Of a stretch of DNA of 64,000 bases, positions 1 to 64,000 are shown in pieces. The position numbers and the translations under genes were made by a program. The stretch lies in contig CAISWQ010000072.1 of NCBI GenBank assembly GCA_903889245.1, forward strand, positions 1 to 64,000, read 5' to 3'. The stretch comes from an uncultured Lentisphaerota bacterium. GTDB taxonomy: Bacteria; Verrucomicrobiota; Kiritimatiellia; CAIQIC01. The notes beneath the pieces were generated by a model. The model saw nothing but the letters and a program-made list of their open reading frames with translations. It ran no database searches and was not told where the DNA came from. Numbering within the stretch: position 1 is the stretch's first letter; the number at the start of each line of letters is the position of its first letter.

Positions 1-45
1 CAACCCCGCGAATCCAAACCGAAGACGCGGGGTTGCAAACCCCGC
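1..45. repeat. Overlapping, mutually exclusive inverted repeats
   Basis: CAACCCCGCG (1-10)/CGCGGGGTTG (26-35) versus GCGGGGTT-GCA-AACCCCGC (27-45). Confidence 0.85.
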
Positions 46-143
46 CCACAAGAATAAAGCCAACTACAGCAGCGGGAGAAAATTTTCCGTGTGATCGGAG
101 TGATCCGTGGTTTTTCCTCCGCTCCCCAGCACTTCACTCTTCT

Positions 144-2504
144 TCAGAATCCGGCGTGCTCGGTGCGCTCGATGATTTCTTCCTGCAGTTCCTTGCAGAG
201 GTCACAGAAATAATCGCTGTAGCCGGCGACGCGGACGATGAGGTCGCGGTGCGCCTCCGGCTGCGCCTGCGCGGTGCGGAGCGTCTCGGCACGGACGATG
301 TTGAACTGGACGTGGTGGCCATCCAGCTTGAAATAGCTGCGGACGAGGTGGCCCCAGTTTTCGAGGCCCTGCCCGGTGGCGATCAGCGCGGGCGTGAACT
401 TCATGTTCAGCAGCGTGCCGCCGGCCTTGAGCTGGTCCATCTTCGCGGCGCTCTTGAGGACGGCGGTCGGGCCGCGGCGGTCGGCGCCCTGCACCGGACT
501 GATACCCTCGCTCACGGGCTTGCCCGCGCTGCGGCCATCGGGCGTGGCGCCGAGGACGCTGCCGAAATAGACATGGCACGTGGTCGGCAGCATCTCGACG
601 CGGTAGCGGCCGCCCTTGGTGTCGGGCCGGCCATCGAGTTCCTCGACGCAGGTGTTGAAGATGCGCGTCGTGATGGCGTCGGCGACATCGTCGTCGTTGC
701 CATACTTGCGCGTTTTGTTGAGCAGGCGCTGGCGCAGCGCTTCGTGCCCGGCGAAGTCGGCTTCGAGCGCGCGGACGAAGTCGGGCAGGCTGACGGCGCG
801 CTCATCGATGGCGAGCTGGCCGAGCGCGCTCATGCTGTCGGTGAGCGTGCCGAGGCCGACAAACTGGATATAGGTGTTGTTGTAGCGCGCGCCGCCGGCG
901 TTGTAATCGCGGCCGCGGGCAATGCAGTCATCAATCAGCACGCTCAAAAACGGCGCAGGCATTTGCGTGGCGTACATGCGCTCGATGAGCTGGTTGCCGC
1001 GCAGCTTGATCTCGAGGACGTGGTGGAACTGTGCGCGGTAGGCGGCGAAGAGATCGTCGAACGTCTTCCATGCGGCCGGGTCGCCGGTCTGCGGGCCGAT
1101 CTGTTTCCCGGTGCGCGGGTCCATGCCGTTGTGGAGCGCGAGCTCGAAGCACTTGGGCATGTTGAAGTAGCCCGTGAGGATGAACGCCTCCTTGCCGAAG
1201 GCGCCGACCTCGACGCAGCCGCTGCAGCCGCCGGCGCGCGCGTCCTCGGGCGTCTTGCCCATGCGGAGCTGCTCCTTCACGACGGCATCGGTGTTGAAGA
1301 TCGAGGGGAAGCCGTAGCCCTTGCCGACGACGCGCAGCGCGTGGTGCAGCAGCGCGTCGGGCGTCTGGCGCGAGAGCTGGAGGTTCGTGCTCGGCTGGAG
1401 CAGGTGCATCTCGTCGACGATATCGAGCAGGATGTGCGAGACGGCGTTGGAGCCATCGGAGCCGTCGCGCAGCAGGCCGCCGATGTTGATGTTCGCGAAG
1501 TCGGTGTAGGTGCCGCTCTCGGCCGCGGTGACGCCAACCTTCGGCGGCGCGGGGTGGTTGTTGAACTTGATGAAGAAGCACTCCAGCAGCTCCTGCGCGC
1601 CCGCGCGCGTTAGCGTGCCCTCCGCGAGGCCCTGCTCGTAGAACGGCAGCAGATGCTGGTCGAGGTGGCCGGGGTTGAACGAGTCCCAGCCGTTCAGCTC
1701 GGTGATCACCGCGAGGTGGCAGAACCAGTAGTACTGGAGCGCCTCCTGGAAATCGCGCGGCGCGTGGGCCGGGACATACGCGCAAGTCGCGGCGATCTTT
1801 TCCAGCTCGGCGCGGCGCTGCGGATTCTGCTCCCGCGCCGCCAGCTCGCGCGCGAGCGCGGCGTGGCGTTCGGCGAAGACGATGACGGCGTCGCAGGAAA
1901 TATCGAACGCGAGCAGCGCCTCGCGCTTGTCGAGCGCCTGCGGGTCGTTCAGGAAGTCGAGCTGCGCCAGTGCGACGGCGATGTCCTTTTTGATATCGAG
2001 CATGCCCTTCCGGTAAATCTTGTCATCGAGCACGGTGTGGCCCGGCGCGCGCTGCTCCATGAACTCGGTGAACAGCCCGGCGCCGTAGGCGGCGTGCCAG
2101 TCGGCCGGCAGCGCGGCGAACAGCCGGTCGCGCATCGAGCGGCCGCGCCAGTAGGGGATCACCTGCTCGCGGTAGATGCGCAGGCAGTCGGCGTCCACGT
2201 CGTAGTGCGTCAGCGGGCGCGAGTTGAGGATTTCCAGATCCTCGACGCTGTGGCAGGTCAGCTCCGGGAACGTCGGCACGCACTTCGGGCGCGGGCCGCG
2301 TTCGCCGACGATAAGTTCGCCCTCGCCGATGTAGATCGTTTTTTTCTGGCAGAGATGGAGAAACGCCTTGGCGCGCATCACCGGCGTGGAGTAGCGGCCG
2401 GCGTTCTCCTGGTAGAAGGCGGTTATCAGCGCCGCGCGCTCCGGCGAGATGCCCGGCCGCGTGTCGAGGCTCTGGCGGCGTAACCGGCTGGTGCGTTCGT
2501 TCAT
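144..2504 (-). CDS. hypD: Glycyl radical enzyme, trans-4-hydroxy-L-proline dehydratase (HypD)-like
   Basis: 786 aa; C-terminal glycyl radical motif RVAGYSDYF; active-site region GGCSGCVEVGAFGKEA; MLPTTCHVYFG and GPTAVLKSAAKMDQLKAGGTLLN resemble HypD as recalled; adjacent activase. Confidence 0.75.
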   Translation of the reverse strand: MNERTSRLRRQSLDTRPGISPERAALITAFYQENAGRYSTPVMRAKAFLHLCQKKTIYIGEGELIVGERGPRPKCVPTFPELTCHSVEDLEILNSRPLTHYDVDADCLRIYREQVIPYWRGRSMRDRLFAALPADWHAAYGAGLFTEFMEQRAPGHTVLDDKIYRKGMLDIKKDIAVALAQLDFLNDPQALDKREALLAFDISCDAVIVFAERHAALARELAAREQNPQRRAELEKIAATCAYVPAHAPRDFQEALQYYWFCHLAVITELNGWDSFNPGHLDQHLLPFYEQGLAEGTLTRAGAQELLECFFIKFNNHPAPPKVGVTAAESGTYTDFANINIGGLLRDGSDGSNAVSHILLDIVDEMHLLQPSTNLQLSRQTPDALLHHALRVVGKGYGFPSIFNTDAVVKEQLRMGKTPEDARAGGCSGCVEVGAFGKEAFILTGYFNMPKCFELALHNGMDPRTGKQIGPQTGDPAAWKTFDDLFAAYRAQFHHVLEIKLRGNQLIERMYATQMPAPFLSVLIDDCIARGRDYNAGGARYNNTYIQFVGLGTLTDSMSALGQLAIDERAVSLPDFVRALEADFAGHEALRQRLLNKTRKYGNDDDVADAITTRIFNTCVEELDGRPDTKGGRYRVEMLPTTCHVYFGSVLGATPDGRSAGKPVSEGISPVQGADRRGPTAVLKSAAKMDQLKAGGTLLNMKFTPALIATGQGLENWGHLVRSYFKLDGHHVQFNIVRAETLRTAQAQPEAHRDLIVRVAGYSDYFCDLCKELQEEIIERTEHAGF

Positions 2505-3409
2505 GGTTTCACGTCCACTCCGTGCCCGCGGAAGATGTCCCGCGCCGCGGACATTCGCTCATCCGTCGGCGGTTTCAAGTCCGCGTGCGCATACTTATGC
2601 CCAACGCGCGCGTGCTTGGAAAGCCCGGTGTGGTGATAGGGCAGCAGGCTCACCTGCCGCACGCGCGGCAGCGACGCGGCGAGCTGCGCGATCGCGGCGA
2701 GGTTCGCCGCGTCGTCGTTGACGCCCGGAATCACCGGCACGCGCAGCCAGATCTGCTCGTGGACCTCCGCGAGCGCGCGCAGGTTGGCGAGGATCGGCGC
2801 GTTCGGGACGCCGCAGTGTTGCCGGTGACGCGCCTCATCCATCAGCTTCACATCGAACAGCACGAGATCAGCGAGCCGGCCCAGCGCCAGCAGGTCCTCC
2901 GTACAGCCGAAGCCACAGGTATCGAGCGCGGTGCGGATACCGTGCGCCTTGCACGCCTGGAGCAGCGCCAGCACAAACGCCGCCTGCGTCAGCGGCTCGC
3001 CGCCGGAAAACGTCGCGCCGCCGCCGGATTCGTCATAGAAAATCTTGTCCTTCAGGATCTCGGTCATGACGGCCTCCGCCGACATGGCGTGACCGACGAG
3101 CTGCCGCGCGCCGGAGGGACACGCCTCGACGCAACGACCGCAGAGGTTGCACTCCGGCTGGCGCACCGGCCAGGCGCCGCTGCCCGCGAGGGCCTGGCCG
3201 AACGGACACGCCAGCCGGCACGCGCCGCAGGCGGCGCAGCGGTTTTCCACCACGAGCAGCTCCGGCTGCGGCGCGAGCCCTTCCGGGTTGTGACACCACG
3301 AACAGCGCAACGGACAGCCCTTCAGGAAAACAGTCGTGCGGATGCCCGGTCCATCGCTGACCGAGTACTTCTGGATATTGAACACCAGCCCTGTTGCTTG
3401 TGTGCTCAC
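2501..3409 (-). CDS. Glycyl-radical enzyme activating enzyme (radical SAM)
   Basis: GPGIRTTVFLKGCPLRCSWCHNPEG radical SAM CxxxCxxC plus ferredoxin-like clusters CAACGACRLACP and CNLCGRCVEACP; overlaps the GRE gene; GTG start inferred (ORF runs to 3562). Confidence 0.85.
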   Translation of the reverse strand: MSTQATGLVFNIQKYSVSDGPGIRTTVFLKGCPLRCSWCHNPEGLAPQPELLVVENRCAACGACRLACPFGQALAGSGAWPVRQPECNLCGRCVEACPSGARQLVGHAMSAEAVMTEILKDKIFYDESGGGATFSGGEPLTQAAFVLALLQACKAHGIRTALDTCGFGCTEDLLALGRLADLVLFDVKLMDEARHRQHCGVPNAPILANLRALAEVHEQIWLRVPVIPGVNDDAANLAAIAQLAASLPRVRQVSLLPYHHTGLSKHARVGHKYAHADLKPPTDERMSAARDIFRGHGVDVKP

Positions 3410-3441
3410 GCGGCCCGCGATTATCTTCGGTTCGCCGCAAT

Positions 3442-3487
3442 TTCCAAGCCTTGGAAATCTGCCGGAGATTTTTTCCAAGCCTTGGAA
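3442..3487. repeat. Palindrome array A, 2 units of TTCCAA-N3-TTGGAA
   Basis: Units 3442-3456 and 3473-3487, spacing 31 bp. Confidence 0.95.
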
Positions 3488-3550
3488 AACTGCACCCCAC
3501 CCCATCAGGCCGGCTTCGCTTCTTGTTCTTCCGCGCCGAGGGCTGCGGGA
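3480..3550 (-). pseudogene. Remnant of a sulfatase 3' end plus downstream flank
   Basis: About 70-bp near-identity to 4921-4990, including PQPSARKNKKR coding end and CCTTGGAAA; frame shifted. Confidence 0.75.
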
Positions 3551-3618
3551 TAAGATCATCACCGTCCGGTGGGCTTGACTCCAAACTGCGGTTCGCAGAG
3601 TATCAACCGCAGACAGGA

Positions 3619-4845
3619 ATGAAAATGTTCACTTCACGTATGTCAAAAATCGAAGTTACCACAGCCCTCATGGCGCTCATGTTGGGCTCGTCTGCCTTGG
3701 TGGCCACCGCAGCCGACGGCGTTCCCTATGAGAACTGGACGTCCGGTGTAAAAAAACACGATGTCGTTTCCCTGCCAGGCCGGCATGTGATGCATGCCTA
3801 CTACGCCCTCGATACCGAAAGCCCGGATGGCCGGTATGTTCTCTACTACACATCCGGAACCAAATCCGGCGAGGAAGGTGACCTGCGCATTCTGGAACGC
3901 AAGACCGGCAAAGAGACCATCATCGCGGAGCACATCCAAACGGAAGATGCGCACCGCGCCGCGTGTCAGCAATGGGCCAACGGGGGCAAGACCATTGTCT
4001 ATCATGATTGCCGCGGCGGGAAATGGGTTGTCGTCGCCGTTGATCTGGCCACACTGAAGCAGAAAGTCCTGGCCGAAGACCGCCAGCTCGGGTTCGGCGC
4101 CACCGCCAGTATTTATGCGCCGCTTTACGGCTGCCACTGGAACCCGGGCCCCCATCGCGACCTGGAATTCGTAAACGTCGAGACGGGTGAGATCAAGACG
4201 ATCCTGACCGCCGACGCCATCGTCGGGAAGTATGCCGAGTGGACCCAAAAGCGTTTTGGCGGTGCGCGCCTATCCGTCTGCTTCCCGTGGATCAGCCCCG
4301 ATGGGAAGAAGGTCTTCTGCAAGGTGGGCAAGCCCGGCTGGGGGAACAGCTACCGGGGTATGCACGTCAGCGACCGCGATGGCAAGGTCATCTACGACAT
4401 CGAAAAGAGGGAGTTCACCCGTCTTTCCATGAATTGGGGGCATCCCTCGTGGACGCCCGATTCGACCGCGATTTTTGAAAAGGGGAACTTCGCGATGAAC
4501 GTCACGACGGGCAAAACCGTCCTCTTTGGGCGCTCGCCAACCGACCATCCGACGTTGGCGCCCGATGGGAAAGTGTTTGCCTCGGACGGGAAGGAATCGA
4601 AGAAAGAGAAAGAGTGGGTCGTTATCGTTGGCAAGGCGGTGCCCGCCAAGTCGAGCCAGGATTCGGCCGCCTATACAATCATAGATAAGTTTGACAATAA
4701 CCAGGGGGCAGCGTCGTGGCGCCGCAATCATCCGCATCCGGTTTTCAGCGCGGACGGAAAACGCCTCTACTACAACGTGAATGACGGTCCGTGGACGCGG
4801 CTGGTCGTGGCGGAAGCGGGCGACGGCACTTCTCACCAGCCTTAG
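3619..4845 (+). CDS. Secreted TolB-like beta-propeller protein, possibly oligogalacturonate lyase-like (PL22)
   Basis: Signal peptide; repeated SPDGR/SPDGKK/APDGK/SADGKR blade motifs. Confidence 0.55.
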   Translation: MKMFTSRMSKIEVTTALMALMLGSSALVATAADGVPYENWTSGVKKHDVVSLPGRHVMHAYYALDTESPDGRYVLYYTSGTKSGEEGDLRILERKTGKETIIAEHIQTEDAHRAACQQWANGGKTIVYHDCRGGKWVVVAVDLATLKQKVLAEDRQLGFGATASIYAPLYGCHWNPGPHRDLEFVNVETGEIKTILTADAIVGKYAEWTQKRFGGARLSVCFPWISPDGKKVFCKVGKPGWGNSYRGMHVSDRDGKVIYDIEKREFTRLSMNWGHPSWTPDSTAIFEKGNFAMNVTTGKTVLFGRSPTDHPTLAPDGKVFASDGKESKKEKEWVVIVGKAVPAKSSQDSAAYTIIDKFDNNQGAASWRRNHPHPVFSADGKRLYYNVNDGPWTRLVVAEAGDGTSHQP

Positions 4846-4944
4846 GCCTCGATTCATTGGGGAGCCGCGAGCCCCAGCGCCTTCCCTCTCTCCATCAACC
4901 GGGCTGTGCTGCCTCCGGAACCTTGGAAACGGCTCCCTACCCCA

Positions 4945-6330
4945 TCAGGCTGGTTTCCGCTTCTTGTTCTTCCGCGCCGAGGGCTGCGGGTCCTTGAGCG
5001 GCAAAAGATCGAGCGACTTTTCCCACGCGACGAGGCGGCCGGCGAGGTCGCGGACGACGTCGGCTTTCGCGGCGGCGGGCGCGAGGTTGTTCAGCTCGCC
5101 GGGATCGGCGCGCATATCGAAGAGCTGCGTCACCGGGTCGTCGCGGTAGGCAATGTATTTGTATTCCGCCGTGCGGACCATGCGGCCGGCGCCGTGCGTG
5201 TCACTCACGATGAACTCGCGCCACGGCGTCGCGTCGCGGCCCTCCAACAGCGGGCGCAGGCTCAAGCCGCGCATCTTCGGCGGCGGCGCGAAGCCGGCGA
5301 ACGCGCAGAGCGTCGGCGCCACGTCGAGGCCGGTGACCAGATGCCGCTCGTCGCGACGGCCCGCCTGCAAGTGTCCGGGCCACGCGGCGAAGAACGGCAC
5401 GCGCGCGGCCTCGTCATAGAGAAACATCTTCGAGGTCAGTCCATGTCGCGCAAGGCCATCGCCGTGATCCGCCGTCAGGACCACGAGCGTCTCCTCCGTC
5501 AGCCCGGCATCGTCGAGCGCGTCGAGCACGCGGCCGACGGCGGCATCGGCCATCTCGACCATGCGGTAGTAGTTCCAGAGATACCAGCGCCACTGCTCCG
5601 CGCCCCACGTCTTGCTTTCGTGACGCCGCGCCACCATGGCCGGCTCGGCTTGCGGGTGGCCGTGGTTGAACGGCAGCGGCGGCAGGTCCGGCGGCGGGAG
5701 CAGGCGCGTGCGTGGTTCGTCGCCCTGATGCTCGAAGACCCAGTAGCAGCAGTCGTGCGGCTGGAGGAAACCGAGATTAAGGAAAAACGGTTTTCCACCG
5801 CTCTTGCGCGTGCGCAGGAAGCCCTCGGCGGCGCGCGCGACGGCCGCGTCGGAGTGTTCGCCGATGCCGGTGCCCGGCGTGATGACGTGGAAGCTGTCCT
5901 TGAAGTCGCGGCCGGTGACGTGCCACTTGCCGCCATAGACCGCGTCGTAGCCGCGCGCGCCGAACCACTGGCCGAGGTCGGGCATGTCGGGCGCGATCGG
6001 CCACGCGTCGTTCATGATGACACCGTTCTCCTGCGAGGCGCGGCCTGTGTACCAGCAGGTGCGCGCGGGGCAGCAGACCGGGTTCGCCGAGTAGGAAAGG
6101 CTGAACGTGGTGCCCGCCGACGCGAGCCGGTCCATCGCCGGCGTGCGAACGTGCGCGCAGCCGAAGGCGGAGACCGCCTCCCAGTGTTGCTGGTCGGTGT
6201 GCATGAAGAGGATGTTCGGCGGCCGTTTTTCCGGTGCCGCGGGCGCGCGGCGCTCCGCGAGCATCAGACCGAGCGCGCCCAAGCCGCCCGCCTTCAGGAA
6301 ACCGCGCCGTGTGGAGTTGAGCGTTGTCAT
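4945..6330 (-). CDS. Sulfatase with TAT-like signal
   Basis: MTTLNSTRRGFLKAGG signal; NILFMHTDQQHW; Cys-type sulfatase motif CCPAR; lysine-rich C-terminus. Confidence 0.88.
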   Translation of the reverse strand: MTTLNSTRRGFLKAGGLGALGLMLAERRAPAAPEKRPPNILFMHTDQQHWEAVSAFGCAHVRTPAMDRLASAGTTFSLSYSANPVCCPARTCWYTGRASQENGVIMNDAWPIAPDMPDLGQWFGARGYDAVYGGKWHVTGRDFKDSFHVITPGTGIGEHSDAAVARAAEGFLRTRKSGGKPFFLNLGFLQPHDCCYWVFEHQGDEPRTRLLPPPDLPPLPFNHGHPQAEPAMVARRHESKTWGAEQWRWYLWNYYRMVEMADAAVGRVLDALDDAGLTEETLVVLTADHGDGLARHGLTSKMFLYDEAARVPFFAAWPGHLQAGRRDERHLVTGLDVAPTLCAFAGFAPPPKMRGLSLRPLLEGRDATPWREFIVSDTHGAGRMVRTAEYKYIAYRDDPVTQLFDMRADPGELNNLAPAAAKADVVRDLAGRLVAWEKSLDLLPLKDPQPSARKNKKRKPA

Positions 6331-7061
6331 GGCGTGCCGCCTTTCGCGCGCGCGTTGAGCAGGTAGAGGTGGCGCTCGCTCGCGGCGAGCACCACGCGGT
6401 GCCGCGCGTCGAGCCACCAGCGCACCGGCAGCAACCCGCGCCCGAACTGCTCGAAGACGTACAGCGCAACTTTCTTCCCACCGAGTTCAACCGCGTGCTC
6501 GCCGGCATAGGCGAGCTTCTGGCCGGGCTTGTGCAGTTCGCCTTCCTCGAAGAGATCGAACTCCAGCGTCGTGGCCGCCGCGAACGGCAGGCGCGGCAGC
6601 ACGGCGAAGAGCAGCCAGTCGGCGGTCCAGTTCTGTGGCGCGGGCCGGCGGCGCTCCTTCGTGGCCGAGAAAATGATCTCGCCGCCCTCGACGCGTCCGG
6701 AACGTTTCTGCTCCAGGCCGGCGACGGGTATCCGGGGCATCTTGCTCTCCCAACCGATGTCCATGCTCCAGCGCTGCGGCGTCAGCAGCGGGTTGTCGGC
6801 GCACAGGAAGTCCGCCTGCGTGGTGACCGTGGTGGCGCCGGCGGCCACCGCCTCGCGCACGCGCAGGCGCTGGCCATCACGCTCGATGACCAGCTCACCC
6901 GACTGTCCTCCGGCCGGTTTGCCGCCGGGTTCGGGGATCAGAACATGACGTTCGTAGGCGAGTTTCCAGGGGCCGGCAGGCTCGAACGGACCTTCCGGCA
7001 GTGCCCACCTGGAGAGACGGTTGGCGATTACATCCCAGTCGCGCGGCTGTGTGGCATTCAT
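6327..7061 (-). CDS. Hypothetical protein, coupled to the sulfatase
   Basis: ATGA-type overlap with the sulfatase start; no family recognised. Confidence 0.6.
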   Translation of the reverse strand: MNATQPRDWDVIANRLSRWALPEGPFEPAGPWKLAYERHVLIPEPGGKPAGGQSGELVIERDGQRLRVREAVAAGATTVTTQADFLCADNPLLTPQRWSMDIGWESKMPRIPVAGLEQKRSGRVEGGEIIFSATKERRRPAPQNWTADWLLFAVLPRLPFAAATTLEFDLFEEGELHKPGQKLAYAGEHAVELGGKKVALYVFEQFGRGLLPVRWWLDARHRVVLAASERHLYLLNARAKGGTP

Positions 7062-7113
7062 GGCCCACAAACGCGCCGCTTGTCGCTCTTATTGCATTCG
7101 CCTACTATCGCCG

Positions 7114-7190
7114 CGCCAGGCGCCCTGGCGGGCGCGCTACAAACGGCGCGGCAAAACTCTGTGGCGTTTGTAGCCCCGCCGCAAGGCGGG
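7114..7190. repeat. Three consecutive inverted repeats upstream of the GH97 gene
   Basis: CGCCAGG-CGC-CCTGGCG; CTACAAACG...CGTTTGTAG; CCCGCC-GCAA-GGCGGG. Confidence 0.85.
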
Positions 7191-7212
7191 TGCTTCGGGG
7201 ATGGAAGCAAAC

Positions 7213-9153
7213 ATGAAAATATTGACGAGGGCACTGTTCGGCGCGGCGCTGGCCGCGGGGTTGAGCGCGGCGGCGGTGGAACTGAAGTCGCCCGATGGAA
7301 AACTGGTGGCGACCTTCGAGGTCAAGGCGCAGGGCGTGCCGTGCTACTCCATCGCCTACAAGGGCAAACCGCTGATTGCCGACGCGCGGCTGGGCTTGGA
7401 ACTCGCCAACGCGCCGCTGAACACCGGCCTCAAGCTCACCGGCACCGAGGCCGCCTCGCACGACGAGACGTGGAAGCCGGTCTACGGCGAGCGCAGCCGC
7501 ATCCGCGACCATTACAACCAGCTCATCGTGAAGCTCGCCGAGCCGGCGGGCGCGCGGCGGCAGATGCTCATCACCTTCCGCGCCTACGACGAGGGCCTCG
7601 CGTTCTGCTACACGCTGCCGAAGCAGCCGGGTCTCGATGCCCTCACCCTCAAGCGCGAGACCACGCAGTTCCGCTTTGCCGGCGATTTCACCGCGTGGGC
7701 CACCTACCGCGCGCAGGCCAACTACGAGAAAGTGCCGGTCAGCCAGATCAAACCCGGCTGCGAGCGCCCGCTCGTGTTGCAGGCCGACGACGAGGTCTTC
7801 CTCGCCATCGCCGAGGCGAAGCTCGTGGACTACGCCCGCATGAAGCTGCGCGTGGCCAAGGACGCGCCGACGACGCTCGAAGTGTTCCTCGATGCCGAGC
7901 GCAACAAGGAGGGCGAGGTCACCGGCTCCGCGCCGCTGACGACGCCGTGGCGCGTGGTCATGGCCGCGGAAAGCCCCGGCCGCCTGCTGGAAAACAACGA
8001 CCTCATCCTGAACCTGAACGATCCGTGCGCGCTCGCCGACACGTCGTGGATCAAGCCCGGCAAGGTCATCCGCGAGGTGACGCTGACGACGGCGGGCGGC
8101 AAGGCGTGCGTGGATTTCGCCGTGCAGCGCGGGCTGCAATACATCGAGTTCGACGCCGGCTGGTACGGCCATGAATATGATCCCAAGTCCGACGCGCGCG
8201 CGGTCAACCTCGATCCCAAGCGCAGCAAGGGCCCGCTCGACATGGAGGAGGTCTGCCGCTACGCGAAAGCCAAGGGCATCGGCGTGATTCTCTACGTGAA
8301 CCACCTCGCGCTGGAAAAGCAGTTCGATGAAATCCTGCCGATCTATAAGCGCTGGGGCATCGCCGGCCTCAAGTTCGGCTTCGTCAACGTCGGCTCGCAA
8401 AAGTGGACGAGCTGGATGTCGGAGGGCATCCGCAAATGCGCGCAGGCTGGCCTGATGGTGGACGCGCACGACGAGTACCGGCCGACCGGCTACACGCGCA
8501 CCTATCCGAACTTCCTGACCTGCGAGGGCATTCTCGGCGACGAGGAGAAGAAACGCACCAACGAGCAGACGCTGCTGACGCTCTTCAGCCGCTTCATCGC
8601 CGGCCCGGCCGATAACACCGTCTGCTACTACGACAACCGCGTCAACGACCTCTGTTCGCACGCCTACCAACTCGCCAAGCCCGTCTGCCTCTACAGCCCG
8701 TGGCAGTTCCTGTTCTGGTATGACCGGCCCGCGGCCGCGCCCGCCAAGGTCGGCGGCGCCGGCGGCGCGGAGACGAAGATCGGTAACGATCCTGAATTGG
8801 AATTTTATAACGCCATGCCCACCGTCTGGGACGACACCAAGGTCATCAGCGGGCAGATCGGCGACCATGTGATCATGGCGCGGCGCAGCGGCGCGGAGTG
8901 GTTCGTGGGTCTCATGCACGCCGGCGAGCCGCGCACGTTCGAGGTGCCATTGAAATTCCTGGAGCCGGGCCAGAGTTACAGCGCGCACATCTATAGCGAC
9001 GACCCGCAACTGAACACGCGCACGAAGGTGAAGATCGAACGCGTCCGCGTCACCGCCGCCACCGTGCTCAAGCTGCCGCTGATCAAGAACGGCGGCTGCG
9101 CCCTCCGCCTAGCCCCCGCGACCGCCACCGACCCGTTCCCAGCCTACCGCTGA
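7213..9153 (+). CDS. Glycoside hydrolase family 97-like
   Basis: Signal peptide; VELKSPDGKLVATFEVKAQG...YSIAYKGKPLI N-terminus, FDAGWYGHEYD and HDEYRPTGYTRTYPNFLTCEG typical of GH97; longer ATG at 7201 possible. Confidence 0.85.
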   Translation: MKILTRALFGAALAAGLSAAAVELKSPDGKLVATFEVKAQGVPCYSIAYKGKPLIADARLGLELANAPLNTGLKLTGTEAASHDETWKPVYGERSRIRDHYNQLIVKLAEPAGARRQMLITFRAYDEGLAFCYTLPKQPGLDALTLKRETTQFRFAGDFTAWATYRAQANYEKVPVSQIKPGCERPLVLQADDEVFLAIAEAKLVDYARMKLRVAKDAPTTLEVFLDAERNKEGEVTGSAPLTTPWRVVMAAESPGRLLENNDLILNLNDPCALADTSWIKPGKVIREVTLTTAGGKACVDFAVQRGLQYIEFDAGWYGHEYDPKSDARAVNLDPKRSKGPLDMEEVCRYAKAKGIGVILYVNHLALEKQFDEILPIYKRWGIAGLKFGFVNVGSQKWTSWMSEGIRKCAQAGLMVDAHDEYRPTGYTRTYPNFLTCEGILGDEEKKRTNEQTLLTLFSRFIAGPADNTVCYYDNRVNDLCSHAYQLAKPVCLYSPWQFLFWYDRPAAAPAKVGGAGGAETKIGNDPELEFYNAMPTVWDDTKVISGQIGDHVIMARRSGAEWFVGLMHAGEPRTFEVPLKFLEPGQSYSAHIYSDDPQLNTRTKVKIERVRVTAATVLKLPLIKNGGCALRLAPATATDPFPAYR

Positions 9154-9217
9154 AGGTGGACAGAAAAACCGGAGACAGAAAAACAAAGCCCAGCCGGCCC
9201 TGACTTTTCTGTGCACC

Positions 9218-9242
9218 GGCCACGACGGAGCGTGGCCCTCCA
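9218..9242 (+). repeat. Dispersed REP-like element GGCCACGACGGAGCGTGGCCCTCCA, copy 1
   Basis: Same 25-mer at 25951-25975 and inverted at 11823-11847. Confidence 0.93.
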
Positions 9243-9257
9243 TTTCTTGGGCCGCTG

Positions 9258-9308
9258 CTGTAGCGGCGCGCTAGGCGCGCCGACGGCGGGCATAGCCCGC
9301 CGCTACAG
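9258..9308. repeat. Nested inverted repeat, three-way-junction-like
   Basis: Outer arms CTGTAGCGGCG/CGCCGCTACAG; inner hairpins GGCGCG-CTAGG-CGCGCC and CGGCGGGC-ATA-GCCCGCCG. Confidence 0.85.
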
Positions 9309-9488
9309 ACGGGCTGGCAGAAAAATGGCGGGTAGAAAAATTCAGAATTGCCGCACAAGCTCCCGGTGGTACGGGCTGGTTCGCCCTCGGTCGCGGCTAC
9401 AGCGCCTATTCATCATTCAAGGTCTGCCCCTGCGCACCCCATTTTTCCATCGCGCGCGGCTCCGCCGCGCGTCAAAGGCAAAAGCAAA

Positions 9489-11711
9489 CTACGGCCTGGG
9501 CAAAACCACCACCCGCACGCCAACCTCCGCGCCCCTGCCGGCGGGCCGGACCCTGCCGCGATCGGCGCAGCGCGTACCCGATGCTTGGTCGTACCAACCA
9601 CCGCCCCGCACCACGCGACAGGTTTGTTGCTCCGATTTCTTTTCGCCACCCTGCCAATACTCAACCTTCTGCGTGTCGCCGCTACTCGGCCCAGTGGGAT
9701 TGCGCGCGCCATCACGCAGTTGTTGATAGGCCGTGGCCACATACCAATCCTGGCACCACTCCCAGACGTTGCCCGCCATGTCATATAAGCCGTAACCATT
9801 GGGCCGATAGCTCTTCACCGGCTTGGTGGTGTCGCTGTAGTCATTGCGCCGGACCAGGGTTTCCTTCTGATACGGTTCCCACCAGCTCGTACATTCTTGC
9901 GCCGTGGTCAACTCCGCCACACCAGCAAGGCGCTCGGCTGTGTTGGCCTCCTGCTTGTCCCACTGATTTCCCCACGGCCATTTGACGTCGCGCCCACCCT
10001 TGGCGGCTTTTTCCCATTGCGCCTCGGTCGGCAATTCGCCGCCCATCCACAGGCAAAAGGCCCGCGCACCGTACCAAGAGAGTTCGACGACGGGATGTTG
10101 TGCAAATCCAGCTTTCGCTGAAAAAGCAGAACCGTTACCCGTAATTTTTATCGCGGGCCCCAAGTTGACCCACGAGACGCCGCCTTCCTCCTGATTGCCT
10201 TTTTCGTTCAGAAACTTGGCGAACTGCTCGCAGGTGACCTCGGTTTCGCCCATCCAGTAAGCATCGAGCCAGATGCGCCGCGCCGGATGCTCATTGTCAA
10301 AACCTTCGCCATTGGCGCTGCCCAGGTTGAACTCGCCGGCGGGAACAAGACAGAGCCGGTATCCGGTTTGCTCGTGCTCCAGCAGGGATGGCAAACCGCT
10401 GGTCGTATCGCAGGCCGTGCCCACCATTTTGAAACCGGCCGGCACGCGCGCGGTACGCGCCGCCGCGAGTGCGCTCTCCAATTTGCTCTGCCGCTCGCGG
10501 GCCTGCACATCCACTGCCGGCACAAGCGGCTTTGGCTCTGCTGCAGGACCGGAAAGCAACTTCACCAAGCCACCCACAGCCAGCAAACCCAGGATAACGG
10601 CGGCAATGGCTCCAACTACTTTCGCCCGTTGGAAAGCGACCGCCGGCTTGGGCGTTTCGGATTTCCAAGCCGTGCCTATGTGTGGTTGCGGCGCAGCGTG
10701 CGCTACCGGTCGCGTAGCGGGTGGTGTTGGCGGCACCGCCGTTTTGGAGCGCACGCCCTCGATCGCGCGGCACATGTCGCTGGCCGTGGCATAGCGTTCA
10801 TCAGGATCGTAGCTCAAACAACGCGAACAGATGATTTCGTCCCACATCGGATCCAAAGCGGGGCGCACTTTGCTGGGTGGTTTGATCACGCCGATCACTT
10901 TGCGCCCGGTCAGCAGTTCGTAGAGGATCACGCCCATCGCATACACATCGCTGCGGGCATCGGCGACGCGGCCCTCGCGCTGCTCCGGGCTCATGTAGTC
11001 GAAGGTGCCGACCGTGTCGGCGCTGATGGAAACCTGTCCCTTCAAGGTTGGCTGCTCGCCCAGAGAACGCGAGAGCGCATGGGCCTGCACCACGCTCTCC
11101 TCGAATTTCTCCCCCATCGCCCGCGCCAGGCCAAAGTCGGCGATGTAGAGCTTCGTGTCCTTATCGAGCAGGATGTTGGCGGGCTTCAGGTCACGATGGA
11201 TGATGCCGTTGGATATTTCGGCGTCGCGGTAGCTGTGCGCATAGTCCAAAGCTTTGCAGATTTCCAAGCCGACGGCGGCGGCTTCATCTTCGTCGAGCAG
11301 TTCGCCGCGCTCGCGGCGTTGATCGAGCAACTGGCGCAGGTTCAGCGGCTCGCGATGCGGACCCTCGATGTAGTCCATCACCAGAAACGGAATGCCATCG
11401 GCCACGCCGGTATCCGTGCAGGCGACGATATGCGGATGCTTGAGCCGGGCCGCCAGCTTGGCCTCGCGCAGGAAGCGTTTTTCAAAGCCCGATTTCCGGG
11501 CAAACTCCGCGCGAATGGTCTTGAGCGCGTGCCGAGTGCACAGATGGATGTGTTCCACCAGATAGACCGCGCCCATGCCGCCCGCGCCGAGCAGTCGGAT
11601 AATGCGGTAATTACCCAGCAACGCGCCTTCGGCCAGTGTTGCGGAATCGGTTTTGCCCTGCCCGCCCACCAAGGTCGGGCTGCTGCCCAAACTTTCGTCG
11701 CCCGGTTTCAT
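9489..11711 (-). CDS. Ser/Thr protein kinase fused to C-terminal FGE-sulfatase-like domain
   Basis: Kinase motifs GAGGMGAVYLVEH, IIHRDLKPANILLD, IADFGLA; TM segment; C-terminal GGELPTEAQWEKAAKGG...GNVWEWCQDWY...VVRGGGW. Confidence 0.9.
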   Translation of the reverse strand: MKPGDESLGSSPTLVGGQGKTDSATLAEGALLGNYRIIRLLGAGGMGAVYLVEHIHLCTRHALKTIRAEFARKSGFEKRFLREAKLAARLKHPHIVACTDTGVADGIPFLVMDYIEGPHREPLNLRQLLDQRRERGELLDEDEAAAVGLEICKALDYAHSYRDAEISNGIIHRDLKPANILLDKDTKLYIADFGLARAMGEKFEESVVQAHALSRSLGEQPTLKGQVSISADTVGTFDYMSPEQREGRVADARSDVYAMGVILYELLTGRKVIGVIKPPSKVRPALDPMWDEIICSRCLSYDPDERYATASDMCRAIEGVRSKTAVPPTPPATRPVAHAAPQPHIGTAWKSETPKPAVAFQRAKVVGAIAAVILGLLAVGGLVKLLSGPAAEPKPLVPAVDVQARERQSKLESALAAARTARVPAGFKMVGTACDTTSGLPSLLEHEQTGYRLCLVPAGEFNLGSANGEGFDNEHPARRIWLDAYWMGETEVTCEQFAKFLNEKGNQEEGGVSWVNLGPAIKITGNGSAFSAKAGFAQHPVVELSWYGARAFCLWMGGELPTEAQWEKAAKGGRDVKWPWGNQWDKQEANTAERLAGVAELTTAQECTSWWEPYQKETLVRRNDYSDTTKPVKSYRPNGYGLYDMAGNVWEWCQDWYVATAYQQLRDGARNPTGPSSGDTQKVEYWQGGEKKSEQQTCRVVRGGGWYDQASGTRCADRGRVRPAGRGAEVGVRVVVLPRP

Positions 11712-11822
11712 CTTCTTGCCCAGCTATATCCCTGCTCCTTGCCACCGCCGTTTGGCTGGCACTGGCTACACCAAAACCCAGCGCCAAACAAGGAAAAGCT
11801 AAGCGGCGGCGCCGCCCGCCCG

Positions 11823-11847
11823 TGGAGGGCCACGCTCCGTCGTGGCC
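11823..11847 (-). repeat. Dispersed REP-like element, copy 2 (inverted)
   Basis: TGGAGGGCCACGCTCCGTCGTGGCC. Confidence 0.93.
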
Positions 11848-11973
11848 GGATGGGAGCCGCGAAGTCGAGCAGAGTCTTCCTACCTTCCCTGTTCAACCCT
11901 CTTCTTTTTCTGTCTCCCGTCTTTCTGTCCACCTTCCGCCCTCAATCCCGCAGCATCACCCACCGTGCGCACC

Positions 11974-12012
11974 TTCGATGTTGGATGTTCGGTGTTCGAT
12001 GTTCGATGTTCG
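11974..12012. repeat. Heptamer tandem repeat (TTCGATG)n
   Basis: TTCGATG TTGGATG TTCGGTG TTCGATG TTCGATG TTCG. Confidence 0.93.
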
Positions 12013-12081
12013 CTTCCCCATTCCTCTCTCGCCCTTCCTGTGTCTTTTCCTTCTGCTTCCCGTCCTCGCGCCTGCGCTGTT

Positions 12082-12158
12082 TTCCAGGGCTTGGAAAAAA
12101 GCTCGCGGATTTTTCCAAGCCTTGGAAGAATCCGCCGCGCATGTTCCAGGCCTTGGAA
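12082..12158. repeat. Palindrome array B, 3 units
   Basis: Units 12082-12096, 12113-12127, 12144-12158, spacing 31 and 31. Confidence 0.95.
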
Positions 12159-12182
12159 ACGGAACGCGCGAAAGGAACCGCC

Positions 12183-13691
12183 ATGAAACCTTGGATCGCT
12201 GTGTCACTCACGTTGGCTGCCGCCCTGACGACCTCCGCCGCCCCGGCGATCATCCCGTACCCGGCGGACTTGCAACTGCTCGATGGTTCGGCCGCGCTCA
12301 CGCCGGAGCAAATCAAGGCCAGCATCAATCCCGAGGTGCTGCCCACGCTTGGGGCGGAGGGCTACCAACTCGTCGTCATCCCCTCCGGGGCTTCCATCAT
12401 CGCCGCGACGGAGGCCGGCGCGTTTTACGCGCGCCAGACGCTGGCGCAGTTGACCAGCGCCGGCCAGACGCCCTGCGTCAACATCACTGATAAACCCCGC
12501 TACGCGTGGCGCGGCTACATGCTCGACGTCTCGCGCCACTTCGCGCCGGTCGCCGAAATCAAGGCGCTGCTCGATGAGCTGGCCCGCTATAAACTCAACC
12601 GCTTCCACTGGCACCTGACCGATGACGAGGGCTGGCGCATCGAGATCAAGAAGTATCCGCTGCTGACGACGGTCGGCGGCCTTGGCAACAAGAGCGATCC
12701 CAAGGCGGCGGCGCAGTTCTATACGCAGGCGGAGATCCGCGACCTCGTCGCCTATGCCGCCGCGCGCCACATCACGATCGTCCCGGAGATTGACATGCCC
12801 GGCCACGCCTCCGGCGCGACGCGCGCCTACCCGGCGCACGCCGGCGGCGGGTCCGAGCGGCTGCCAAACTTCACCTTCAATCCCGGTAAGCCGGAGACGT
12901 TGCACTTCCTCCAGGACATCCTGCGCGAGGTGCAGGCCCTCTTCCCCGACTGCGGCGTGATCCATTACGGCGGCGACGAGGTCCACTTTGGCTGGGGCAA
13001 GTGGGATAGCCTGCCCGAAGTGGCGGCGCTCAAGCAGAAGGAAAACCTCGCCGACAAGCAGGCCGTGGAGAAATGGTTCAACCGGACCATGGGCGCGTTC
13101 ATCAACACGCTCGGCTGCGACGTGGGCGGCTGGGACGAGATTGGCAACGCCGGCCTCGCGCCCGACCGCACGGTGATTTTCTGGTGGCGGCACGATAAGC
13201 CCGCGCAACTGCAACAGGCGTTGCAAGGCGGCTACAAGGTGGTGCTTTGCCCGCGCCATCCGTGCTACTTCGATTTCCTCCAGAATCCGGCGCACAAGGT
13301 CGGCCGCCGCTGGCACGGCATCAACGAACTCCCGCGCGTCTATGCGTTCCCCGACGCGAGCACACTGCCCGCCGACCTCGCCGCGTCGGTGAATCACCCG
13401 CGCGTGCTCGGCCTGCAGGCGTGCCTCTGGGGCGAGACCACCGCGACGCGCGCGCGCCGCGAGTTTCTCACCTACCCGCGTCTGCTCGCGCTGGCCGAGG
13501 CCGCGTGGACGCCCGCCGCACAGAAGAACTACGACGACTTCGCCGCCCGCCTCAAAATCCACTTACCCCAACTCAAACAGCGCGGCCTCACCGCCTACGA
13601 TCCCTTCGCCAACACCGCCGAGATCGTGGACCAGCCCGGCCCCACCACCTACCTTGATCAGCCTGGAGCAAAGAAGAAAAAAGCGCCGTGA
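12183..13691 (+). CDS. Beta-N-acetylhexosaminidase, GH20
   Basis: Signal peptide; YRGYMLDVSRHF-like WRGYMLDVSRHFAPV, FHWHLTDDEGWRIEIKKYP, catalytic HYGGDEVHFG. Confidence 0.93.
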   Translation: MKPWIAVSLTLAAALTTSAAPAIIPYPADLQLLDGSAALTPEQIKASINPEVLPTLGAEGYQLVVIPSGASIIAATEAGAFYARQTLAQLTSAGQTPCVNITDKPRYAWRGYMLDVSRHFAPVAEIKALLDELARYKLNRFHWHLTDDEGWRIEIKKYPLLTTVGGLGNKSDPKAAAQFYTQAEIRDLVAYAAARHITIVPEIDMPGHASGATRAYPAHAGGGSERLPNFTFNPGKPETLHFLQDILREVQALFPDCGVIHYGGDEVHFGWGKWDSLPEVAALKQKENLADKQAVEKWFNRTMGAFINTLGCDVGGWDEIGNAGLAPDRTVIFWWRHDKPAQLQQALQGGYKVVLCPRHPCYFDFLQNPAHKVGRRWHGINELPRVYAFPDASTLPADLAASVNHPRVLGLQACLWGETTATRARREFLTYPRLLALAEAAWTPAAQKNYDDFAARLKIHLPQLKQRGLTAYDPFANTAEIVDQPGPTTYLDQPGAKKKKAP

Positions 13692-13765
13692 TGGAGCCTG
13701 GCCACCCTTGGCAATCCGCGGCAGGCGCCTCGCCTGTCACGCCGTGGAGCGTGTGAATAAGGCGG

Positions 13766-13813
13766 TTCCCAAGCTCTGGAAAAAAGGCTGGTGTCGTTTT
13801 CCAATCCTTGGAA
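13766..13813. repeat. Palindrome array C, 2 units (first degenerate)
   Basis: TTCCCAAGCTCTGGAA 13766-13781 and TTCCAATCCTTGGAA 13799-13813. Confidence 0.8.
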
Positions 13814-13839
13814 CACTCCCGCCGCGCAGAGGAGATACC

Positions 13840-16362
13840 ATGAAAAAAACAGCGTGGCTGGTGTGTGGCGTGGTGGCGATGGCGGCAACGGCGGCGGAGC
13901 GGTTCCCGTTCGTCATTCCCGGCGATGACGCGACGAAGACGGCGACGGATTTCTCGTCGCTGAACGCGCGGCCGGCGGGCGCGGATGGGTTCGTGCGGAT
14001 CAAGGACGGTCATTTTTTCACTGACGCCGGGCGGCTGCGCATCTGGGGCGTGAATACCTGCTTCAGCGCGAACTTCCCCTCGCACGCGGAGGCCGGGGCG
14101 GCGGCCGCGCACATGGCGAAGCTGGGCATCAACGCCGTGCGGATGCACCACCACGAGACGGGCACGCCGCCGCGCGGCCTGCTCGCGCCGCCGAAGGACG
14201 GGAAGCGCATGATGGACCCGGAGATGCTCGACCGGCAGGACTACTTCCTCGACCAGCTTCACCAGCACGGCATCTACGCGAACCTGAATCTGCACGTCGG
14301 CCGCGCGATGCTGGCGGCGGAAGGGTTCGCGGTCCAGAGCGAGGAGGCGCTGCGCGATTTCCGCTACGACAAGTTCCTGCTCTACTTCGAGCCGCGCATC
14401 CGGGCGCAGTTCAAGGAATTCTGCCGCGCCTACCTCGGCCATGTGAATCCCTACCGCAAGCTGCGGCGCGCGGATGATCCCGGCATCGCGGTCGTGGAGA
14501 TCACCAACGAGAACAGCTTCAGTACGCTCGGCCTTTATGTGGCCCAGAAGCTGCCGGAACCCTATCGCGCGGAATTCCTGAAGCAGTGGAACGCGTGGCT
14601 GGCGCAGCGTTATGGCAACACGGAGACGCTGAAGAAGGCGTGGGGCGCAGGCTTCGAGCCGCCGGGCGAGCAGGTCGCCAAGCTCGACGCGACCGCCGGC
14701 AAGCTCGGCGCGTGGCGCTTCAACATGGGCCGCGATGGCAAGCTGCGCGCCGAGTTCAACCAGGCCGGGCCGAACGCGGCGACGCCCGCGGTCCACGTGG
14801 CGATTGACAAACCCTGCACCGGCGTCGGCAACGAGTTGCTGCTGCCCAATCTCAAGCTGGAGGCGGGGAGAATTTATACGCTCGCCTTCGACGTGCGCGC
14901 GGCGACGCCGCGGCGGTTGCACTACGATGTGTCGCGCCAAGGCAAGCCCGACTGGAGTTCGGCCGGGTTGAACGCCGACGAGACCATCGGCAAACAGTGG
15001 CAGCATATCGAGCGCAGCTTCCGCGTCACCGACGCGCCCGAGGGCGGCTTGCGCATCGCGTTCAAGTTCCCCGGTGCGGGCGACCTCTGGTTCGCCGGCC
15101 TGCAACTGCGGCGCGGCGGCCCGCTGCACATCATCGCCGAGGACCAGTCGCTGGAGGCGCGCAATATCGGCTTCCCCTCCTCCTCCAGCGCGCAGGCGCT
15201 GACCGACCTCAAGGAATTCATGGTCGGCGTCGAGACCGATTTCATCCGCGACCTGACGGCGTTCCTCAAGCGGGACGTGGGCGTAAAGGTGCCGATCACG
15301 GCGTCGCAGATCACCTATCATGGCGCGCCGATTGTCGCCGCGACGTGCGACTACGTGGATATCCACGCCTACTGGCAGCATCCGCACTTCCCCGGCAAGC
15401 CGTGGGATCCGGAGAACTGGACCGTGGCCAACACGCCGATGGAGCGCGAGCCGGTGAAGAACTGCATGAGCGAGCGCGCCACGTGGCGCATCTTCGGCCG
15501 CCCGTTCACGATGTCGGAGTGGAACATCCCCGCGCCGCACGATGGCGCGGCCTCGTGCGTCCCCTTCGGCGCGCTCTACTGCGCGCTGCAGGATTGGGAC
15601 GGCGTCTTCTTCTTCGACTACAACTCCGACAACAAACACTGGAACGCCGAGGGCATCACCGGCTTCTTCTCCTTCGTCGGCCACACGCACAAGCTGGCGG
15701 GCATGGCGGCGTTTGCCAACATGTATCGGCGCGGCGATCTCGCGCCGCTCGCCGGCCAGGTCGCCGGCGGGCTGACCAACCGCCCCGACGCCGCGCTGGC
15801 CTTCACGAAGTTGATCGGCATCAGCGCCGGCGCAGCCGCCGAAACCACCACGCTGGAAAAAACCCAGCGGCTCGCCTCGCCCGATGGCAACGTCGTGTGG
15901 GATGCGACCGACGCCGCGCGGCCGTGGGTGCAGGTCAACGCGCCCGCCTCGCGCGCCGCGTGGGGCATGCTCGCCAACCGCAAACTCGAACTCGGCTCAC
16001 TCAAGCTCGAGATCGGCGCGGCCGAGCGCGACTACGGCGTCCTCTGCCTGACCAGCCTCGACGGCCTGCCGCTGGAAAAATCCAAGCACATGCTGCTCGC
16101 GGCCTTCGGCACGGCGGAAAATTCCGGCATGGTGTGGAACGAGAAGCGCACGAGCGTCGGCCGCAAGTGGGGCAAGGGCCCGGCGCTGATGAACGGCATC
16201 ACGGCCACTGTTTCGCTCGGCAGCCGCATCACATCCGTGCAGGCGCTCGACCCGACCGGCAAGCCGCAGGGCGCCGTGCAGGTGGAGCGCACCGGCGCCG
16301 GCTCGCGCTGGAGCATCGGCCCGGAGCACCGCACGATCTGGTACGAAATCCATGCGCACTGA
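13840..16362 (+). CDS. Secreted GH5/GH-A-like glycoside hydrolase with carbohydrate-binding-like insert
   Basis: Signal peptide MKKTAWLVCGVVAMAATAAE; FFTDAGRLRIWGVNTCFSANFP; VEITNENSF; FTMSEWNIP. Confidence 0.65.
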   Translation: MKKTAWLVCGVVAMAATAAERFPFVIPGDDATKTATDFSSLNARPAGADGFVRIKDGHFFTDAGRLRIWGVNTCFSANFPSHAEAGAAAAHMAKLGINAVRMHHHETGTPPRGLLAPPKDGKRMMDPEMLDRQDYFLDQLHQHGIYANLNLHVGRAMLAAEGFAVQSEEALRDFRYDKFLLYFEPRIRAQFKEFCRAYLGHVNPYRKLRRADDPGIAVVEITNENSFSTLGLYVAQKLPEPYRAEFLKQWNAWLAQRYGNTETLKKAWGAGFEPPGEQVAKLDATAGKLGAWRFNMGRDGKLRAEFNQAGPNAATPAVHVAIDKPCTGVGNELLLPNLKLEAGRIYTLAFDVRAATPRRLHYDVSRQGKPDWSSAGLNADETIGKQWQHIERSFRVTDAPEGGLRIAFKFPGAGDLWFAGLQLRRGGPLHIIAEDQSLEARNIGFPSSSSAQALTDLKEFMVGVETDFIRDLTAFLKRDVGVKVPITASQITYHGAPIVAATCDYVDIHAYWQHPHFPGKPWDPENWTVANTPMEREPVKNCMSERATWRIFGRPFTMSEWNIPAPHDGAASCVPFGALYCALQDWDGVFFFDYNSDNKHWNAEGITGFFSFVGHTHKLAGMAAFANMYRRGDLAPLAGQVAGGLTNRPDAALAFTKLIGISAGAAAETTTLEKTQRLASPDGNVVWDATDAARPWVQVNAPASRAAWGMLANRKLELGSLKLEIGAAERDYGVLCLTSLDGLPLEKSKHMLLAAFGTAENSGMVWNEKRTSVGRKWGKGPALMNGITATVSLGSRITSVQALDPTGKPQGAVQVERTGAGSRWSIGPEHRTIWYEIHAH

Positions 16363-16400
16363 AGTGAGCAGATAAAAAAATTAAACCCGGAGCGCACGTT

Positions 16401-17279
16401 ATGACAGCTCTACGGAACATCACCGCCGCCGCCATACTCGCGGCCAGCGCAGCCACGGCGGCTGAACCATCGGCACTCAAGCCCACCGCCGCGAACATCG
16501 CCTATGGTGAGCAAGAGCGGAATGTCCTCGATATCTACGCGCCGGCAGACGCGAAGAACCTGCCCGTCGTGTTCTGGATTCACGGCGGCGGCTGGCAGGC
16601 GGGCGACAAGTCCAGCGTGCAGGCAAAGCCGCAGGTGTTCACCGAGAAGGGTTTTGTTTTCGTCGCGGCCAACTACCGACTGTTGCCGAAGGTGGACATG
16701 GGTACGCTGGTCCGCGATGTCGCCAAGGCGCTCGGCTGGGTCCACAAAGACATCGCGGAACACGGCGGCGATCCGCAGCGCCTGTTCGTCATGGGCCACT
16801 CCGCCGGCGCGCAGCTTGCCGCACTGTTATGCACCGATGACCGCTATCTCCAGGCCGAGGGCGTCCCGTTCGCCGCGCTCAAGGGTTGCGTGCCCGTGGA
16901 TGGCGATACCTATGACATCCCGGCCATCATCGAGACCGCCGAGACGCGGCTGCGCGTGCACGGCCTGCCAATGCCGCAGTATGGCCACCGCCTGAAGTTC
17001 GGTAACACCCCGGCGCTGCATCGCGACTTCTCGGCCGTCACACACGTGGCCAAGGACAAGGGCATCCCGCCGTTTCTGATTCTGTACGTCGCCAATCATC
17101 CCGACAACACGGCGCAGGCCCAGCGCTTCGGTGCCGTACTCAAGGACGCTGGAATCCCGGTGAGGCTTTTCGGCGCGAAGGAAACCACCCACACGCGCAT
17201 CAACGCCGAACTCGGCCTACCCGATGACCCCGCGACCAAGGCGCTATGGGAATTCATGGCCGGCGCGTTGAAAAAGTAA
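16401..17279 (+). CDS. Alpha/beta hydrolase (carboxylesterase-like)
   Basis: [15 protein letters not shown] oxyanion motif, [12 protein letters not shown] nucleophile elbow. Confidence 0.85.
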
Positions 17280-17310
17280 AACGCCCAACCTCCGCCGCGG
17301 GCCGAACTTT

Positions 17311-17365
17311 TTCCAAGCCTTGGAAAAACAAACGGCGGATTTTCCAAGGGTTGGAAAATCCGCCG
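17311..17365. repeat. Palindrome array D, 2 units; second extended to a 15-bp stem
   Basis: 17311-17325 and 17342-17356, spacing 31; CGGCGGATTTTCCAA-GGG-TTGGAAAATCCGCCG at 17333-17365. Confidence 0.95.
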
Positions 17366-17382
17366 CACGAGTTCATCGCGAT

Positions 17383-18396
17383 TTACTTCAGGCCCATGCG
17401 GACCATTTCCTCGGCGATCTGGATGGCGTTTTGCGCCGCGCCTTTCCAGATGTTGTCGCCGGCGCACCACAGGACAAGGCCGTTGTCGCAGCTCTGGTCT
17501 TTGCGGATGCGGCCGACGAGCACGTCGTAGTTCTCGCTGGCGCGGATCGGCATCGGGTAGATGGCGTTCTTGGGATCATCCACGAGCTTGACGCCCGGGG
17601 CCTTCGCGAGCAGCGCGCGCGCCTGTTCGGGCGTGAGCGGCTGCTCGAACTCGGCGTTGATCGCGATGCTGTGACCGTTGATGACCGGTACGCGCACGGT
17701 GGTCGTGGCGACGCGGATCGCGGCGTCGCCCAGGATCTTGTGCGTCTCCTTGCGCATCTTGATCTCCTCGGTGCTCTCGCCGGAGTCGTCCTTGAAGGAG
17801 CCGACCGACGGGATCACGTTGCAGGCGATCTGGTGCGGATAGACCTCGGCCTTGAGCGGCCGGCCCGCGGCCCAATCGCGCATCTGTACTTCCAGTTCCT
17901 TGATTGCCGCGCTGCCGGTGCCGGACACCGCCTGGTAGGTGCTCGCCACCAACCGGCGGAGGCGCGCGGCCTGGTGCAGCGGCGCGAGCGGCATCAGCGC
18001 GATGATCGTGCTGCAGTTCGGGTTCGCGATGAAGCCCTGGTGCTGGCGCAGCGCCTCGGCGTTGATCTCCGGGATGACGAGCGGGACGCGCGCGTCCATG
18101 CGGAAGTCGTCGCCGTTATCAATGACGACGCAGCCTTCCTCGACCGCCTGCCAGCCGAGCGTCTTGGACGCGCCCTTGGCGCCCTCGGTCCCTGCGAAGA
18201 ACGCGAAGTCCATGCCCTTGAACGCGCCCGGCCCGGCCACGCGGACCTCGACCGGCACACCGTCAATGACCTCGGTGCGTTCGCGCGTGGCGAAGACCAC
18301 GAGCTTGTTCACCGGGAAGTTCCGGCGGCGCAACAGCTTGACCATCTCGGCGCCGACCGCGCCGATGCCGACCACGCAACAGTTATACTGCTTCAT
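17383..18396 (-). CDS. asd: Aspartate-semialdehyde dehydrogenase
   Basis: VGIGAVGAEMVKLLRRRNFPV, FFAGTEGAKGAS, IANPNCSTI, TYQAVSGTG. Confidence 0.92.
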   Translation of the reverse strand: MKQYNCCVVGIGAVGAEMVKLLRRRNFPVNKLVVFATRERTEVIDGVPVEVRVAGPGAFKGMDFAFFAGTEGAKGASKTLGWQAVEEGCVVIDNGDDFRMDARVPLVIPEINAEALRQHQGFIANPNCSTIIALMPLAPLHQAARLRRLVASTYQAVSGTGSAAIKELEVQMRDWAAGRPLKAEVYPHQIACNVIPSVGSFKDDSGESTEEIKMRKETHKILGDAAIRVATTTVRVPVINGHSIAINAEFEQPLTPEQARALLAKAPGVKLVDDPKNAIYPMPIRASENYDVLVGRIRKDQSCDNGLVLWCAGDNIWKGAAQNAIQIAEEMVRMGLK

Positions 18397-18503
18397 CGCT
18401 CAACCTCACGGATGGAAGAACTGGAGTGATGGAGTGCTGGAGTACTGCGAAAACCAATCGTCCGCTTCCCATCACTCCCATACTCCACCACTCCTGCTTC
18501 GTC

Positions 18504-19586
18504 TTAGATTCTTTCCGCCACCAGGTCGCCCACCTGCTGGGTGTTGTAACCCATCTTGCCGGCGGCGAGGCTCTGGACCTTGTTCTTGCACACGTCGGCG
18601 ACGGCCTTGTTGATCGCGTTGGCGGCTGTCTGCTCGCCGAGGGTTTCCAGCATCATCATGGCGGAGCAGATCGCGGCGAGCGGATTGATCACGCCCTTGC
18701 CGGTGTACTTGGGCGCCGAGCCGCCCATCGGCTCGAACATGCTGACGCCGTGGGGATTGATGTTGCCGCCGGCGGCGATGCCGAGCCCGCCCTGCGTGAT
18801 CGCGGCGAGGTCGGTGATGATGTCGCCGAACAGGTTCGCGGTGACGAGCACATCGAACCACTCCGGGCTCTTCACCATCCACATGCACGTCGCATCCACG
18901 TGGTAGTAGTCGCGCTTGATGTCCGGGAATTCCTTCGCGCCCATCTCGTGGAACGCGCGTTCCCAGAGGTCGAACACATAGGTCAGCACGTTCGTCTTGC
19001 CGACGAGCGCGAGCGTATTGTCCGGGCCGACGCCGCGGGCCTTCTTGCCGTACTTGCGCGCGTACTCGAACGCGTAGCGCAGGCAGCGGTCCACCTGGGC
19101 GCGGGTATAGAGCATGTTCTGCACGGCCACCTCGTGCGGCGTGTCCTTCATCATGATGCCGCCGGTGCCGGTATAGACGTCGCCGGAATTTTCGCGGATC
19201 ACCACGTAGTCAATCTGCTTCGGGCCCTTGTCCTTGATCGGCGTCTCGACGCCCTCATAGAGCCGGACCGGCCGCAGGTTGATGTACTGGTCGAGCGCGA
19301 AGCGCAGCGCCAGCAGGATGCCCTTCTCGAGGATGCCCGGCTTGACCTCGGGATGCCCGATCGCACCCAGCAGGATCGCGTCGTGCTGCTTCATCTCCAC
19401 GGCGGCGTTCGCCGGCAGCACCTCGCCGGTCTTCAGGTAGCGGTCTCCGCCCCAGTCATACTCGTTGAGCTGCAGCGTGAACCCAAACTTCTTCGCGGCG
19501 ACCTGGATGACCTTCACCGCTTCGCGGGTGACTTCGGGACCGGTGCCGTCGCCGGGCAGCACCGCGATTTTGTATGTTTTGCTCAT
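18504..19586 (-). CDS. leuB: 3-isopropylmalate dehydrogenase
   Basis: IAVLPGDGTGPEV, VIRENSGDVYTG, NLFGDIITDLAA, FEPMGGSAPKYTGK. Confidence 0.9.
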   Translation of the reverse strand: MSKTYKIAVLPGDGTGPEVTREAVKVIQVAAKKFGFTLQLNEYDWGGDRYLKTGEVLPANAAVEMKQHDAILLGAIGHPEVKPGILEKGILLALRFALDQYINLRPVRLYEGVETPIKDKGPKQIDYVVIRENSGDVYTGTGGIMMKDTPHEVAVQNMLYTRAQVDRCLRYAFEYARKYGKKARGVGPDNTLALVGKTNVLTYVFDLWERAFHEMGAKEFPDIKRDYYHVDATCMWMVKSPEWFDVLVTANLFGDIITDLAAITQGGLGIAAGGNINPHGVSMFEPMGGSAPKYTGKGVINPLAAICSAMMMLETLGEQTAANAINKAVADVCKNKVQSLAAGKMGYNTQQVGDLVAERI

Positions 19587-19734
19587 GCTTGCGTTTCCTT
19601 TTCGTTAGCGCGGACGGCGGAAAGTAGCGACCAAACCCCGTCCCGGCAAGCAAAAACCCGATTTGATTTTCCGCTTTTCCGGCGGGGCCGCATCCGCCAT
19701 GATGCGCGCGCTTTTCAGCACGAAGGAGAAAAAC

Positions 19735-21897
19735 ATGAGCGGTAAAATTCTGATGGCGGCGGTGGCGGCGGGGCTGGCGCTCGGCGCGCAGGCGGCGGAC
19801 AAACCCGCCGCGGCCGAGGTGCTCGCGACGATGCAGAAGGTCGCGGACTGGCAACTGGCGAATCCCTCGCCGAAGCCGCCGTGGTGCTGGGAGAAGGGCG
19901 CGCTGTACGCCGGCGTGATGGCGCTCGGCGATCTCGTGCCCGCCACGAAATATCGCGACGCGATGATGGAGGTCGGCCGCACGAACGCCTGGAAGCCGGG
20001 CGCGCGCCGCTACCACGCCGATGACTACGCCGTCGGCCAGATGTACTGCGAGATGTTCCAGCTCTACCGCGACCCGGCGATGCTCGCGCCGCTGCGCGCG
20101 GAGATGGACGCCATCCTCGCCAGCCCCGACACGCGGCCGATCGGCGGCGCGATCCACGCCGGCAAGAACAAGAAGGAGCCGATGCGCTACTGGTGGTGCG
20201 ACGCGCTCTTCATGGGTCCGCCCGCGCTCGCGCGCCTCTACGCGGCGACCGGTGAGAAAAAATACCTGGACTTCATGGTGCAGGAATGGAAGGCGACCAG
20301 CGATTACCTCTTTGACAAGGAGGAACGCCTCTACTTCCGCGACAACTCCTATTTCAAGAAGCGCGAGAAGAACGGGAAGAAGGTGTTCTGGAGCCGCGGC
20401 AACGGCTGGGTGATGGGCGGGCTGGTGCGCGTGCTGCAAGTCCTGCCGGCGGATCATCCCGACCGGAAGTTCTTCGAGACGCAGTTCACCGAGATGGCGG
20501 AGAAAATTCTTTCCATCCAGCAGCCCGACGGCGTGTGGCATTCGAGCCTGCTGAACCCCGAAGCCTTCCCGGTGGGCGAAGCCAGCGGCACGAGCTTCTT
20601 CTGCTACGCGCTGACGTGGGGCCTCAACCAGGGCCTGCTCGACCGCGCGAAGTTCGAGCCGGCGGTGCTCAAGGCGTGGCGCGGGCTGTGCGGCTTCGTA
20701 CAGGAGGATGGCAAGCTGACGCACGTCCAGCAGGTCGGCGCCGCGCCGGAGTCGTTCAAGGCCGAGCACACCGACACCTATGGCATCGGCGCGTTCCTGC
20801 TCGCGGGCAGCGAAATCTACCGGCTGGTCCTCGACAAGCCCGGCCTGACCGTGCAGGTGACGAGCGACCTCGCGGCGCTCCGTCCGCAACAGACGATCGA
20901 GCTCGACCTCGCGGCGGTGCAGGCGAAGCTGCCCGGCGCGCAGGCGGAGAACATCGCGGTGATGGAGGCCGCCGCCGGCCGCTGGCTGCTCGCGCAGGTG
21001 CTCGAAGGCAAACTGCTGTTCCAGTCCGACTTCCTGCCGAGGCAGACCAAGTGCTTCCGCATCCTCGCCGGCGTAGACCGCGCGCAGTTACCCGCCCCCA
21101 CCCTGACGACGTTCGCGCGCTTCGTGCCGGAGCGCGCCGACGACTTCGCGTGGGAAAACGACCGCATCGCCTTCCGCATCTACGGCCCGGCGCTGTGGAA
21201 GCAGGACGGCGAGAAGAAGACCGGCAGCGGCGTGGACGTGTGGTGCAAGCGCGTCCGCCAGCCGGTGGTCAACGCGATGTATAAGAGCGGCGATTATCAC
21301 CGCGACAACGGCGCGAGCGTGGACTGCTATAAGGTGGGCACCGCGCGCGGCTGCGGCGGCACGGCGCTCTGGGTGGACGGCAAGCTGAAAGCCGGCCGCT
21401 GCTTCGAGAGCTGGAAGCTGATCAGCGCCGGCCCCATCCGCGCGGTCTTCGAGCTGACCTACGGCGCGTGGGACGCGGGCGGGCGGAAGGTGAGCGAGAT
21501 CAAGCGCGTCACGCTCGACCTGGGCGCGAACTTCAGCCGCTTCGACTGCACGTTCACGGCCGAGGGCGCGGCGCCGCTGGCCGTGGCGGGCGGCGCGATG
21601 TATCACAAGGGCGCCGAGCTGGCCAACGGCAGCGACTGGGCGACCGTCTGGGAGCTGGGCGATGGCAAGGTCAACGGCATGATCGGCACCGCGGTGGTCA
21701 TGACCGGCGGCGATTTCAAGCAGACGGGCGATCACCAACTCCTGCTCAAGAACATCAAGCCCGGCGAGACGCTGACCTTCTTTGGCGGTGGCGCGTGGAG
21801 CAAGGGCGTGGACTATCCCGACGCCGCCGCGTGGAACGAGGCCGCCAAGGCGTTCGCCGCCCGCGTCGCCTCGCCCGTGAAGGTGGAGCTCAAGTGA
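19735..21897 (+). CDS. Unsaturated glucuronyl/rhamnogalacturonyl hydrolase (GH105) fused to DUF4861-like domain
   Basis: Signal peptide; RYWWCDALFMGPPALARLY, WSRGNGWVMGGL; C-terminal FVPERADDFAWENDRIAFRIYGPAL. Confidence 0.85.
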   Translation: MSGKILMAAVAAGLALGAQAADKPAAAEVLATMQKVADWQLANPSPKPPWCWEKGALYAGVMALGDLVPATKYRDAMMEVGRTNAWKPGARRYHADDYAVGQMYCEMFQLYRDPAMLAPLRAEMDAILASPDTRPIGGAIHAGKNKKEPMRYWWCDALFMGPPALARLYAATGEKKYLDFMVQEWKATSDYLFDKEERLYFRDNSYFKKREKNGKKVFWSRGNGWVMGGLVRVLQVLPADHPDRKFFETQFTEMAEKILSIQQPDGVWHSSLLNPEAFPVGEASGTSFFCYALTWGLNQGLLDRAKFEPAVLKAWRGLCGFVQEDGKLTHVQQVGAAPESFKAEHTDTYGIGAFLLAGSEIYRLVLDKPGLTVQVTSDLAALRPQQTIELDLAAVQAKLPGAQAENIAVMEAAAGRWLLAQVLEGKLLFQSDFLPRQTKCFRILAGVDRAQLPAPTLTTFARFVPERADDFAWENDRIAFRIYGPALWKQDGEKKTGSGVDVWCKRVRQPVVNAMYKSGDYHRDNGASVDCYKVGTARGCGGTALWVDGKLKAGRCFESWKLISAGPIRAVFELTYGAWDAGGRKVSEIKRVTLDLGANFSRFDCTFTAEGAAPLAVAGGAMYHKGAELANGSDWATVWELGDGKVNGMIGTAVVMTGGDFKQTGDHQLLLKNIKPGETLTFFGGGAWSKGVDYPDAAAWNEAAKAFAARVASPVKVELK

Positions 21898-21982
21898 CGA
21901 GGGGCGAGGGGCGAGTTTGATCGGACGGACCCGACCAATCTGACCGATCCGCCGACACAAGACACGAGACGAGAGACTCATC

Positions 21983-24058
21983 ATGCGTTCATTCAACCTG
22001 TTCTGGCTTGGCTTGGTTTGCACGGCGCTGGCGGCGCGCGCGCAGTTGCCCACGCTGCCGGCGACGCCGCGCGACCTCGAACGCGTGACGCTGCAACTGC
22101 GCGCGAAGTGGCTCGGCATTGACCTGACCAAGCCGCTTTCCGAGCAGAAGCCCGCCGACATCCAGCCGGCGTTGAGCTTGGCGCGCGAGCTGAAACCCGA
22201 CGGGAGCTGGCCCGACATTGATTACGCCAACCCGAGCCGCTCGGCGTGGCCGGCGTACAAACATCCGGCCCGCATCCTGACGCTCGCCATCGCGATGCAC
22301 CAGCCGGGGATCGCGCCGGAGGACCGCGCGCTGCTCAAGGACGCCACCCTGAAGGCGCTGAAGTGGTGGCGCCTCCACGACCCGCAGTGCCCGAACTGGT
22401 GGTACAACATCATCGGCGTGCCGCAGCAGCTTTCGGCGACGGGGCTGCTGATGGGCAGCGACCTCGACCCCGACGACATCCAGTATCTGCTCAAGAACAT
22501 CATGATGCGCGGCAAGCAGATCATGACCGGCCAGAACCGCGTGTGGCTGTCGGGCAACAACCTGAACTTCGGCCTGTTCATGCGCAGCACCCCGATGGTG
22601 CGCGACGCCGCCGACGCCATCTGGGACGAGGTCAAGATGACCACGCGCGAGGGCATCCAGCCCGACGCGAGCTTCCACCAGCACGGCGCGCAGCAGCAGT
22701 TCGGCAACTACGGTCTCTCCTTCGCTAGCGACATCCAGCACTGGTGGGCGATGCTGCGTAACACGAACCTCGGCATCCCACCCAAGAAGGTCAAGGCGGT
22801 GCGCCGCTATATGCTCGACGGCCAGGCGTGGATCACCTGGCGCGGCATGATGGACATCAGCGCGCTGGGCCGCCAGCTCCGGCCCCATGCGCAAGCGAGC
22901 AAGGCCGACAGCGCCATCCTGACGCTCGAACGCATGGCCGAGGTGGATGATGAACTCGCCGACCAGTATCGCGCCGCCGCCGCGCGCCTGCGGCCGGGCG
23001 CGACGAACGATCTGCTCGGCCTGCGCTGGTACTGGCGCTCCGACTACGGCGTCTATCGCCGCCCGGAATTCTGCGCCTCGGTCAAGGCCTGCTCGCCGCG
23101 CGTCATCGGCACCGAAACCTGCAACAGCGAAAATCTTTCCGGCCTCCACCTCGCCGATGGCGCGACCTATTTCTATCGCGACGGCCACGAATATGAGGAC
23201 ATCTTCCCGGTGTGGGACTGGCACCGCCTGCCCGGCACCACCGGCACCCGCGCCGCGAGCCTGACGCCGAACGATAAGAACACCAAGCTGCCCGGCGAGT
23301 TCACCGGCGGCGTCACCGATGGCGCGCGCGGCTGCGCGGCGCTCGACTTTCAGCGCGACGGCGTCAGCGCGCGCAAGGCGTGGTTCTTCGAGGGCGACCT
23401 CGTCATCTGCCTCGGTACGGGCCTCACCGGCAAGAACTGCACCGCGCCCGTGCTGACCTCGATCAACCAGTGCCTCAAGCGCGGCGAGGTCAAGGCGCAG
23501 AGCGCCGGCAAGGTGCTGACGCTGCCCGCCGAGATCGGCGTCCTGACCAAGGTCGCGTGGCTCGAACACGATGGCCTGCGCTATGAATTCCCCGACCTCC
23601 CCACCCTCTCCGCCGGCTCGCAGAAGCAGAGCGGCAACTGGGGCAGCGTCTTCAAGAACGCCGTCACGCCGCCCGACGATGTCACGCTCGACGTCTTCTC
23701 CGCGTGGCTCGACCACACCACGAAGCCCGCCGGCGCGCGTTACGCCTACGCCGTGCGTCCGCTCGCGGGAACCGCCCCGGCCTACCAGATTCTGGCGAAC
23801 ACGATCGAGAAGCAGGCGGTCTGCTGGGACCGCAAGCGCATCGCCGCGGTTTTCTGGACCGCCGGGCAGTTGACCACACCCGACGCCCACGTGATCCGCG
23901 TGGACATCCCCTGCCTGCTCGTCTGGGACGGGAAAAAAGTTTTCGTCAGCGACCCCATCGGCAAAGAGTGGGACGCCAACGTGACGCTTGACGGCAAGAA
24001 AATTTCGATTCACCTGCCGCACGGCGGCGACGCCGGCAAATCCGTCACCACCGAATAG
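21983..24058 (+). CDS. Polysaccharide lyase family 8-like (hyaluronate/chondroitin AC/xanthan lyase type)
   Basis: Signal peptide; NWWYNIIGVPQQL, DASFHQHGAQQQFGNYGLSFA. Confidence 0.85.
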   Translation: MRSFNLFWLGLVCTALAARAQLPTLPATPRDLERVTLQLRAKWLGIDLTKPLSEQKPADIQPALSLARELKPDGSWPDIDYANPSRSAWPAYKHPARILTLAIAMHQPGIAPEDRALLKDATLKALKWWRLHDPQCPNWWYNIIGVPQQLSATGLLMGSDLDPDDIQYLLKNIMMRGKQIMTGQNRVWLSGNNLNFGLFMRSTPMVRDAADAIWDEVKMTTREGIQPDASFHQHGAQQQFGNYGLSFASDIQHWWAMLRNTNLGIPPKKVKAVRRYMLDGQAWITWRGMMDISALGRQLRPHAQASKADSAILTLERMAEVDDELADQYRAAAARLRPGATNDLLGLRWYWRSDYGVYRRPEFCASVKACSPRVIGTETCNSENLSGLHLADGATYFYRDGHEYEDIFPVWDWHRLPGTTGTRAASLTPNDKNTKLPGEFTGGVTDGARGCAALDFQRDGVSARKAWFFEGDLVICLGTGLTGKNCTAPVLTSINQCLKRGEVKAQSAGKVLTLPAEIGVLTKVAWLEHDGLRYEFPDLPTLSAGSQKQSGNWGSVFKNAVTPPDDVTLDVFSAWLDHTTKPAGARYAYAVRPLAGTAPAYQILANTIEKQAVCWDRKRIAAVFWTAGQLTTPDAHVIRVDIPCLLVWDGKKVFVSDPIGKEWDANVTLDGKKISIHLPHGGDAGKSVTTE

Positions 24059-24086
24059 CACCCGCGCCAGCCCCCGGCCGGCGGCA

Positions 24087-24132
24087 TCTGGCGAACATCC
24101 CGGACTTTTAAAAGTCCGGGATGTTCGCCAGA
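24087..24132. repeat. Perfect 46-bp palindrome with no loop
   Basis: TCTGGCGAACATCCCGGACTTTT|AAAAGTCCGGGATGTTCGCCAGA read directly; 28 bp after the PL8 stop. Confidence 0.97.
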
Positions 24133-24138
24133 CGCGGG

Positions 24139-24267
24139 TTCCAAGCTTGGAAATTTTCACGCGGTTTTTTCCAAGGCTTGGAAAATGTGATGGCAATACG
24201 TTCCAATCCTTGGAAAACTCCGGCCCGCACTTTTCCAAGCCCGCTGCTGCGGGGCAAGTCCTTGGAA
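24139..24267. repeat. Palindrome array E, 4 units, last interrupted by 20 bp
   Basis: 24139-24152, 24169-24183, 24201-24215, half-sites 24233-24239 and 24261-24267. Confidence 0.93.
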
Positions 24268-24279
24268 ACGGAGACCAGC

Positions 24280-25110
24280 ATGAACATTATTCAGACGGCG
24301 GATGGTGAGGCCTACCGGCGGATGACGACGGCGGAACTGCGCGAGCGGTTCCTGCTGGCAAACCTGTTCCAGCCCGGCCGCCTCGAGCTGGCCTACACCG
24401 ATGTGGATCGCGCCGTGGTCGGCGGCAGCGTGCCGACGACGACGACGCTGACGCTCGAAGGCGGGCGCGAGATGGCGTGCGCCTATTTCTGTGAGCGGCG
24501 CGAGGCGGGCCTCATCAACCTCGGCGCGGCGGGCACGGTGACGGTGGACGGCACAACCTACGCGCTCGCGCCGCGCGAGTGCCTCTATATCGGCCGCGGC
24601 AGCAAGGCGGTCAGCTTTGCGAGCGATGCGGCAGCAACACCGGCACAGTTCTACCTCGTTTCCTATCCCGCACACGCGGCTTACCCGACGACGCACATCC
24701 CGCTCGCCAAGGCCAATCACGTCGAGCTGGGTTCGGCGAAGGACGCGAACCGCCGGACGATCCACCAGTTCATCCTGCCCGGCTTCGTGCAGAGTTGCCA
24801 GCTCGTGATGGGCTACACCGAGTTGCACGAGGGCAGCGTCTGGAACACCTTCCCGCCGCACACGCACGACCGGCGCACGGAGGTCTATTGCTACTTCGAC
24901 CTGCCGGCGAACGGCTGCGTGCTACACCTGCTGGGCGCGCCGGACGAGACGCGGCACATCGTCGTGCGCGAAAAGCAGGTCGTGCTTTCGCCGCCGTGGT
25001 CCATCCACAGCGGCGTCGGCACCGGCGGCTACCGCTTCGTCTGGGCGATGGGAGGGGAGAATCAGGTGTTTGGCGACATGGATGCGGTGGATTTGAAGAA
25101 GTTTTCGTGA
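24280..25110 (+). CDS. kduI: 5-dehydro-4-deoxy-D-glucuronate isomerase
   Basis: RERFLLANLFQPGRLELAYTDVDRAVVGG, YFCERREAGLINLGAAG, HTHDRRTEVYCYFDLP, WSIHSGVGT. Confidence 0.93.
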   Translation: MNIIQTADGEAYRRMTTAELRERFLLANLFQPGRLELAYTDVDRAVVGGSVPTTTTLTLEGGREMACAYFCERREAGLINLGAAGTVTVDGTTYALAPRECLYIGRGSKAVSFASDAAATPAQFYLVSYPAHAAYPTTHIPLAKANHVELGSAKDANRRTIHQFILPGFVQSCQLVMGYTELHEGSVWNTFPPHTHDRRTEVYCYFDLPANGCVLHLLGAPDETRHIVVREKQVVLSPPWSIHSGVGTGGYRFVWAMGGENQVFGDMDAVDLKKFS

Positions 25111-25152
25111 AGGATTAAGAGCAAGATTAGGATTACGATTAAGATTAAGAAA
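25111..25152. repeat. Hexamer tandem repeat (approximately ARGATT)n
   Basis: AGGATT AAGAGC AAGATT AGGATT ACGATT AAGATT AAGAAA. Confidence 0.88.
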
Positions 25153-25166
25153 AGTTGGAGGAAGAA

Positions 25167-25931
25167 ATGAGCGGAATTCTGGATAGCTTCAAGCTCGATG
25201 GCAAAGCGGCGATCGTGACGGGCGCGGCGCGCGGGCTCGGGCAGGCGATGGCCCTGGCGCTGGCAGAGGCTGGCGCGGATGTGCTGGCGGTGGATGTGCT
25301 CGATGCGACGGATACGCAGGCGCAAATCCGCAAGCTCGGCCGCAAAGGCGAAACCCTCACCGGCGACCTGACGAAGGCCGGGGTGCCGACCGATGTGGTC
25401 GCGAAGGCCGTGGCCGCGTTCGGCAGGGTGGATATTCTCGTCAACAACGCCGGCATCATCCGCCGCGCCGACTTCCTCGACTTCAGCGAGAAGGATTGGG
25501 ACGACGTGATGAACCTGAACATCAAGGCGCTGTTCCTGCTCAGCCAGGCGGCGGCGCGCGTGATGGTCAAGAACGGCCGAGGCAAAATCATCAGCGTCGC
25601 CTCGATGCTCTCGTTCCAAGGCGGCATCCGCGTGCCCTCCTACAACGCTTCCAAGAGCGGCGTGATGGGATTGACGCGCCTGATGGCCTGCGAACTCGGC
25701 CCGAAGGGCATTCAGGCGAACGCGATCGCTCCCGGCTACATGGCCACCGACAACACTGCGCCGCTCCGCGCCGACGCCGCGCGCAGCCAGGCAATCCTCG
25801 ACCGCATCCCCGCGGGCCGCTGGGGCACGCCGGACGACCTCAAGGGCGCAGTCGTGTTTCTCGCTTCCGCCGCATCGGATTATCTGAACGGTTACACGAT
25901 TGCCGTGGATGGCGGCTGGCTCGCGCGGTAA
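25167..25931 (+). CDS. kduD: 2-deoxy-D-gluconate 3-dehydrogenase (SDR)
   Basis: FKLDGKAAIVTGAARGLGQAMA, NNAGIIRRADFLDFSEKDWDDVMNLNIKALF, GYMATDNTAPLRAD; SD GGAGG before ATG. Confidence 0.9.
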   Translation: MSGILDSFKLDGKAAIVTGAARGLGQAMALALAEAGADVLAVDVLDATDTQAQIRKLGRKGETLTGDLTKAGVPTDVVAKAVAAFGRVDILVNNAGIIRRADFLDFSEKDWDDVMNLNIKALFLLSQAAARVMVKNGRGKIISVASMLSFQGGIRVPSYNASKSGVMGLTRLMACELGPKGIQANAIAPGYMATDNTAPLRADAARSQAILDRIPAGRWGTPDDLKGAVVFLASAASDYLNGYTIAVDGGWLAR

Positions 25932-25950
25932 CGCGTGGCAGGCCGGGGAC

Positions 25951-25975
25951 GGCCACGACGGAGCGTGGCCCTCCA
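25951..25975 (+). repeat. Dispersed REP-like element, copy 3
   Basis: GGCCACGACGGAGCGTGGCCCTCCA. Confidence 0.93.
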
Positions 25976-26009
25976 CGTCCGGGAAATTTCGCCAGCACCC
26001 CCCTGCAGA

Positions 26010-26067
26010 CTCCAAGGATTGGAAAAGCAAACGGGCCGGTTTTCCAAGCATTGGAAAACCGGCCCGT
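26010..26067. repeat. Palindrome array F, 2 units; second extended to a 17-bp stem
   Basis: 26010-26024 and 26042-26056; ACGGGCCGGTTTTCCAA-GCA-TTGGAAAACCGGCCCGT at 26031-26067. Confidence 0.95.
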
Positions 26068-26088
26068 AGCAGGTGGCGAGCGAGTTGT

Positions 26089-27648
26089 TCAGGTCGGCGG
26101 ATGCACGCGGTGGTGGCGGCGATATTTCCAGAGCAGGTAGAGGAAGCGCGGGTTGCCCACGAGGTAGCGGCGCCACAGACGGCGCGGCTCCATCACCAAG
26201 CGGAACAGCCATTCAAGGCCACAGCGCATCATCCAACGCGGCGCCTGCCGCACATGGCCGGAATGAAAATTGAAAGCTGCGCCGACGGCCAGCAGGGCGG
26301 CGGCGTTCAGCCGCCCGCGCATCCGGGCGACCCAGAAATCCTGGCGCGGCGTACCCAACCCACACCAGACCAGATCCGCGCCTGACGCGTTGATCTGCGC
26401 CACCACCGCCGCCTCCTCGGCCTCGGTCAACGCGCGGAAGGGCGGTGCGTAGGAGCCGACGATCCGCAGTTGGGGAAAGCGTTGGGTCAGGTTCTTCGTG
26501 AGGCCGGCGAGCACCTCCGGCGTGCCGCCGTAGAAAAAGTGGCGGTAGCCGCGCGCCTGTCCATACTCGCACAGCGCCAGCATCAGGTCGGGGCCATAAA
26601 CGCGGCTGACGCGCAGGCGGTGGCGGCGACCGAGCCAGACCAGGGGCATGCCATCGGGCACGGCAAGCCCGGCGGCGTTCATGACCTCCGCCATCCGGGG
26701 ATCATCCACACATTGCAGCATGGTATCGGTGGTACAGAAATGCACGTCGTGCCGTTCACGGCGTTCGATCCAGCCATCCACCTGACGCAGCACCTCGGGG
26801 ATGGAGGTGGCCGCGATGCGCGTGGCAAGGACGGGATAGTATTCCGGCGTGCGGGCTCCGGCCGTTTCGGGGGCGGGCAGAGGGAAGGGCCGCAGCCCGA
26901 TAAGTTGAAGTGCGATTTCAAATATGAAATGCGGGTTGTCCTTGAAGTAGCGCCGCCAGAGGCGCGGCTCGCGGATCAGGCGGTCCAGCCATTGGAAACC
27001 CGCCTTGCGCACCCAGAGCGGGGCCTCGCGTTTGACGCCGGCGTTGACATCGAAGGCGTAGCCGACCGCGCACAACACATGGGCGTTGATCCGTTCCAGA
27101 TGCTGGCGCATGAAATAGAGCTGGCGCGGCGTGCTCAAGCTGATCCAGAAGATGTCGGGCCGGGCGGCGTCCACCTGCCGGCAGAGGTCATCGAGTTCCG
27201 CCTCGGTCAGGTCCCGGAAGGGCGGCGTATAGGTGCCGACCACCTGGATGCCGGGGAAGCGTTCCTCCATTTTTTGCTGGAGCAACTGGGCGACGCCGGG
27301 ACCGGCGCCGTAGAAGAAATGGCGCCAGCCCTTGTCCGCCGAGTAACGACAGACCTCGCGCAGGAGGTCGGGGCCATAGACGCGCTCGATATGGCTGAAG
27401 CCAAAATGTCGGCCGAGCCAGACCAGCGGCATGCCGTCGGGCGTGTTCAGGAAGGACTGGTTCAGCACGCCACGCAGGTAGGGATTGCGATAGGCCTCCA
27501 TGACGCCGGCAACACCGAGCGCGTGGGAATAGACCTTGCGCTGGTTCACGATGGCGTCCTCGAACGCCTGGATCGCCTGCGCCATGTTGATGGCGTGGGT
27601 CTTGACGCCAAGCACACTGAACATCGGTATGGAAGGGGGGGGGGGCAT
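26089..27648 (-). CDS. Tandem-duplicated WecG/TagA/CpsF (GT26) glycosyltransferase
   Basis: Two full GT26-like domains: TPDGMPLVWLGRHFG...VYGPDLL and VPDGMPLVWLGRRHR...VYGPDLM; second domain has WCGLGTPRQDFW. Confidence 0.88.
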   Translation of the reverse strand: MPPPPSIPMFSVLGVKTHAINMAQAIQAFEDAIVNQRKVYSHALGVAGVMEAYRNPYLRGVLNQSFLNTPDGMPLVWLGRHFGFSHIERVYGPDLLREVCRYSADKGWRHFFYGAGPGVAQLLQQKMEERFPGIQVVGTYTPPFRDLTEAELDDLCRQVDAARPDIFWISLSTPRQLYFMRQHLERINAHVLCAVGYAFDVNAGVKREAPLWVRKAGFQWLDRLIREPRLWRRYFKDNPHFIFEIALQLIGLRPFPLPAPETAGARTPEYYPVLATRIAATSIPEVLRQVDGWIERRERHDVHFCTTDTMLQCVDDPRMAEVMNAAGLAVPDGMPLVWLGRRHRLRVSRVYGPDLMLALCEYGQARGYRHFFYGGTPEVLAGLTKNLTQRFPQLRIVGSYAPPFRALTEAEEAAVVAQINASGADLVWCGLGTPRQDFWVARMRGRLNAAALLAVGAAFNFHSGHVRQAPRWMMRCGLEWLFRLVMEPRRLWRRYLVGNPRFLYLLWKYRRHHRVHPPT

Positions 27649-27658
27649 GATGAGAAGT

Positions 27659-28822
27659 TCAGGAAACGGAGTCCGCCAGCACCGTTTGATAAACAGCCAG
27701 CGTCTGGCGTGCGGCCCCGGCCCAAGTGAAACGTTTCACGTTGTTCAAACCCTTTTCACGCAGCGTCCGGGCATGATCCGGATGATCGAGCAGGTCAAGC
27801 ACGGCAGCAGCGACGGCCTCCGGATCGTCGGCCTGCACAAACAGCGCACCCTCGCCGGCGATCTCGCGCAGCACCGGCAGATCGGAGCAGATCACCGGCA
27901 CACCCTGACTCTGCGCCTCGACCACCGGGAAGCCGAAGCCTTCATAGTTCGAAAGCAACAGTGCGGCCGTCGCGCCCCGATAGAGGTCTGGCACGCCGAG
28001 GTCCGCGCGATAGTCCAGCAACTCGATCTGTTGCGCCAGCGGGCTGCGTGCCTTGGCCGCGCGCAGCTCGGCGGCATAGGTGCGATCATTGGAGAAACCG
28101 CGGAACAGCAGACGCACGCGGCGCGCCAGATCGGGCCGCAGTTCAGCCAGGTGCTCCACGCCGCGCAACGCCTGAAACTGGCCCTTGTGCGTCATGAATT
28201 TTGCCACGTACACCAGCAGCACGTCGCCGGATCGGCCGACCGGGGTGGTCGCCGGCACCGGCGGCGACCCGTGATGAACGACGATCAGCCTGTCACGGGC
28301 CGCGGGATAACGGCGCGCAGCCTCGTCGCGCACCGCGGCCGAGACCGTGAGCAACGCCCGGCTGCGGCGGAAACAGATGCGCGTGACCCACTCGAAGTAG
28401 AACTGCTCCAGCCGCTCGTAGAAACGCACCCGCTCACGCGGCGTGTGTTCCATCAGGAACTCATAATAGAAATCGTGGATGGTCGTAATGCGGCACGCCG
28501 GGCACCACAGCGGCGTGTCGGTGGCCAGTTTGTGGAGGACGGCCACCCGCTTCCACCAGCAGACCAGCGGCAGCGCCAGGTGCACCCAGAACAGCCGGCT
28601 CACGATGCCCTTGCCCGGCCAGGCAACCTCGACCGGCTTCAGACGTTGCAACGGAAAGCCCAAGGCCGACAACTGGCCGCGCCGCAGCAGGACGCCGATC
28701 TCCAGATGGTCGGGGCAGCACGCATCGAGATGACGCAGCAGGTTGACCGTGTAGGTCCAGATGCCGCTGCCCGTACCGCCTTGGCCCGCCGCCATTGGGA
28801 CTATGTCAATCGCCACATCCAT
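27659..28822 (-). CDS. Glycosyltransferase, GT4
   Basis: LLSNYEGFGFPVVEAQSQGVPVICSDLPVLREIAGEGALFVQADD. Confidence 0.88.
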   Translation of the reverse strand: MDVAIDIVPMAAGQGGTGSGIWTYTVNLLRHLDACCPDHLEIGVLLRRGQLSALGFPLQRLKPVEVAWPGKGIVSRLFWVHLALPLVCWWKRVAVLHKLATDTPLWCPACRITTIHDFYYEFLMEHTPRERVRFYERLEQFYFEWVTRICFRRSRALLTVSAAVRDEAARRYPAARDRLIVVHHGSPPVPATTPVGRSGDVLLVYVAKFMTHKGQFQALRGVEHLAELRPDLARRVRLLFRGFSNDRTYAAELRAAKARSPLAQQIELLDYRADLGVPDLYRGATAALLLSNYEGFGFPVVEAQSQGVPVICSDLPVLREIAGEGALFVQADDPEAVAAAVLDLLDHPDHARTLREKGLNNVKRFTWAGAARQTLAVYQTVLADSVS

Positions 28823-28831
28823 ACATCAACA

Positions 28832-28908
28832 TTCCAGAGTTTGGAAACCGGGGGAGCTGGTTTTCCCAGGATGGGAAATTCCCGCCGCCATTTTTCCAAG
28901 GCTTGGAA
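28832..28908. repeat. Palindrome array G, 3 units
   Basis: 28832-28846, 28863-28877 (TTCCCAGGATGGGAA), 28894-28908, spacing 31 and 31. Confidence 0.95.
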
Positions 28909-28927
28909 AACGCCAAGCGCCTGTAAG

Positions 28928-29788
28928 TCACCGCGCCTGGAGACCGCGCTCCGCCGCATGCGGCCAGCGCCAGGAGGCAGCCGACGCGGTCACTGCCGTC
29001 CGCTGTGCCGGGTCATTCAGGAAGAGGTCATAGGTCAGCGGCCATGTTTGCCGATAAGCGCCGGAGAAAAATTTTTCGAGCAGGCGCGCGAGGGTGAGCG
29101 GCCCACGCAAGCCGCGGACCCAGACCGGGGCGGCGGCGCGCAGACGCTGCTCCTCGGCACGTGCGACGGCGCTGGCGCTTAAGTTGTCACCGGTCCATGT
29201 GAACGCCGCCAAGTAGCGCGCCACGTGCGCCGCGCGAAACCCGGCGCGCAGAGCGCGCGCCACGAAGCCCATATCGCCAGCGCTCTGGAAGGAAACATCG
29301 AAGCGCAGACCAGACGCCCAGACCCGCCGACGGAAAAAGAGCGTGCAGGAAAACAGATAGAGGTGCGAGGCGAGGATATAGGGCCAGCGCGGCGCGTGAC
29401 CTTTGCGGAAGGCGAGGAGACGGCCGCCGGCATCCACCACCAGAAAGTCTCCGAACAGCAAGTCCACCTTGGGATGCGCGTCGAAATAATTCCGCACAAA
29501 GTCCAGCGTGCCGGGCAGATATTGTTCGTCATCGTTCAGCCAGGCGAGGATGTCGCCCTGCGTCGCCGCCAGCCCCTGATTCAGCGCGCCATAGAGCCCG
29601 GCAGAACCGGCGGCCTGGGCCAGGAGACGGCACACGCCACCGTTGACCAGAGCGCCCGGTGGTGGGCCCTTGTGCACCACCACCTGCTCAACCTCCGCTA
29701 GACCTTGATCGGCGACGGAGGCCGCGCAGTGTTGCAGATAGGGTGAAGTTCCGCGTGTGGCGGTGACGATGGAGAAACGCGGGATCAT
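28928..29788 (-). CDS. Glycosyltransferase, GT2
   Basis: FSIVTATRGTSPYLQHC, AWLNDDEQYLPG. Confidence 0.8.
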   Translation of the reverse strand: MIPRFSIVTATRGTSPYLQHCAASVADQGLAEVEQVVVHKGPPPGALVNGGVCRLLAQAAGSAGLYGALNQGLAATQGDILAWLNDDEQYLPGTLDFVRNYFDAHPKVDLLFGDFLVVDAGGRLLAFRKGHAPRWPYILASHLYLFSCTLFFRRRVWASGLRFDVSFQSAGDMGFVARALRAGFRAAHVARYLAAFTWTGDNLSASAVARAEEQRLRAAAPVWVRGLRGPLTLARLLEKFFSGAYRQTWPLTYDLFLNDPAQRTAVTASAASWRWPHAAERGLQAR

Positions 29789-30795
29789 GTCCAGCCGTAA
29801 CGCTTGAGCCACGCCAGCGTTTCCGCAACGCCCTGTTGCAAGCCGATGGGCGGCGGGCCGAGCACGGCATAGGTGGCGTCCATCGGGCAGAGATAGTCGC
29901 TGGTCATGCTACGATAGCGCGAGGTCGTCAGCGGGAACTTGAGGCCGCACCAGCCGAGCAGGTCCCCCACTCCGCCGATGGCGCGCAGGATGGGACGCGG
30001 CACACGGCGCGCCGGGCGACCCGTGAGGCCCAGCGAGAAGGCGTTGGCCCACTCATAGATGTCCAGAGGCGGATCACCGAGATAAAACGTCTGCCCATGC
30101 ACGACGGACGCCGGCAGGGCGGGGATTTTGAGGATGTAGTGGACGATGTTGCCGACATAGCCATAGCAGCGCACGACGGGTTTACCCGCCGGATGCAGAT
30201 AGAGGCCCTTGCGGATGACGGCCCACGCCTCCTGCCGGTAGCGCAGGTGCCAAGGGCCCCAGATATTGGTCGGACGGATGAGCGTCCATGCGCAGGGCAG
30301 ACGGGCCGTGCGGGTCAGTTGCTCGGTGATGACCTTGCTCTGGCCATAGACCGTATGCGGCCCATAGTCCTGCATGTCCTTCGGAAAATGATCGGGACCG
30401 CAGACGTACTGGCTGGAGGTGATGATGACGCATGCAACGCCGGGCGTCTGCCTGATCGCCTCCAGCACGTTGGTCGTCCCCTCGGTATTGGCGCGATAGC
30501 CCGCCTCGACGGTTGTAGTTTCATCGCACTCGGCGCGCGCCGCAAGATGCACCACATGCGTCGGCCGCCAATCGGCGAAGGCGGCGCGAAGCGCCGCCGC
30601 ATCCAGCACGTCCGCGCGCCGCCAGCAGGCTTGGTGACTCACGTCCAGGGGCGTTTTGTTGTCGAGGTTGAGGACCGGGAGATGACGGCGCAGCAACTCC
30701 GCCACCAGGTTCGTGCCGATGAAACCCGACCCACCGGTGACCAGCCATCGGGCGGGCACCCTCCCCGGCTCAACAACGGGGGCCAACGTGCTCAT
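29785..30795 (-). CDS. NAD-dependent epimerase/dehydratase (extended SDR)
   Basis: WLVTGGSGFIGTNLV, YGQSK. Confidence 0.85.
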   Translation of the reverse strand: MSTLAPVVEPGRVPARWLVTGGSGFIGTNLVAELLRRHLPVLNLDNKTPLDVSHQACWRRADVLDAAALRAAFADWRPTHVVHLAARAECDETTTVEAGYRANTEGTTNVLEAIRQTPGVACVIITSSQYVCGPDHFPKDMQDYGPHTVYGQSKVITEQLTRTARLPCAWTLIRPTNIWGPWHLRYRQEAWAVIRKGLYLHPAGKPVVRCYGYVGNIVHYILKIPALPASVVHGQTFYLGDPPLDIYEWANAFSLGLTGRPARRVPRPILRAIGGVGDLLGWCGLKFPLTTSRYRSMTSDYLCPMDATYAVLGPPPIGLQQGVAETLAWLKRYGWT

Positions 30796-31724
30796 AGCGA
30801 CCCTTGGAGCTCCTCGTACCAGCGCCGGGTCAGGCACAGGCCCTGTTCCAAACTGACGCGGGGCTGCCAGCCGGTGCGCGCCACCAGTTTTTCGATGGCG
30901 AGCACGTTATTCTTAACGTCGGTGGCATGCGCCGCCACATACTCGACCCTAGCCCGGCGTCCCGTCGCCGTTTCCAGCAGGGCGAGGATATCGCGCAACG
31001 TCGTGCCACAACCGGACCCGATGTTGTAAGCCGTATTATCGAACCCTGCCTGCAGCAGTGCGAGCACCGCGTCCACGAGGTCGCTCACATAGAGATAATC
31101 CTTGACCGCCAAGCCATCCCCCCAGATGGAGATGGGCTGCCCGGTTAGCATGCGGTGCAGGAAAATCGGGATGACACCTTGCTGTCCGCGGAAATCCTGT
31201 CGCGGGCCGAAGGGGTTGGAAGGGCGCACCACGAGATAGTGCAAGCCTTGCTGCTGATGAAAGCGCGCGAGGGTTTGTTCCATCAGCAACTTGGCGCGGC
31301 CATAGGGCGAGATCGGACGGCAGTCGCTGGCCTCACCGATCGGGCACGCAGACGGCTCGCCATAGACCGCGCCACCCGACGAGAAGAACAACACCTGACG
31401 TATTCCGCAACCAAGCGCCTGCAGCAACAAGTCCTCGAAGGCCTGCACGCTTTCCCGCACACCCTGTTCCGACTGTTGCGACGAGGCCGGCGGCAAGGTG
31501 TGCTGCGCGAGGTGCAGCATCACCCCGCATCCGGCCAGCGCCGCCGTTGGCACTCCAGTTTTGTCATCGCCGGGATGAAAATACTGCACCCCCGGCACAG
31601 GCTGGCGGAAGCGTTCGGGCAGGGTATCGAGCACACGCACGGTCCGCCCAGCCGCCAGCAGGGCATCCACCAGGTGTGAACCCAGAAAACCGTTGCCACC
31701 CACCAACAGGAGATCAGCTTTCAT
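30792..31724 (-). CDS. NAD-dependent epimerase/dehydratase (UDP-glucose 4-epimerase-like)
   Basis: LLLVGGNGFLGSHLVDALL, SSGGAVYGEP, PYGRAK; ATGA overlaps with both neighbours. Confidence 0.85.
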   Translation of the reverse strand: MKADLLLVGGNGFLGSHLVDALLAAGRTVRVLDTLPERFRQPVPGVQYFHPGDDKTGVPTAALAGCGVMLHLAQHTLPPASSQQSEQGVRESVQAFEDLLLQALGCGIRQVLFFSSGGAVYGEPSACPIGEASDCRPISPYGRAKLLMEQTLARFHQQQGLHYLVVRPSNPFGPRQDFRGQQGVIPIFLHRMLTGQPISIWGDGLAVKDYLYVSDLVDAVLALLQAGFDNTAYNIGSGCGTTLRDILALLETATGRRARVEYVAAHATDVKNNVLAIEKLVARTGWQPRVSLEQGLCLTRRWYEELQGSL

Positions 31725-32880
31725 AGGCGGCCATGACGCGCTGGCCATAGTTCTCCAGCGAGAAGACTTCCTCCACCCGCGCGCGCCCGGCGCGCCCCAG
31801 GGCTTCGCGCCGCACCCGGTCGGCGGCCAGTTGCAGAATGGCATCGGCCAGCGCGCGCGGATCATCGGGCGGAATCAACAGACCGGTCTGCCCCTGCACG
31901 ACAGTCTCGACCGTCCCCCCGATGGCCGTGCCGATCACCGGCAGCCGCATCGCCATCGCGGCGATGACCACGGTGGCGTTTGGCTCCGGCGATTTGGACG
32001 GTAGAACCAACATGTCGGCGGCGGCCAACCACTCCGGAAGGTTCGGCTGAAAACCATGCACCGACACCTTGCCTTCGGTCGCAGGGATGCTTTGCAGCAG
32101 GGCGCGGAGTTCCGCCTCGTACTGCTCCTGTCCCCGATAGCAACTGCCAAGGAACACAAAGCGCAGCGGAAGCGCAGCCGGCGCCTCGGCCAGCGCCAAG
32201 CGCGCAGCCGCAGCAAGGACCTCCTGACCTTTCCAGGCGCTGAACCGGCTGGCGTAGAGCACCACCACGGTTTCCGGCGTGACCCGCAACTGCGCGCGCA
32301 CGTCCCGGCCGGAAACCGTGGCTGGGTTGTACACGTCCAGATCCACGCCATGGTACAACGTCTCGAACTTGGCGCTTTGCCCCGGCCAGTTCCGGGTGAA
32401 GTGCTCCCGGACCGCGTTGGAGATACAGAAGACACGGGTGGAGAAAAGCGCGACCATCGCGTTCATCAGCTTGGCCACCAACCGGGGTTTCTCCACCAGT
32501 TCCATGATCTGCCAGATGTGCGGGATGCGCCGCAGCGCCGCCACCCAGCCGCCCACCCAGATGGCGGCGGTGTTGGTGTGAATGATGTCCACCCGCTCGC
32601 GCCGGCACAGGCGGAACACAAAGAGCACGGTCACCAATATCTGCCAGACGAAGCGCAGCAGACCCAGCGGCGTAAGACATGACCGGCGTAGAACCGGCAG
32701 ATCATGGAGCAGGCAGGTGGCCCGCAACCGCTTGAGCTCCGCCACCAACGGCCCTTCGTAAGGCAGAATGACGATGGCACGGAACCGTTGTGGATCAAGA
32801 TGCCGGACCAGGTTCAGCAGCACATAGTCCGCCCCATACAGTTCAGCGCCGCAGTGCAGAAATAGAATGGTCTTTATCAT
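31714..32880 (-). CDS. Glycosyltransferase, GT4
   Basis: YASRFSAWKGQEVLAAAARL, GTVETVVQGQTGLLIPPDDPRALADAI. Confidence 0.88.
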   Translation of the reverse strand: MIKTILFLHCGAELYGADYVLLNLVRHLDPQRFRAIVILPYEGPLVAELKRLRATCLLHDLPVLRRSCLTPLGLLRFVWQILVTVLFVFRLCRRERVDIIHTNTAAIWVGGWVAALRRIPHIWQIMELVEKPRLVAKLMNAMVALFSTRVFCISNAVREHFTRNWPGQSAKFETLYHGVDLDVYNPATVSGRDVRAQLRVTPETVVVLYASRFSAWKGQEVLAAAARLALAEAPAALPLRFVFLGSCYRGQEQYEAELRALLQSIPATEGKVSVHGFQPNLPEWLAAADMLVLPSKSPEPNATVVIAAMAMRLPVIGTAIGGTVETVVQGQTGLLIPPDDPRALADAILQLAADRVRREALGRAGRARVEEVFSLENYGQRVMAAYES

Positions 32881-32933
32881 CGCCTGCCAAAAGCAAGGGT
32901 TCTGGCGGCCCCCGGGGACGAGGAACCCGATCC

Positions 32934-33719
32934 TTAGCGGAGTGGTTTTTTGCGGAGGACAACGGTCATGAACAACCCGGCGCGTGCCAAGCCCGGCCAG
33001 CGTTGTTCCAGGCGCGATAACGCCTTGATTATCCCGACGGGAGCCAGATTGCGGGTGGTGACACCTCCCGACAACAAATGCACCAACACATCATGGGTCT
33101 TCGTCTGAACCAGTTCCATACCGGGATACTCTCGCAACAATTGGTCCCGGTCCCTGACGAAGACAATCCATGGCAGCGCATCGTTGCCACCACTCAAGCG
33201 ACCGGCGGGCGGCAACTCCCACTGTGGGGCCTCCGGCTCGAACGGCTCGTGATGCAACCAGCGGAAAACAAAGCGAGAGAAACCGGTTACGGCCGGTTCC
33301 ACCATCGCCACCACGCCACCTGGCGCCAAGACACGGTCTGCCTCGCCCAAAAAAGCGCGCACATGGGTGATGTGATGGAAGACGTTCACCATGAACAACG
33401 CGCCCACGGATTGATTGTCAAACGGCAACTTTTCCGCGCTGCACACTTGGTGGATAAAGGGGAGCGGCACAACATCGGTTTTGATCAAGCCCGGGATGAA
33501 CTCATCCAGGAACCCCCCGCCGCTGCCCAGTTCGACGCGCAGTCCCGCCGGCGCCCGGTCATGCCAGACCGCCAGACTGCGATACCACCCGGCAAAGGCA
33601 AAATACGCCGCCGCATTTTTTTTGACGACCTCCCGGCGGCGCAACGTCAACTCGGGGCTGTCCAACGGGAGTCCCCGCAACTCCGGATACATGAGCCAGG
33701 CGCGCAACTTGCCGATCAC
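32934..33719 (-). CDS. Class I SAM-dependent methyltransferase
   Basis: RVELGSGGGFLDEFIPG, VNVFHHI, LAPGGVVAMVEP. Confidence 0.78.
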   Translation of the reverse strand: MIGKLRAWLMYPELRGLPLDSPELTLRRREVVKKNAAAYFAFAGWYRSLAVWHDRAPAGLRVELGSGGGFLDEFIPGLIKTDVVPLPFIHQVCSAEKLPFDNQSVGALFMVNVFHHITHVRAFLGEADRVLAPGGVVAMVEPAVTGFSRFVFRWLHHEPFEPEAPQWELPPAGRLSGGNDALPWIVFVRDRDQLLREYPGMELVQTKTHDVLVHLLSGGVTTRNLAPVGIIKALSRLEQRWPGLARAGLFMTVVLRKKPLR

Positions 33720-34492
33720 GCGGTCCTCGTCGTTTTCTGTCCACGCAATTCCTGGCGCAACTTCAGCAGGCCAATGAACTGTTGCAGGCAGATGACAAAC
33801 AGTTTTGACATGAAGAAAATAGTGGTACTGCCGATCTTGCGCTCATAATGCGGCACCGGTACTTCCAGAATCTTGCAACCTGCGTAGTGGGCGCGCACCA
33901 CAAACTCGGCGGTAAAGAATGACATGTACTTGACCTGCGGAGCCAGGTTGGCCAGGACCTCCCTGCGGATGAGCCGGAACCCCGTGTCCATGTCGCGATA
34001 TTTGACCCCGAAGAACCAGCGCAACAGGCAGTTGTAGCCCCACGAGAGAAAAACACGGTAGAAGGGATCTTTCCTCGGCGACTTCATCCCCAAGATCACG
34101 TCGTACTCACGCCGCCACGGTTCCAGGCGCCAGAAATCAATGGCGGCAAATTGGTAATCCGAGTCCACCACGAACACCCAAGGTTTGGTGGCATGGGCCA
34201 CGGCATCAATCACCGCCTGTTGATAGCCCTTGCGTTCATTGCTGCAGTACAACCTGATGGGCAGTTCCGCCGCCAAACGCTCCAGCACCACCTTGGTATC
34301 GTCTGTGCTGCCATCCTCCGCCACCACCACCTCCAGATCCGTTACACGGGGCTGAATCTCCGAGATGTAGTTGCGCAGGGTCTGCTCAATGATGAACGAC
34401 TCATTATACACGGGGAAAACAAGCGAGATGCCTCCCAACACCGGATCAGCCGGGCCGCGCGGTGGTGAGGTATCGAACACGGGCTTCTTCAT
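33716..34492 (-). CDS. Glycosyltransferase, GT2 (DPM-like)
   Basis: ISLVFPVYNESFIIEQTL, VVAEDGSTDDT, VVDSDYQF. Confidence 0.85.
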   Translation of the reverse strand: MKKPVFDTSPPRGPADPVLGGISLVFPVYNESFIIEQTLRNYISEIQPRVTDLEVVVAEDGSTDDTKVVLERLAAELPIRLYCSNERKGYQQAVIDAVAHATKPWVFVVDSDYQFAAIDFWRLEPWRREYDVILGMKSPRKDPFYRVFLSWGYNCLLRWFFGVKYRDMDTGFRLIRREVLANLAPQVKYMSFFTAEFVVRAHYAGCKILEVPVPHYERKIGSTTIFFMSKLFVICLQQFIGLLKLRQELRGQKTTRTA

Positions 34493-34505
34493 GATGTGTA
34501 CTCCT

Positions 34506-36038
34506 TTACTGCTGGTTGTTGGACTCCCGGTACAGGTATAGCCAGCCACTCCATTCCGAGCTATCCCCTTTCCGCCGTTGCGAAATTTTTTGACGATAAA
34601 CATCCAACACACGTCCACTCACGCGATCCAAGAAGCCGTGAGCCACCTCGGCACGGGCCACCAGTTCGCCCTTCGGCAGTGGCGCCTTGGCCAACACAAA
34701 GCAGGGCCGGCCGCCGGCTGTCACCTGCGCCCCTTTCCCGGGTTCATAGGGTTCCACCAAGCGGTCAAATTCCAACGACGCACGCTTGGCGATTTCCAAG
34801 GGCTTGCCGTCTTTCGTGTGGTCATAGGGATATAGCAAGATCACCGCCTGCCGTGGTGTGTGACGGGCCAAAAGCTCATGGGTCAGCGTCTTATCCGCAT
34901 TGTTCATACGAAAGAACAAGGCGAAGACCAGTCCGTAGGCCAACATCAGGGGCAGCGGCCACCACCAGCCACGATGCGCGTCTGTTCCGGTCTGCCGCTG
35001 CCGGTTACGGAGAAAATCCAAGCCCCAGACTGCAGCCGTCAGGCCATTGGCCACCAGCGGAGCCACGAGCCACTGATGCGCTGCGAAATAATCCTTCAGC
35101 ACCAGCAATAAGAGCAGGCTGAGGCCCACCGGCAGCAGACACAACCACCATGCGCTGCCCGACAAGGACGGACGCCGGAACAGGGCCACCAGCCACAAAC
35201 CCCACAGCGGCAGCCAACCGATGCCGCTGGCCATGCCATGCCGCTTGATCGCGACCAGCCAGGCAACACCAAAATCACCGGCGTGGACATCCGCGCCAGC
35301 CGTATAATGCTTGGCCAAAAAGCTCAGGGAGACAAGCCCCTGTTGTTTGTGCAGAATCATCAACACCATCAGGGCCGCACTGAACAGCCCCAGCGGCAGA
35401 AGCAACCAGAAGGCCCGCCGCCAATTCAGATGAGCGCCGTGCAACATCAGAAACAGAGGCGCCCAGATAGCCAGAGCCATGGCATTGGGCCAATCCAACG
35501 ACAACACACACATCAGCAAGACCAAAGCGGCCGCCATGCGGGGACGCGTGGTCGTTGCGCCCGACAACAAACGCAGCCCCACGGGGAACAAGACCGCCGT
35601 ATAGAGGAGGCCGTGCGAAACCGGATCCACATCCAAGAAGGAACGCAGAAAGGCCGGCGAACAGGCCAAGGCGAAGCCCCAGAGCAAGGCGCTCCGTTTG
35701 TCCGCAAAGGCCCACCAGAACGCGAGCAAGGAGAGGATAAGAAAGGCGAGATAGACCAGCCCATAGGCTGCCGATAGACTGCCTGTGAGCAAGGTCACGA
35801 GATGGTAAGGCCATAATACTGTGGAAAGGTGCCCGTGGAGAATGCGTACCGCATCCCCCGAGTGCAACCCACCCTCGTTGACCACATAGCCTGCACGCAA
35901 GGTCCACCAGCCATAATCCTGCCAATTATGCAGGACCACGGCCTCCGTATCCACGCAGGCCGCATGATCCATGACCACATAGAGCACGCTCCCCATCAGC
36001 ACGATGGCACCCAGCGACCAACCCAACCATTTACTCAT
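34506..36038 (-). CDS. Polytopic membrane protein of the polysaccharide locus
   Basis: Many hydrophobic TM segments; MSKWLGWSLGAIVLMG start; no family recognised. Confidence 0.6.
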   Translation of the reverse strand: MSKWLGWSLGAIVLMGSVLYVVMDHAACVDTEAVVLHNWQDYGWWTLRAGYVVNEGGLHSGDAVRILHGHLSTVLWPYHLVTLLTGSLSAAYGLVYLAFLILSLLAFWWAFADKRSALLWGFALACSPAFLRSFLDVDPVSHGLLYTAVLFPVGLRLLSGATTTRPRMAAALVLLMCVLSLDWPNAMALAIWAPLFLMLHGAHLNWRRAFWLLLPLGLFSAALMVLMILHKQQGLVSLSFLAKHYTAGADVHAGDFGVAWLVAIKRHGMASGIGWLPLWGLWLVALFRRPSLSGSAWWLCLLPVGLSLLLLLVLKDYFAAHQWLVAPLVANGLTAAVWGLDFLRNRQRQTGTDAHRGWWWPLPLMLAYGLVFALFFRMNNADKTLTHELLARHTPRQAVILLYPYDHTKDGKPLEIAKRASLEFDRLVEPYEPGKGAQVTAGGRPCFVLAKAPLPKGELVARAEVAHGFLDRVSGRVLDVYRQKISQRRKGDSSEWSGWLYLYRESNNQQ

Positions 36039-36086
36039 GACTATCCCCACTTCCCCTGAGCCCCCCCCCCTGCACATCCGGCCTGC

Positions 36087-37244
36087 TCACTGCAACTCAC
36101 TGGACACGCGGGCATAGACCGCGCGCCAACATTCCACAAATTTTTCCTCGGAAAATTGAGTCACCGCTTCACGCGCCCGGCCTCCCATGTCACGGCGCTC
36201 CTCCGGTGACAAAGCCAGAAAACGGCGCAAGGCCGCCGTCACCCCATCAGCACTGCGTTCCATCAACAGGCCGTTCTGCCCATCCACCAGATAATCCTCC
36301 ACGCCGTTGAGTGGTGTAGAGAGTACCGGCAACCCTGATGCGGCTGCCTCCAAGACCGAGGTGGGAGACGCCTCGTAGAATGAGGGGAACAGAAAGGCAT
36401 CACTTTCCCACAGATAGGGCCGGATATCTTTCAACGTTTCGCAAAAATACACGCGGTCACGAATACCCATGTCCACGCAGAGTTTGGTATACCGGGCGAT
36501 CAAATTGCTCCGTCCGCCGACAACCATCAGGCCGATGTTTTGATTGGCCAGCATTTGCAGGGCCTGCATCGCCAGCAGCAGACCTTTGCGTTCATAGTGT
36601 CCCAAGGCCACGAAACAGAACACCACACACTCTGCCGGGATTTGCCACTGTAGCCGCACCGTACCATGCCAACCGGTTGGCCGCTGGAATCTGGCCACAT
36701 TGACCGGATTGGGCACCACCACCACCTTGTGCGCCTGCCGCGGATAGAGCAGTTCTATCTCGCGCCGCAAGCCGCTCGAAGGGACTACGATGCACAAGGC
36801 CCGGCGGAATGTCGCCGGCTCCAAGAGGGCGCGCAACCCGTGATCCAACCGGCGCGCTACACCAAAGAGGCCCTTTTTCCCGGGCAACAGCGGCCAGACT
36901 TTCTGCACATAATAACCATGGCAGAACGGCGAATAGATGATACCTCGCCGGCCCAGATTGCTCTCGGCCGACTGCACCACGTCGTATCGTTTCCCGCTGA
37001 ATAAGCGATGCAGGTCGTAATAGAGATTCGCCAGGAGACGATAGGCCACAAACAAGAGGAGCAGGGGCCGGCGCACAGGAACCCGCAGGCGCTCCCAGTT
37101 GACTGGCACAGATGAGAGTTGCTCGAAACTGATGGAGAAAACCGTTACCTCATGCTCCTTGGCCAGCATGGGGGCAAGCAGTTGGAGCTTCTTGCCCATC
37201 GGGGTAACACCATCAAGAAAATAATCAAAGATAGCTATTTTCAT
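36087..37244 (-). CDS. Glycosyltransferase, GT4
   Basis: MKIAIFDYFLDGVTP...ALGHYERKGLLLAMQAL...VLSTPLNGVEDYLVDGQNGLL; paralog of 41022-42218. Confidence 0.88.
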   Translation of the reverse strand: MKIAIFDYFLDGVTPMGKKLQLLAPMLAKEHEVTVFSISFEQLSSVPVNWERLRVPVRRPLLLLFVAYRLLANLYYDLHRLFSGKRYDVVQSAESNLGRRGIIYSPFCHGYYVQKVWPLLPGKKGLFGVARRLDHGLRALLEPATFRRALCIVVPSSGLRREIELLYPRQAHKVVVVPNPVNVARFQRPTGWHGTVRLQWQIPAECVVFCFVALGHYERKGLLLAMQALQMLANQNIGLMVVGGRSNLIARYTKLCVDMGIRDRVYFCETLKDIRPYLWESDAFLFPSFYEASPTSVLEAAASGLPVLSTPLNGVEDYLVDGQNGLLMERSADGVTAALRRFLALSPEERRDMGGRAREAVTQFSEEKFVECWRAVYARVSSELQ

Positions 37245-37296
37245 ACTTCCTTCCACACACTTTTCGATTGATCGTAGCTTCTGGCCAGCCATCATT

Positions 37297-38076
37297 TCAC
37301 GGAAAATAACAGCCTGCGAACATCTTAAGCACCAGCCGCAAGGGGCGGGCCACCAGACGTTTGACCTGGCGGGCCAGATCCGCCTCCACAGGGTAGTAAC
37401 GACGGCGAATAGTCATGATCTCTGCGAACATCTCCTCTGTCAGCATATTGGTCTTCTGGCCGGGATGGACCCGGAAACGTGACCAGAGATTTCGAACCTT
37501 GTGCAAGGTGGTGACCTCGGCGAACCGGATAAAGAGATCGCCATCCATGTTCAAGTTGAACGCCGGATTGAGCCCTCCCACCCGTTCATACAACTCGCGG
37601 CGCCAGAAAGTGGACGAGGCAGCAATATAATTATGATCGTTGAACCACAAAAAACGGTGGAAACGGAGTTGCCGTTGTACACGCAGACGCGCACCGGACT
37701 CGGTCATCAGGATGCAATCCCCCGTCACCACCTGGGCAGATGGGTTCCGTTGAAAATAGTCATTCACCTCTGTCAGCGCACGCGGCGCCAATTCATCGTC
37801 GGCATTGATCCAGCACTGGATGTCACCGGTTGACCGCTGGAAACCCTTGATCAAGGCATCGGTCTGGCCCTTGTCCGGCTCACTCACCCAGCAGGTGATC
37901 CGGTCGCTGTATTTCTTGATGAGATCCACACTGCCATCGGAGGAACCGCCGTCTATGACGATGTATTCCAGATGGGGATAGTCCTGTGTCACCACGCTAC
38001 GCAAGCAGCCCTCCAGAAAGCGGGCGCTGTTATAACACACCGTCACCACGGTGATCTTCAGTGGTTTAGTTGCCAT
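37297..38076 (-). CDS. Glycosyltransferase, GT2
   Basis: ITVVTVCYNSARFLEGCLRSV, YPHLEYIVIDGGSSDGSVDLIKKY; paralog of 42215-42991. Confidence 0.9.
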   Translation of the reverse strand: MATKPLKITVVTVCYNSARFLEGCLRSVVTQDYPHLEYIVIDGGSSDGSVDLIKKYSDRITCWVSEPDKGQTDALIKGFQRSTGDIQCWINADDELAPRALTEVNDYFQRNPSAQVVTGDCILMTESGARLRVQRQLRFHRFLWFNDHNYIAASSTFWRRELYERVGGLNPAFNLNMDGDLFIRFAEVTTLHKVRNLWSRFRVHPGQKTNMLTEEMFAEIMTIRRRYYPVEADLARQVKRLVARPLRLVLKMFAGCYFP

Positions 38077-39970
38077 CGCGCAAACCTGTACCCGCAAGCC
38101 ATTCTTGGAACTGGCATATCGCCCAAAGCTTGAAGGCATGCCACTGGCTGCCAGACAGACAGCCCTGCCAGATGGCCTGCACCGCCACCGGGTGCAAATA
38201 GCCCTCACAGCGAAGACGTTCTTCGGCGATGCACGCCTGTACCCAGTCCCGGAGCGGCCCTGTCAACCAGCGTTGCAGCGGGATGTTGAAGCCCATTTTG
38301 GGCCGCTCGAACAGGACCGCAGGCATGAATTCCCGCAGACAAGCGCGCAGCAGGAGCTTCCCCTTCTCCGTATTAACCTTTAGTGACAAGGGCAGGCTCC
38401 AGGCGATGTTGAACAACTCAACATCATCCGTGAAAGGCGCGCGTACCTCCAGCGAGGTCGCCATGCTGGCGCGATCCACCTTGGTCAGCACGGCATTGGG
38501 CAGATAATTATGGGTATCGTCACACATCTTGTTTTCCACCACATCCCTGCCGCAACGCGTCAGGGGGAGGCGAGCCTCTTGGGGTGAAGCCCCCAGCACC
38601 ATAGAACTGCCCAAGGCAGAACCGACGTTCTGCAGCAAAGCCTGCTCACGCCGGCCTGCGAGTAAACGCCACAGGGTCTGCGCCTGTTCCCTCGCGGAGG
38701 CCGGCAACAACCACGCCGCCATCCGGCTGTCGCAGAAACGACCCGCCCCATAAAAGCAACCCTCTGGCCACCAACCCAACCAGCGCTGCAGCCGCGCGAG
38801 CTGTGAATAATACCGGTAGCCGCCGAACAGTTCGTCGCCACCATCACCGGAGAGTGCCACAGTGACATGTGCGCGTGTCAATCTGGACAGCAGGAAGGTG
38901 GGGATGGCGGAAGGGTCGGCAAAAGGTTCGCCAAACATGCGCGGCAGCAGGGGCAAGACTTGCAGGGCATCCTGTTCTGTGGCCATTAGCCGGGTATGCT
39001 CCGTGCCCAGATGCCGGGCAATCTCCCCGGCATAGGCCGATTCATCGAACTCCTGCTCCTGAAAACCGATGGTGAACGTGCGCACTTTTCGCGTACTGGC
39101 CTTGACCATGTGCGCGACGACCAGTGAGGAGTCAATGCCACCGGAGAGGAAAGCGCCCAAGGGGACATCAGCTATCATCATGCGTTGGACAGCCCGATGC
39201 AGACCTGCCTGCAGCAGAGCCACGCCCTCGGCCGCTGCGCACCGCCGGGAGCGGATCGGTGCCAGTTCCTCTATACGTCGCGCGGCATCCCAGTATTTCT
39301 TCAGGGAAGCCGGTTCGCTGCGGCGCAAGCTTTCGCGCGTGACCACCATCACACTGCCGGGCGGCAGTTTGAAAACGCCCTCATAGATGGTCAGCGGCGC
39401 CGGCACATTCTGATATTGGAAATATTGCGCCAGCGCCCTGCGGGAAATTTGCCGCCCGGAAACAGCCGCGAAGGGTGTCGTCAATTCCGAGGAGAAATAG
39501 ACAGCCTGTCCCTTGAGCTGATAATAGAGCGGCTTGACGCCCAACCGGTCCCGGAACAGGTACAGCCGTTCCTCCTGAACATCCCAAACACCAGCGGCGA
39601 ACATGCCGATCAATTGGGGCAGCGTCCCGGTCACCCCCCACGCCTCGAAAGCTGCCAACAACACCTCGGTATCCGAGGTGCCCTTGAAGGCAAAGCCTCT
39701 GGCCGCCAACTGCTGGCGCAAATCAGTAAAATTATAGACCTCACCATTATAGGCCATGACATATCGCCCGGAGGGTGAAGTCATGGGCTGCTTTCCCGTG
39801 GGGGTGAGGTCCATGATAGCCAGGCGCCGGTGGCCCAAACCCACACTCCGGTCTGCGGCGTACCACGCGCCTTCGTCATCAGGCCCGCGATGAAGCAAGG
39901 CGCGCGTCAGCGTTTGCAGCCCAAGCTGCGGCAATGGCGTCACACCAAAGTATCCACACAGACCACACAT
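38066..39970 (-). CDS. asnB: Asparagine synthase (glutamine-hydrolysing)
   Basis: MCGLCGYFG nucleophile Cys; LLHRGPDDEG; AFLSGGIDSSLVVAH. Confidence 0.92.
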   Translation of the reverse strand: MCGLCGYFGVTPLPQLGLQTLTRALLHRGPDDEGAWYAADRSVGLGHRRLAIMDLTPTGKQPMTSPSGRYVMAYNGEVYNFTDLRQQLAARGFAFKGTSDTEVLLAAFEAWGVTGTLPQLIGMFAAGVWDVQEERLYLFRDRLGVKPLYYQLKGQAVYFSSELTTPFAAVSGRQISRRALAQYFQYQNVPAPLTIYEGVFKLPPGSVMVVTRESLRRSEPASLKKYWDAARRIEELAPIRSRRCAAAEGVALLQAGLHRAVQRMMIADVPLGAFLSGGIDSSLVVAHMVKASTRKVRTFTIGFQEQEFDESAYAGEIARHLGTEHTRLMATEQDALQVLPLLPRMFGEPFADPSAIPTFLLSRLTRAHVTVALSGDGGDELFGGYRYYSQLARLQRWLGWWPEGCFYGAGRFCDSRMAAWLLPASAREQAQTLWRLLAGRREQALLQNVGSALGSSMVLGASPQEARLPLTRCGRDVVENKMCDDTHNYLPNAVLTKVDRASMATSLEVRAPFTDDVELFNIAWSLPLSLKVNTEKGKLLLRACLREFMPAVLFERPKMGFNIPLQRWLTGPLRDWVQACIAEERLRCEGYLHPVAVQAIWQGCLSGSQWHAFKLWAICQFQEWLAGTGLRDGN

Positions 39971-40047
39971 ACATTGCTCAACAGATCACACCGCTCAAAC
40001 CGGAACACGGTGGCGCTGGGTTATAGGCGACTTGCTGTTCCCGTGCG

Positions 40048-40956
40048 TTAGCGAGGCTTGCGCGCCAGCACGATCAATTCATGCCCCGCCATATCAAACA
40101 TCGGCCGCTCATCCAGCAAAGCCGGCGACACTTGTACGCCCGCGGGCAGACGCAGTTGATAATCCTTGATGGAGCGACTAAGCAGAAGCAAGGGCCAGGC
40201 GGCGAATTGTTGCCGCCAAAAAACATCATCGAGATAATTACAGTGCTTGCGCCCCCAGAGTAGATGCCACCAGGCCTCATCCACCCGGCGAAAGGCATCC
40301 GACCCATTGGGAGTCATGGCGAAGAAAAGCCCGCCAGGTTTTAAGCGTTGACAGGCCTGTTCCAATAAACCCTGCAAGCTGGCGACATGCTCCAGGACAT
40401 GCGTTGAAAAAAACACATCCACCTGCTCCCCTGGAGGTAGCTGGTCCACTCCGGAATAAACGGTCAGCCCCAATTTCTCGCGGGCAAAAGCGGCGCGTGG
40501 CTGGCTCAACTCAATGGACCTCACCTGGTAGCCGGCTTGGCGGAATTGCCATGAGCCGTACCCCCAGTTGCACCCAAAATCAACAATGACGCCATCCCGC
40601 GGCACCTCCAATTGCGCAAACAGACGCAGCCATGCCTCAAAACTATTATACGTCCTGAAATTCGCCTGCTTGAAACTCTCGAGCTCCGCATCAGAAGGCA
40701 GGATGGTGACCGCCGGCTCGTGATATAGGGATTGATAGAAATGAACACTTCTTTCCAGCGGATCAAAGGGGCGACGGCTCATCAGCTTGCACTGCGGGCA
40801 ACGCACCAGCGAGAACAGGAGAAAACGCCTGTCCACCGTGGCGCCGCCCTGGCCGCCACATGAAGGACAGGCCATATGCCGGTTCAAGAGTACATCTTGC
40901 AGGCACTGCAGGAACAACAACCCCTTGGACCATTGCCTGTTAATTTTTTTTCGCAT
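40048..40956 (-). CDS. Class I SAM-dependent methyltransferase with Zn-ribbon-like N-terminus
   Basis: CPSCGGQGG...CPQCKLMSRRPF; VIVDFGCNWGYGSWQF. Confidence 0.8.
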   Translation of the reverse strand: MRKKINRQWSKGLLFLQCLQDVLLNRHMACPSCGGQGGATVDRRFLLFSLVRCPQCKLMSRRPFDPLERSVHFYQSLYHEPAVTILPSDAELESFKQANFRTYNSFEAWLRLFAQLEVPRDGVIVDFGCNWGYGSWQFRQAGYQVRSIELSQPRAAFAREKLGLTVYSGVDQLPPGEQVDVFFSTHVLEHVASLQGLLEQACQRLKPGGLFFAMTPNGSDAFRRVDEAWWHLLWGRKHCNYLDDVFWRQQFAAWPLLLLSRSIKDYQLRLPAGVQVSPALLDERPMFDMAGHELIVLARKPR

Positions 40957-41021
40957 ATGTAGCTCCGTTATGATTCACCAGCCACCTGTCGTGTATTAGA
41001 ACCGCTGCCGACGATCCGGCT

Positions 41022-42218
41022 TCATGTTGTTGCCTGCGGGGTGGTCCCTTGCACAACCGGTGCAATGTCCGCGTAGAGTTTTTTCCAGGCCGCGATGAAA
41101 TTACTCTCCGTATAGGCTTGGACCGCTTCCCGCGCACACTGGCCCATGCCGGCGCGTTCAACTGGCGACAGGCAGAGGAAGTGCCGTACGACCTTCGCGA
41201 TACCCGCAGCCTCCCGCGGCAGCAGCAGACCGTTTTGGCCATCGCGCAAGAACTCTTCCACGCCGTTCAAAGGCGTGGAGAGAATCGGCACTCCTGCCGC
41301 AGCCGCTTCCAAGGCCACGGTGGGCAAGACTTCGTAGTAGGAGGGCAACAGCAAGGCCTCACTGGCCCACAAATAAGGACGTATATCCGGCTGTCTGCCC
41401 ACAAAACGGAACAAACGGCCCAGCCCGGCGGCTTCAACACGCTGGCGATAGACTTGCACCAAGCCAGGCTGGCCACCTACGACCAGGATGGTGAACGGCT
41501 CCGGACTTTCCCCCTTGAACTCTTGCACAGCCTGCATCAACAGCGGCAGACCTTTGCGCTCGAAATGCCCCAAAGCGATAAAACAGAAAAGACGTCCATC
41601 AGCCCTCAAACCCAACCCCTGCCGCAGACTGTCACCCGCGAAACTGGCGGGTCGCTGCATGCGTTCCAGATTGATGGGATTGTGAATCAGCCGAATACGC
41701 CCCTTTAACCAGGGATATTCCTGCTCCAGTTCCCTTTGCAGACCCAGGGAGGGCACCACCACCCAGCGGGCCCGGCGATAGGCCGCTGGTTCACAGAGAG
41801 CGCGCAACCGATGATCCCAGCCCCGCGCCAACGTGCGCAACGTGCGATGCCCGCGCACGGCCACGCGCCACTCATGGCGCAGGAAATAGCGATGGCAAAA
41901 ATGGGCATGGACCACATCCCCAAAGCGCGTGATGCTTTCGATGCTCTGGCAGAGATCGAACTGCCTGTTGCGGACATGTTTGTCCCACAGATAGCGCAGA
42001 GACGCCAGGCTGCGATAAATCAGGAAAAGCCACAACAGCGGAGAGCGACCCGTGGTGGGCACCCTGACCCAACGAATACGTTTATCGGTTTGCAAGGCAC
42101 AGGTGGCAGCATACACGGTGAACTGGTGTTCACCACCAAGGCCCTGAAGCAGCACCTGATTGATATGCCCGATGGCGTTGGAGCCATCCACAAAGTAATC
42201 AAACACGGCGATTCTCAT
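41022..42218 (-). CDS. Glycosyltransferase, GT4
   Basis: MRIAVFDYFVDGSNAIGH...ALGHFERKGLPLLMQAV...ILSTPLNGVEEFLRDGQNGLLLP. Confidence 0.88.
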   Translation of the reverse strand: MRIAVFDYFVDGSNAIGHINQVLLQGLGGEHQFTVYAATCALQTDKRIRWVRVPTTGRSPLLWLFLIYRSLASLRYLWDKHVRNRQFDLCQSIESITRFGDVVHAHFCHRYFLRHEWRVAVRGHRTLRTLARGWDHRLRALCEPAAYRRARWVVVPSLGLQRELEQEYPWLKGRIRLIHNPINLERMQRPASFAGDSLRQGLGLRADGRLFCFIALGHFERKGLPLLMQAVQEFKGESPEPFTILVVGGQPGLVQVYRQRVEAAGLGRLFRFVGRQPDIRPYLWASEALLLPSYYEVLPTVALEAAAAGVPILSTPLNGVEEFLRDGQNGLLLPREAAGIAKVVRHFLCLSPVERAGMGQCAREAVQAYTESNFIAAWKKLYADIAPVVQGTTPQATT

Positions 42219-42991
42219 GGCCCATAGCACCCGCTGATCAACTTCAGCATCCAACGCAGCGGCCGGGCCACCAGGCGCTTCAGGCGTTGTGAACCCGGCC
42301 ACTCCTGCCCCAGATGGCGCCTCCGGATCACCTCGTTTTCCACCGCCAGACGCTCCACCAGACGACTGGTCTTTTGCTGCGGGTAGACCCGGAACCGCGA
42401 CCAGAGTCTCCGGACGTGATACAGGCGGGTCACCTGCGCAAAGCGAATGAAGAGATCGCCGTCCATGTTCACCTGGAAGAAAGGATCCAGACCACCCACT
42501 TGCGCATAGAGTTCACGCCGCCAGAAGGTGGAGGACTGGGCAATGTAATTATGATCATTGAACCAGAGAAAGGCCATAAAGCGAATCTGGCGTTGTACCC
42601 GCCAGAAGGAACCATCCTCCCGGATCAAGGTCGCGTCCCCCGTCACCACTTGTCGTTCCGGATGTCTGGCAAAATAGTCCGCCACGTCCCGGAGCGCACC
42701 CGGCTCCAACAAATCATCGGCGTTAATCCAGCAGAAGATGTCGCCACGGGCGCGCCGAAAGCCTTTGATCAACGCATCGGTCTGCCCTTGATCGGGTTCG
42801 CTGACCCAATAGGCAAGGCGATCGGCATATTTCTTGATAAGGTCTACGCTGCCATCCGTGGAGCCACCATCTATGACGATATACTCAAGATGCGGATAGT
42901 CTTGTTTCAGCACACTCTGGAGGCATTGCTCCAGATGTGGCCTGTGATTGAAGTTCACCGTAACAATGGAAATGCGCGGCAAGGTCATCAT
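42215..42991 (-). CDS. Glycosyltransferase, GT2
   Basis: ISIVTVNFNHRPHLEQCLQSVLKQDYPHLEYIVIDGGSTDGSVDLIKKY. Confidence 0.9.
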   Translation of the reverse strand: MMTLPRISIVTVNFNHRPHLEQCLQSVLKQDYPHLEYIVIDGGSTDGSVDLIKKYADRLAYWVSEPDQGQTDALIKGFRRARGDIFCWINADDLLEPGALRDVADYFARHPERQVVTGDATLIREDGSFWRVQRQIRFMAFLWFNDHNYIAQSSTFWRRELYAQVGGLDPFFQVNMDGDLFIRFAQVTRLYHVRRLWSRFRVYPQQKTSRLVERLAVENEVIRRRHLGQEWPGSQRLKRLVARPLRWMLKLISGCYGP

Positions 42992-43036
42992 TCAACCCGC
43001 GGGAGCATAGGCCTGCCGACGCGACGGGATGGAGCC

Positions 43037-44197
43037 CTATGGGTGCCCATGGAGAATTGTGCGGTAAACATCCAGATGCGCCGCAGCCACCCGTTCGGGG
43101 GCCATATAGTCCACGATCTTTCCTTGGGCCGATTTGGCTTCAGGCGTACTCCCGCTGGCGAGCACGGCCAGAACTTTCTCGGCCAGATCAGCAGCATGCC
43201 CGTTTTGGAAAACATGTCCATTCCCAAACCGATGGATATTTTCCGCCATCGCGGTTTCGCTGGAAACCACACAGGGAGTGCCCACCAGCAACGCCTCAAT
43301 GACTTGATTCCCGAACATCTCTTCACGCGAGGGGGCCACGAGAACCGCCGCGCTGGCTATCGCCCGTGCCACCTCCAGATGGGGGAGGCGTCCCGAAAAC
43401 TCGCAGCGCGAGCCCATAAGGCCCACCAATCCAGCTTCCACCTTGCGAATATAGTCTGAGCCGCCCCGCCCCGCCCCAATGACTTGCAGGGAGACATCCT
43501 CCTGAACACCCTGTATCCGGGGCAGGGCCTCGAGCACAAGGTCGAGCCCCTTGCGCTCATCCAAGGTGCCCACAAAAATCAGCTTATTTTTCTTCCGTGG
43601 CAGAGACGGGAGCGCGGCAATCGCCGGATCAAAAGTGTTGGGAATGCGATGCAGCACCAGATGGGGGTACAGTTGTTGCAGCTTTTCTGCGATGTAAGCG
43701 CTCTTGGCAATGACATGTCGCGCGCGCGACAGCGCCCGCCACTCCAAGAATTCAATCACCTTTTGACGATGCCACCACGGTAGCTTCAACAGGGAATTGA
43801 TGATGCCATAGAGGCCTTGGGCCGTCACAACATAGGGCAGGCCCGAACGTTGTGCCGCCAGCACATGGGCCCCTTCCGTGCCATGCGCATGGACGATGTC
43901 CGGTTGCAACCGGCGCAAGCGGGCGGCGAGCCGGGAGGTTTCATAAAACAGCAAGGTTTTGGCGCGATATTTCGCCGGGCATCGCAAGTAATGCACGGGG
44001 ATGCCATCCCACTCTGCCTCAAAATCCGTCAAGCTGCCCGGCACATTGACCAACAATTCAGGCTGCAGCGAGGTGTGGGCCTTCTGTGCGCGCGCCAAGT
44101 CCAACACCCAGTGTCCCGGATGAAATTGCTTGTGCAACCGCAGCGCATCAGGATGCTGGGGTGGCAGGGGGACGCCACAGACATGAACCACTTTCAT
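43037..44197 (-). CDS. Glycosyltransferase, GT4
   Basis: DIVHAHGTEGAHVLAA, FVGTLDERKGLDLVLEAL, EEMFGNQVIEALLVGTPCVVS. Confidence 0.88.
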   Translation of the reverse strand: MKVVHVCGVPLPPQHPDALRLHKQFHPGHWVLDLARAQKAHTSLQPELLVNVPGSLTDFEAEWDGIPVHYLRCPAKYRAKTLLFYETSRLAARLRRLQPDIVHAHGTEGAHVLAAQRSGLPYVVTAQGLYGIINSLLKLPWWHRQKVIEFLEWRALSRARHVIAKSAYIAEKLQQLYPHLVLHRIPNTFDPAIAALPSLPRKKNKLIFVGTLDERKGLDLVLEALPRIQGVQEDVSLQVIGAGRGGSDYIRKVEAGLVGLMGSRCEFSGRLPHLEVARAIASAAVLVAPSREEMFGNQVIEALLVGTPCVVSSETAMAENIHRFGNGHVFQNGHAADLAEKVLAVLASGSTPEAKSAQGKIVDYMAPERVAAAHLDVYRTILHGHP

Positions 44198-44225
44198 ACC
44201 GTCTAATTCCTGCGCGTGGCGTTGA

Positions 44226-45788
44226 CTAATCCTGTTGAAGAGGGCGGAGCATGACCGGCCCGCGGGCAGGAGTCAGGGCAGCATTGGCGGGCAGCGCCGG
44301 TTGCGGTTGAGCGCCCTCCATCACGGCAGACTTGGAAAGCAGAAACAAAAAACCATTCATGACCGCCATCTGGGCGCACAGGATGTAGATCGAGGGACCG
44401 GAACCATTGGTGGCCATCTGCACAAAGTTGGCCACAAACGTGGCGCCCAACGCCGCCGCGAACATCTTCTGGGGCGATGGCGGCAGTCGTCGGACCTTAC
44501 TGATAAACAGGCCCAGCAAACTCAACATACTGATGACCATGGCCACGGCCGCGGGGAGGCCGCAAAACGAAGCCATGGTCAGAATACCATCGTGATAACC
44601 GCCGGAAAGAGCCAGCCCTTCATAGAGCGCATCCTGCCGGGATTGGCCGACCGTCGAGACGGCCGCCACGATGTCATCAAAGCTATACGAAAAACCACGC
44701 CCAAAGATCGGATGGCGTTTGATGTCCTCCCACGCCATCCGGGCCAGACGGCTGCGCCACTCGTTCTCGAAGCCCATTTCGCCCAAGGAATATCGGTTGC
44801 GCAGATCATAACTCACAGAGGTGGGCAAGACTGTGCTCAACGTGCGGGCCATGGACTGCGGAATTTTTTCTGGTTGCATCAGGAAGAAAATAAACATCAA
44901 CGGCAGGGCGCATAAGGCCACAGCCATGAACTGGCGGATTTGCTTATAGCAATACACCATGACGAATATGGAGGCCATGGCGGCAAAAGGCGCAGCGCGG
45001 CGGGCGGAGATGAAGGAAAACAGCAAAATCAAACCCGTGATGAGAAAAGTGAGCACCTTGAACTTGGGCAGCTTTGACTGTGCGCTTTTGTCAATAAAGT
45101 ACACCAGGATGAAAGCCGCCAAGGTGAACATGGGGACGGTGTAGAGATTCAACTGTTCATGGCCATAGATCAAGCGCTTCACCATTTCGAGGCCCAGAGG
45201 GAAGTAGGCGATGGCGCAAACCAAAAGCGCTGCGCGATAATTTTTCCGGGCATCCCACGGCAGAGCGCACATCTTGGAACCTACGAAATAAATCACCATC
45301 GCCAACAGGATGGCCACGGCCTCGCCGGCGCCACCGACACCACCCAGTCGGGCCGAACCGGGCCGGTCAATGATGAGGCGAGTGATCACCACCACGGCCG
45401 TGATCGCCAGCATGAGGGAGGGGAAATTCCGATGAACCCCTTCTGATTCCTTTTTGGTCAACGCATAGGTGAGCAGATAGATGCTCATCAGGAACAAACC
45501 GGCCAACATGCCCACGGTCAAGCGGTCGAACAAGGGGATCGGGATGATATAGGTCACCATCGCCTGCGCACCCACCAGCAAGCCAATCCGATAGGCGGAC
45601 AGGGAATTGATGGCTATGACCGTAATGATGGCGGCCAGAGGCACCAACGTCAGCATCGTGCTCAAGCCAAAACCATCATGCAGCAGCGTCTTCATCACGA
45701 AGAGCACCACCAACACATACAGCAAGGCTGTAACCAACAAGCCCCAACGCAAATTCATAGCATCAAATCCTTCTCCAACACCGCCCAC
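44226..45788 (-). CDS. O-antigen ligase/polymerase-like (Wzy/WaaL-type) membrane protein
   Basis: Polytopic membrane protein; HPIFGRGFSYSFDDI and YHDGILTMASFCGL motifs in GT locus. Confidence 0.7.
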   Translation of the reverse strand: MGGVGEGFDAMNLRWGLLVTALLYVLVVLFVMKTLLHDGFGLSTMLTLVPLAAIITVIAINSLSAYRIGLLVGAQAMVTYIIPIPLFDRLTVGMLAGLFLMSIYLLTYALTKKESEGVHRNFPSLMLAITAVVVITRLIIDRPGSARLGGVGGAGEAVAILLAMVIYFVGSKMCALPWDARKNYRAALLVCAIAYFPLGLEMVKRLIYGHEQLNLYTVPMFTLAAFILVYFIDKSAQSKLPKFKVLTFLITGLILLFSFISARRAAPFAAMASIFVMVYCYKQIRQFMAVALCALPLMFIFFLMQPEKIPQSMARTLSTVLPTSVSYDLRNRYSLGEMGFENEWRSRLARMAWEDIKRHPIFGRGFSYSFDDIVAAVSTVGQSRQDALYEGLALSGGYHDGILTMASFCGLPAAVAMVISMLSLLGLFISKVRRLPPSPQKMFAAALGATFVANFVQMATNGSGPSIYILCAQMAVMNGFLFLLSKSAVMEGAQPQPALPANAALTPARGPVMLRPLQQD

Positions 45789-45803
45789 GAACGGCGCGGG
45801 ACA

Positions 45804-46976
45804 CTAGCACGATTCCTCCCGCCCGCCAATGCCCAGCACCTGTTGATAGACCCGCTCCGTTTCCCGCGCCACACGGACCGGATGCAGATAGGCGCTGACT
45901 TGCTCCCTCGCCATCTCCGCCCCGGCCCCATCAGGCCGCTGCAACAAGTCCTCCAGGCGGGCGGCCAAATCAGTCGCGTCACCATTGCGAAAGATGAGGC
46001 CATGGCCGAACCGCTGGATGTTTTCCGCCAGCGCCGTACCGCTGGAGACCACACAGGGTGTCCGCAGCAGCAAGGCCTCGATCACCTGGTTGCCGAACAT
46101 TTCCCACAACGAGGGTGCCACCAAGACCGCGGACTTGGCGACGTGTTCCAAGACCTGCACCCAAGGCAACTGTCCCAGAATCTGCAAGCGCGCCCCCAGG
46201 GTGGCGCGCAAGACTTGCTCCTGCCCGCGCCAGTAGGCCGAGTTCACCTCCGGGCCACCCCCGATCATGCGCAAGGTGAGCTGGGGGAAGCGCTCCGCCA
46301 GTTGCGCCACGGCCTGTGCCAGCAGATGCACGCCCTTCCACGGGCTCATGGTGCCCACAAAGACCAATGAAAAAGGCTCCCTGGCCACCGCCGGCAGAGC
46401 CAAACAAGCGGGGTCGTAGGTGTTCGGTATCTGGAACAGCCGCAAATGCGGGAAACGCTGCCGCAGCAACTCCATCACAAAACCGCTCTTGGCAATCGCA
46501 AACTGCGTCCGGCGCAAGGTGTAGTTTTCCAGCCAGGCGATAAACGCCTGCCGGCCATACCAGGGTGTTTTGAGGATGGGGTTCAGATAACTGAACAGCC
46601 CCTGTACGGTGACCACATGCGGCAGGCGAGTGCGCCGCGCCGCGAGCAGATAGGCGCCCTCCGTGCCATGCGCATGGACCACGTCGGGCCGCAAGGCGCA
46701 CGTGGCCGCCGCCATCCGGACGCTTTCCTCAAAGAAGAAAGAAGCGGCGCGCAACCGTGACCGGCAGCGGATGAACAGGCACGGGATGCCCTCGATCTCC
46801 GTCTCAAAATCCCGGGCACTGCCCGGTACGTTGAACACGATGGCGGGTTCCATCGCGGCATGTGCCTTTTGAGCCTTGGCCAGGTCCAGTACCCAGCGGC
46901 CGGGGTGCGCCCACACCCGGCCACTGTCCGGATGCCCCGCCGGCAGCGGCACCCCGCCGATATGGACGCATTTCAA
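45804..46976 (-). CDS. Glycosyltransferase, GT4
   Basis: LKCVHIGGVPLPAGHPDS...DVVHAHGTEGAYLLAA...WEMFGNQVIEALLLRTPCVVSSGTA; paralog of 43037; start TTG 46976 or GTG 47000. Confidence 0.87.
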   Translation of the reverse strand: MKCVHIGGVPLPAGHPDSGRVWAHPGRWVLDLAKAQKAHAAMEPAIVFNVPGSARDFETEIEGIPCLFIRCRSRLRAASFFFEESVRMAAATCALRPDVVHAHGTEGAYLLAARRTRLPHVVTVQGLFSYLNPILKTPWYGRQAFIAWLENYTLRRTQFAIAKSGFVMELLRQRFPHLRLFQIPNTYDPACLALPAVAREPFSLVFVGTMSPWKGVHLLAQAVAQLAERFPQLTLRMIGGGPEVNSAYWRGQEQVLRATLGARLQILGQLPWVQVLEHVAKSAVLVAPSLWEMFGNQVIEALLLRTPCVVSSGTALAENIQRFGHGLIFRNGDATDLAARLEDLLQRPDGAGAEMAREQVSAYLHPVRVARETERVYQQVLGIGGREESC

Positions 46977-47007
46977 CACCGACAGGCGCCCCTTCCCCAC
47001 ACTGGCT

Positions 47008-47117
47008 TTCCAAGGCCTAGGAAAAAGCCCCCACGCTTTTCCAAGGCTTGGAAATTCCCGTCACTACCTTGTCCAAGCCTTGGAAAAAACCGTGACTTCA
47101 TTCTCCAATCCCAGGAA
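47008..47117. repeat. Palindrome array H, 4 units (outer two degenerate)
   Basis: 47008-47023, 47039-47053, 47071-47085, 47103-47117. Confidence 0.9.
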
Positions 47118-47120
47118 AAC

Positions 47121-48128
47121 TCACAGACGCCGTCGCAACTCATCCACCGTCCAGTTGCGCACCAGCAGGCGCGGCAGACGAAAGGCATCGCTGCCGGACC
47201 AAGCCAGACCCTCTTCGTTGGCGCAGGCCGCGACATAACCGGCCTCGCGCGCCAGTTGCTGCGTGAGTTTCGTGTAGTCGCCCGGCCCACCGTAGGGATA
47301 GGCGCACAGCGTCACGGGACAACCCGCCATCTGCGTCAAGGCCGCGCGGCTGGCGACCAGTTCCTCGCGCTGCTCCTCGCGCGGGCGCGCGCCGAGCGCG
47401 AGATGGTGTGCCCCGTGCGAACCGATGGTGACCCAGCCGCTCCCGGCCAGGGCACGAATCTCGGCGACGGTCAACAGTCGGCGGTCATCACGCACACACT
47501 CCGGACGCCCGGCCTGTGCCGCAAGCTGGCCGAAGATGCCGAAACGTTGCGCCGCTGAAAGGTTGCGCAGGCGCGCAGCTAGTTCGGCATAGCAACGATG
47601 CCGCGGCGACGGGAACTGCGGTTGCGTCACGTCCCACGCCGGCAGGCTGGCTGGACAATCACCCAGTTTCCATTGCCAGGTTTCGCCGGCGCTTTGCACG
47701 GTCAGCACGCCGGCCAACAGGCCGGGTGTGAACAGGAATTGCTCCAGCCGGTCCGACCACACTTCAAAAGGCTGCCCAATGAAACCACTGGTGACAAAAA
47801 CCGTCGCGGGGATACGCGCCTGCTCCAGGATGGGCAGCGCGTTCAGGTAGTTATCGGCAAACCCATCATCGAACGTAAGCACCACACAGCGCCGTGGCAC
47901 CGCGCGCGCCGCCAAAGCCTGCACCAGCTCCGGCAGGCTGATGAGGGTATAGTGCCGGCGCAGATAGTCCACCTGCGCGCGAAATTTTTCCGGCGTGACG
48001 CACAGCAACTGGGGATCAAATTCCCGGCTGGCGACGCGGTGATAGAGCAGGATGAGCGCGGACGGCGCGAGGCGGTGCAGCCAGGGTCGCGTCAGCCGCC
48101 GCAGTTTGCGCTGGATACGGCGAAGCAT
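47121..48128 (-). CDS. Polysaccharide deacetylase (NodB-like)
   Basis: LILLYHRVAS, CVVLTFDDGFADNY, IGSHGAHHLALG. Confidence 0.88.
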   Translation of the reverse strand: MLRRIQRKLRRLTRPWLHRLAPSALILLYHRVASREFDPQLLCVTPEKFRAQVDYLRRHYTLISLPELVQALAARAVPRRCVVLTFDDGFADNYLNALPILEQARIPATVFVTSGFIGQPFEVWSDRLEQFLFTPGLLAGVLTVQSAGETWQWKLGDCPASLPAWDVTQPQFPSPRHRCYAELAARLRNLSAAQRFGIFGQLAAQAGRPECVRDDRRLLTVAEIRALAGSGWVTIGSHGAHHLALGARPREEQREELVASRAALTQMAGCPVTLCAYPYGGPGDYTKLTQQLAREAGYVAACANEEGLAWSGSDAFRLPRLLVRNWTVDELRRRL

Positions 48129-48132
48129 GGGG

Positions 48133-49236
48133 TCAGCCGGTCACCAGATCAGGGAAGAGTCGCCGGAGTACTGCGGCCCACTGCGGAATCAAGACGCTGT
48201 GCGAGAAACGTTGCTCCGCATCGGCCCGCGCCTGCCGGCTCATGGCCCGCGCCAATTCAGGTTGTGCGAGCAAACCCATCAGCGCCGCAGTCCACTCCTC
48301 CTTCGAGGAGGCCAGATAACCCGTCACACCATGCCGGACCACGTCCACATTATGTCCCACCGGCGAAGCAATCACCGGCACACCGGCCGCCAGATAGGTT
48401 TTGATCTTATACATGTCTTTGCAGCGGGCATAAACAGTATCCATCAACGGGGCCAAGCCGGCACACGCATGGCCCAGTAGGGAGGCCTCGTCGGTCTCCG
48501 AGTAGGGAAACCACTCCCAAGGAATCGGCAATTGGATGACCGGCTTGGTCGAGCCGGAAACAATCCGCAGGACAAACTTCTGACGTGCATAAACCTCCGC
48601 CAGAATGGCATGAGCGCCCGGCAGTTCCTTAAGGTTGGCAATGTTTCCTGTCCAGGCAATGCGGGGCAAGCCATCGGCAGGCGCACTCGACAGTGGCGGT
48701 TTCAACCGCTCAACATCAATCGGCTCCTCCAGCATCACCACGGGACAGGCCGGCGCGTGCTGGCGAGTCCGGTCCTCCAGCGCCTTGGTGACCACCACCA
48801 CGGCATCCGCCAGCGGTAGCCGGAGGCGGGCGGCTTCATCATAATTTCGTACCGAGAACCAGTCGTCCTGCAGATGGAGGACATACTTGGCACCCCGCGC
48901 CTTGAGTGCCCGCTCAAACCGCGTATCGGCCAGTTTGTTGAACCATGACACGCTGTTGATCCAAACCACATCATGCGGTCGTACCTGCCGCAGACGTTGC
49001 ACCAGATAAAAGGGGGCGACAAAATATTTATAGGCCAGTGAGACCAACTTGCCGCCCTTGTGCGCCATCAGGCGGGCGGGCACATCTGGCCACAAATCCA
49101 TATGCTCACAGGGTAGTCCTGCCGCATTGAAGGCGCGCGCCGTGATCGGCCCTACAACATCTCGCCCCGTCTTGATCGTGAGAGGCGGGGTGAACAGGCG
49201 TAAGCATCCGTTCATTTTAGAAATCGGCATATCCAT
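48133..49236 (-). CDS. Glycosyltransferase, GT4-like
   Basis: AWTGNIANLKEL, LAAGVPVIASPVGHNVDVVRHGVTGYLAS. Confidence 0.83.
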   Translation of the reverse strand: MDMPISKMNGCLRLFTPPLTIKTGRDVVGPITARAFNAAGLPCEHMDLWPDVPARLMAHKGGKLVSLAYKYFVAPFYLVQRLRQVRPHDVVWINSVSWFNKLADTRFERALKARGAKYVLHLQDDWFSVRNYDEAARLRLPLADAVVVVTKALEDRTRQHAPACPVVMLEEPIDVERLKPPLSSAPADGLPRIAWTGNIANLKELPGAHAILAEVYARQKFVLRIVSGSTKPVIQLPIPWEWFPYSETDEASLLGHACAGLAPLMDTVYARCKDMYKIKTYLAAGVPVIASPVGHNVDVVRHGVTGYLASSKEEWTAALMGLLAQPELARAMSRQARADAEQRFSHSVLIPQWAAVLRRLFPDLVTG

Positions 49237-49262
49237 CCGGTTTGGTTCGCACCCAACACCGC

Positions 49263-50264
49263 TCACTTCAGTACGGCTTGGATATCCATGCTCCAGGCAT
49301 CCACAAGGTTTAGTTCGCGTGGTTCCATCAGGCCAGCTTGTACCAAGACTGCATAACACTTTCGTAGATTGTCGCACACGGCGGCGGGTGTTCGTCCAGC
49401 CGTCAGTGACACATTTTCCAACACACAACCAATATTCCTGTTGTGCAGATAGCCAGGAACTTCATCGGCAAAGTCTTTGCGGAGGTCATGCTCATTCCGC
49501 TCCTGGCGCACGGTGGCCTTGGTGAAGGCGACGCACCCACCCATGGCCCAGAGACAGCGTTGGGCCACAAAGGAGCGCCAGATGTCCGTCATGCGGAACG
49601 AGCAATAACTCGGCAGGTAGAGCAGCGGAAACGCCTCCCGGAAGAACGTGGTGTTCTGGCTGTTGAACGGACACCAGCAGCCGGACCCCAACAGCAGCGG
49701 CGGCTCCGGCCGGAACGTCACCGGCAAGGGCTGCGTCATGCGGTACACCGCATCCACATCGGGATTGTCATCGGCCAGCCCCTGCTGGATCAGGCAGTCG
49801 CGCACGCCCGTTCCCGCCAGATGGCAACCCGGCGCGACACGCAACAGTTCGAGGGGGAAGCCACGCGGCCAGATGTTTTCATCACTGAAATAGCTGTACG
49901 CGTTGCACCACCCCGCCCCCGTCACCAACCGCCCCTGCACCGCAAGTTGCCGCGGCTCAAAGAAACCCGTTACCGGTTCGTTATCGTCATCGGTCTCCAC
50001 CATCAACTCCGCACCGGCGGCGATGGCAAAGAGGTAGCCGAGATTCTTGCGCGCATAGTGGCGCGTCGGCAAGGAACGCGCCAGTTGGAAGTCCATGACT
50101 TGCTGCCGGTGCAAGGGGAGGAACTCCACAGCCGGTGCTTCGAAGGCGTCGGGGCCCTTGCTATCGCCGACAATGATCAACCGGCCCTGACGCTCCGCCA
50201 AGCCATCGGCGAGTGTAAGCATCGCGGGAGTTGGGCGCTGGATGGTGGTGACGACTACATACAT
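49263..50264 (-). CDS. STELLO/DUF288-like glycosyltransferase
   Basis: MYVVVTTIQRPTPAMLTLA, VGDSKGP, ARKNLGYLFAIAAGAELMVETDDDNEP. Confidence 0.7.
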   Translation of the reverse strand: MYVVVTTIQRPTPAMLTLADGLAERQGRLIIVGDSKGPDAFEAPAVEFLPLHRQQVMDFQLARSLPTRHYARKNLGYLFAIAAGAELMVETDDDNEPVTGFFEPRQLAVQGRLVTGAGWCNAYSYFSDENIWPRGFPLELLRVAPGCHLAGTGVRDCLIQQGLADDNPDVDAVYRMTQPLPVTFRPEPPLLLGSGCWCPFNSQNTTFFREAFPLLYLPSYCSFRMTDIWRSFVAQRCLWAMGGCVAFTKATVRQERNEHDLRKDFADEVPGYLHNRNIGCVLENVSLTAGRTPAAVCDNLRKCYAVLVQAGLMEPRELNLVDAWSMDIQAVLK

Positions 50265-50265
50265 A

Positions 50266-51675
50266 TCAGATTCCTTTCGCAGTCTGATGGGAACGCCAGA
50301 AGAGCCAGAGCCCGCCCAGCGGTAACAGCGCCCAAATAGCACGTACAGCCAGGGTGAACCAACGGCCGGCCAACAACTGGTCGCTGACCACCACCAGTAG
50401 CACGCAAACCGTCGCCCAGAGGGCCAGCCAGCCCACCTTTAGCGGAATGTGGTAGAAACGACGCGATGCCCACTGCCGCGCCACCAAACCCACGGCCGCC
50501 GTCAGGATGGCGGCCCACGCAGCACCCCAGACACCCCACGTGGGGATCAGGGCGAAGTTCAGAGCCACGTTGATGACGGCCAGGCCCATCTGCAGCCACA
50601 TCGTCACATCGGTCCGCTTGCATTGATAGATGGAGTAGTGCGCCAAACCACTGATCTGGTCCAAGCCCATGCCCAGCAGCAAGAGCGGAATCAACCCGGC
50701 GGCCGGCAAATAGCGAGTATTGATGCACAGTTCGATAAAGTCGCGCGCCAGCAACGCGCCGGCAAAAGCCACCCAGACCACCGCCAAGGCAAACAGGTTA
50801 TTGAAGAACGTCAAACGACGGCGCGCGGCCACCTGATCGGGTGAGGCGGCCGTCTCATAAAAAACAGGCGAGTAGGCTTGGTTGAACGCGCTACAGATGA
50901 CAATCAGGACGCTTGCCAGTTGATAGGCGAAGGAATAGTAGCCGATGTCGGCCATTGTCGCGTAACGATCCAGAAACACCCGGTTGGCCATGTTCATCAG
51001 CCAGGCGCTGATCAGGTTGGGGATCACCGGCGCGCTGAAGCGCAGGCTGGCGGTGAACATCGCGCGGTTAAACCGGGGCTCGGCAATCCGCCACGAGAGC
51101 CAGAGGAAATAGGGCACCAACACCAGCGTCGCCCAAAACTGCGCCTTGAAATAGCCGACCGCACCCTGCCGCGCAACCACCACCCACCACACGATCAGAC
51201 CCGCATTCAGCAACAGTTCCAGCAATGAGATGACCGTGAAGGCCACCGCGCGCTGTTTGAGTTGCAACCACGCCTTGGGCACCATGGACACCACCCCCAG
51301 CGCGGCCGTCCCAATCGCCAACGTGTAGTAGGGGTGAAAAGGGATGTTGCCATAGATCAGCGCCACCAGCGGGCGCAGCGGCAGCAGCAATAACGCGGCT
51401 GAGCACGCGGCCACGGTGAGCAAGCCGATGATGATGGTGCCCAGATAAACACGGCGCTCCGGTTCCGTCTTGTAGTCCCAGTAGAGGCGGAAGACCGAGC
51501 GGTCAATCGCCAACGTCACCAGCAGCGAGAGCAGCATGTAGAGGCCACCGATCGCCCCGATGATGCCGTATTCCGCCGGGTTCATGACCGCGGAATAAAC
51601 CGGCAGCAGGACAAAACCGATGACCCGCGGCGCCAGGTTGCCGAGCGTATAGACGATGGTATTGCGCAGCAGCAT
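50266..51675 (-). CDS. Polysaccharide flippase (Wzx/MATE-like)
   Basis: MLLRNTIVYTLGNLAPRVIGFVLLPVYSAVMNPAEYGIIG; about 12 TM. Confidence 0.88.
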   Translation of the reverse strand: MLLRNTIVYTLGNLAPRVIGFVLLPVYSAVMNPAEYGIIGAIGGLYMLLSLLVTLAIDRSVFRLYWDYKTEPERRVYLGTIIIGLLTVAACSAALLLLPLRPLVALIYGNIPFHPYYTLAIGTAALGVVSMVPKAWLQLKQRAVAFTVISLLELLLNAGLIVWWVVVARQGAVGYFKAQFWATLVLVPYFLWLSWRIAEPRFNRAMFTASLRFSAPVIPNLISAWLMNMANRVFLDRYATMADIGYYSFAYQLASVLIVICSAFNQAYSPVFYETAASPDQVAARRRLTFFNNLFALAVVWVAFAGALLARDFIELCINTRYLPAAGLIPLLLLGMGLDQISGLAHYSIYQCKRTDVTMWLQMGLAVINVALNFALIPTWGVWGAAWAAILTAAVGLVARQWASRRFYHIPLKVGWLALWATVCVLLVVVSDQLLAGRWFTLAVRAIWALLPLGGLWLFWRSHQTAKGI

Positions 51676-51687
51676 GGTCGCCGCGAA

Positions 51688-52251
51688 TTACAGGAAACGT
51701 CCCTGCTCCTTCAAACGCCGGAACTGCTCCAGATCACGCGACTTGATGACCTGCGCCGGATTACCACCGACCACCGCCCCGGCAGGGACATCGCGCGTCA
51801 CCACCGCACCGGCGCCGATGATCGCGCCCTCCCCCACCGTCACACCCGGCACGATGGTGACGTTCGCGCCGCACCAGACGAAATCTTGAATGAGCACAGG
51901 CCGGGCAAGCATTTTTTCATCGTAAGGGATGAACTCCGCCGGTTCCCAGTTGTGGTTCGTGCTGAAGATGGTCAGTCCCCGCCCCACATGGAAATAGCGA
52001 CCGATGGTCACACCGCCGGAACATTCGATGAAGGTATTGGATTTGAGGTGGCTGGTCGGATGGATGGAAAACTTGCTCACGTCGCCATCGAGTGTCACCC
52101 CGCCCTCGCCTTGGGGACAAAAACGCAGCGATGTTGGCAACCCTTGATTCAAGCGCGCCACACGCACCCGTTGCAGCGCATCGCGCCACTTGGCGGCCAG
52201 CGTATCCAGCCGCAGCGTCCAGATCAGATGATAGAGGAACCCCTGCTTCAT
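51688..52251 (-). CDS. Left-handed beta-helix acyltransferase
   Basis: VLIQDFVWCGANVTIVPGVTVGEGAIIGAGAVVTRDVPAGAVVGGNPA hexapeptide repeats. Confidence 0.9.
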   Translation of the reverse strand: MKQGFLYHLIWTLRLDTLAAKWRDALQRVRVARLNQGLPTSLRFCPQGEGGVTLDGDVSKFSIHPTSHLKSNTFIECSGGVTIGRYFHVGRGLTIFSTNHNWEPAEFIPYDEKMLARPVLIQDFVWCGANVTIVPGVTVGEGAIIGAGAVVTRDVPAGAVVGGNPAQVIKSRDLEQFRRLKEQGRFL

Positions 52252-53297
52252 GCGGCCATCCCCTTCCGCTGCTGAATAATCCCCTGCAATTCACTCAGAC
52301 TTTCCACAAAGCGCAGCCGGCCCTCCGCCACCTTGGCGACATAGTTGACACCGTAATCCATCAGTTGCCGGTCGCGCGCATGAAGAAGTTTGGCGAGGGA
52401 GAACACCCGCTCCGTATTCTCGCGCGCCACATAGCCCAAGGCAGAGGACGTAAAGCCCAACACCAGTGCGAATTGGTCCATGGGCAGGAATTCACCCGGA
52501 ATGAAGGCCGGAATCATTTGGACGGGACATGCGGCCACGAAAGGTGAATGGCCCACACGCGGATGAGGCTTGATGAGCACGGTATAACCCGCGACGACGA
52601 GCATCTGGAAAACCTGCCGCAACACCGCCTCGTAGTCATCCGCTATGTTTTCCTCAGGATTCTCAAAGATGAGCGCATTCCTCTGGCCCACAGGGAGCGG
52701 GAGCCGGTGGGCGTAGGTCCGCAATACTGTAGAGGTATCTGCGGTGAGCGGCCGGTGTGCGATGCCATGGCGGTCAGAGCGGAACCACAGAATATGCTTG
52801 TGCGCAGGCGAGCCTTCCACCTGCCGCCATTCAAATTCCGCCCCGCTAATCCACCGATAAATGCGTACCAGCAAGTGATGCCGCCAGAACGCCGTTGTCG
52901 GCACGCAACTGTACTTGTGGTGCGAGCACCAACTGACGTGGTTACGGCGCGACAGATAGGCCAGACACGCCGGCGCCACCCATTCGATCTCGTTGGAAAA
53001 ATAGAACACTTCCGCCCCTTGAATGGGCAGGAAGTGCTCGTCCAAAATATCGCGCAGCCATTTTCGCAAGGCCCAATTGCCGCCCCACCTGCGCAGAGAG
53101 GGGGTGTCCACCGGATAGCTGATATGCCGGACTACTACATTGGGCAACTGCAAGAACTCCAAGAATCGGCGCATGCCATCCACTTCGAACGTGACGAAGA
53201 GCACCGCGCCCGCGCTTTTGCGCCGTTCGTAGATTTCCAACGCAAACTTCAGATCGGCCGGTGACTGGCAAAAGATAACGCTCTGGAAGGGCGACAT
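52248..53297 (-). CDS. Candidate sialyl/nonulosonate-type glycosyltransferase
   Basis: VLIKPHPRVGHSP HP-type motif, LGFTSSALGYVA; directly downstream of the Pse pathway. Confidence 0.5.
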   Translation of the reverse strand: MSPFQSVIFCQSPADLKFALEIYERRKSAGAVLFVTFEVDGMRRFLEFLQLPNVVVRHISYPVDTPSLRRWGGNWALRKWLRDILDEHFLPIQGAEVFYFSNEIEWVAPACLAYLSRRNHVSWCSHHKYSCVPTTAFWRHHLLVRIYRWISGAEFEWRQVEGSPAHKHILWFRSDRHGIAHRPLTADTSTVLRTYAHRLPLPVGQRNALIFENPEENIADDYEAVLRQVFQMLVVAGYTVLIKPHPRVGHSPFVAACPVQMIPAFIPGEFLPMDQFALVLGFTSSALGYVARENTERVFSLAKLLHARDRQLMDYGVNYVAKVAEGRLRFVESLSELQGIIQQRKGMAA

Positions 53298-53352
53298 GGG
53301 GGAATTTCACCAGTGATCAAATCATGTTTGCGCGCCGCCACCGACCGGCGTA

Positions 53353-54393
53353 TCAGGCCACCAGGTCCCACGCCAGTGGCGTGCCGCGGGCGATGGCACA
53401 CTGCGCGCGGCGGCCGAGCACCTCCGGCAGATGCCGGGGAGGCAGGCCGTGCGCCGGCCGGATGGACCGCACATTCTCCGCCGTGAAACATTCGCCCGCC
53501 TGCATATCACGCACGACGAACAGCGAACGCCGGAAGATGTGGCTGCTCTGCTCGCGGGCGGTGAGGGTGTAGCTGACCTGCCCCTGCGCCTGTTCCGCCT
53601 CGCGCACCGCCTGCACCAGCGCCTTGAACTCGGCCGGCTCCAAGGAGAAAGCCGCATCCGGCCCGCCCGTCGCGCGCGACAGGATAAAGTGTTTTTCGAT
53701 GATGCACGCGCCGAGCGTCACCGCCGTGACCGCCGCCGTGATGCCCAGCGTGTGGTCCGAGAGGCCGACCGGCACGCCAAAGGTCGCGGCCAGATGCGGA
53801 ATGGTCCGCAGGTTCATCTCCTCCGGCGGCGCGGGATAGGCGCTGGTGCACTTGAGCAGGGCCAGATCGGTACAGCCGCCCTCACGCAAGGCGCGTACGG
53901 CCTCGTCAATCTCCTCCAGCGTCGCCATGCCCGTGGACATGATGACGGGCTTGCCGGTGGCGGCGATCTTGCGCAGCAGCGGAATATCCACGAGTTCGAA
54001 GGAGGCCACCTTGTGAGCGGGCACCTGCATGGCCTCCAGAAAATCCACCGCGGAGTCGTCGAACGGGGTCGAGAAGCAATCCAAGCCAAGACTTGTCGCC
54101 AGGTCCTTGAGTTTGGGTTGCCAGTCCCACGGCGTATAGGCCTCGCCATAGAGTTGGTAGAGGTTCTTCCCCTCCCAGATGGTGCCCTTGCCAATCTGGA
54201 ATTCGGGCCGCTGGCAATCAAGCGTGATCGTGTCGGGGGTGTAGGTCTGCAACTTCACCGCATCCGCGCCGGCCTCCTTCATCGCATGCACAATACGCAC
54301 GGCTTCGTCAAAATTCTGGCCGTGGTTCGCCGACATCTCGGCGATGATGTACACGGGTTGGCCCGTTCCAATTTCCCGTTGGTTGATCTTCAT
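53353..54393 (-). CDS. pseI: Pseudaminic acid synthase (NeuB family + SAF)
   Basis: YIIAEMSANHGQNFDEAV, AGADAVKLQTYTPDTITLD, FSTPFDDSAVDFLE, SDHTLGI, IIEKHFILSR; ATGA overlap with pseG-H. Confidence 0.9.
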   Translation of the reverse strand: MKINQREIGTGQPVYIIAEMSANHGQNFDEAVRIVHAMKEAGADAVKLQTYTPDTITLDCQRPEFQIGKGTIWEGKNLYQLYGEAYTPWDWQPKLKDLATSLGLDCFSTPFDDSAVDFLEAMQVPAHKVASFELVDIPLLRKIAATGKPVIMSTGMATLEEIDEAVRALREGGCTDLALLKCTSAYPAPPEEMNLRTIPHLAATFGVPVGLSDHTLGITAAVTAVTLGACIIEKHFILSRATGGPDAAFSLEPAEFKALVQAVREAEQAQGQVSYTLTAREQSSHIFRRSLFVVRDMQAGECFTAENVRSIRPAHGLPPRHLPEVLGRRAQCAIARGTPLAWDLVA

Positions 54394-55913
54394 GACTGTC
54401 TCCACACCCGCTGCAAAGCCGGCGCACCCGCCATCACGGTCTCGTCCGCCGGCCCATAGCCCGCGCGCTCGAAGGCCACCACCGAAGCCCGGTTGTCCGG
54501 CTTGATAAAAGCGTGAACCTCCGTCGTGCCAGTGACAGCGGCAAACCGGTGCGTACCTTGGACGATCAGCTTGGCACCCCACCCCCGCCCACGCGCCTCC
54601 GGCGCCAACGTCACAGAGACCACCGCGCTGGGGGGTGCTTCCAACTCGAACCGGATCACACCTATCAATCCGGTCCCGGTTTCGGCCATGAGCATCTGTA
54701 CCCGGTCATGGGCCAGCTTGCTCTGCAACCAGGCCACGTGCGTGTCCCAAGGAATGGGATCCTGCCTGAACGAGACCGCGCGCGTCAGCGGATCGTTGGC
54801 CCATCGCCACAACCGTTCCGCGTCTTCCATGGTGGCCGGGCGGAGAAAAAGTTCTTCCCCACGCAACGCGGCCACCACACGTTCGGCGCCCCAACCATCC
54901 ACCACGCGCTGCGCGGCCGCGGACAACGTCTGCCTCCGGCCGGCGTCGGCCGACAAAGCGGCCAACTGCCGCACCAACTCCCCGCTCTTTACTTCGCCAG
55001 CCTGGCCCACCACCACGGCTGCTCCGGCAGCGCCCAAGGCTTGCACCAAGGCGCGCTGATTCTCGGCGATACTGATAACCAGCATCGGCAGGCCGAGCAA
55101 GCACAGCTCCCAGCAGGTGCTGCCACCGGCTGTCACCGCCATGTCAGCCCACCGGATCAACTCCGGCATGTTCGTGGCGTTACGCCTGACCCGCACCTTG
55201 CTCCACGGCAGAGCCCGCGCCTGGCGCTCGAGTTCATCCGCGCGTGGATTACTCCCGCCGAGCACCACACAGAGTTCACCTTCTTCGGGACTCCATTGAG
55301 CGAGACCATCGAGGATCATTCCGGTCATATTGCCCGGATCGGCGCCGCCCATGGTCACCAAGAGCCGCCGGGCAACCGTTGGAATGTCCCGGCGCCGCTC
55401 CACCGCCAGGAATTCTTTGCGCAACAGCACATGCCGCGTACCCAGCAACAACCGGGTGTGCGCCGCGCGCCGGGCATAAAACTTTTCATCCGCATGGATG
55501 TTCTGGTTGAGGACCAGGTCGCAGACATAGTCGGCGTTTTCGCCATTGTCATCCATCACCAGCAAGCGCACACCCTCGGCTTTGATGACCTGCTGGAACT
55601 CCCCGCCAAAGTGATAGCCATCGGCCACCAGCCAGACGTCTGAAAGCTGAAAATAATTTCCAATCGCCGCGAGCGTGGCGCGCGCGTCATCGGCGGGCGT
55701 GGCGGCCTGTGGAAGCTCAACAACCGTGCAAGGCTCTGACCGTAGGCGGTCGGCCAAGGCGGCAGGAAGCTGCGCGCAGAGAAAAACCACCGGCCCTGCG
55801 CCGGCGCGCTGCCACGCCTGCGCCAGCGCCAGCATGCGCATCACATGCCCGGTGCCAATCTGCGCGGACGCATCGGCGCGGATGAAAAGTGCGGCTGACG
55901 TTGGGCTGCCCAT
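54390..55913 (-). CDS. pseG: PseG-PseH-like fusion: UDP-sugar hydrolase + GNAT N-acetyltransferase
   Basis: IRADASAQIGTGHVMRMLALAQ, VTMGGADPGNMT, VTAGGSTCWELCLLGLP; C-terminal LRPATMEDAERLWRWANDPLTRAVSF GNAT. Confidence 0.87.
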   Translation of the reverse strand: MGSPTSAALFIRADASAQIGTGHVMRMLALAQAWQRAGAGPVVFLCAQLPAALADRLRSEPCTVVELPQAATPADDARATLAAIGNYFQLSDVWLVADGYHFGGEFQQVIKAEGVRLLVMDDNGENADYVCDLVLNQNIHADEKFYARRAAHTRLLLGTRHVLLRKEFLAVERRRDIPTVARRLLVTMGGADPGNMTGMILDGLAQWSPEEGELCVVLGGSNPRADELERQARALPWSKVRVRRNATNMPELIRWADMAVTAGGSTCWELCLLGLPMLVISIAENQRALVQALGAAGAAVVVGQAGEVKSGELVRQLAALSADAGRRQTLSAAAQRVVDGWGAERVVAALRGEELFLRPATMEDAERLWRWANDPLTRAVSFRQDPIPWDTHVAWLQSKLAHDRVQMLMAETGTGLIGVIRFELEAPPSAVVSVTLAPEARGRGWGAKLIVQGTHRFAAVTGTTEVHAFIKPDNRASVVAFERAGYGPADETVMAGAPALQRVWRQS

Positions 55914-55971
55914 GCTGAAGTTTCCAAGGCCGAAAAATGAACCCTTTCCAAAACCTCGGGGTGCGTCTCTT

Positions 55972-57279
55972 TCAGTTCAAGCGCTTGAAGCCGGTGTGCG
56001 CAAGCGGCCCTGTGAGCAGCCGCGTCAGAGGGCCGGCGCGTTGCGCCGCAGTCAGCAAGCCAAAGACTTCCTCCACCTGCTGGAGATAGGCAGCGACGAT
56101 CTCCGGCGTGTGCGCCAGCATCGGATAGAATCCCGCGCCGGCCAGATAGCCGCGCTCCAGCATCAGTTGCGTGAACAGCGTGCGCACCGCCAGACCATCC
56201 TCCCCCTCCACGGCGAAATGGCTCAACGGCGGAATGCCGCCAGCGTGCAGCGCCAGCCCAGTCCGCTGCGCCGCGCTCGCCCATCCCGCCTGCACTTGGG
56301 AGCCGATCGCGTTCAGGTGCCGCTCGACGCCGAGCCGGCGGTACTTGCGCAGCGTCGCCAGCGCCGCCGCCGGGCCGACACGTTCCGTCCAGTAGGTGCT
56401 GCTGATGAAACTTTTTTGCGCCGCCTCCATCACCGCCGCGCGGCCGATGACCGCGCCCATGGGATGGCCATTGCTGATCGCCTTGGCCAGCACCGCCAGA
56501 TCCGGTTCGACGCCCAAGGTCATGTGCGAACCGCCGCAATAGAGACGGAAACCCGCCGAGACTTCATCGAAAATCAGGACCGCACCGCAGCGGTCCGCCT
56601 GCGCGCGGCAGAACTTCAGGAACTCCACATCGGCCTCATTACGGATCGGCTCCATCATGATCGCGGCCAGTTCGGAGCCGTGCTCGCGCACGATAGTCTC
56701 AAGTTGCGCGCGCTCGCCGAAGTTGAACGGCAGCGCCGTACCGCGCAACACGCGCGGTACGCCCGCCGGTTCGAGGCCGGGCAGCAGATGGCCGTCGAGC
56801 GCGCCTTCCGCGCCAAGATTCGCGGCGAGATACCAGTCGTTCCAACCGTGGTAACCGCAGAAGGCGACCTTGTCGCGGCCGGTCGCGGCGCGCGCAATAC
56901 GGACGGCGACCATGCAACTCTCGCCGCCGCAGCGGGCGTAGCGGACACGCTCGGCCCACGGATGCAGTGCGCACAGCAGTTCCGCCAGCTCGACCTCCTC
57001 CGGGCAGTTGAGCACCGTCATGCTGCCGGCCTGGACCGCGGCCACGACCGCGGCGGTGACGTCGGGGTCGGCATAGCCCAGCGTACAGGCCCCGACCCCG
57101 CAGTGCGTCATGTCAATCAACCGGCGACCGTCGAGGTCCACGACCTCGCAACCCTGTGCGCGCTGATAGTAGGCGGGCCATTGCTCCGGCAGGAACATCT
57201 CCGGCCGCTTGGACAGCAGTTGCGTGCCGCCGGGGATGAGCGTCCGCGCCCGTTGATAAAGTTGTTGTCCTGTGTTCAT
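55972..57279 (-). CDS. Class III PLP aminotransferase (GSA aminomutase-like)
   Basis: GYADPDVTAAVVAAVQAGS, RCGGESCMVAVRIARAATGRDKVAFCGYHGWND, LIFDEVSAGFR, LAKAISNGHPMGAVIG. Confidence 0.88.
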   Translation of the reverse strand: MNTGQQLYQRARTLIPGGTQLLSKRPEMFLPEQWPAYYQRAQGCEVVDLDGRRLIDMTHCGVGACTLGYADPDVTAAVVAAVQAGSMTVLNCPEEVELAELLCALHPWAERVRYARCGGESCMVAVRIARAATGRDKVAFCGYHGWNDWYLAANLGAEGALDGHLLPGLEPAGVPRVLRGTALPFNFGERAQLETIVREHGSELAAIMMEPIRNEADVEFLKFCRAQADRCGAVLIFDEVSAGFRLYCGGSHMTLGVEPDLAVLAKAISNGHPMGAVIGRAAVMEAAQKSFISSTYWTERVGPAAALATLRKYRRLGVERHLNAIGSQVQAGWASAAQRTGLALHAGGIPPLSHFAVEGEDGLAVRTLFTQLMLERGYLAGAGFYPMLAHTPEIVAAYLQQVEEVFGLLTAAQRAGPLTRLLTGPLAHTGFKRLN

Positions 57280-57291
57280 TTCGTCTCCGGT

Positions 57292-57400
57292 TTCCAAGGG
57301 TTGAAAAATAAGATCCGCTGTTTTCCAAACCTTGGAAGATTTCCGTGCGGGATTTTCCGAGGCTTGGAAAATTTTGCAGCGCTTTTTCCAAGCCTTGGAA
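57292..57400. repeat. Palindrome array I, 4 units
   Basis: 57292-57306, 57323-57337, 57355-57369, 57386-57400; spacing 31, 32, 31. Confidence 0.95.
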
Positions 57401-57405
57401 AACGA

Positions 57406-58197
57406 TCAGGTGATCGTCTTCAGCGCGCCGCCATCGAGCGGGATGCACGCGCCGGTCAGGTAGTCGGCGCGCTCGCTGGCGAGGAAGGCGACGAGGTCGC
57501 CCATTTCGCGCGGCCGGCCGAAGCGGCCGACGAGCGTGTTCTTCTCGGCGCGCTCGCGCCATTGCTCGAAGGTGATCTTTTCGCGCTGCGCCGCGGCCTC
57601 GCCGAGCTGCTGCATCCGGTCGGTCAGGAACGGGCCGGTCATCACGCAGTTGACGCGGATGCCGGCGGCGGCGGTTTCGAGCGCGAGCGTCTTGGCGTAG
57701 CCGGCGACCGCGCTGCGGAAGATGTTGGAGAGCGCCAGGTTCTCCAGCGCGCACTTGATGCTGGTGCTGGCGAGCATGATGATGCGGCCCCACTTGTGCT
57801 GCCGCATCGCCGGCACAGCGACGCGACAGGCGCGCATGACGCTCAAGAGCGTGAGTTCGTAGGCGCGCTGGTAGTCGGCCTCGGTGAAGGCGTCGGACGG
57901 ACCGGGCGGCGGTCCGCCGGCGTTGGCGACGAGGATATCCACGCGGCCGAAGTGCGCGAGCGCCGCGTGCATGAACCGCTCCAGCGCGACGCCATCGGCG
58001 ACATCGGCCGCCTGCGTGAACACGTCGCGGCCGGTCCGCTCGCGGATGGCCTGCGCCATGGGCTGCAGGCGCTCCAGCGAGCGCGAGCACAACGCCAGAC
58101 GGCAGCCTTCCTCGGCGAGCACCTCGGCCACGCCCCGCCCCAGCCCGGCGCTGGCCGCGAGCACGACCGCCACTTTGTCCTTCAAGCCCAGGTCCAT
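57406..58197 (-). CDS. Short-chain dehydrogenase/reductase
   Basis: GLKDKVAVVLAASAGLGRGVAEVLA, ILVANAGGPPPGP. Confidence 0.87.
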   Translation of the reverse strand: MDLGLKDKVAVVLAASAGLGRGVAEVLAEEGCRLALCSRSLERLQPMAQAIRERTGRDVFTQAADVADGVALERFMHAALAHFGRVDILVANAGGPPPGPSDAFTEADYQRAYELTLLSVMRACRVAVPAMRQHKWGRIIMLASTSIKCALENLALSNIFRSAVAGYAKTLALETAAAGIRVNCVMTGPFLTDRMQQLGEAAAQREKITFEQWRERAEKNTLVGRFGRPREMGDLVAFLASERADYLTGACIPLDGGALKTIT

Positions 58198-58199
58198 AA

Positions 58200-59228
58200 T
58201 CAGTCCTCCAAATCCGCCGCCGTCAGCTTGTGCTGCGCCGGCACATCCGTTTTCAACCGCCGTCCCAGCAGCGCATCCATGTGACGCGGATCAAGCCCAC
58301 CGCCGGGGCGTAACGCGACCAAATCCTGCGCAGCCAGTGCGTGACCCGCCGGCAACGCCTGCGCGGAGAAGAGGCTGCGCCGCTGAACCGACCGATCCTT
58401 GACCTCGGCCTGCGAAAGGTCCTTCGACTGGCCGCCGGCACGCGCCGCGAAACGCGCCAGCGCGCCGGCCCGCCGCCACTCGTCCGGCGGCAGCGCCACC
58501 ATCCAGTCCGGCCCGCGCCAGCCGACTTCCGGGATCAAGTGCTTGCAGACCGCCGCCGCGCCCTTGGCGACCGCGAGCGCCGGCACGGTGGTCGTGGAGG
58601 TGTGGTCCACAAAACCGACCGGCACCTGATAGCGCTCCTGGAACAAGTGGATGCAATCCAGTTGCAACATCTCCGCCGGCACCGTCGCCGCGGGGTCGGC
58701 CGACATGATGTGCTGGCCGTGCAGCAGGCCGAACGGCGCAACCGCGCGCGGGCGGACAAAATTCACGGCCCACTCGATTTCCTCCAGCGTACCCATCAGC
58801 GTGGCCAGCCAGAACGGCCGCCCAGACCCCGCTGCCGTCTCCAGCATCAGGGGATTGTTCAGGTCCATCGCATTGACCGTGAAGACATCGGCACCGGCGT
58901 GGCCGCAAATTTCATAGAGGCGGGGCGAGAGGCAGGCGGCCTGGAAGAAGAGGCCGGCCGCGTGCGCGGCGTCCACCAGCGTCTTGATCTGTTGTTCGTT
59001 GAACTGGCGCGGCTGGTAGAGGGCGTGGCCGGGATCGGCGCGCACATAGAGGTCATCGGCCATCGCCAGTTGGAACTCGATGCCATCGGCGCCCGCCTCC
59101 GCGGCCAGCGCAATCATGCGCAGCGCCAGCTCCAGATTACCCTGGTTCGCCTGCCCCTCCTCGGCGATGAGCAGCGGCGCGCCCGGTGCGCCGCACCACT
59201 TTGTTCCGATGGGAAAAAGGCCAGCCAT
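58200..59228 (-). CDS. Divergent NeuB-family protein with SAF domain
   Basis: LLIAEEGQANQGNLELALRMIALAAEAGADGIEFQ; VPVGFVDHTSTTTVPALAVAKGAAAV; C-terminal SAF-like region; ATG at 59240 also possible. Confidence 0.8.
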   Translation of the reverse strand: MAGLFPIGTKWCGAPGAPLLIAEEGQANQGNLELALRMIALAAEAGADGIEFQLAMADDLYVRADPGHALYQPRQFNEQQIKTLVDAAHAAGLFFQAACLSPRLYEICGHAGADVFTVNAMDLNNPLMLETAAGSGRPFWLATLMGTLEEIEWAVNFVRPRAVAPFGLLHGQHIMSADPAATVPAEMLQLDCIHLFQERYQVPVGFVDHTSTTTVPALAVAKGAAAVCKHLIPEVGWRGPDWMVALPPDEWRRAGALARFAARAGGQSKDLSQAEVKDRSVQRRSLFSAQALPAGHALAAQDLVALRPGGGLDPRHMDALLGRRLKTDVPAQHKLTAADLED

Positions 59229-59229
59229 G

Positions 59230-60303
59230 TCAGTTGCCATCCACTCTGGTCTTCCAGGCCATCTCCGGGCTCAACAACTGGTTCATCACGCGCACACCCG
59301 TGCGCAGATCCAGCTCAAAGCAGGTTTCCCGGCGTGCGACCAGTTCCAGAAAATGGGCCAGCTCGGCGCGATAGCGGTGATTGGTCTCGAACGGCACAGT
59401 GGCGGTCAGCGGTTGCATGTCATACCCGATGCCGTTTTCCAACACGCAGATCACCTTGCGGCCCGGTTCGGTCGCGCGCGCATCGCCCGGCAAAAAGCGA
59501 CGGTCCTTGACCGTCCAGCAGGCCAGGCTGTTCTGACGCAGATTGAACACCACGAAACCCTCGGTGCCATTGACGCGCACTTCACCATGCGGGGCACGCG
59601 CCAGAAAATCATCCACCACGGTCACAAAAATATTGCGCTTGGTACGCAACAGGCAGGCGGCGAAATCCTCCACATCCAGCGCCAGGTCACTTAGCTGCGT
59701 TTTCCAGCCGCGCACTTCGATGATCTCGCCAAAGAGCCAATGGATGGTGTCGAAGAGATGGCTTAGGTTGGTCAGCAGGACGCCGCCACCCATTTTCCGT
59801 TGCGCGGCATATTCCTGGCGATAGTCCTCCTTGTAGTGCCAGTCCGGCAGGAACCAGCCATTGGTGATTTCCACATGCCACACCTGCCCGATGCGCTGTT
59901 CATCCAGCAGCTTTTTCAACGCCAGAAAACCTTCATGAAACCTTTGGCACTGCGCCATCATGAACGTGAGGCGGCGCCCGGCCACCACCTGCTCCAACTC
60001 GGCCAGTCCCGCCAGCGTGTGCGCCAGCGGTTTTTCCATGAGGATATGCACCCCCTGCCGCGCCAACAGGAGGGCCTGCTCAAGGTGGCAATGGGTGGGT
60101 GAGGCTACAATGGCGGCGTCGGGCCGCGCCACGGCAACGGCCTCCTGCAGATCGGCAAAGCACTCCTTGAAACCGTGAGCCTGGGCAAATTCCTGCAAGC
60201 GGGCCGTCAGCGGATCGCAGAGCGCCACCTGCGCACCAAGCGCACTGGCGTTGAGCGCATGGCGTCGCCCGATCGAGCCGCAGCCTGCAACCAAGACCTT
60301 CAT
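59230..60303 (-). CDS. Gfo/Idh/MocA family oxidoreductase
   Basis: KVLVAGCGSIGRRHALNASALG, PTHCHLEQALLLARQGVHILMEKPLAHTL. Confidence 0.92.
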   Translation of the reverse strand: MKVLVAGCGSIGRRHALNASALGAQVALCDPLTARLQEFAQAHGFKECFADLQEAVAVARPDAAIVASPTHCHLEQALLLARQGVHILMEKPLAHTLAGLAELEQVVAGRRLTFMMAQCQRFHEGFLALKKLLDEQRIGQVWHVEITNGWFLPDWHYKEDYRQEYAAQRKMGGGVLLTNLSHLFDTIHWLFGEIIEVRGWKTQLSDLALDVEDFAACLLRTKRNIFVTVVDDFLARAPHGEVRVNGTEGFVVFNLRQNSLACWTVKDRRFLPGDARATEPGRKVICVLENGIGYDMQPLTATVPFETNHRYRAELAHFLELVARRETCFELDLRTGVRVMNQLLSPEMAWKTRVDGN

Positions 60304-61106
60304 GTCGCGCCACCCGCGGGGGCTTGATAATACTTCTCGTACTTTTCCTGGCCGACCCACTGCTGATTGATGCGCGCAATCTCCGGTTCACGCTGCAGCA
60401 AGGCCAGAATGTCGTCCAATCCGAAGATGCTCCCCGGCTTATAGAGCGCGCCATACACGCGGCGGACGAATTCGAGATCCTCCGGACGGTCCAGCGTCCA
60501 GCGCAGGTGGCCCAGGTCGGTCGTGTGATAGACCTTTACCGAGCGGAAGAGTTCGGGATGCCGCCAGATATAGCTGGTCACGGCTTCGCCCTTGTCCAGA
60601 CCATCGGCGGCATCGTGCCAGGCGCGTTCCAAGGCGGAGAAGGCAAAGACCTCCGTATCCGTCCCGTCCGGGAAACTGCCGCGCTTGTCCTGATGGGCCA
60701 GCACACCGGCATTGGTCGCGGCATAGGCCACAGGCGGTTCGGCCTCCAGGAAGGCCCGCAGCACGCGCCGCGAGGTGCCGGGATCAATCAGGGGACAATC
60801 CCCGGTGACCCGCATCACAACCGTGGCGGCATGTTGCCGGGCGGCGTGATAGAACCTGTCCAGCACATTGTCCTCATGCCCGCTGAAATAGGGAATACCG
60901 GCGGCGGAACAGAAATCCGTCAACTTTTGATTGGCCGCTTCGGTGCTGGTGGCCACGACCACCTCGTCCAGTTCGGGGATGGACTTGAGACGCTGCCAGA
61001 TGTGCCAGATCACCGGCTGGCCACAGATATCCATCAGCACCTTGCCGGGCAGGCGTGTGGAACCCATACGCGCCTGAATCAAGGCCACGACATGTTGCTT
61101 GCTCAT
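60300..61106 (-). CDS. pseF: Cytidylyltransferase, SpsF/PseF-like
   Basis: VVALIQARMGSTRLPGKVLMDICGQPVIWHIWQRL, VTGDCPLIDP. Confidence 0.85.
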   Translation of the reverse strand: MSKQHVVALIQARMGSTRLPGKVLMDICGQPVIWHIWQRLKSIPELDEVVVATSTEAANQKLTDFCSAAGIPYFSGHEDNVLDRFYHAARQHAATVVMRVTGDCPLIDPGTSRRVLRAFLEAEPPVAYAATNAGVLAHQDKRGSFPDGTDTEVFAFSALERAWHDAADGLDKGEAVTSYIWRHPELFRSVKVYHTTDLGHLRWTLDRPEDLEFVRRVYGALYKPGSIFGLDDILALLQREPEIARINQQWVGQEKYEKYYQAPAGGAT

Positions 61107-61133
61107 ACTCTCCTTCCGGGAACTCGTCCGCGC

Positions 61134-62462
61134 TTATTGGTTGGCTTTGAGAAGTTGCTGCACAGCCGCCACCACGCGTGCGACAGCGGCGTCGCTCATG
61201 CTGGCGTAAAGCGGCAGGCTCAAGCACTGCTGGTAATACTTTTCCGCCACCGGACACAACCCGGACGCATAGCCATAGGTGGCCCGATAAAAAGGCTGTA
61301 AATGCACGGGGATGTAATGGACCTGCGAGCCGAGGCCCCGCGCCCGCAGCGCCTGCATGAAGTCGGCGCGCGTCCAACCGAGCGCGGCAAAGTCAATCCG
61401 CAGCACGTATAGATGCCAGGATGGTCTGGCCCGCTCGATACTCCCGGCCGCCTGCTGTGCCTGGACCGGGCAACGCACGTAGGGCAGAGGGGCAAAGGCG
61501 CGGTTGTAGCGGTTCACGATCTCCTGCCGACGCCGCATGAAGGCGGGCAGCTTGGCGAGCTGGCTGACGCCCAGGGCGCATTGGATGTCCGTGATGCGAT
61601 AGTTGAAACCCAACGCCTGCATCTCGTAATACCACGGCGCCATCGTCGTGGGCACGCCAGATGACCTCGGCGCAAGCGTGTCGGGATCGAGCTCGAAAGC
61701 CGCCGCCTCGCGCACGATACCGTGACTGCGAAACTGGCGACAGCGCGCGGCCAATTTATCGTCATGGGTCAAAATCGCCCCACCCTCGCCGGTGGTGATG
61801 GTCTTGACCGGATGGAAACTCAAGGTGGTGAGATCGGCCCACGGATGCCCGCCGACCTTGTGCCAGCGCCCGCCCACGCGGAAACGTGTGCCCAACGCGT
61901 GGGCGGCATCCTCGATCACCACGGCACCGCGTGCGCGCGCCAACTCGGCGATGGCCGGCAGGTCGCATGGATAACCGGCGAAGTCCACGGCGACCACGGC
62001 GCGCACATCCTTGCGCCAACGGCGCTCCAGTGCAACCGGTGAAAGGTTCAGCGTCAGAGGATCAATATCGGCAAAGTCCGGCGTGGCGCCGACATAGGCC
62101 GCACCATTGGCGGAAGCCACAAACGTGTTCGGTGTGGTCAACACACGATCGCCCGGTCCGATCCCGGCCGCCAACAGCGCCACATGCAACGCCGCCGTGC
62201 CATTACTCACGGCCACCGCGTGCCGAGCGCCGCAGGCCTTCGCCAGAGCCTGCTCAAATTCCTCAACCTTGGGACCGCAGGTCAACCAGTCTGAAGCCAG
62301 CACATCCGTGACCGCGCGAACATCATCCGCGTCCAGTTGCTGGCGGCCGTAGGGCAGGAACGCAGCCGGTGGTTTCACGTGCCGGGCCGTCTTTTCTTGC
62401 TTGCTCATGGTTGGCATCCGGCCCGCCATCAAGCGACCGTTCCGTATTCGTTCCGCACCCAC
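61134..62462 (-). CDS. pseC: UDP-4-keto-amino-sugar aminotransferase (DegT, PseC-like)
   Basis: FLPYGRQQLDADDVRAVTDVLASDWLTCGPKVEEFEQALA; SFHPVKTITTGEGGAILT; next to pseB. Confidence 0.9.
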   Translation of the reverse strand: MGAERIRNGRLMAGRMPTMSKQEKTARHVKPPAAFLPYGRQQLDADDVRAVTDVLASDWLTCGPKVEEFEQALAKACGARHAVAVSNGTAALHVALLAAGIGPGDRVLTTPNTFVASANGAAYVGATPDFADIDPLTLNLSPVALERRWRKDVRAVVAVDFAGYPCDLPAIAELARARGAVVIEDAAHALGTRFRVGGRWHKVGGHPWADLTTLSFHPVKTITTGEGGAILTHDDKLAARCRQFRSHGIVREAAAFELDPDTLAPRSSGVPTTMAPWYYEMQALGFNYRITDIQCALGVSQLAKLPAFMRRRQEIVNRYNRAFAPLPYVRCPVQAQQAAGSIERARPSWHLYVLRIDFAALGWTRADFMQALRARGLGSQVHYIPVHLQPFYRATYGYASGLCPVAEKYYQQCLSLPLYASMSDAAVARVVAAVQQLLKANQ

Positions 62463-63421
62463 GCGCGCAGTTCAGCGGGTTTCATCCAGGCCTTGTTGTT
62501 GTCGCTGGCGTAGGCGAAGCCATCGGGACAGGGCTGGCCCTTGCCGATGCGCAGCGGATCGCTCGACCACTCGTGAATCTGCGGCAGAATCTTGTAGTAG
62601 GTGTCGAACTCGTAGGTGCTGCGGGCGTCCTCGATGCTGACCATGATCTCGTGCAGCTTCTCGCCGGGCCGGATACCGATAAATTCCAGCTTGGCCTTGG
62701 GCGCGAGGGTGCGCGCGATATCCACCACGCGCATTGAGGGAATCTTGCGGACATAAATCTCGCCGCCGACCATGTCATCGAAGGCCTTCCACACCAGCTC
62801 GACGCCCTGCTCCAGCGTGATCATGAAGCGCGTCATGCGCTCATCGGTGATCGGCAGCTTGCCGGTGTGCGCCAGCGAGCGGAACAGGGGAATCACCGAG
62901 CCGCGGCTGCCCATGACGTTGCCATAGCGCACCACGGCAAAGCGCGTCTGGTGGCCGCCGGCATAGGAGTTGCCCGCCACAAACGTCTTGTCGGAGCACA
63001 GCTTGGCCGCGCCATAGAGGTTGATCGGGTTGCACGCTTTGTCGGTGCTCAACGCCACGCACCGCTTGATGCCGCAGTCAATGCACGCATCCACCACGTT
63101 CATCGCGCCATTGACCACAGTCTTGATGCACTCGAAGGGATTGTATTCCGCCGCCGGCACGATCTTCATGGCGGCGGCATGCACGACATAGTCCACCCCC
63201 TCCAGCGCGCGGTAGAGCCGGTCCTTGTCGCGCACGTCGCCGATGAAGAAACGCAGCCGTGGGTCCTGGTTGAACTTCGCCGCCATGTCCCATTGCTTCA
63301 TCTCGTCGCGCGAGAAGATGATCAGCTTGTGCGGATTGTATTTGTCCAGCGTCAGCCGGGCGAACTTCTGCCCGAACGAGCCCGTGCCGCCGGTTACCAG
63401 AATGGATGCGTTCTTCAACAT
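62429..63421 (-). CDS. pseB: UDP-GlcNAc 4,6-dehydratase (inverting)
   Basis: ILVTGGTGSFGQKFARLTLDKYNPHKLIIFSRDEMKQWDMA; VRYGNVMGSRGSVIPLF. Confidence 0.93.
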   Translation of the reverse strand: MLKNASILVTGGTGSFGQKFARLTLDKYNPHKLIIFSRDEMKQWDMAAKFNQDPRLRFFIGDVRDKDRLYRALEGVDYVVHAAAMKIVPAAEYNPFECIKTVVNGAMNVVDACIDCGIKRCVALSTDKACNPINLYGAAKLCSDKTFVAGNSYAGGHQTRFAVVRYGNVMGSRGSVIPLFRSLAHTGKLPITDERMTRFMITLEQGVELVWKAFDDMVGGEIYVRKIPSMRVVDIARTLAPKAKLEFIGIRPGEKLHEIMVSIEDARSTYEFDTYYKILPQIHEWSSDPLRIGKGQPCPDGFAYASDNNKAWMKPAELRAWVRNEYGTVA

Positions 63422-63442
63422 GAATCACCTCTCCCGCGTTCT

Positions 63443-63994
63443 TCAGTGCCAGACGACCTTGCCGTGAATGCGTTCGACCAGCGCCAGCACGATGTAGTGC
63501 AGCAGGACGCTGTGGACGCTCTCCGCCGTACACATATCATTGAGCGGCACGTGCAGCTTGTGTTGCGCCAGCCGGCGCAGCTTGCCACCGCCGAAACCGG
63601 TGAGGCCCAGCGTCGCCAGCCCGTTGCGCTTGGCCCATGTGAGCGCCTTGATGATGTTCGGGCTGTTGCCGGAGCCGCTGATCGCGATCAGCACGTCGCC
63701 CGGCCGCGCGTGGTTGCGGAGTTGCTGCTCGAAGACCACCGCGTAGCCATCGTCGTTGCCGTAGGCGGTCAGGCACGGCACGCTATCGGTCAGCGCCAGC
63801 GCGCGGATGCGTTTCTTCTGGGAGAGCGTGCGCCGCGTGCCCTTGGCCAGATCCTGCGCCAGGTGCGACGCCGTCGCCGCCGAGCCGCCGTTGCCGATGA
63901 CGAACACCGTACTGCCCTTCTGATAGGCGCGCCACAGCAGGTCAATGGTGCCCTGCACCTCCTGCGGCTTCACGGATTGCAAAGCCTGGGTCAC
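63443..63994 (-). CDS. SIS-domain phosphoheptose isomerase-like (GmhA-like)
   Basis: VFVIGNGGSAATASHLAQDLAKG, VLIAISGSGNSPNIIKAL; ORF reaches window edge so the start is uncertain. Confidence 0.8.
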   Translation of the reverse strand: MTQALQSVKPQEVQGTIDLLWRAYQKGSTVFVIGNGGSAATASHLAQDLAKGTRRTLSQKKRIRALALTDSVPCLTAYGNDDGYAVVFEQQLRNHARPGDVLIAISGSGNSPNIIKALTWAKRNGLATLGLTGFGGGKLRRLAQHKLHVPLNDMCTAESVHSVLLHYIVLALVERIHGKVVWH

Positions 63995-64000
63995 ATAGGT

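Follow-up and report, generated by a model that had tools for sequence, protein, structure and literature searches.

Results

Nine palindrome arrays in the window

The window, i.e. the entire stretch of 64,000 nucleotides that was analysed, belongs to a draft genome of 5.26 Mb in 125 contigs (G000) and carries nine arrays of the palindrome TTCCAA-N3-TTGGAA, surrounded by genes that are varied according to their Pfam domains and share no functional theme (Table 1). Genes were called with a simple home-made caller and their starts are approximate. Allowing for up to two mismatches, we found 25 matches where 1.3 were expected (0/100 shuffles), and 23 of these fall within the nine arrays. The remaining two, at 26983 and 56840, contain two mismatches each, lie within coding sequence and are probably chance matches. 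A few additional units are more degenerate, namely at 47008 (one base longer) and 24231 (interrupted by an insertion).

Table 1. Palindrome arrays and associated features, with their positions in the window. Numbers in brackets are centre-to-centre distances in base pairs.
Feature	Position	Strand	Description
Array A	3442..3487	.	2 units (31); divergent gap; from motif search and gene calls
Array B	12082..12158	.	3 units (31, 31), ahead of ATG 12186; same position in G115
Array C	13767..13813	.	2 units (32), the first degenerate
Array D	17311..17356	.	2 units (31); convergent genes; same position in G115 and in G062
Intrinsic-terminator-like hairpin	17333..17365	minus	around second unit of D: CGGCGGATTTTCCAA-GGG-TTGGAAAATCCGCCG
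Array E	24139..24215	.	3 units, the first with a 2-base core; kept in at least one relative
Array E, fourth unit	about 24231-24261		an insertion of about 21 bp apparently separates the two arms
Array F	26010..26056	.	2 units (32); convergent genes; exact position kept in G062
Array G	28832..28908	.	3 units (31, 31), the middle one symmetrically changed (TTCCCA/TGGGAA)
Array H	47008..47085	.	3 units, the first with a 4-base core
Array I	57292..57400	.	4 units (31, 32, 31)

In the orthologous gaps of two relatives of the same genus, G115 and G062 (the latter called the sister species), the positions of arrays B, D, E and F are kept in at least one of the two, with different spacers and varying numbers of units; no array was found at the place orthologous to C in G115. 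Array B lies inside a mechanical open reading frame, yet alignment with the G115 orthologue places it upstream of the start codon. Arrays D and F, predicted to lie between convergent genes, do so and in addition overlap intrinsic terminators. In both, the second unit makes up the tip of the hairpin. The hairpin at D follows a minus-strand semialdehyde-dehydrogenase gene (Pfam) and has its T-rich tract on that strand; the hairpin at F is kept in G115 with the motif gone.

Directly ahead of array E we noted a long palindrome, GGCGAACATCCCGGACTTTTAAAAGTCCGGGATGTTCGCC (24090-24129), which is probably a terminator. An unrelated second repeat, TTCGATGTTGGATGTTCG, occurs with near copies at 11974-12012, and G115 contains many similar stretches. 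The region between arrays G and H (28908-47008) is a polysaccharide gene cluster with glycosyltransferase, asparagine synthase and O-antigen ligase domains, perhaps recently acquired. The arrays had been thought to divide the polysaccharide locus into blocks; it is simply array-free between G and H, over about 18-18.2 kb.

Genome-wide copy number and helical phasing

The nine arrays of the original prediction turned out to be a small part of a far larger set. The whole-genome scan yielded 2,308 units with one mismatch at most (about 2,300 in total) against 14 for the reversed control, and 1,339 exact TTCCAA-N3-TTGGAA sites against none. The logo of the unit, TTTTCCAAGSCTTGGAAAA, is a symmetric palindrome, in which positions 4-5 from the centre hardly vary from CC and GG.

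The predicted distance of 31 or 32 bp between unit centres holds throughout the genome. Among 143 arrays with 353 units in a 714-kb sample of G000, the 210 steps comprise 138 of 31 bp, 61 of 32 bp and 11 others. The 199 steps of 31 or 32 bp average 31.3 bp, equal to three turns of 10.4 bp, which supports the proposal that the dyads lie on one face of the helix, as would suit a dimeric binder. Arrays comprise 2-7 phased units. The standard element of G062 is a pair exactly 32 bp apart (163/190 steps), and steps of 22 and 30/31 bp are found in the genomes G087 and G093 of other clades. The spacers are not conserved: in G062 they carry near-zero information except for A/T adjoining the units, and identity between arrays is 0.36-0.39, being no higher within arrays. 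The GC core (TCCGCCG or CGGCGG) formerly ascribed to them thus holds no sequence that is conserved. The central base tends to be G in a left unit and C in a right one, and we found no clear rule that relates this base to a step of 31 or 32 bp.

Position relative to genes

Gene-level work covered about 14% of G000 and about 46% of G062 (1.18 Mb). The original prediction linked most arrays to start codons. We observed, among gaps of 100-200 bp in G000, that convergent gaps are most often occupied (10/11), followed by tandem (39/84) and divergent gaps (7/28), so that sites are not concentrated where promoters lie. Several array-free convergent gaps contain ordinary terminators. In tandem gaps the median distance from the stop codon to the start of the array is 26 nt in G000 and 17 nt in G062. 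A minority of array ends align with promoters: in G000 the outermost TTGGAA stands 16-18 nt before TANNNT at 12 of 80 start-facing ends (about one expected) and at none of 60 stop-facing ends, thus some units overlap a −35 box; the alignment is weaker in G062.

All nine arrays in the window are intergenic by gene calls and orthology, as predicted. Genome-wide this does not hold, with 36 multi-unit arrays inside called genes in G062, several of them spanned by homology to other species and some coinciding with an in-frame insertion that the homologue lacks. Four adjacent genes of about 510 residues in G062 (C66, about 96.9-110.8 kb) each carry an array near codons 20-37, close to where a likely signal peptide ends.

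Even spacing along the chromosome

The main new result is that the arrays are evenly spaced along the chromosome. When array placement was permuted 600 times between gaps matched for type and length class, no permutation was as regular as the observed order (0/600 in each genome): the coefficient of variation (CV) of inter-array distances was 0.67 versus 0.83 ± 0.06 in G062 and 0.48 versus 0.79 ± 0.08 in G000, the result covering two species of one genus, draft genomes and a simple gene caller. A separate simulation agreed, and the mean inter-array distance is about 2.9 kb in G062 and about 5 kb in G000. Terminator-like hairpins in the same gaps are spaced in a random-like manner (CV 0.94 versus 0.91 in G062 and 0.99 versus 0.89 in G000). 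Furthermore, in convergent, divergent and tandem gaps alike, those that bear an array have the next array farther off (p from 0.03 to 1e-19). The multi-unit in-gene arrays of G062 lie in array-poor stretches (1,619 versus 807 bp, p = 6e-8); such placement was not seen for the in-gene arrays of G000 (n = 10).

Distribution and dialects

The sample consisted of drafts and metagenome-assembled genomes together with a closed genome of 3.88 Mb (G079; 3,882,676 bp). A generic pair, TTCC-N7-GGAA with 16 or 17 bp between units, occurs in 54 of 289 genomes of the phylum. Within the class, roughly half of the genomes sampled contain it, while Verrucomicrobiota genomes of other classes have at most one match each, and exact TTCCAA sites are abundant in same-class genomes only. 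Records of genomes with the pair are labelled Kiritimatiellae, Kiritimatiellales and also Lentisphaerae and Verrucomicrobia; we infer that the class is Kiritimatiellia. This mostly uncultured group of Verrucomicrobiota thus holds hundreds to more than 1,000 such sites per genome. In the Kiritimatiellota literature consulted, largely papers outside subscription, we found no mention of the motif or of such repeats.

At the same spacing the arms occur in dialects, TTCCAA, TTCCAY in parts of family f3 (22 and 31 bp) and TTCCAT in one genome (G044), and the reversed control of this search gave zero in all genomes except one. Between families the arms persist while cores and spacers change. Phasing is not universal, since family f9 (G157 and G226) has more than 1,100 exact TTCCAA sites and only about 40 phased pairs (1,177 sites and 40 pairs in G157) and apparently relies mainly on single sites. 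No neighbour gene is common to the residual arrays of array-poor genomes. Three phage contigs from IMG/VR (L109, L110 and L112), two with Mu-like transposase genes as judged by eye, also contain arrays, hence phages of these hosts acquire them; in L110 four units about 31 bp apart (14358-14466) lie within a repetitive tail-fibre-like gene.

Candidate binding proteins

Three regulator families were tested as the binder, and the results support none of them. Lrp/AsnC was present in every array genome examined and also in most array-free ones, and its recognition helix differs between genomes that share the TTCCAA dialect. A GbsR/CudC-like MarR protein gave a strong match in 23 of 26 TTCCAA genomes, an enrichment partly by construction as the profile was built from array-bearing genomes; it had no match in four array-bearing f3 genomes (G065, G087, G101 and G223), while congeners without sites have a version of it with an almost identical DNA-binding region. 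In G000 its gene is cut by the contig end (C72:72967-73242), about 9 kb past the window. PadR had no match in the f5 genomes searched. A helix-turn-helix screen of about 46% of G062 and about 14% of G000 gave few regulators (about eight recognisable in the 1.18 Mb of G062), and the binder may therefore be encoded outside the DNA sampled. Among congeners whose Lrp and GbsR are near-identical, a genome can have more than 1,000 sites or almost none, which suggests that the function of the arrays is dispensable or quickly replaced.

Discussion

Units on one face of the helix, with symmetric invariant contacts and with free spacers and cores, suggest cooperative binding by a dimer. The even kilobase spacing over all gap types and genes moreover implies a role per chromosome length and not per gene, such as nucleoid organisation or anchoring. 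Our data point to a hitherto undescribed genome-wide DNA-binding system and not to ordinary gene regulation. We therefore favour, with a probability of about 0.48, the reading that the arrays are duplex-DNA sites for an abundant dimeric protein of the class, which binds cooperatively on one helix face and has a chromosome-scale role. The even spacing accordingly lends support to the original preference for a global or nucleoid-type factor over a specific regulon, a role that remains a proposed one. More tentatively, the arrays may constitute an undescribed class-wide chromosome organiser, in which a dimer nucleates on clusters that selection keeps at near-regular kilobase distances, even within genes, and in which recognition drifts from family to family as dialects.

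In such a system one dimer would read each palindrome of 15-19 bp, contacting TTCC/GGAA with A/T on either side, and dimers on neighbouring units, on the same helix face and two or three turns apart, would bind cooperatively. Nucleation clusters would be maintained at regular intervals of about 3-5 kb and placed where sequence constraint is lowest, i.e. past stop codons, above promoters or, if no gap is available, in tolerant parts of genes. The chromosome-scale role could be, for example, nucleoid organisation or anchoring.

DNA uptake is the main rival, although we consider it unlikely: as with the DUS/USS of Neisseriaceae and Pasteurellaceae, a competence receptor would recognise self DNA by the arrays, and these would owe their spread to recombination and biased uptake. 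Uptake sequences are likewise known to be numerous and evenly spaced, to differ as dialects between clades and to occur within genes; their even spacing, described by Karlin, is reported in PMC1939737 and their dialects in PMC3630211. In addition, ComEC is found in nearly all genomes examined, array-rich ones included, and the apparent island at 28.9-47.0 kb of the window lacks arrays. Nevertheless, known uptake sequences are short and non-palindromic (PMC1939737), whereas the arrays are symmetric, and their phasing, with 2-7 units at two- and three-turn spacing, is not what biased uptake acting on single sites would predict. ComEC moreover fails to separate array-rich from array-free genomes, and G115 has no ComEC match. 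From sequence alone, an architectural role and DNA uptake are not distinguishable.

Still less probable is a role in transcriptional insulation or global regulation, in which bound protein would act as a roadblock separating transcription units and would sometimes occlude the −35 box. The short distance to upstream stop codons, the preference for convergent gaps, the −35 alignment at start-facing ends and the ordinary terminators in array-free convergent gaps would all fit this explanation, but arrays are also found in divergent gaps and inside genes, and neighbouring genes share no functional theme. The evenness of the arrays furthermore exceeds the effect of gap type. Since terminators, which also mark unit ends, are unevenly spaced, transcription-unit structure alone does not readily explain the pattern. 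Placement close to stop codons fits sequence tolerance whichever of these readings applies.

That the arrays are REP/BIME elements, or another mobile repeat family dispersed by a transposase, is very improbable. REP elements are likewise short palindromes near 3' ends, occurring as singlets and dimers (PMC3733652), but no position in the flanks consistently bears a GTAG/CGTC tag (shared by 7/582 flanks at most), spacers and flanks have no shared sequence, and arms are retained between families while cores and spacers change. Because the spacers are unrelated, the arrays are not mobile repeats. A MITE or IS-derived repeat, in which copies would share sequence across the whole element, was rejected as well: whole-element likeness is absent, with spacer identity at 0.36-0.39 and spacer information near zero.

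An RNA-level element, be it terminators or the phased intercistronic hairpin series offered earlier as an alternative, is scarcely credible: the palindrome can pair and arrays D and F are located in terminator-like hairpins, but in tandem-gap arrays single mismatches that preserve G-U pairing in the sense strand are as frequent as their mirror images (27 versus 27; strand symmetry of substitution was seen in 83 single-mismatch units), double mismatches are compensated in only 3 of 30, extended stems occur in few units only, an Rfam search gave no match and arrays also lie within coding sequence. As mismatches have neither strand nor compensatory bias, we regard the arrays as duplex-DNA sites and not RNA hairpins. 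An intrinsic-terminator family (GC-rich stem plus T-run) was also discarded, as the few units with an extended stem lie mostly in convergent gaps and terminators are unevenly spaced.

If the chromosome-scale binding system is real, a whole bacterial class possesses a regular, sequence-encoded chromosome ruler with its helical phasing written in the DNA, and whether bacteria have sequence-defined regular nucleoid anchors becomes a directly testable question. Were the uptake explanation true, an uptake-type signature made of phased palindromes would exist far outside Neisseriaceae and Pasteurellaceae. Under either reading, the arrays are a strong marker by which these bacteria, most of them uncultured, can be binned and traced.

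Among known systems, the DUS/USS uptake sequences resemble the arrays in being high-copy, clade-specific motifs (hundreds to thousands of copies) with dialects round a fixed core, evenly spaced and tolerated in genes. They are short, non-palindromic and directional, whereas the arrays have a symmetric logo and consist of 15-19-bp palindromes set on the same helix face (22/31/32 bp). REP/BIME elements with their RAYT are also intergenic palindromes beside stop codons that form dimers and clusters, but the arrays have no GTAG/CGTC tag or common spacer and display strict helical phasing and even spacing. Phased operators are used by cooperative regulators, with NtrC sites three turns and ArgR boxes two turns apart; these are likewise dimer-sized palindromes on one helix face, but the arrays extend genome-wide over thousands of units without promoter linkage. 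MatP/matS, Noc and CdbA (PMC7156744) are nucleoid-associated or chromosome-organising systems with dispersed sites. The arrays share with these three dispersed sites and a protein with a chromosome-scale role, which for the arrays is proposed, but they are far more numerous, their units are phased in tandem and they recur regularly every 3-5 kb.
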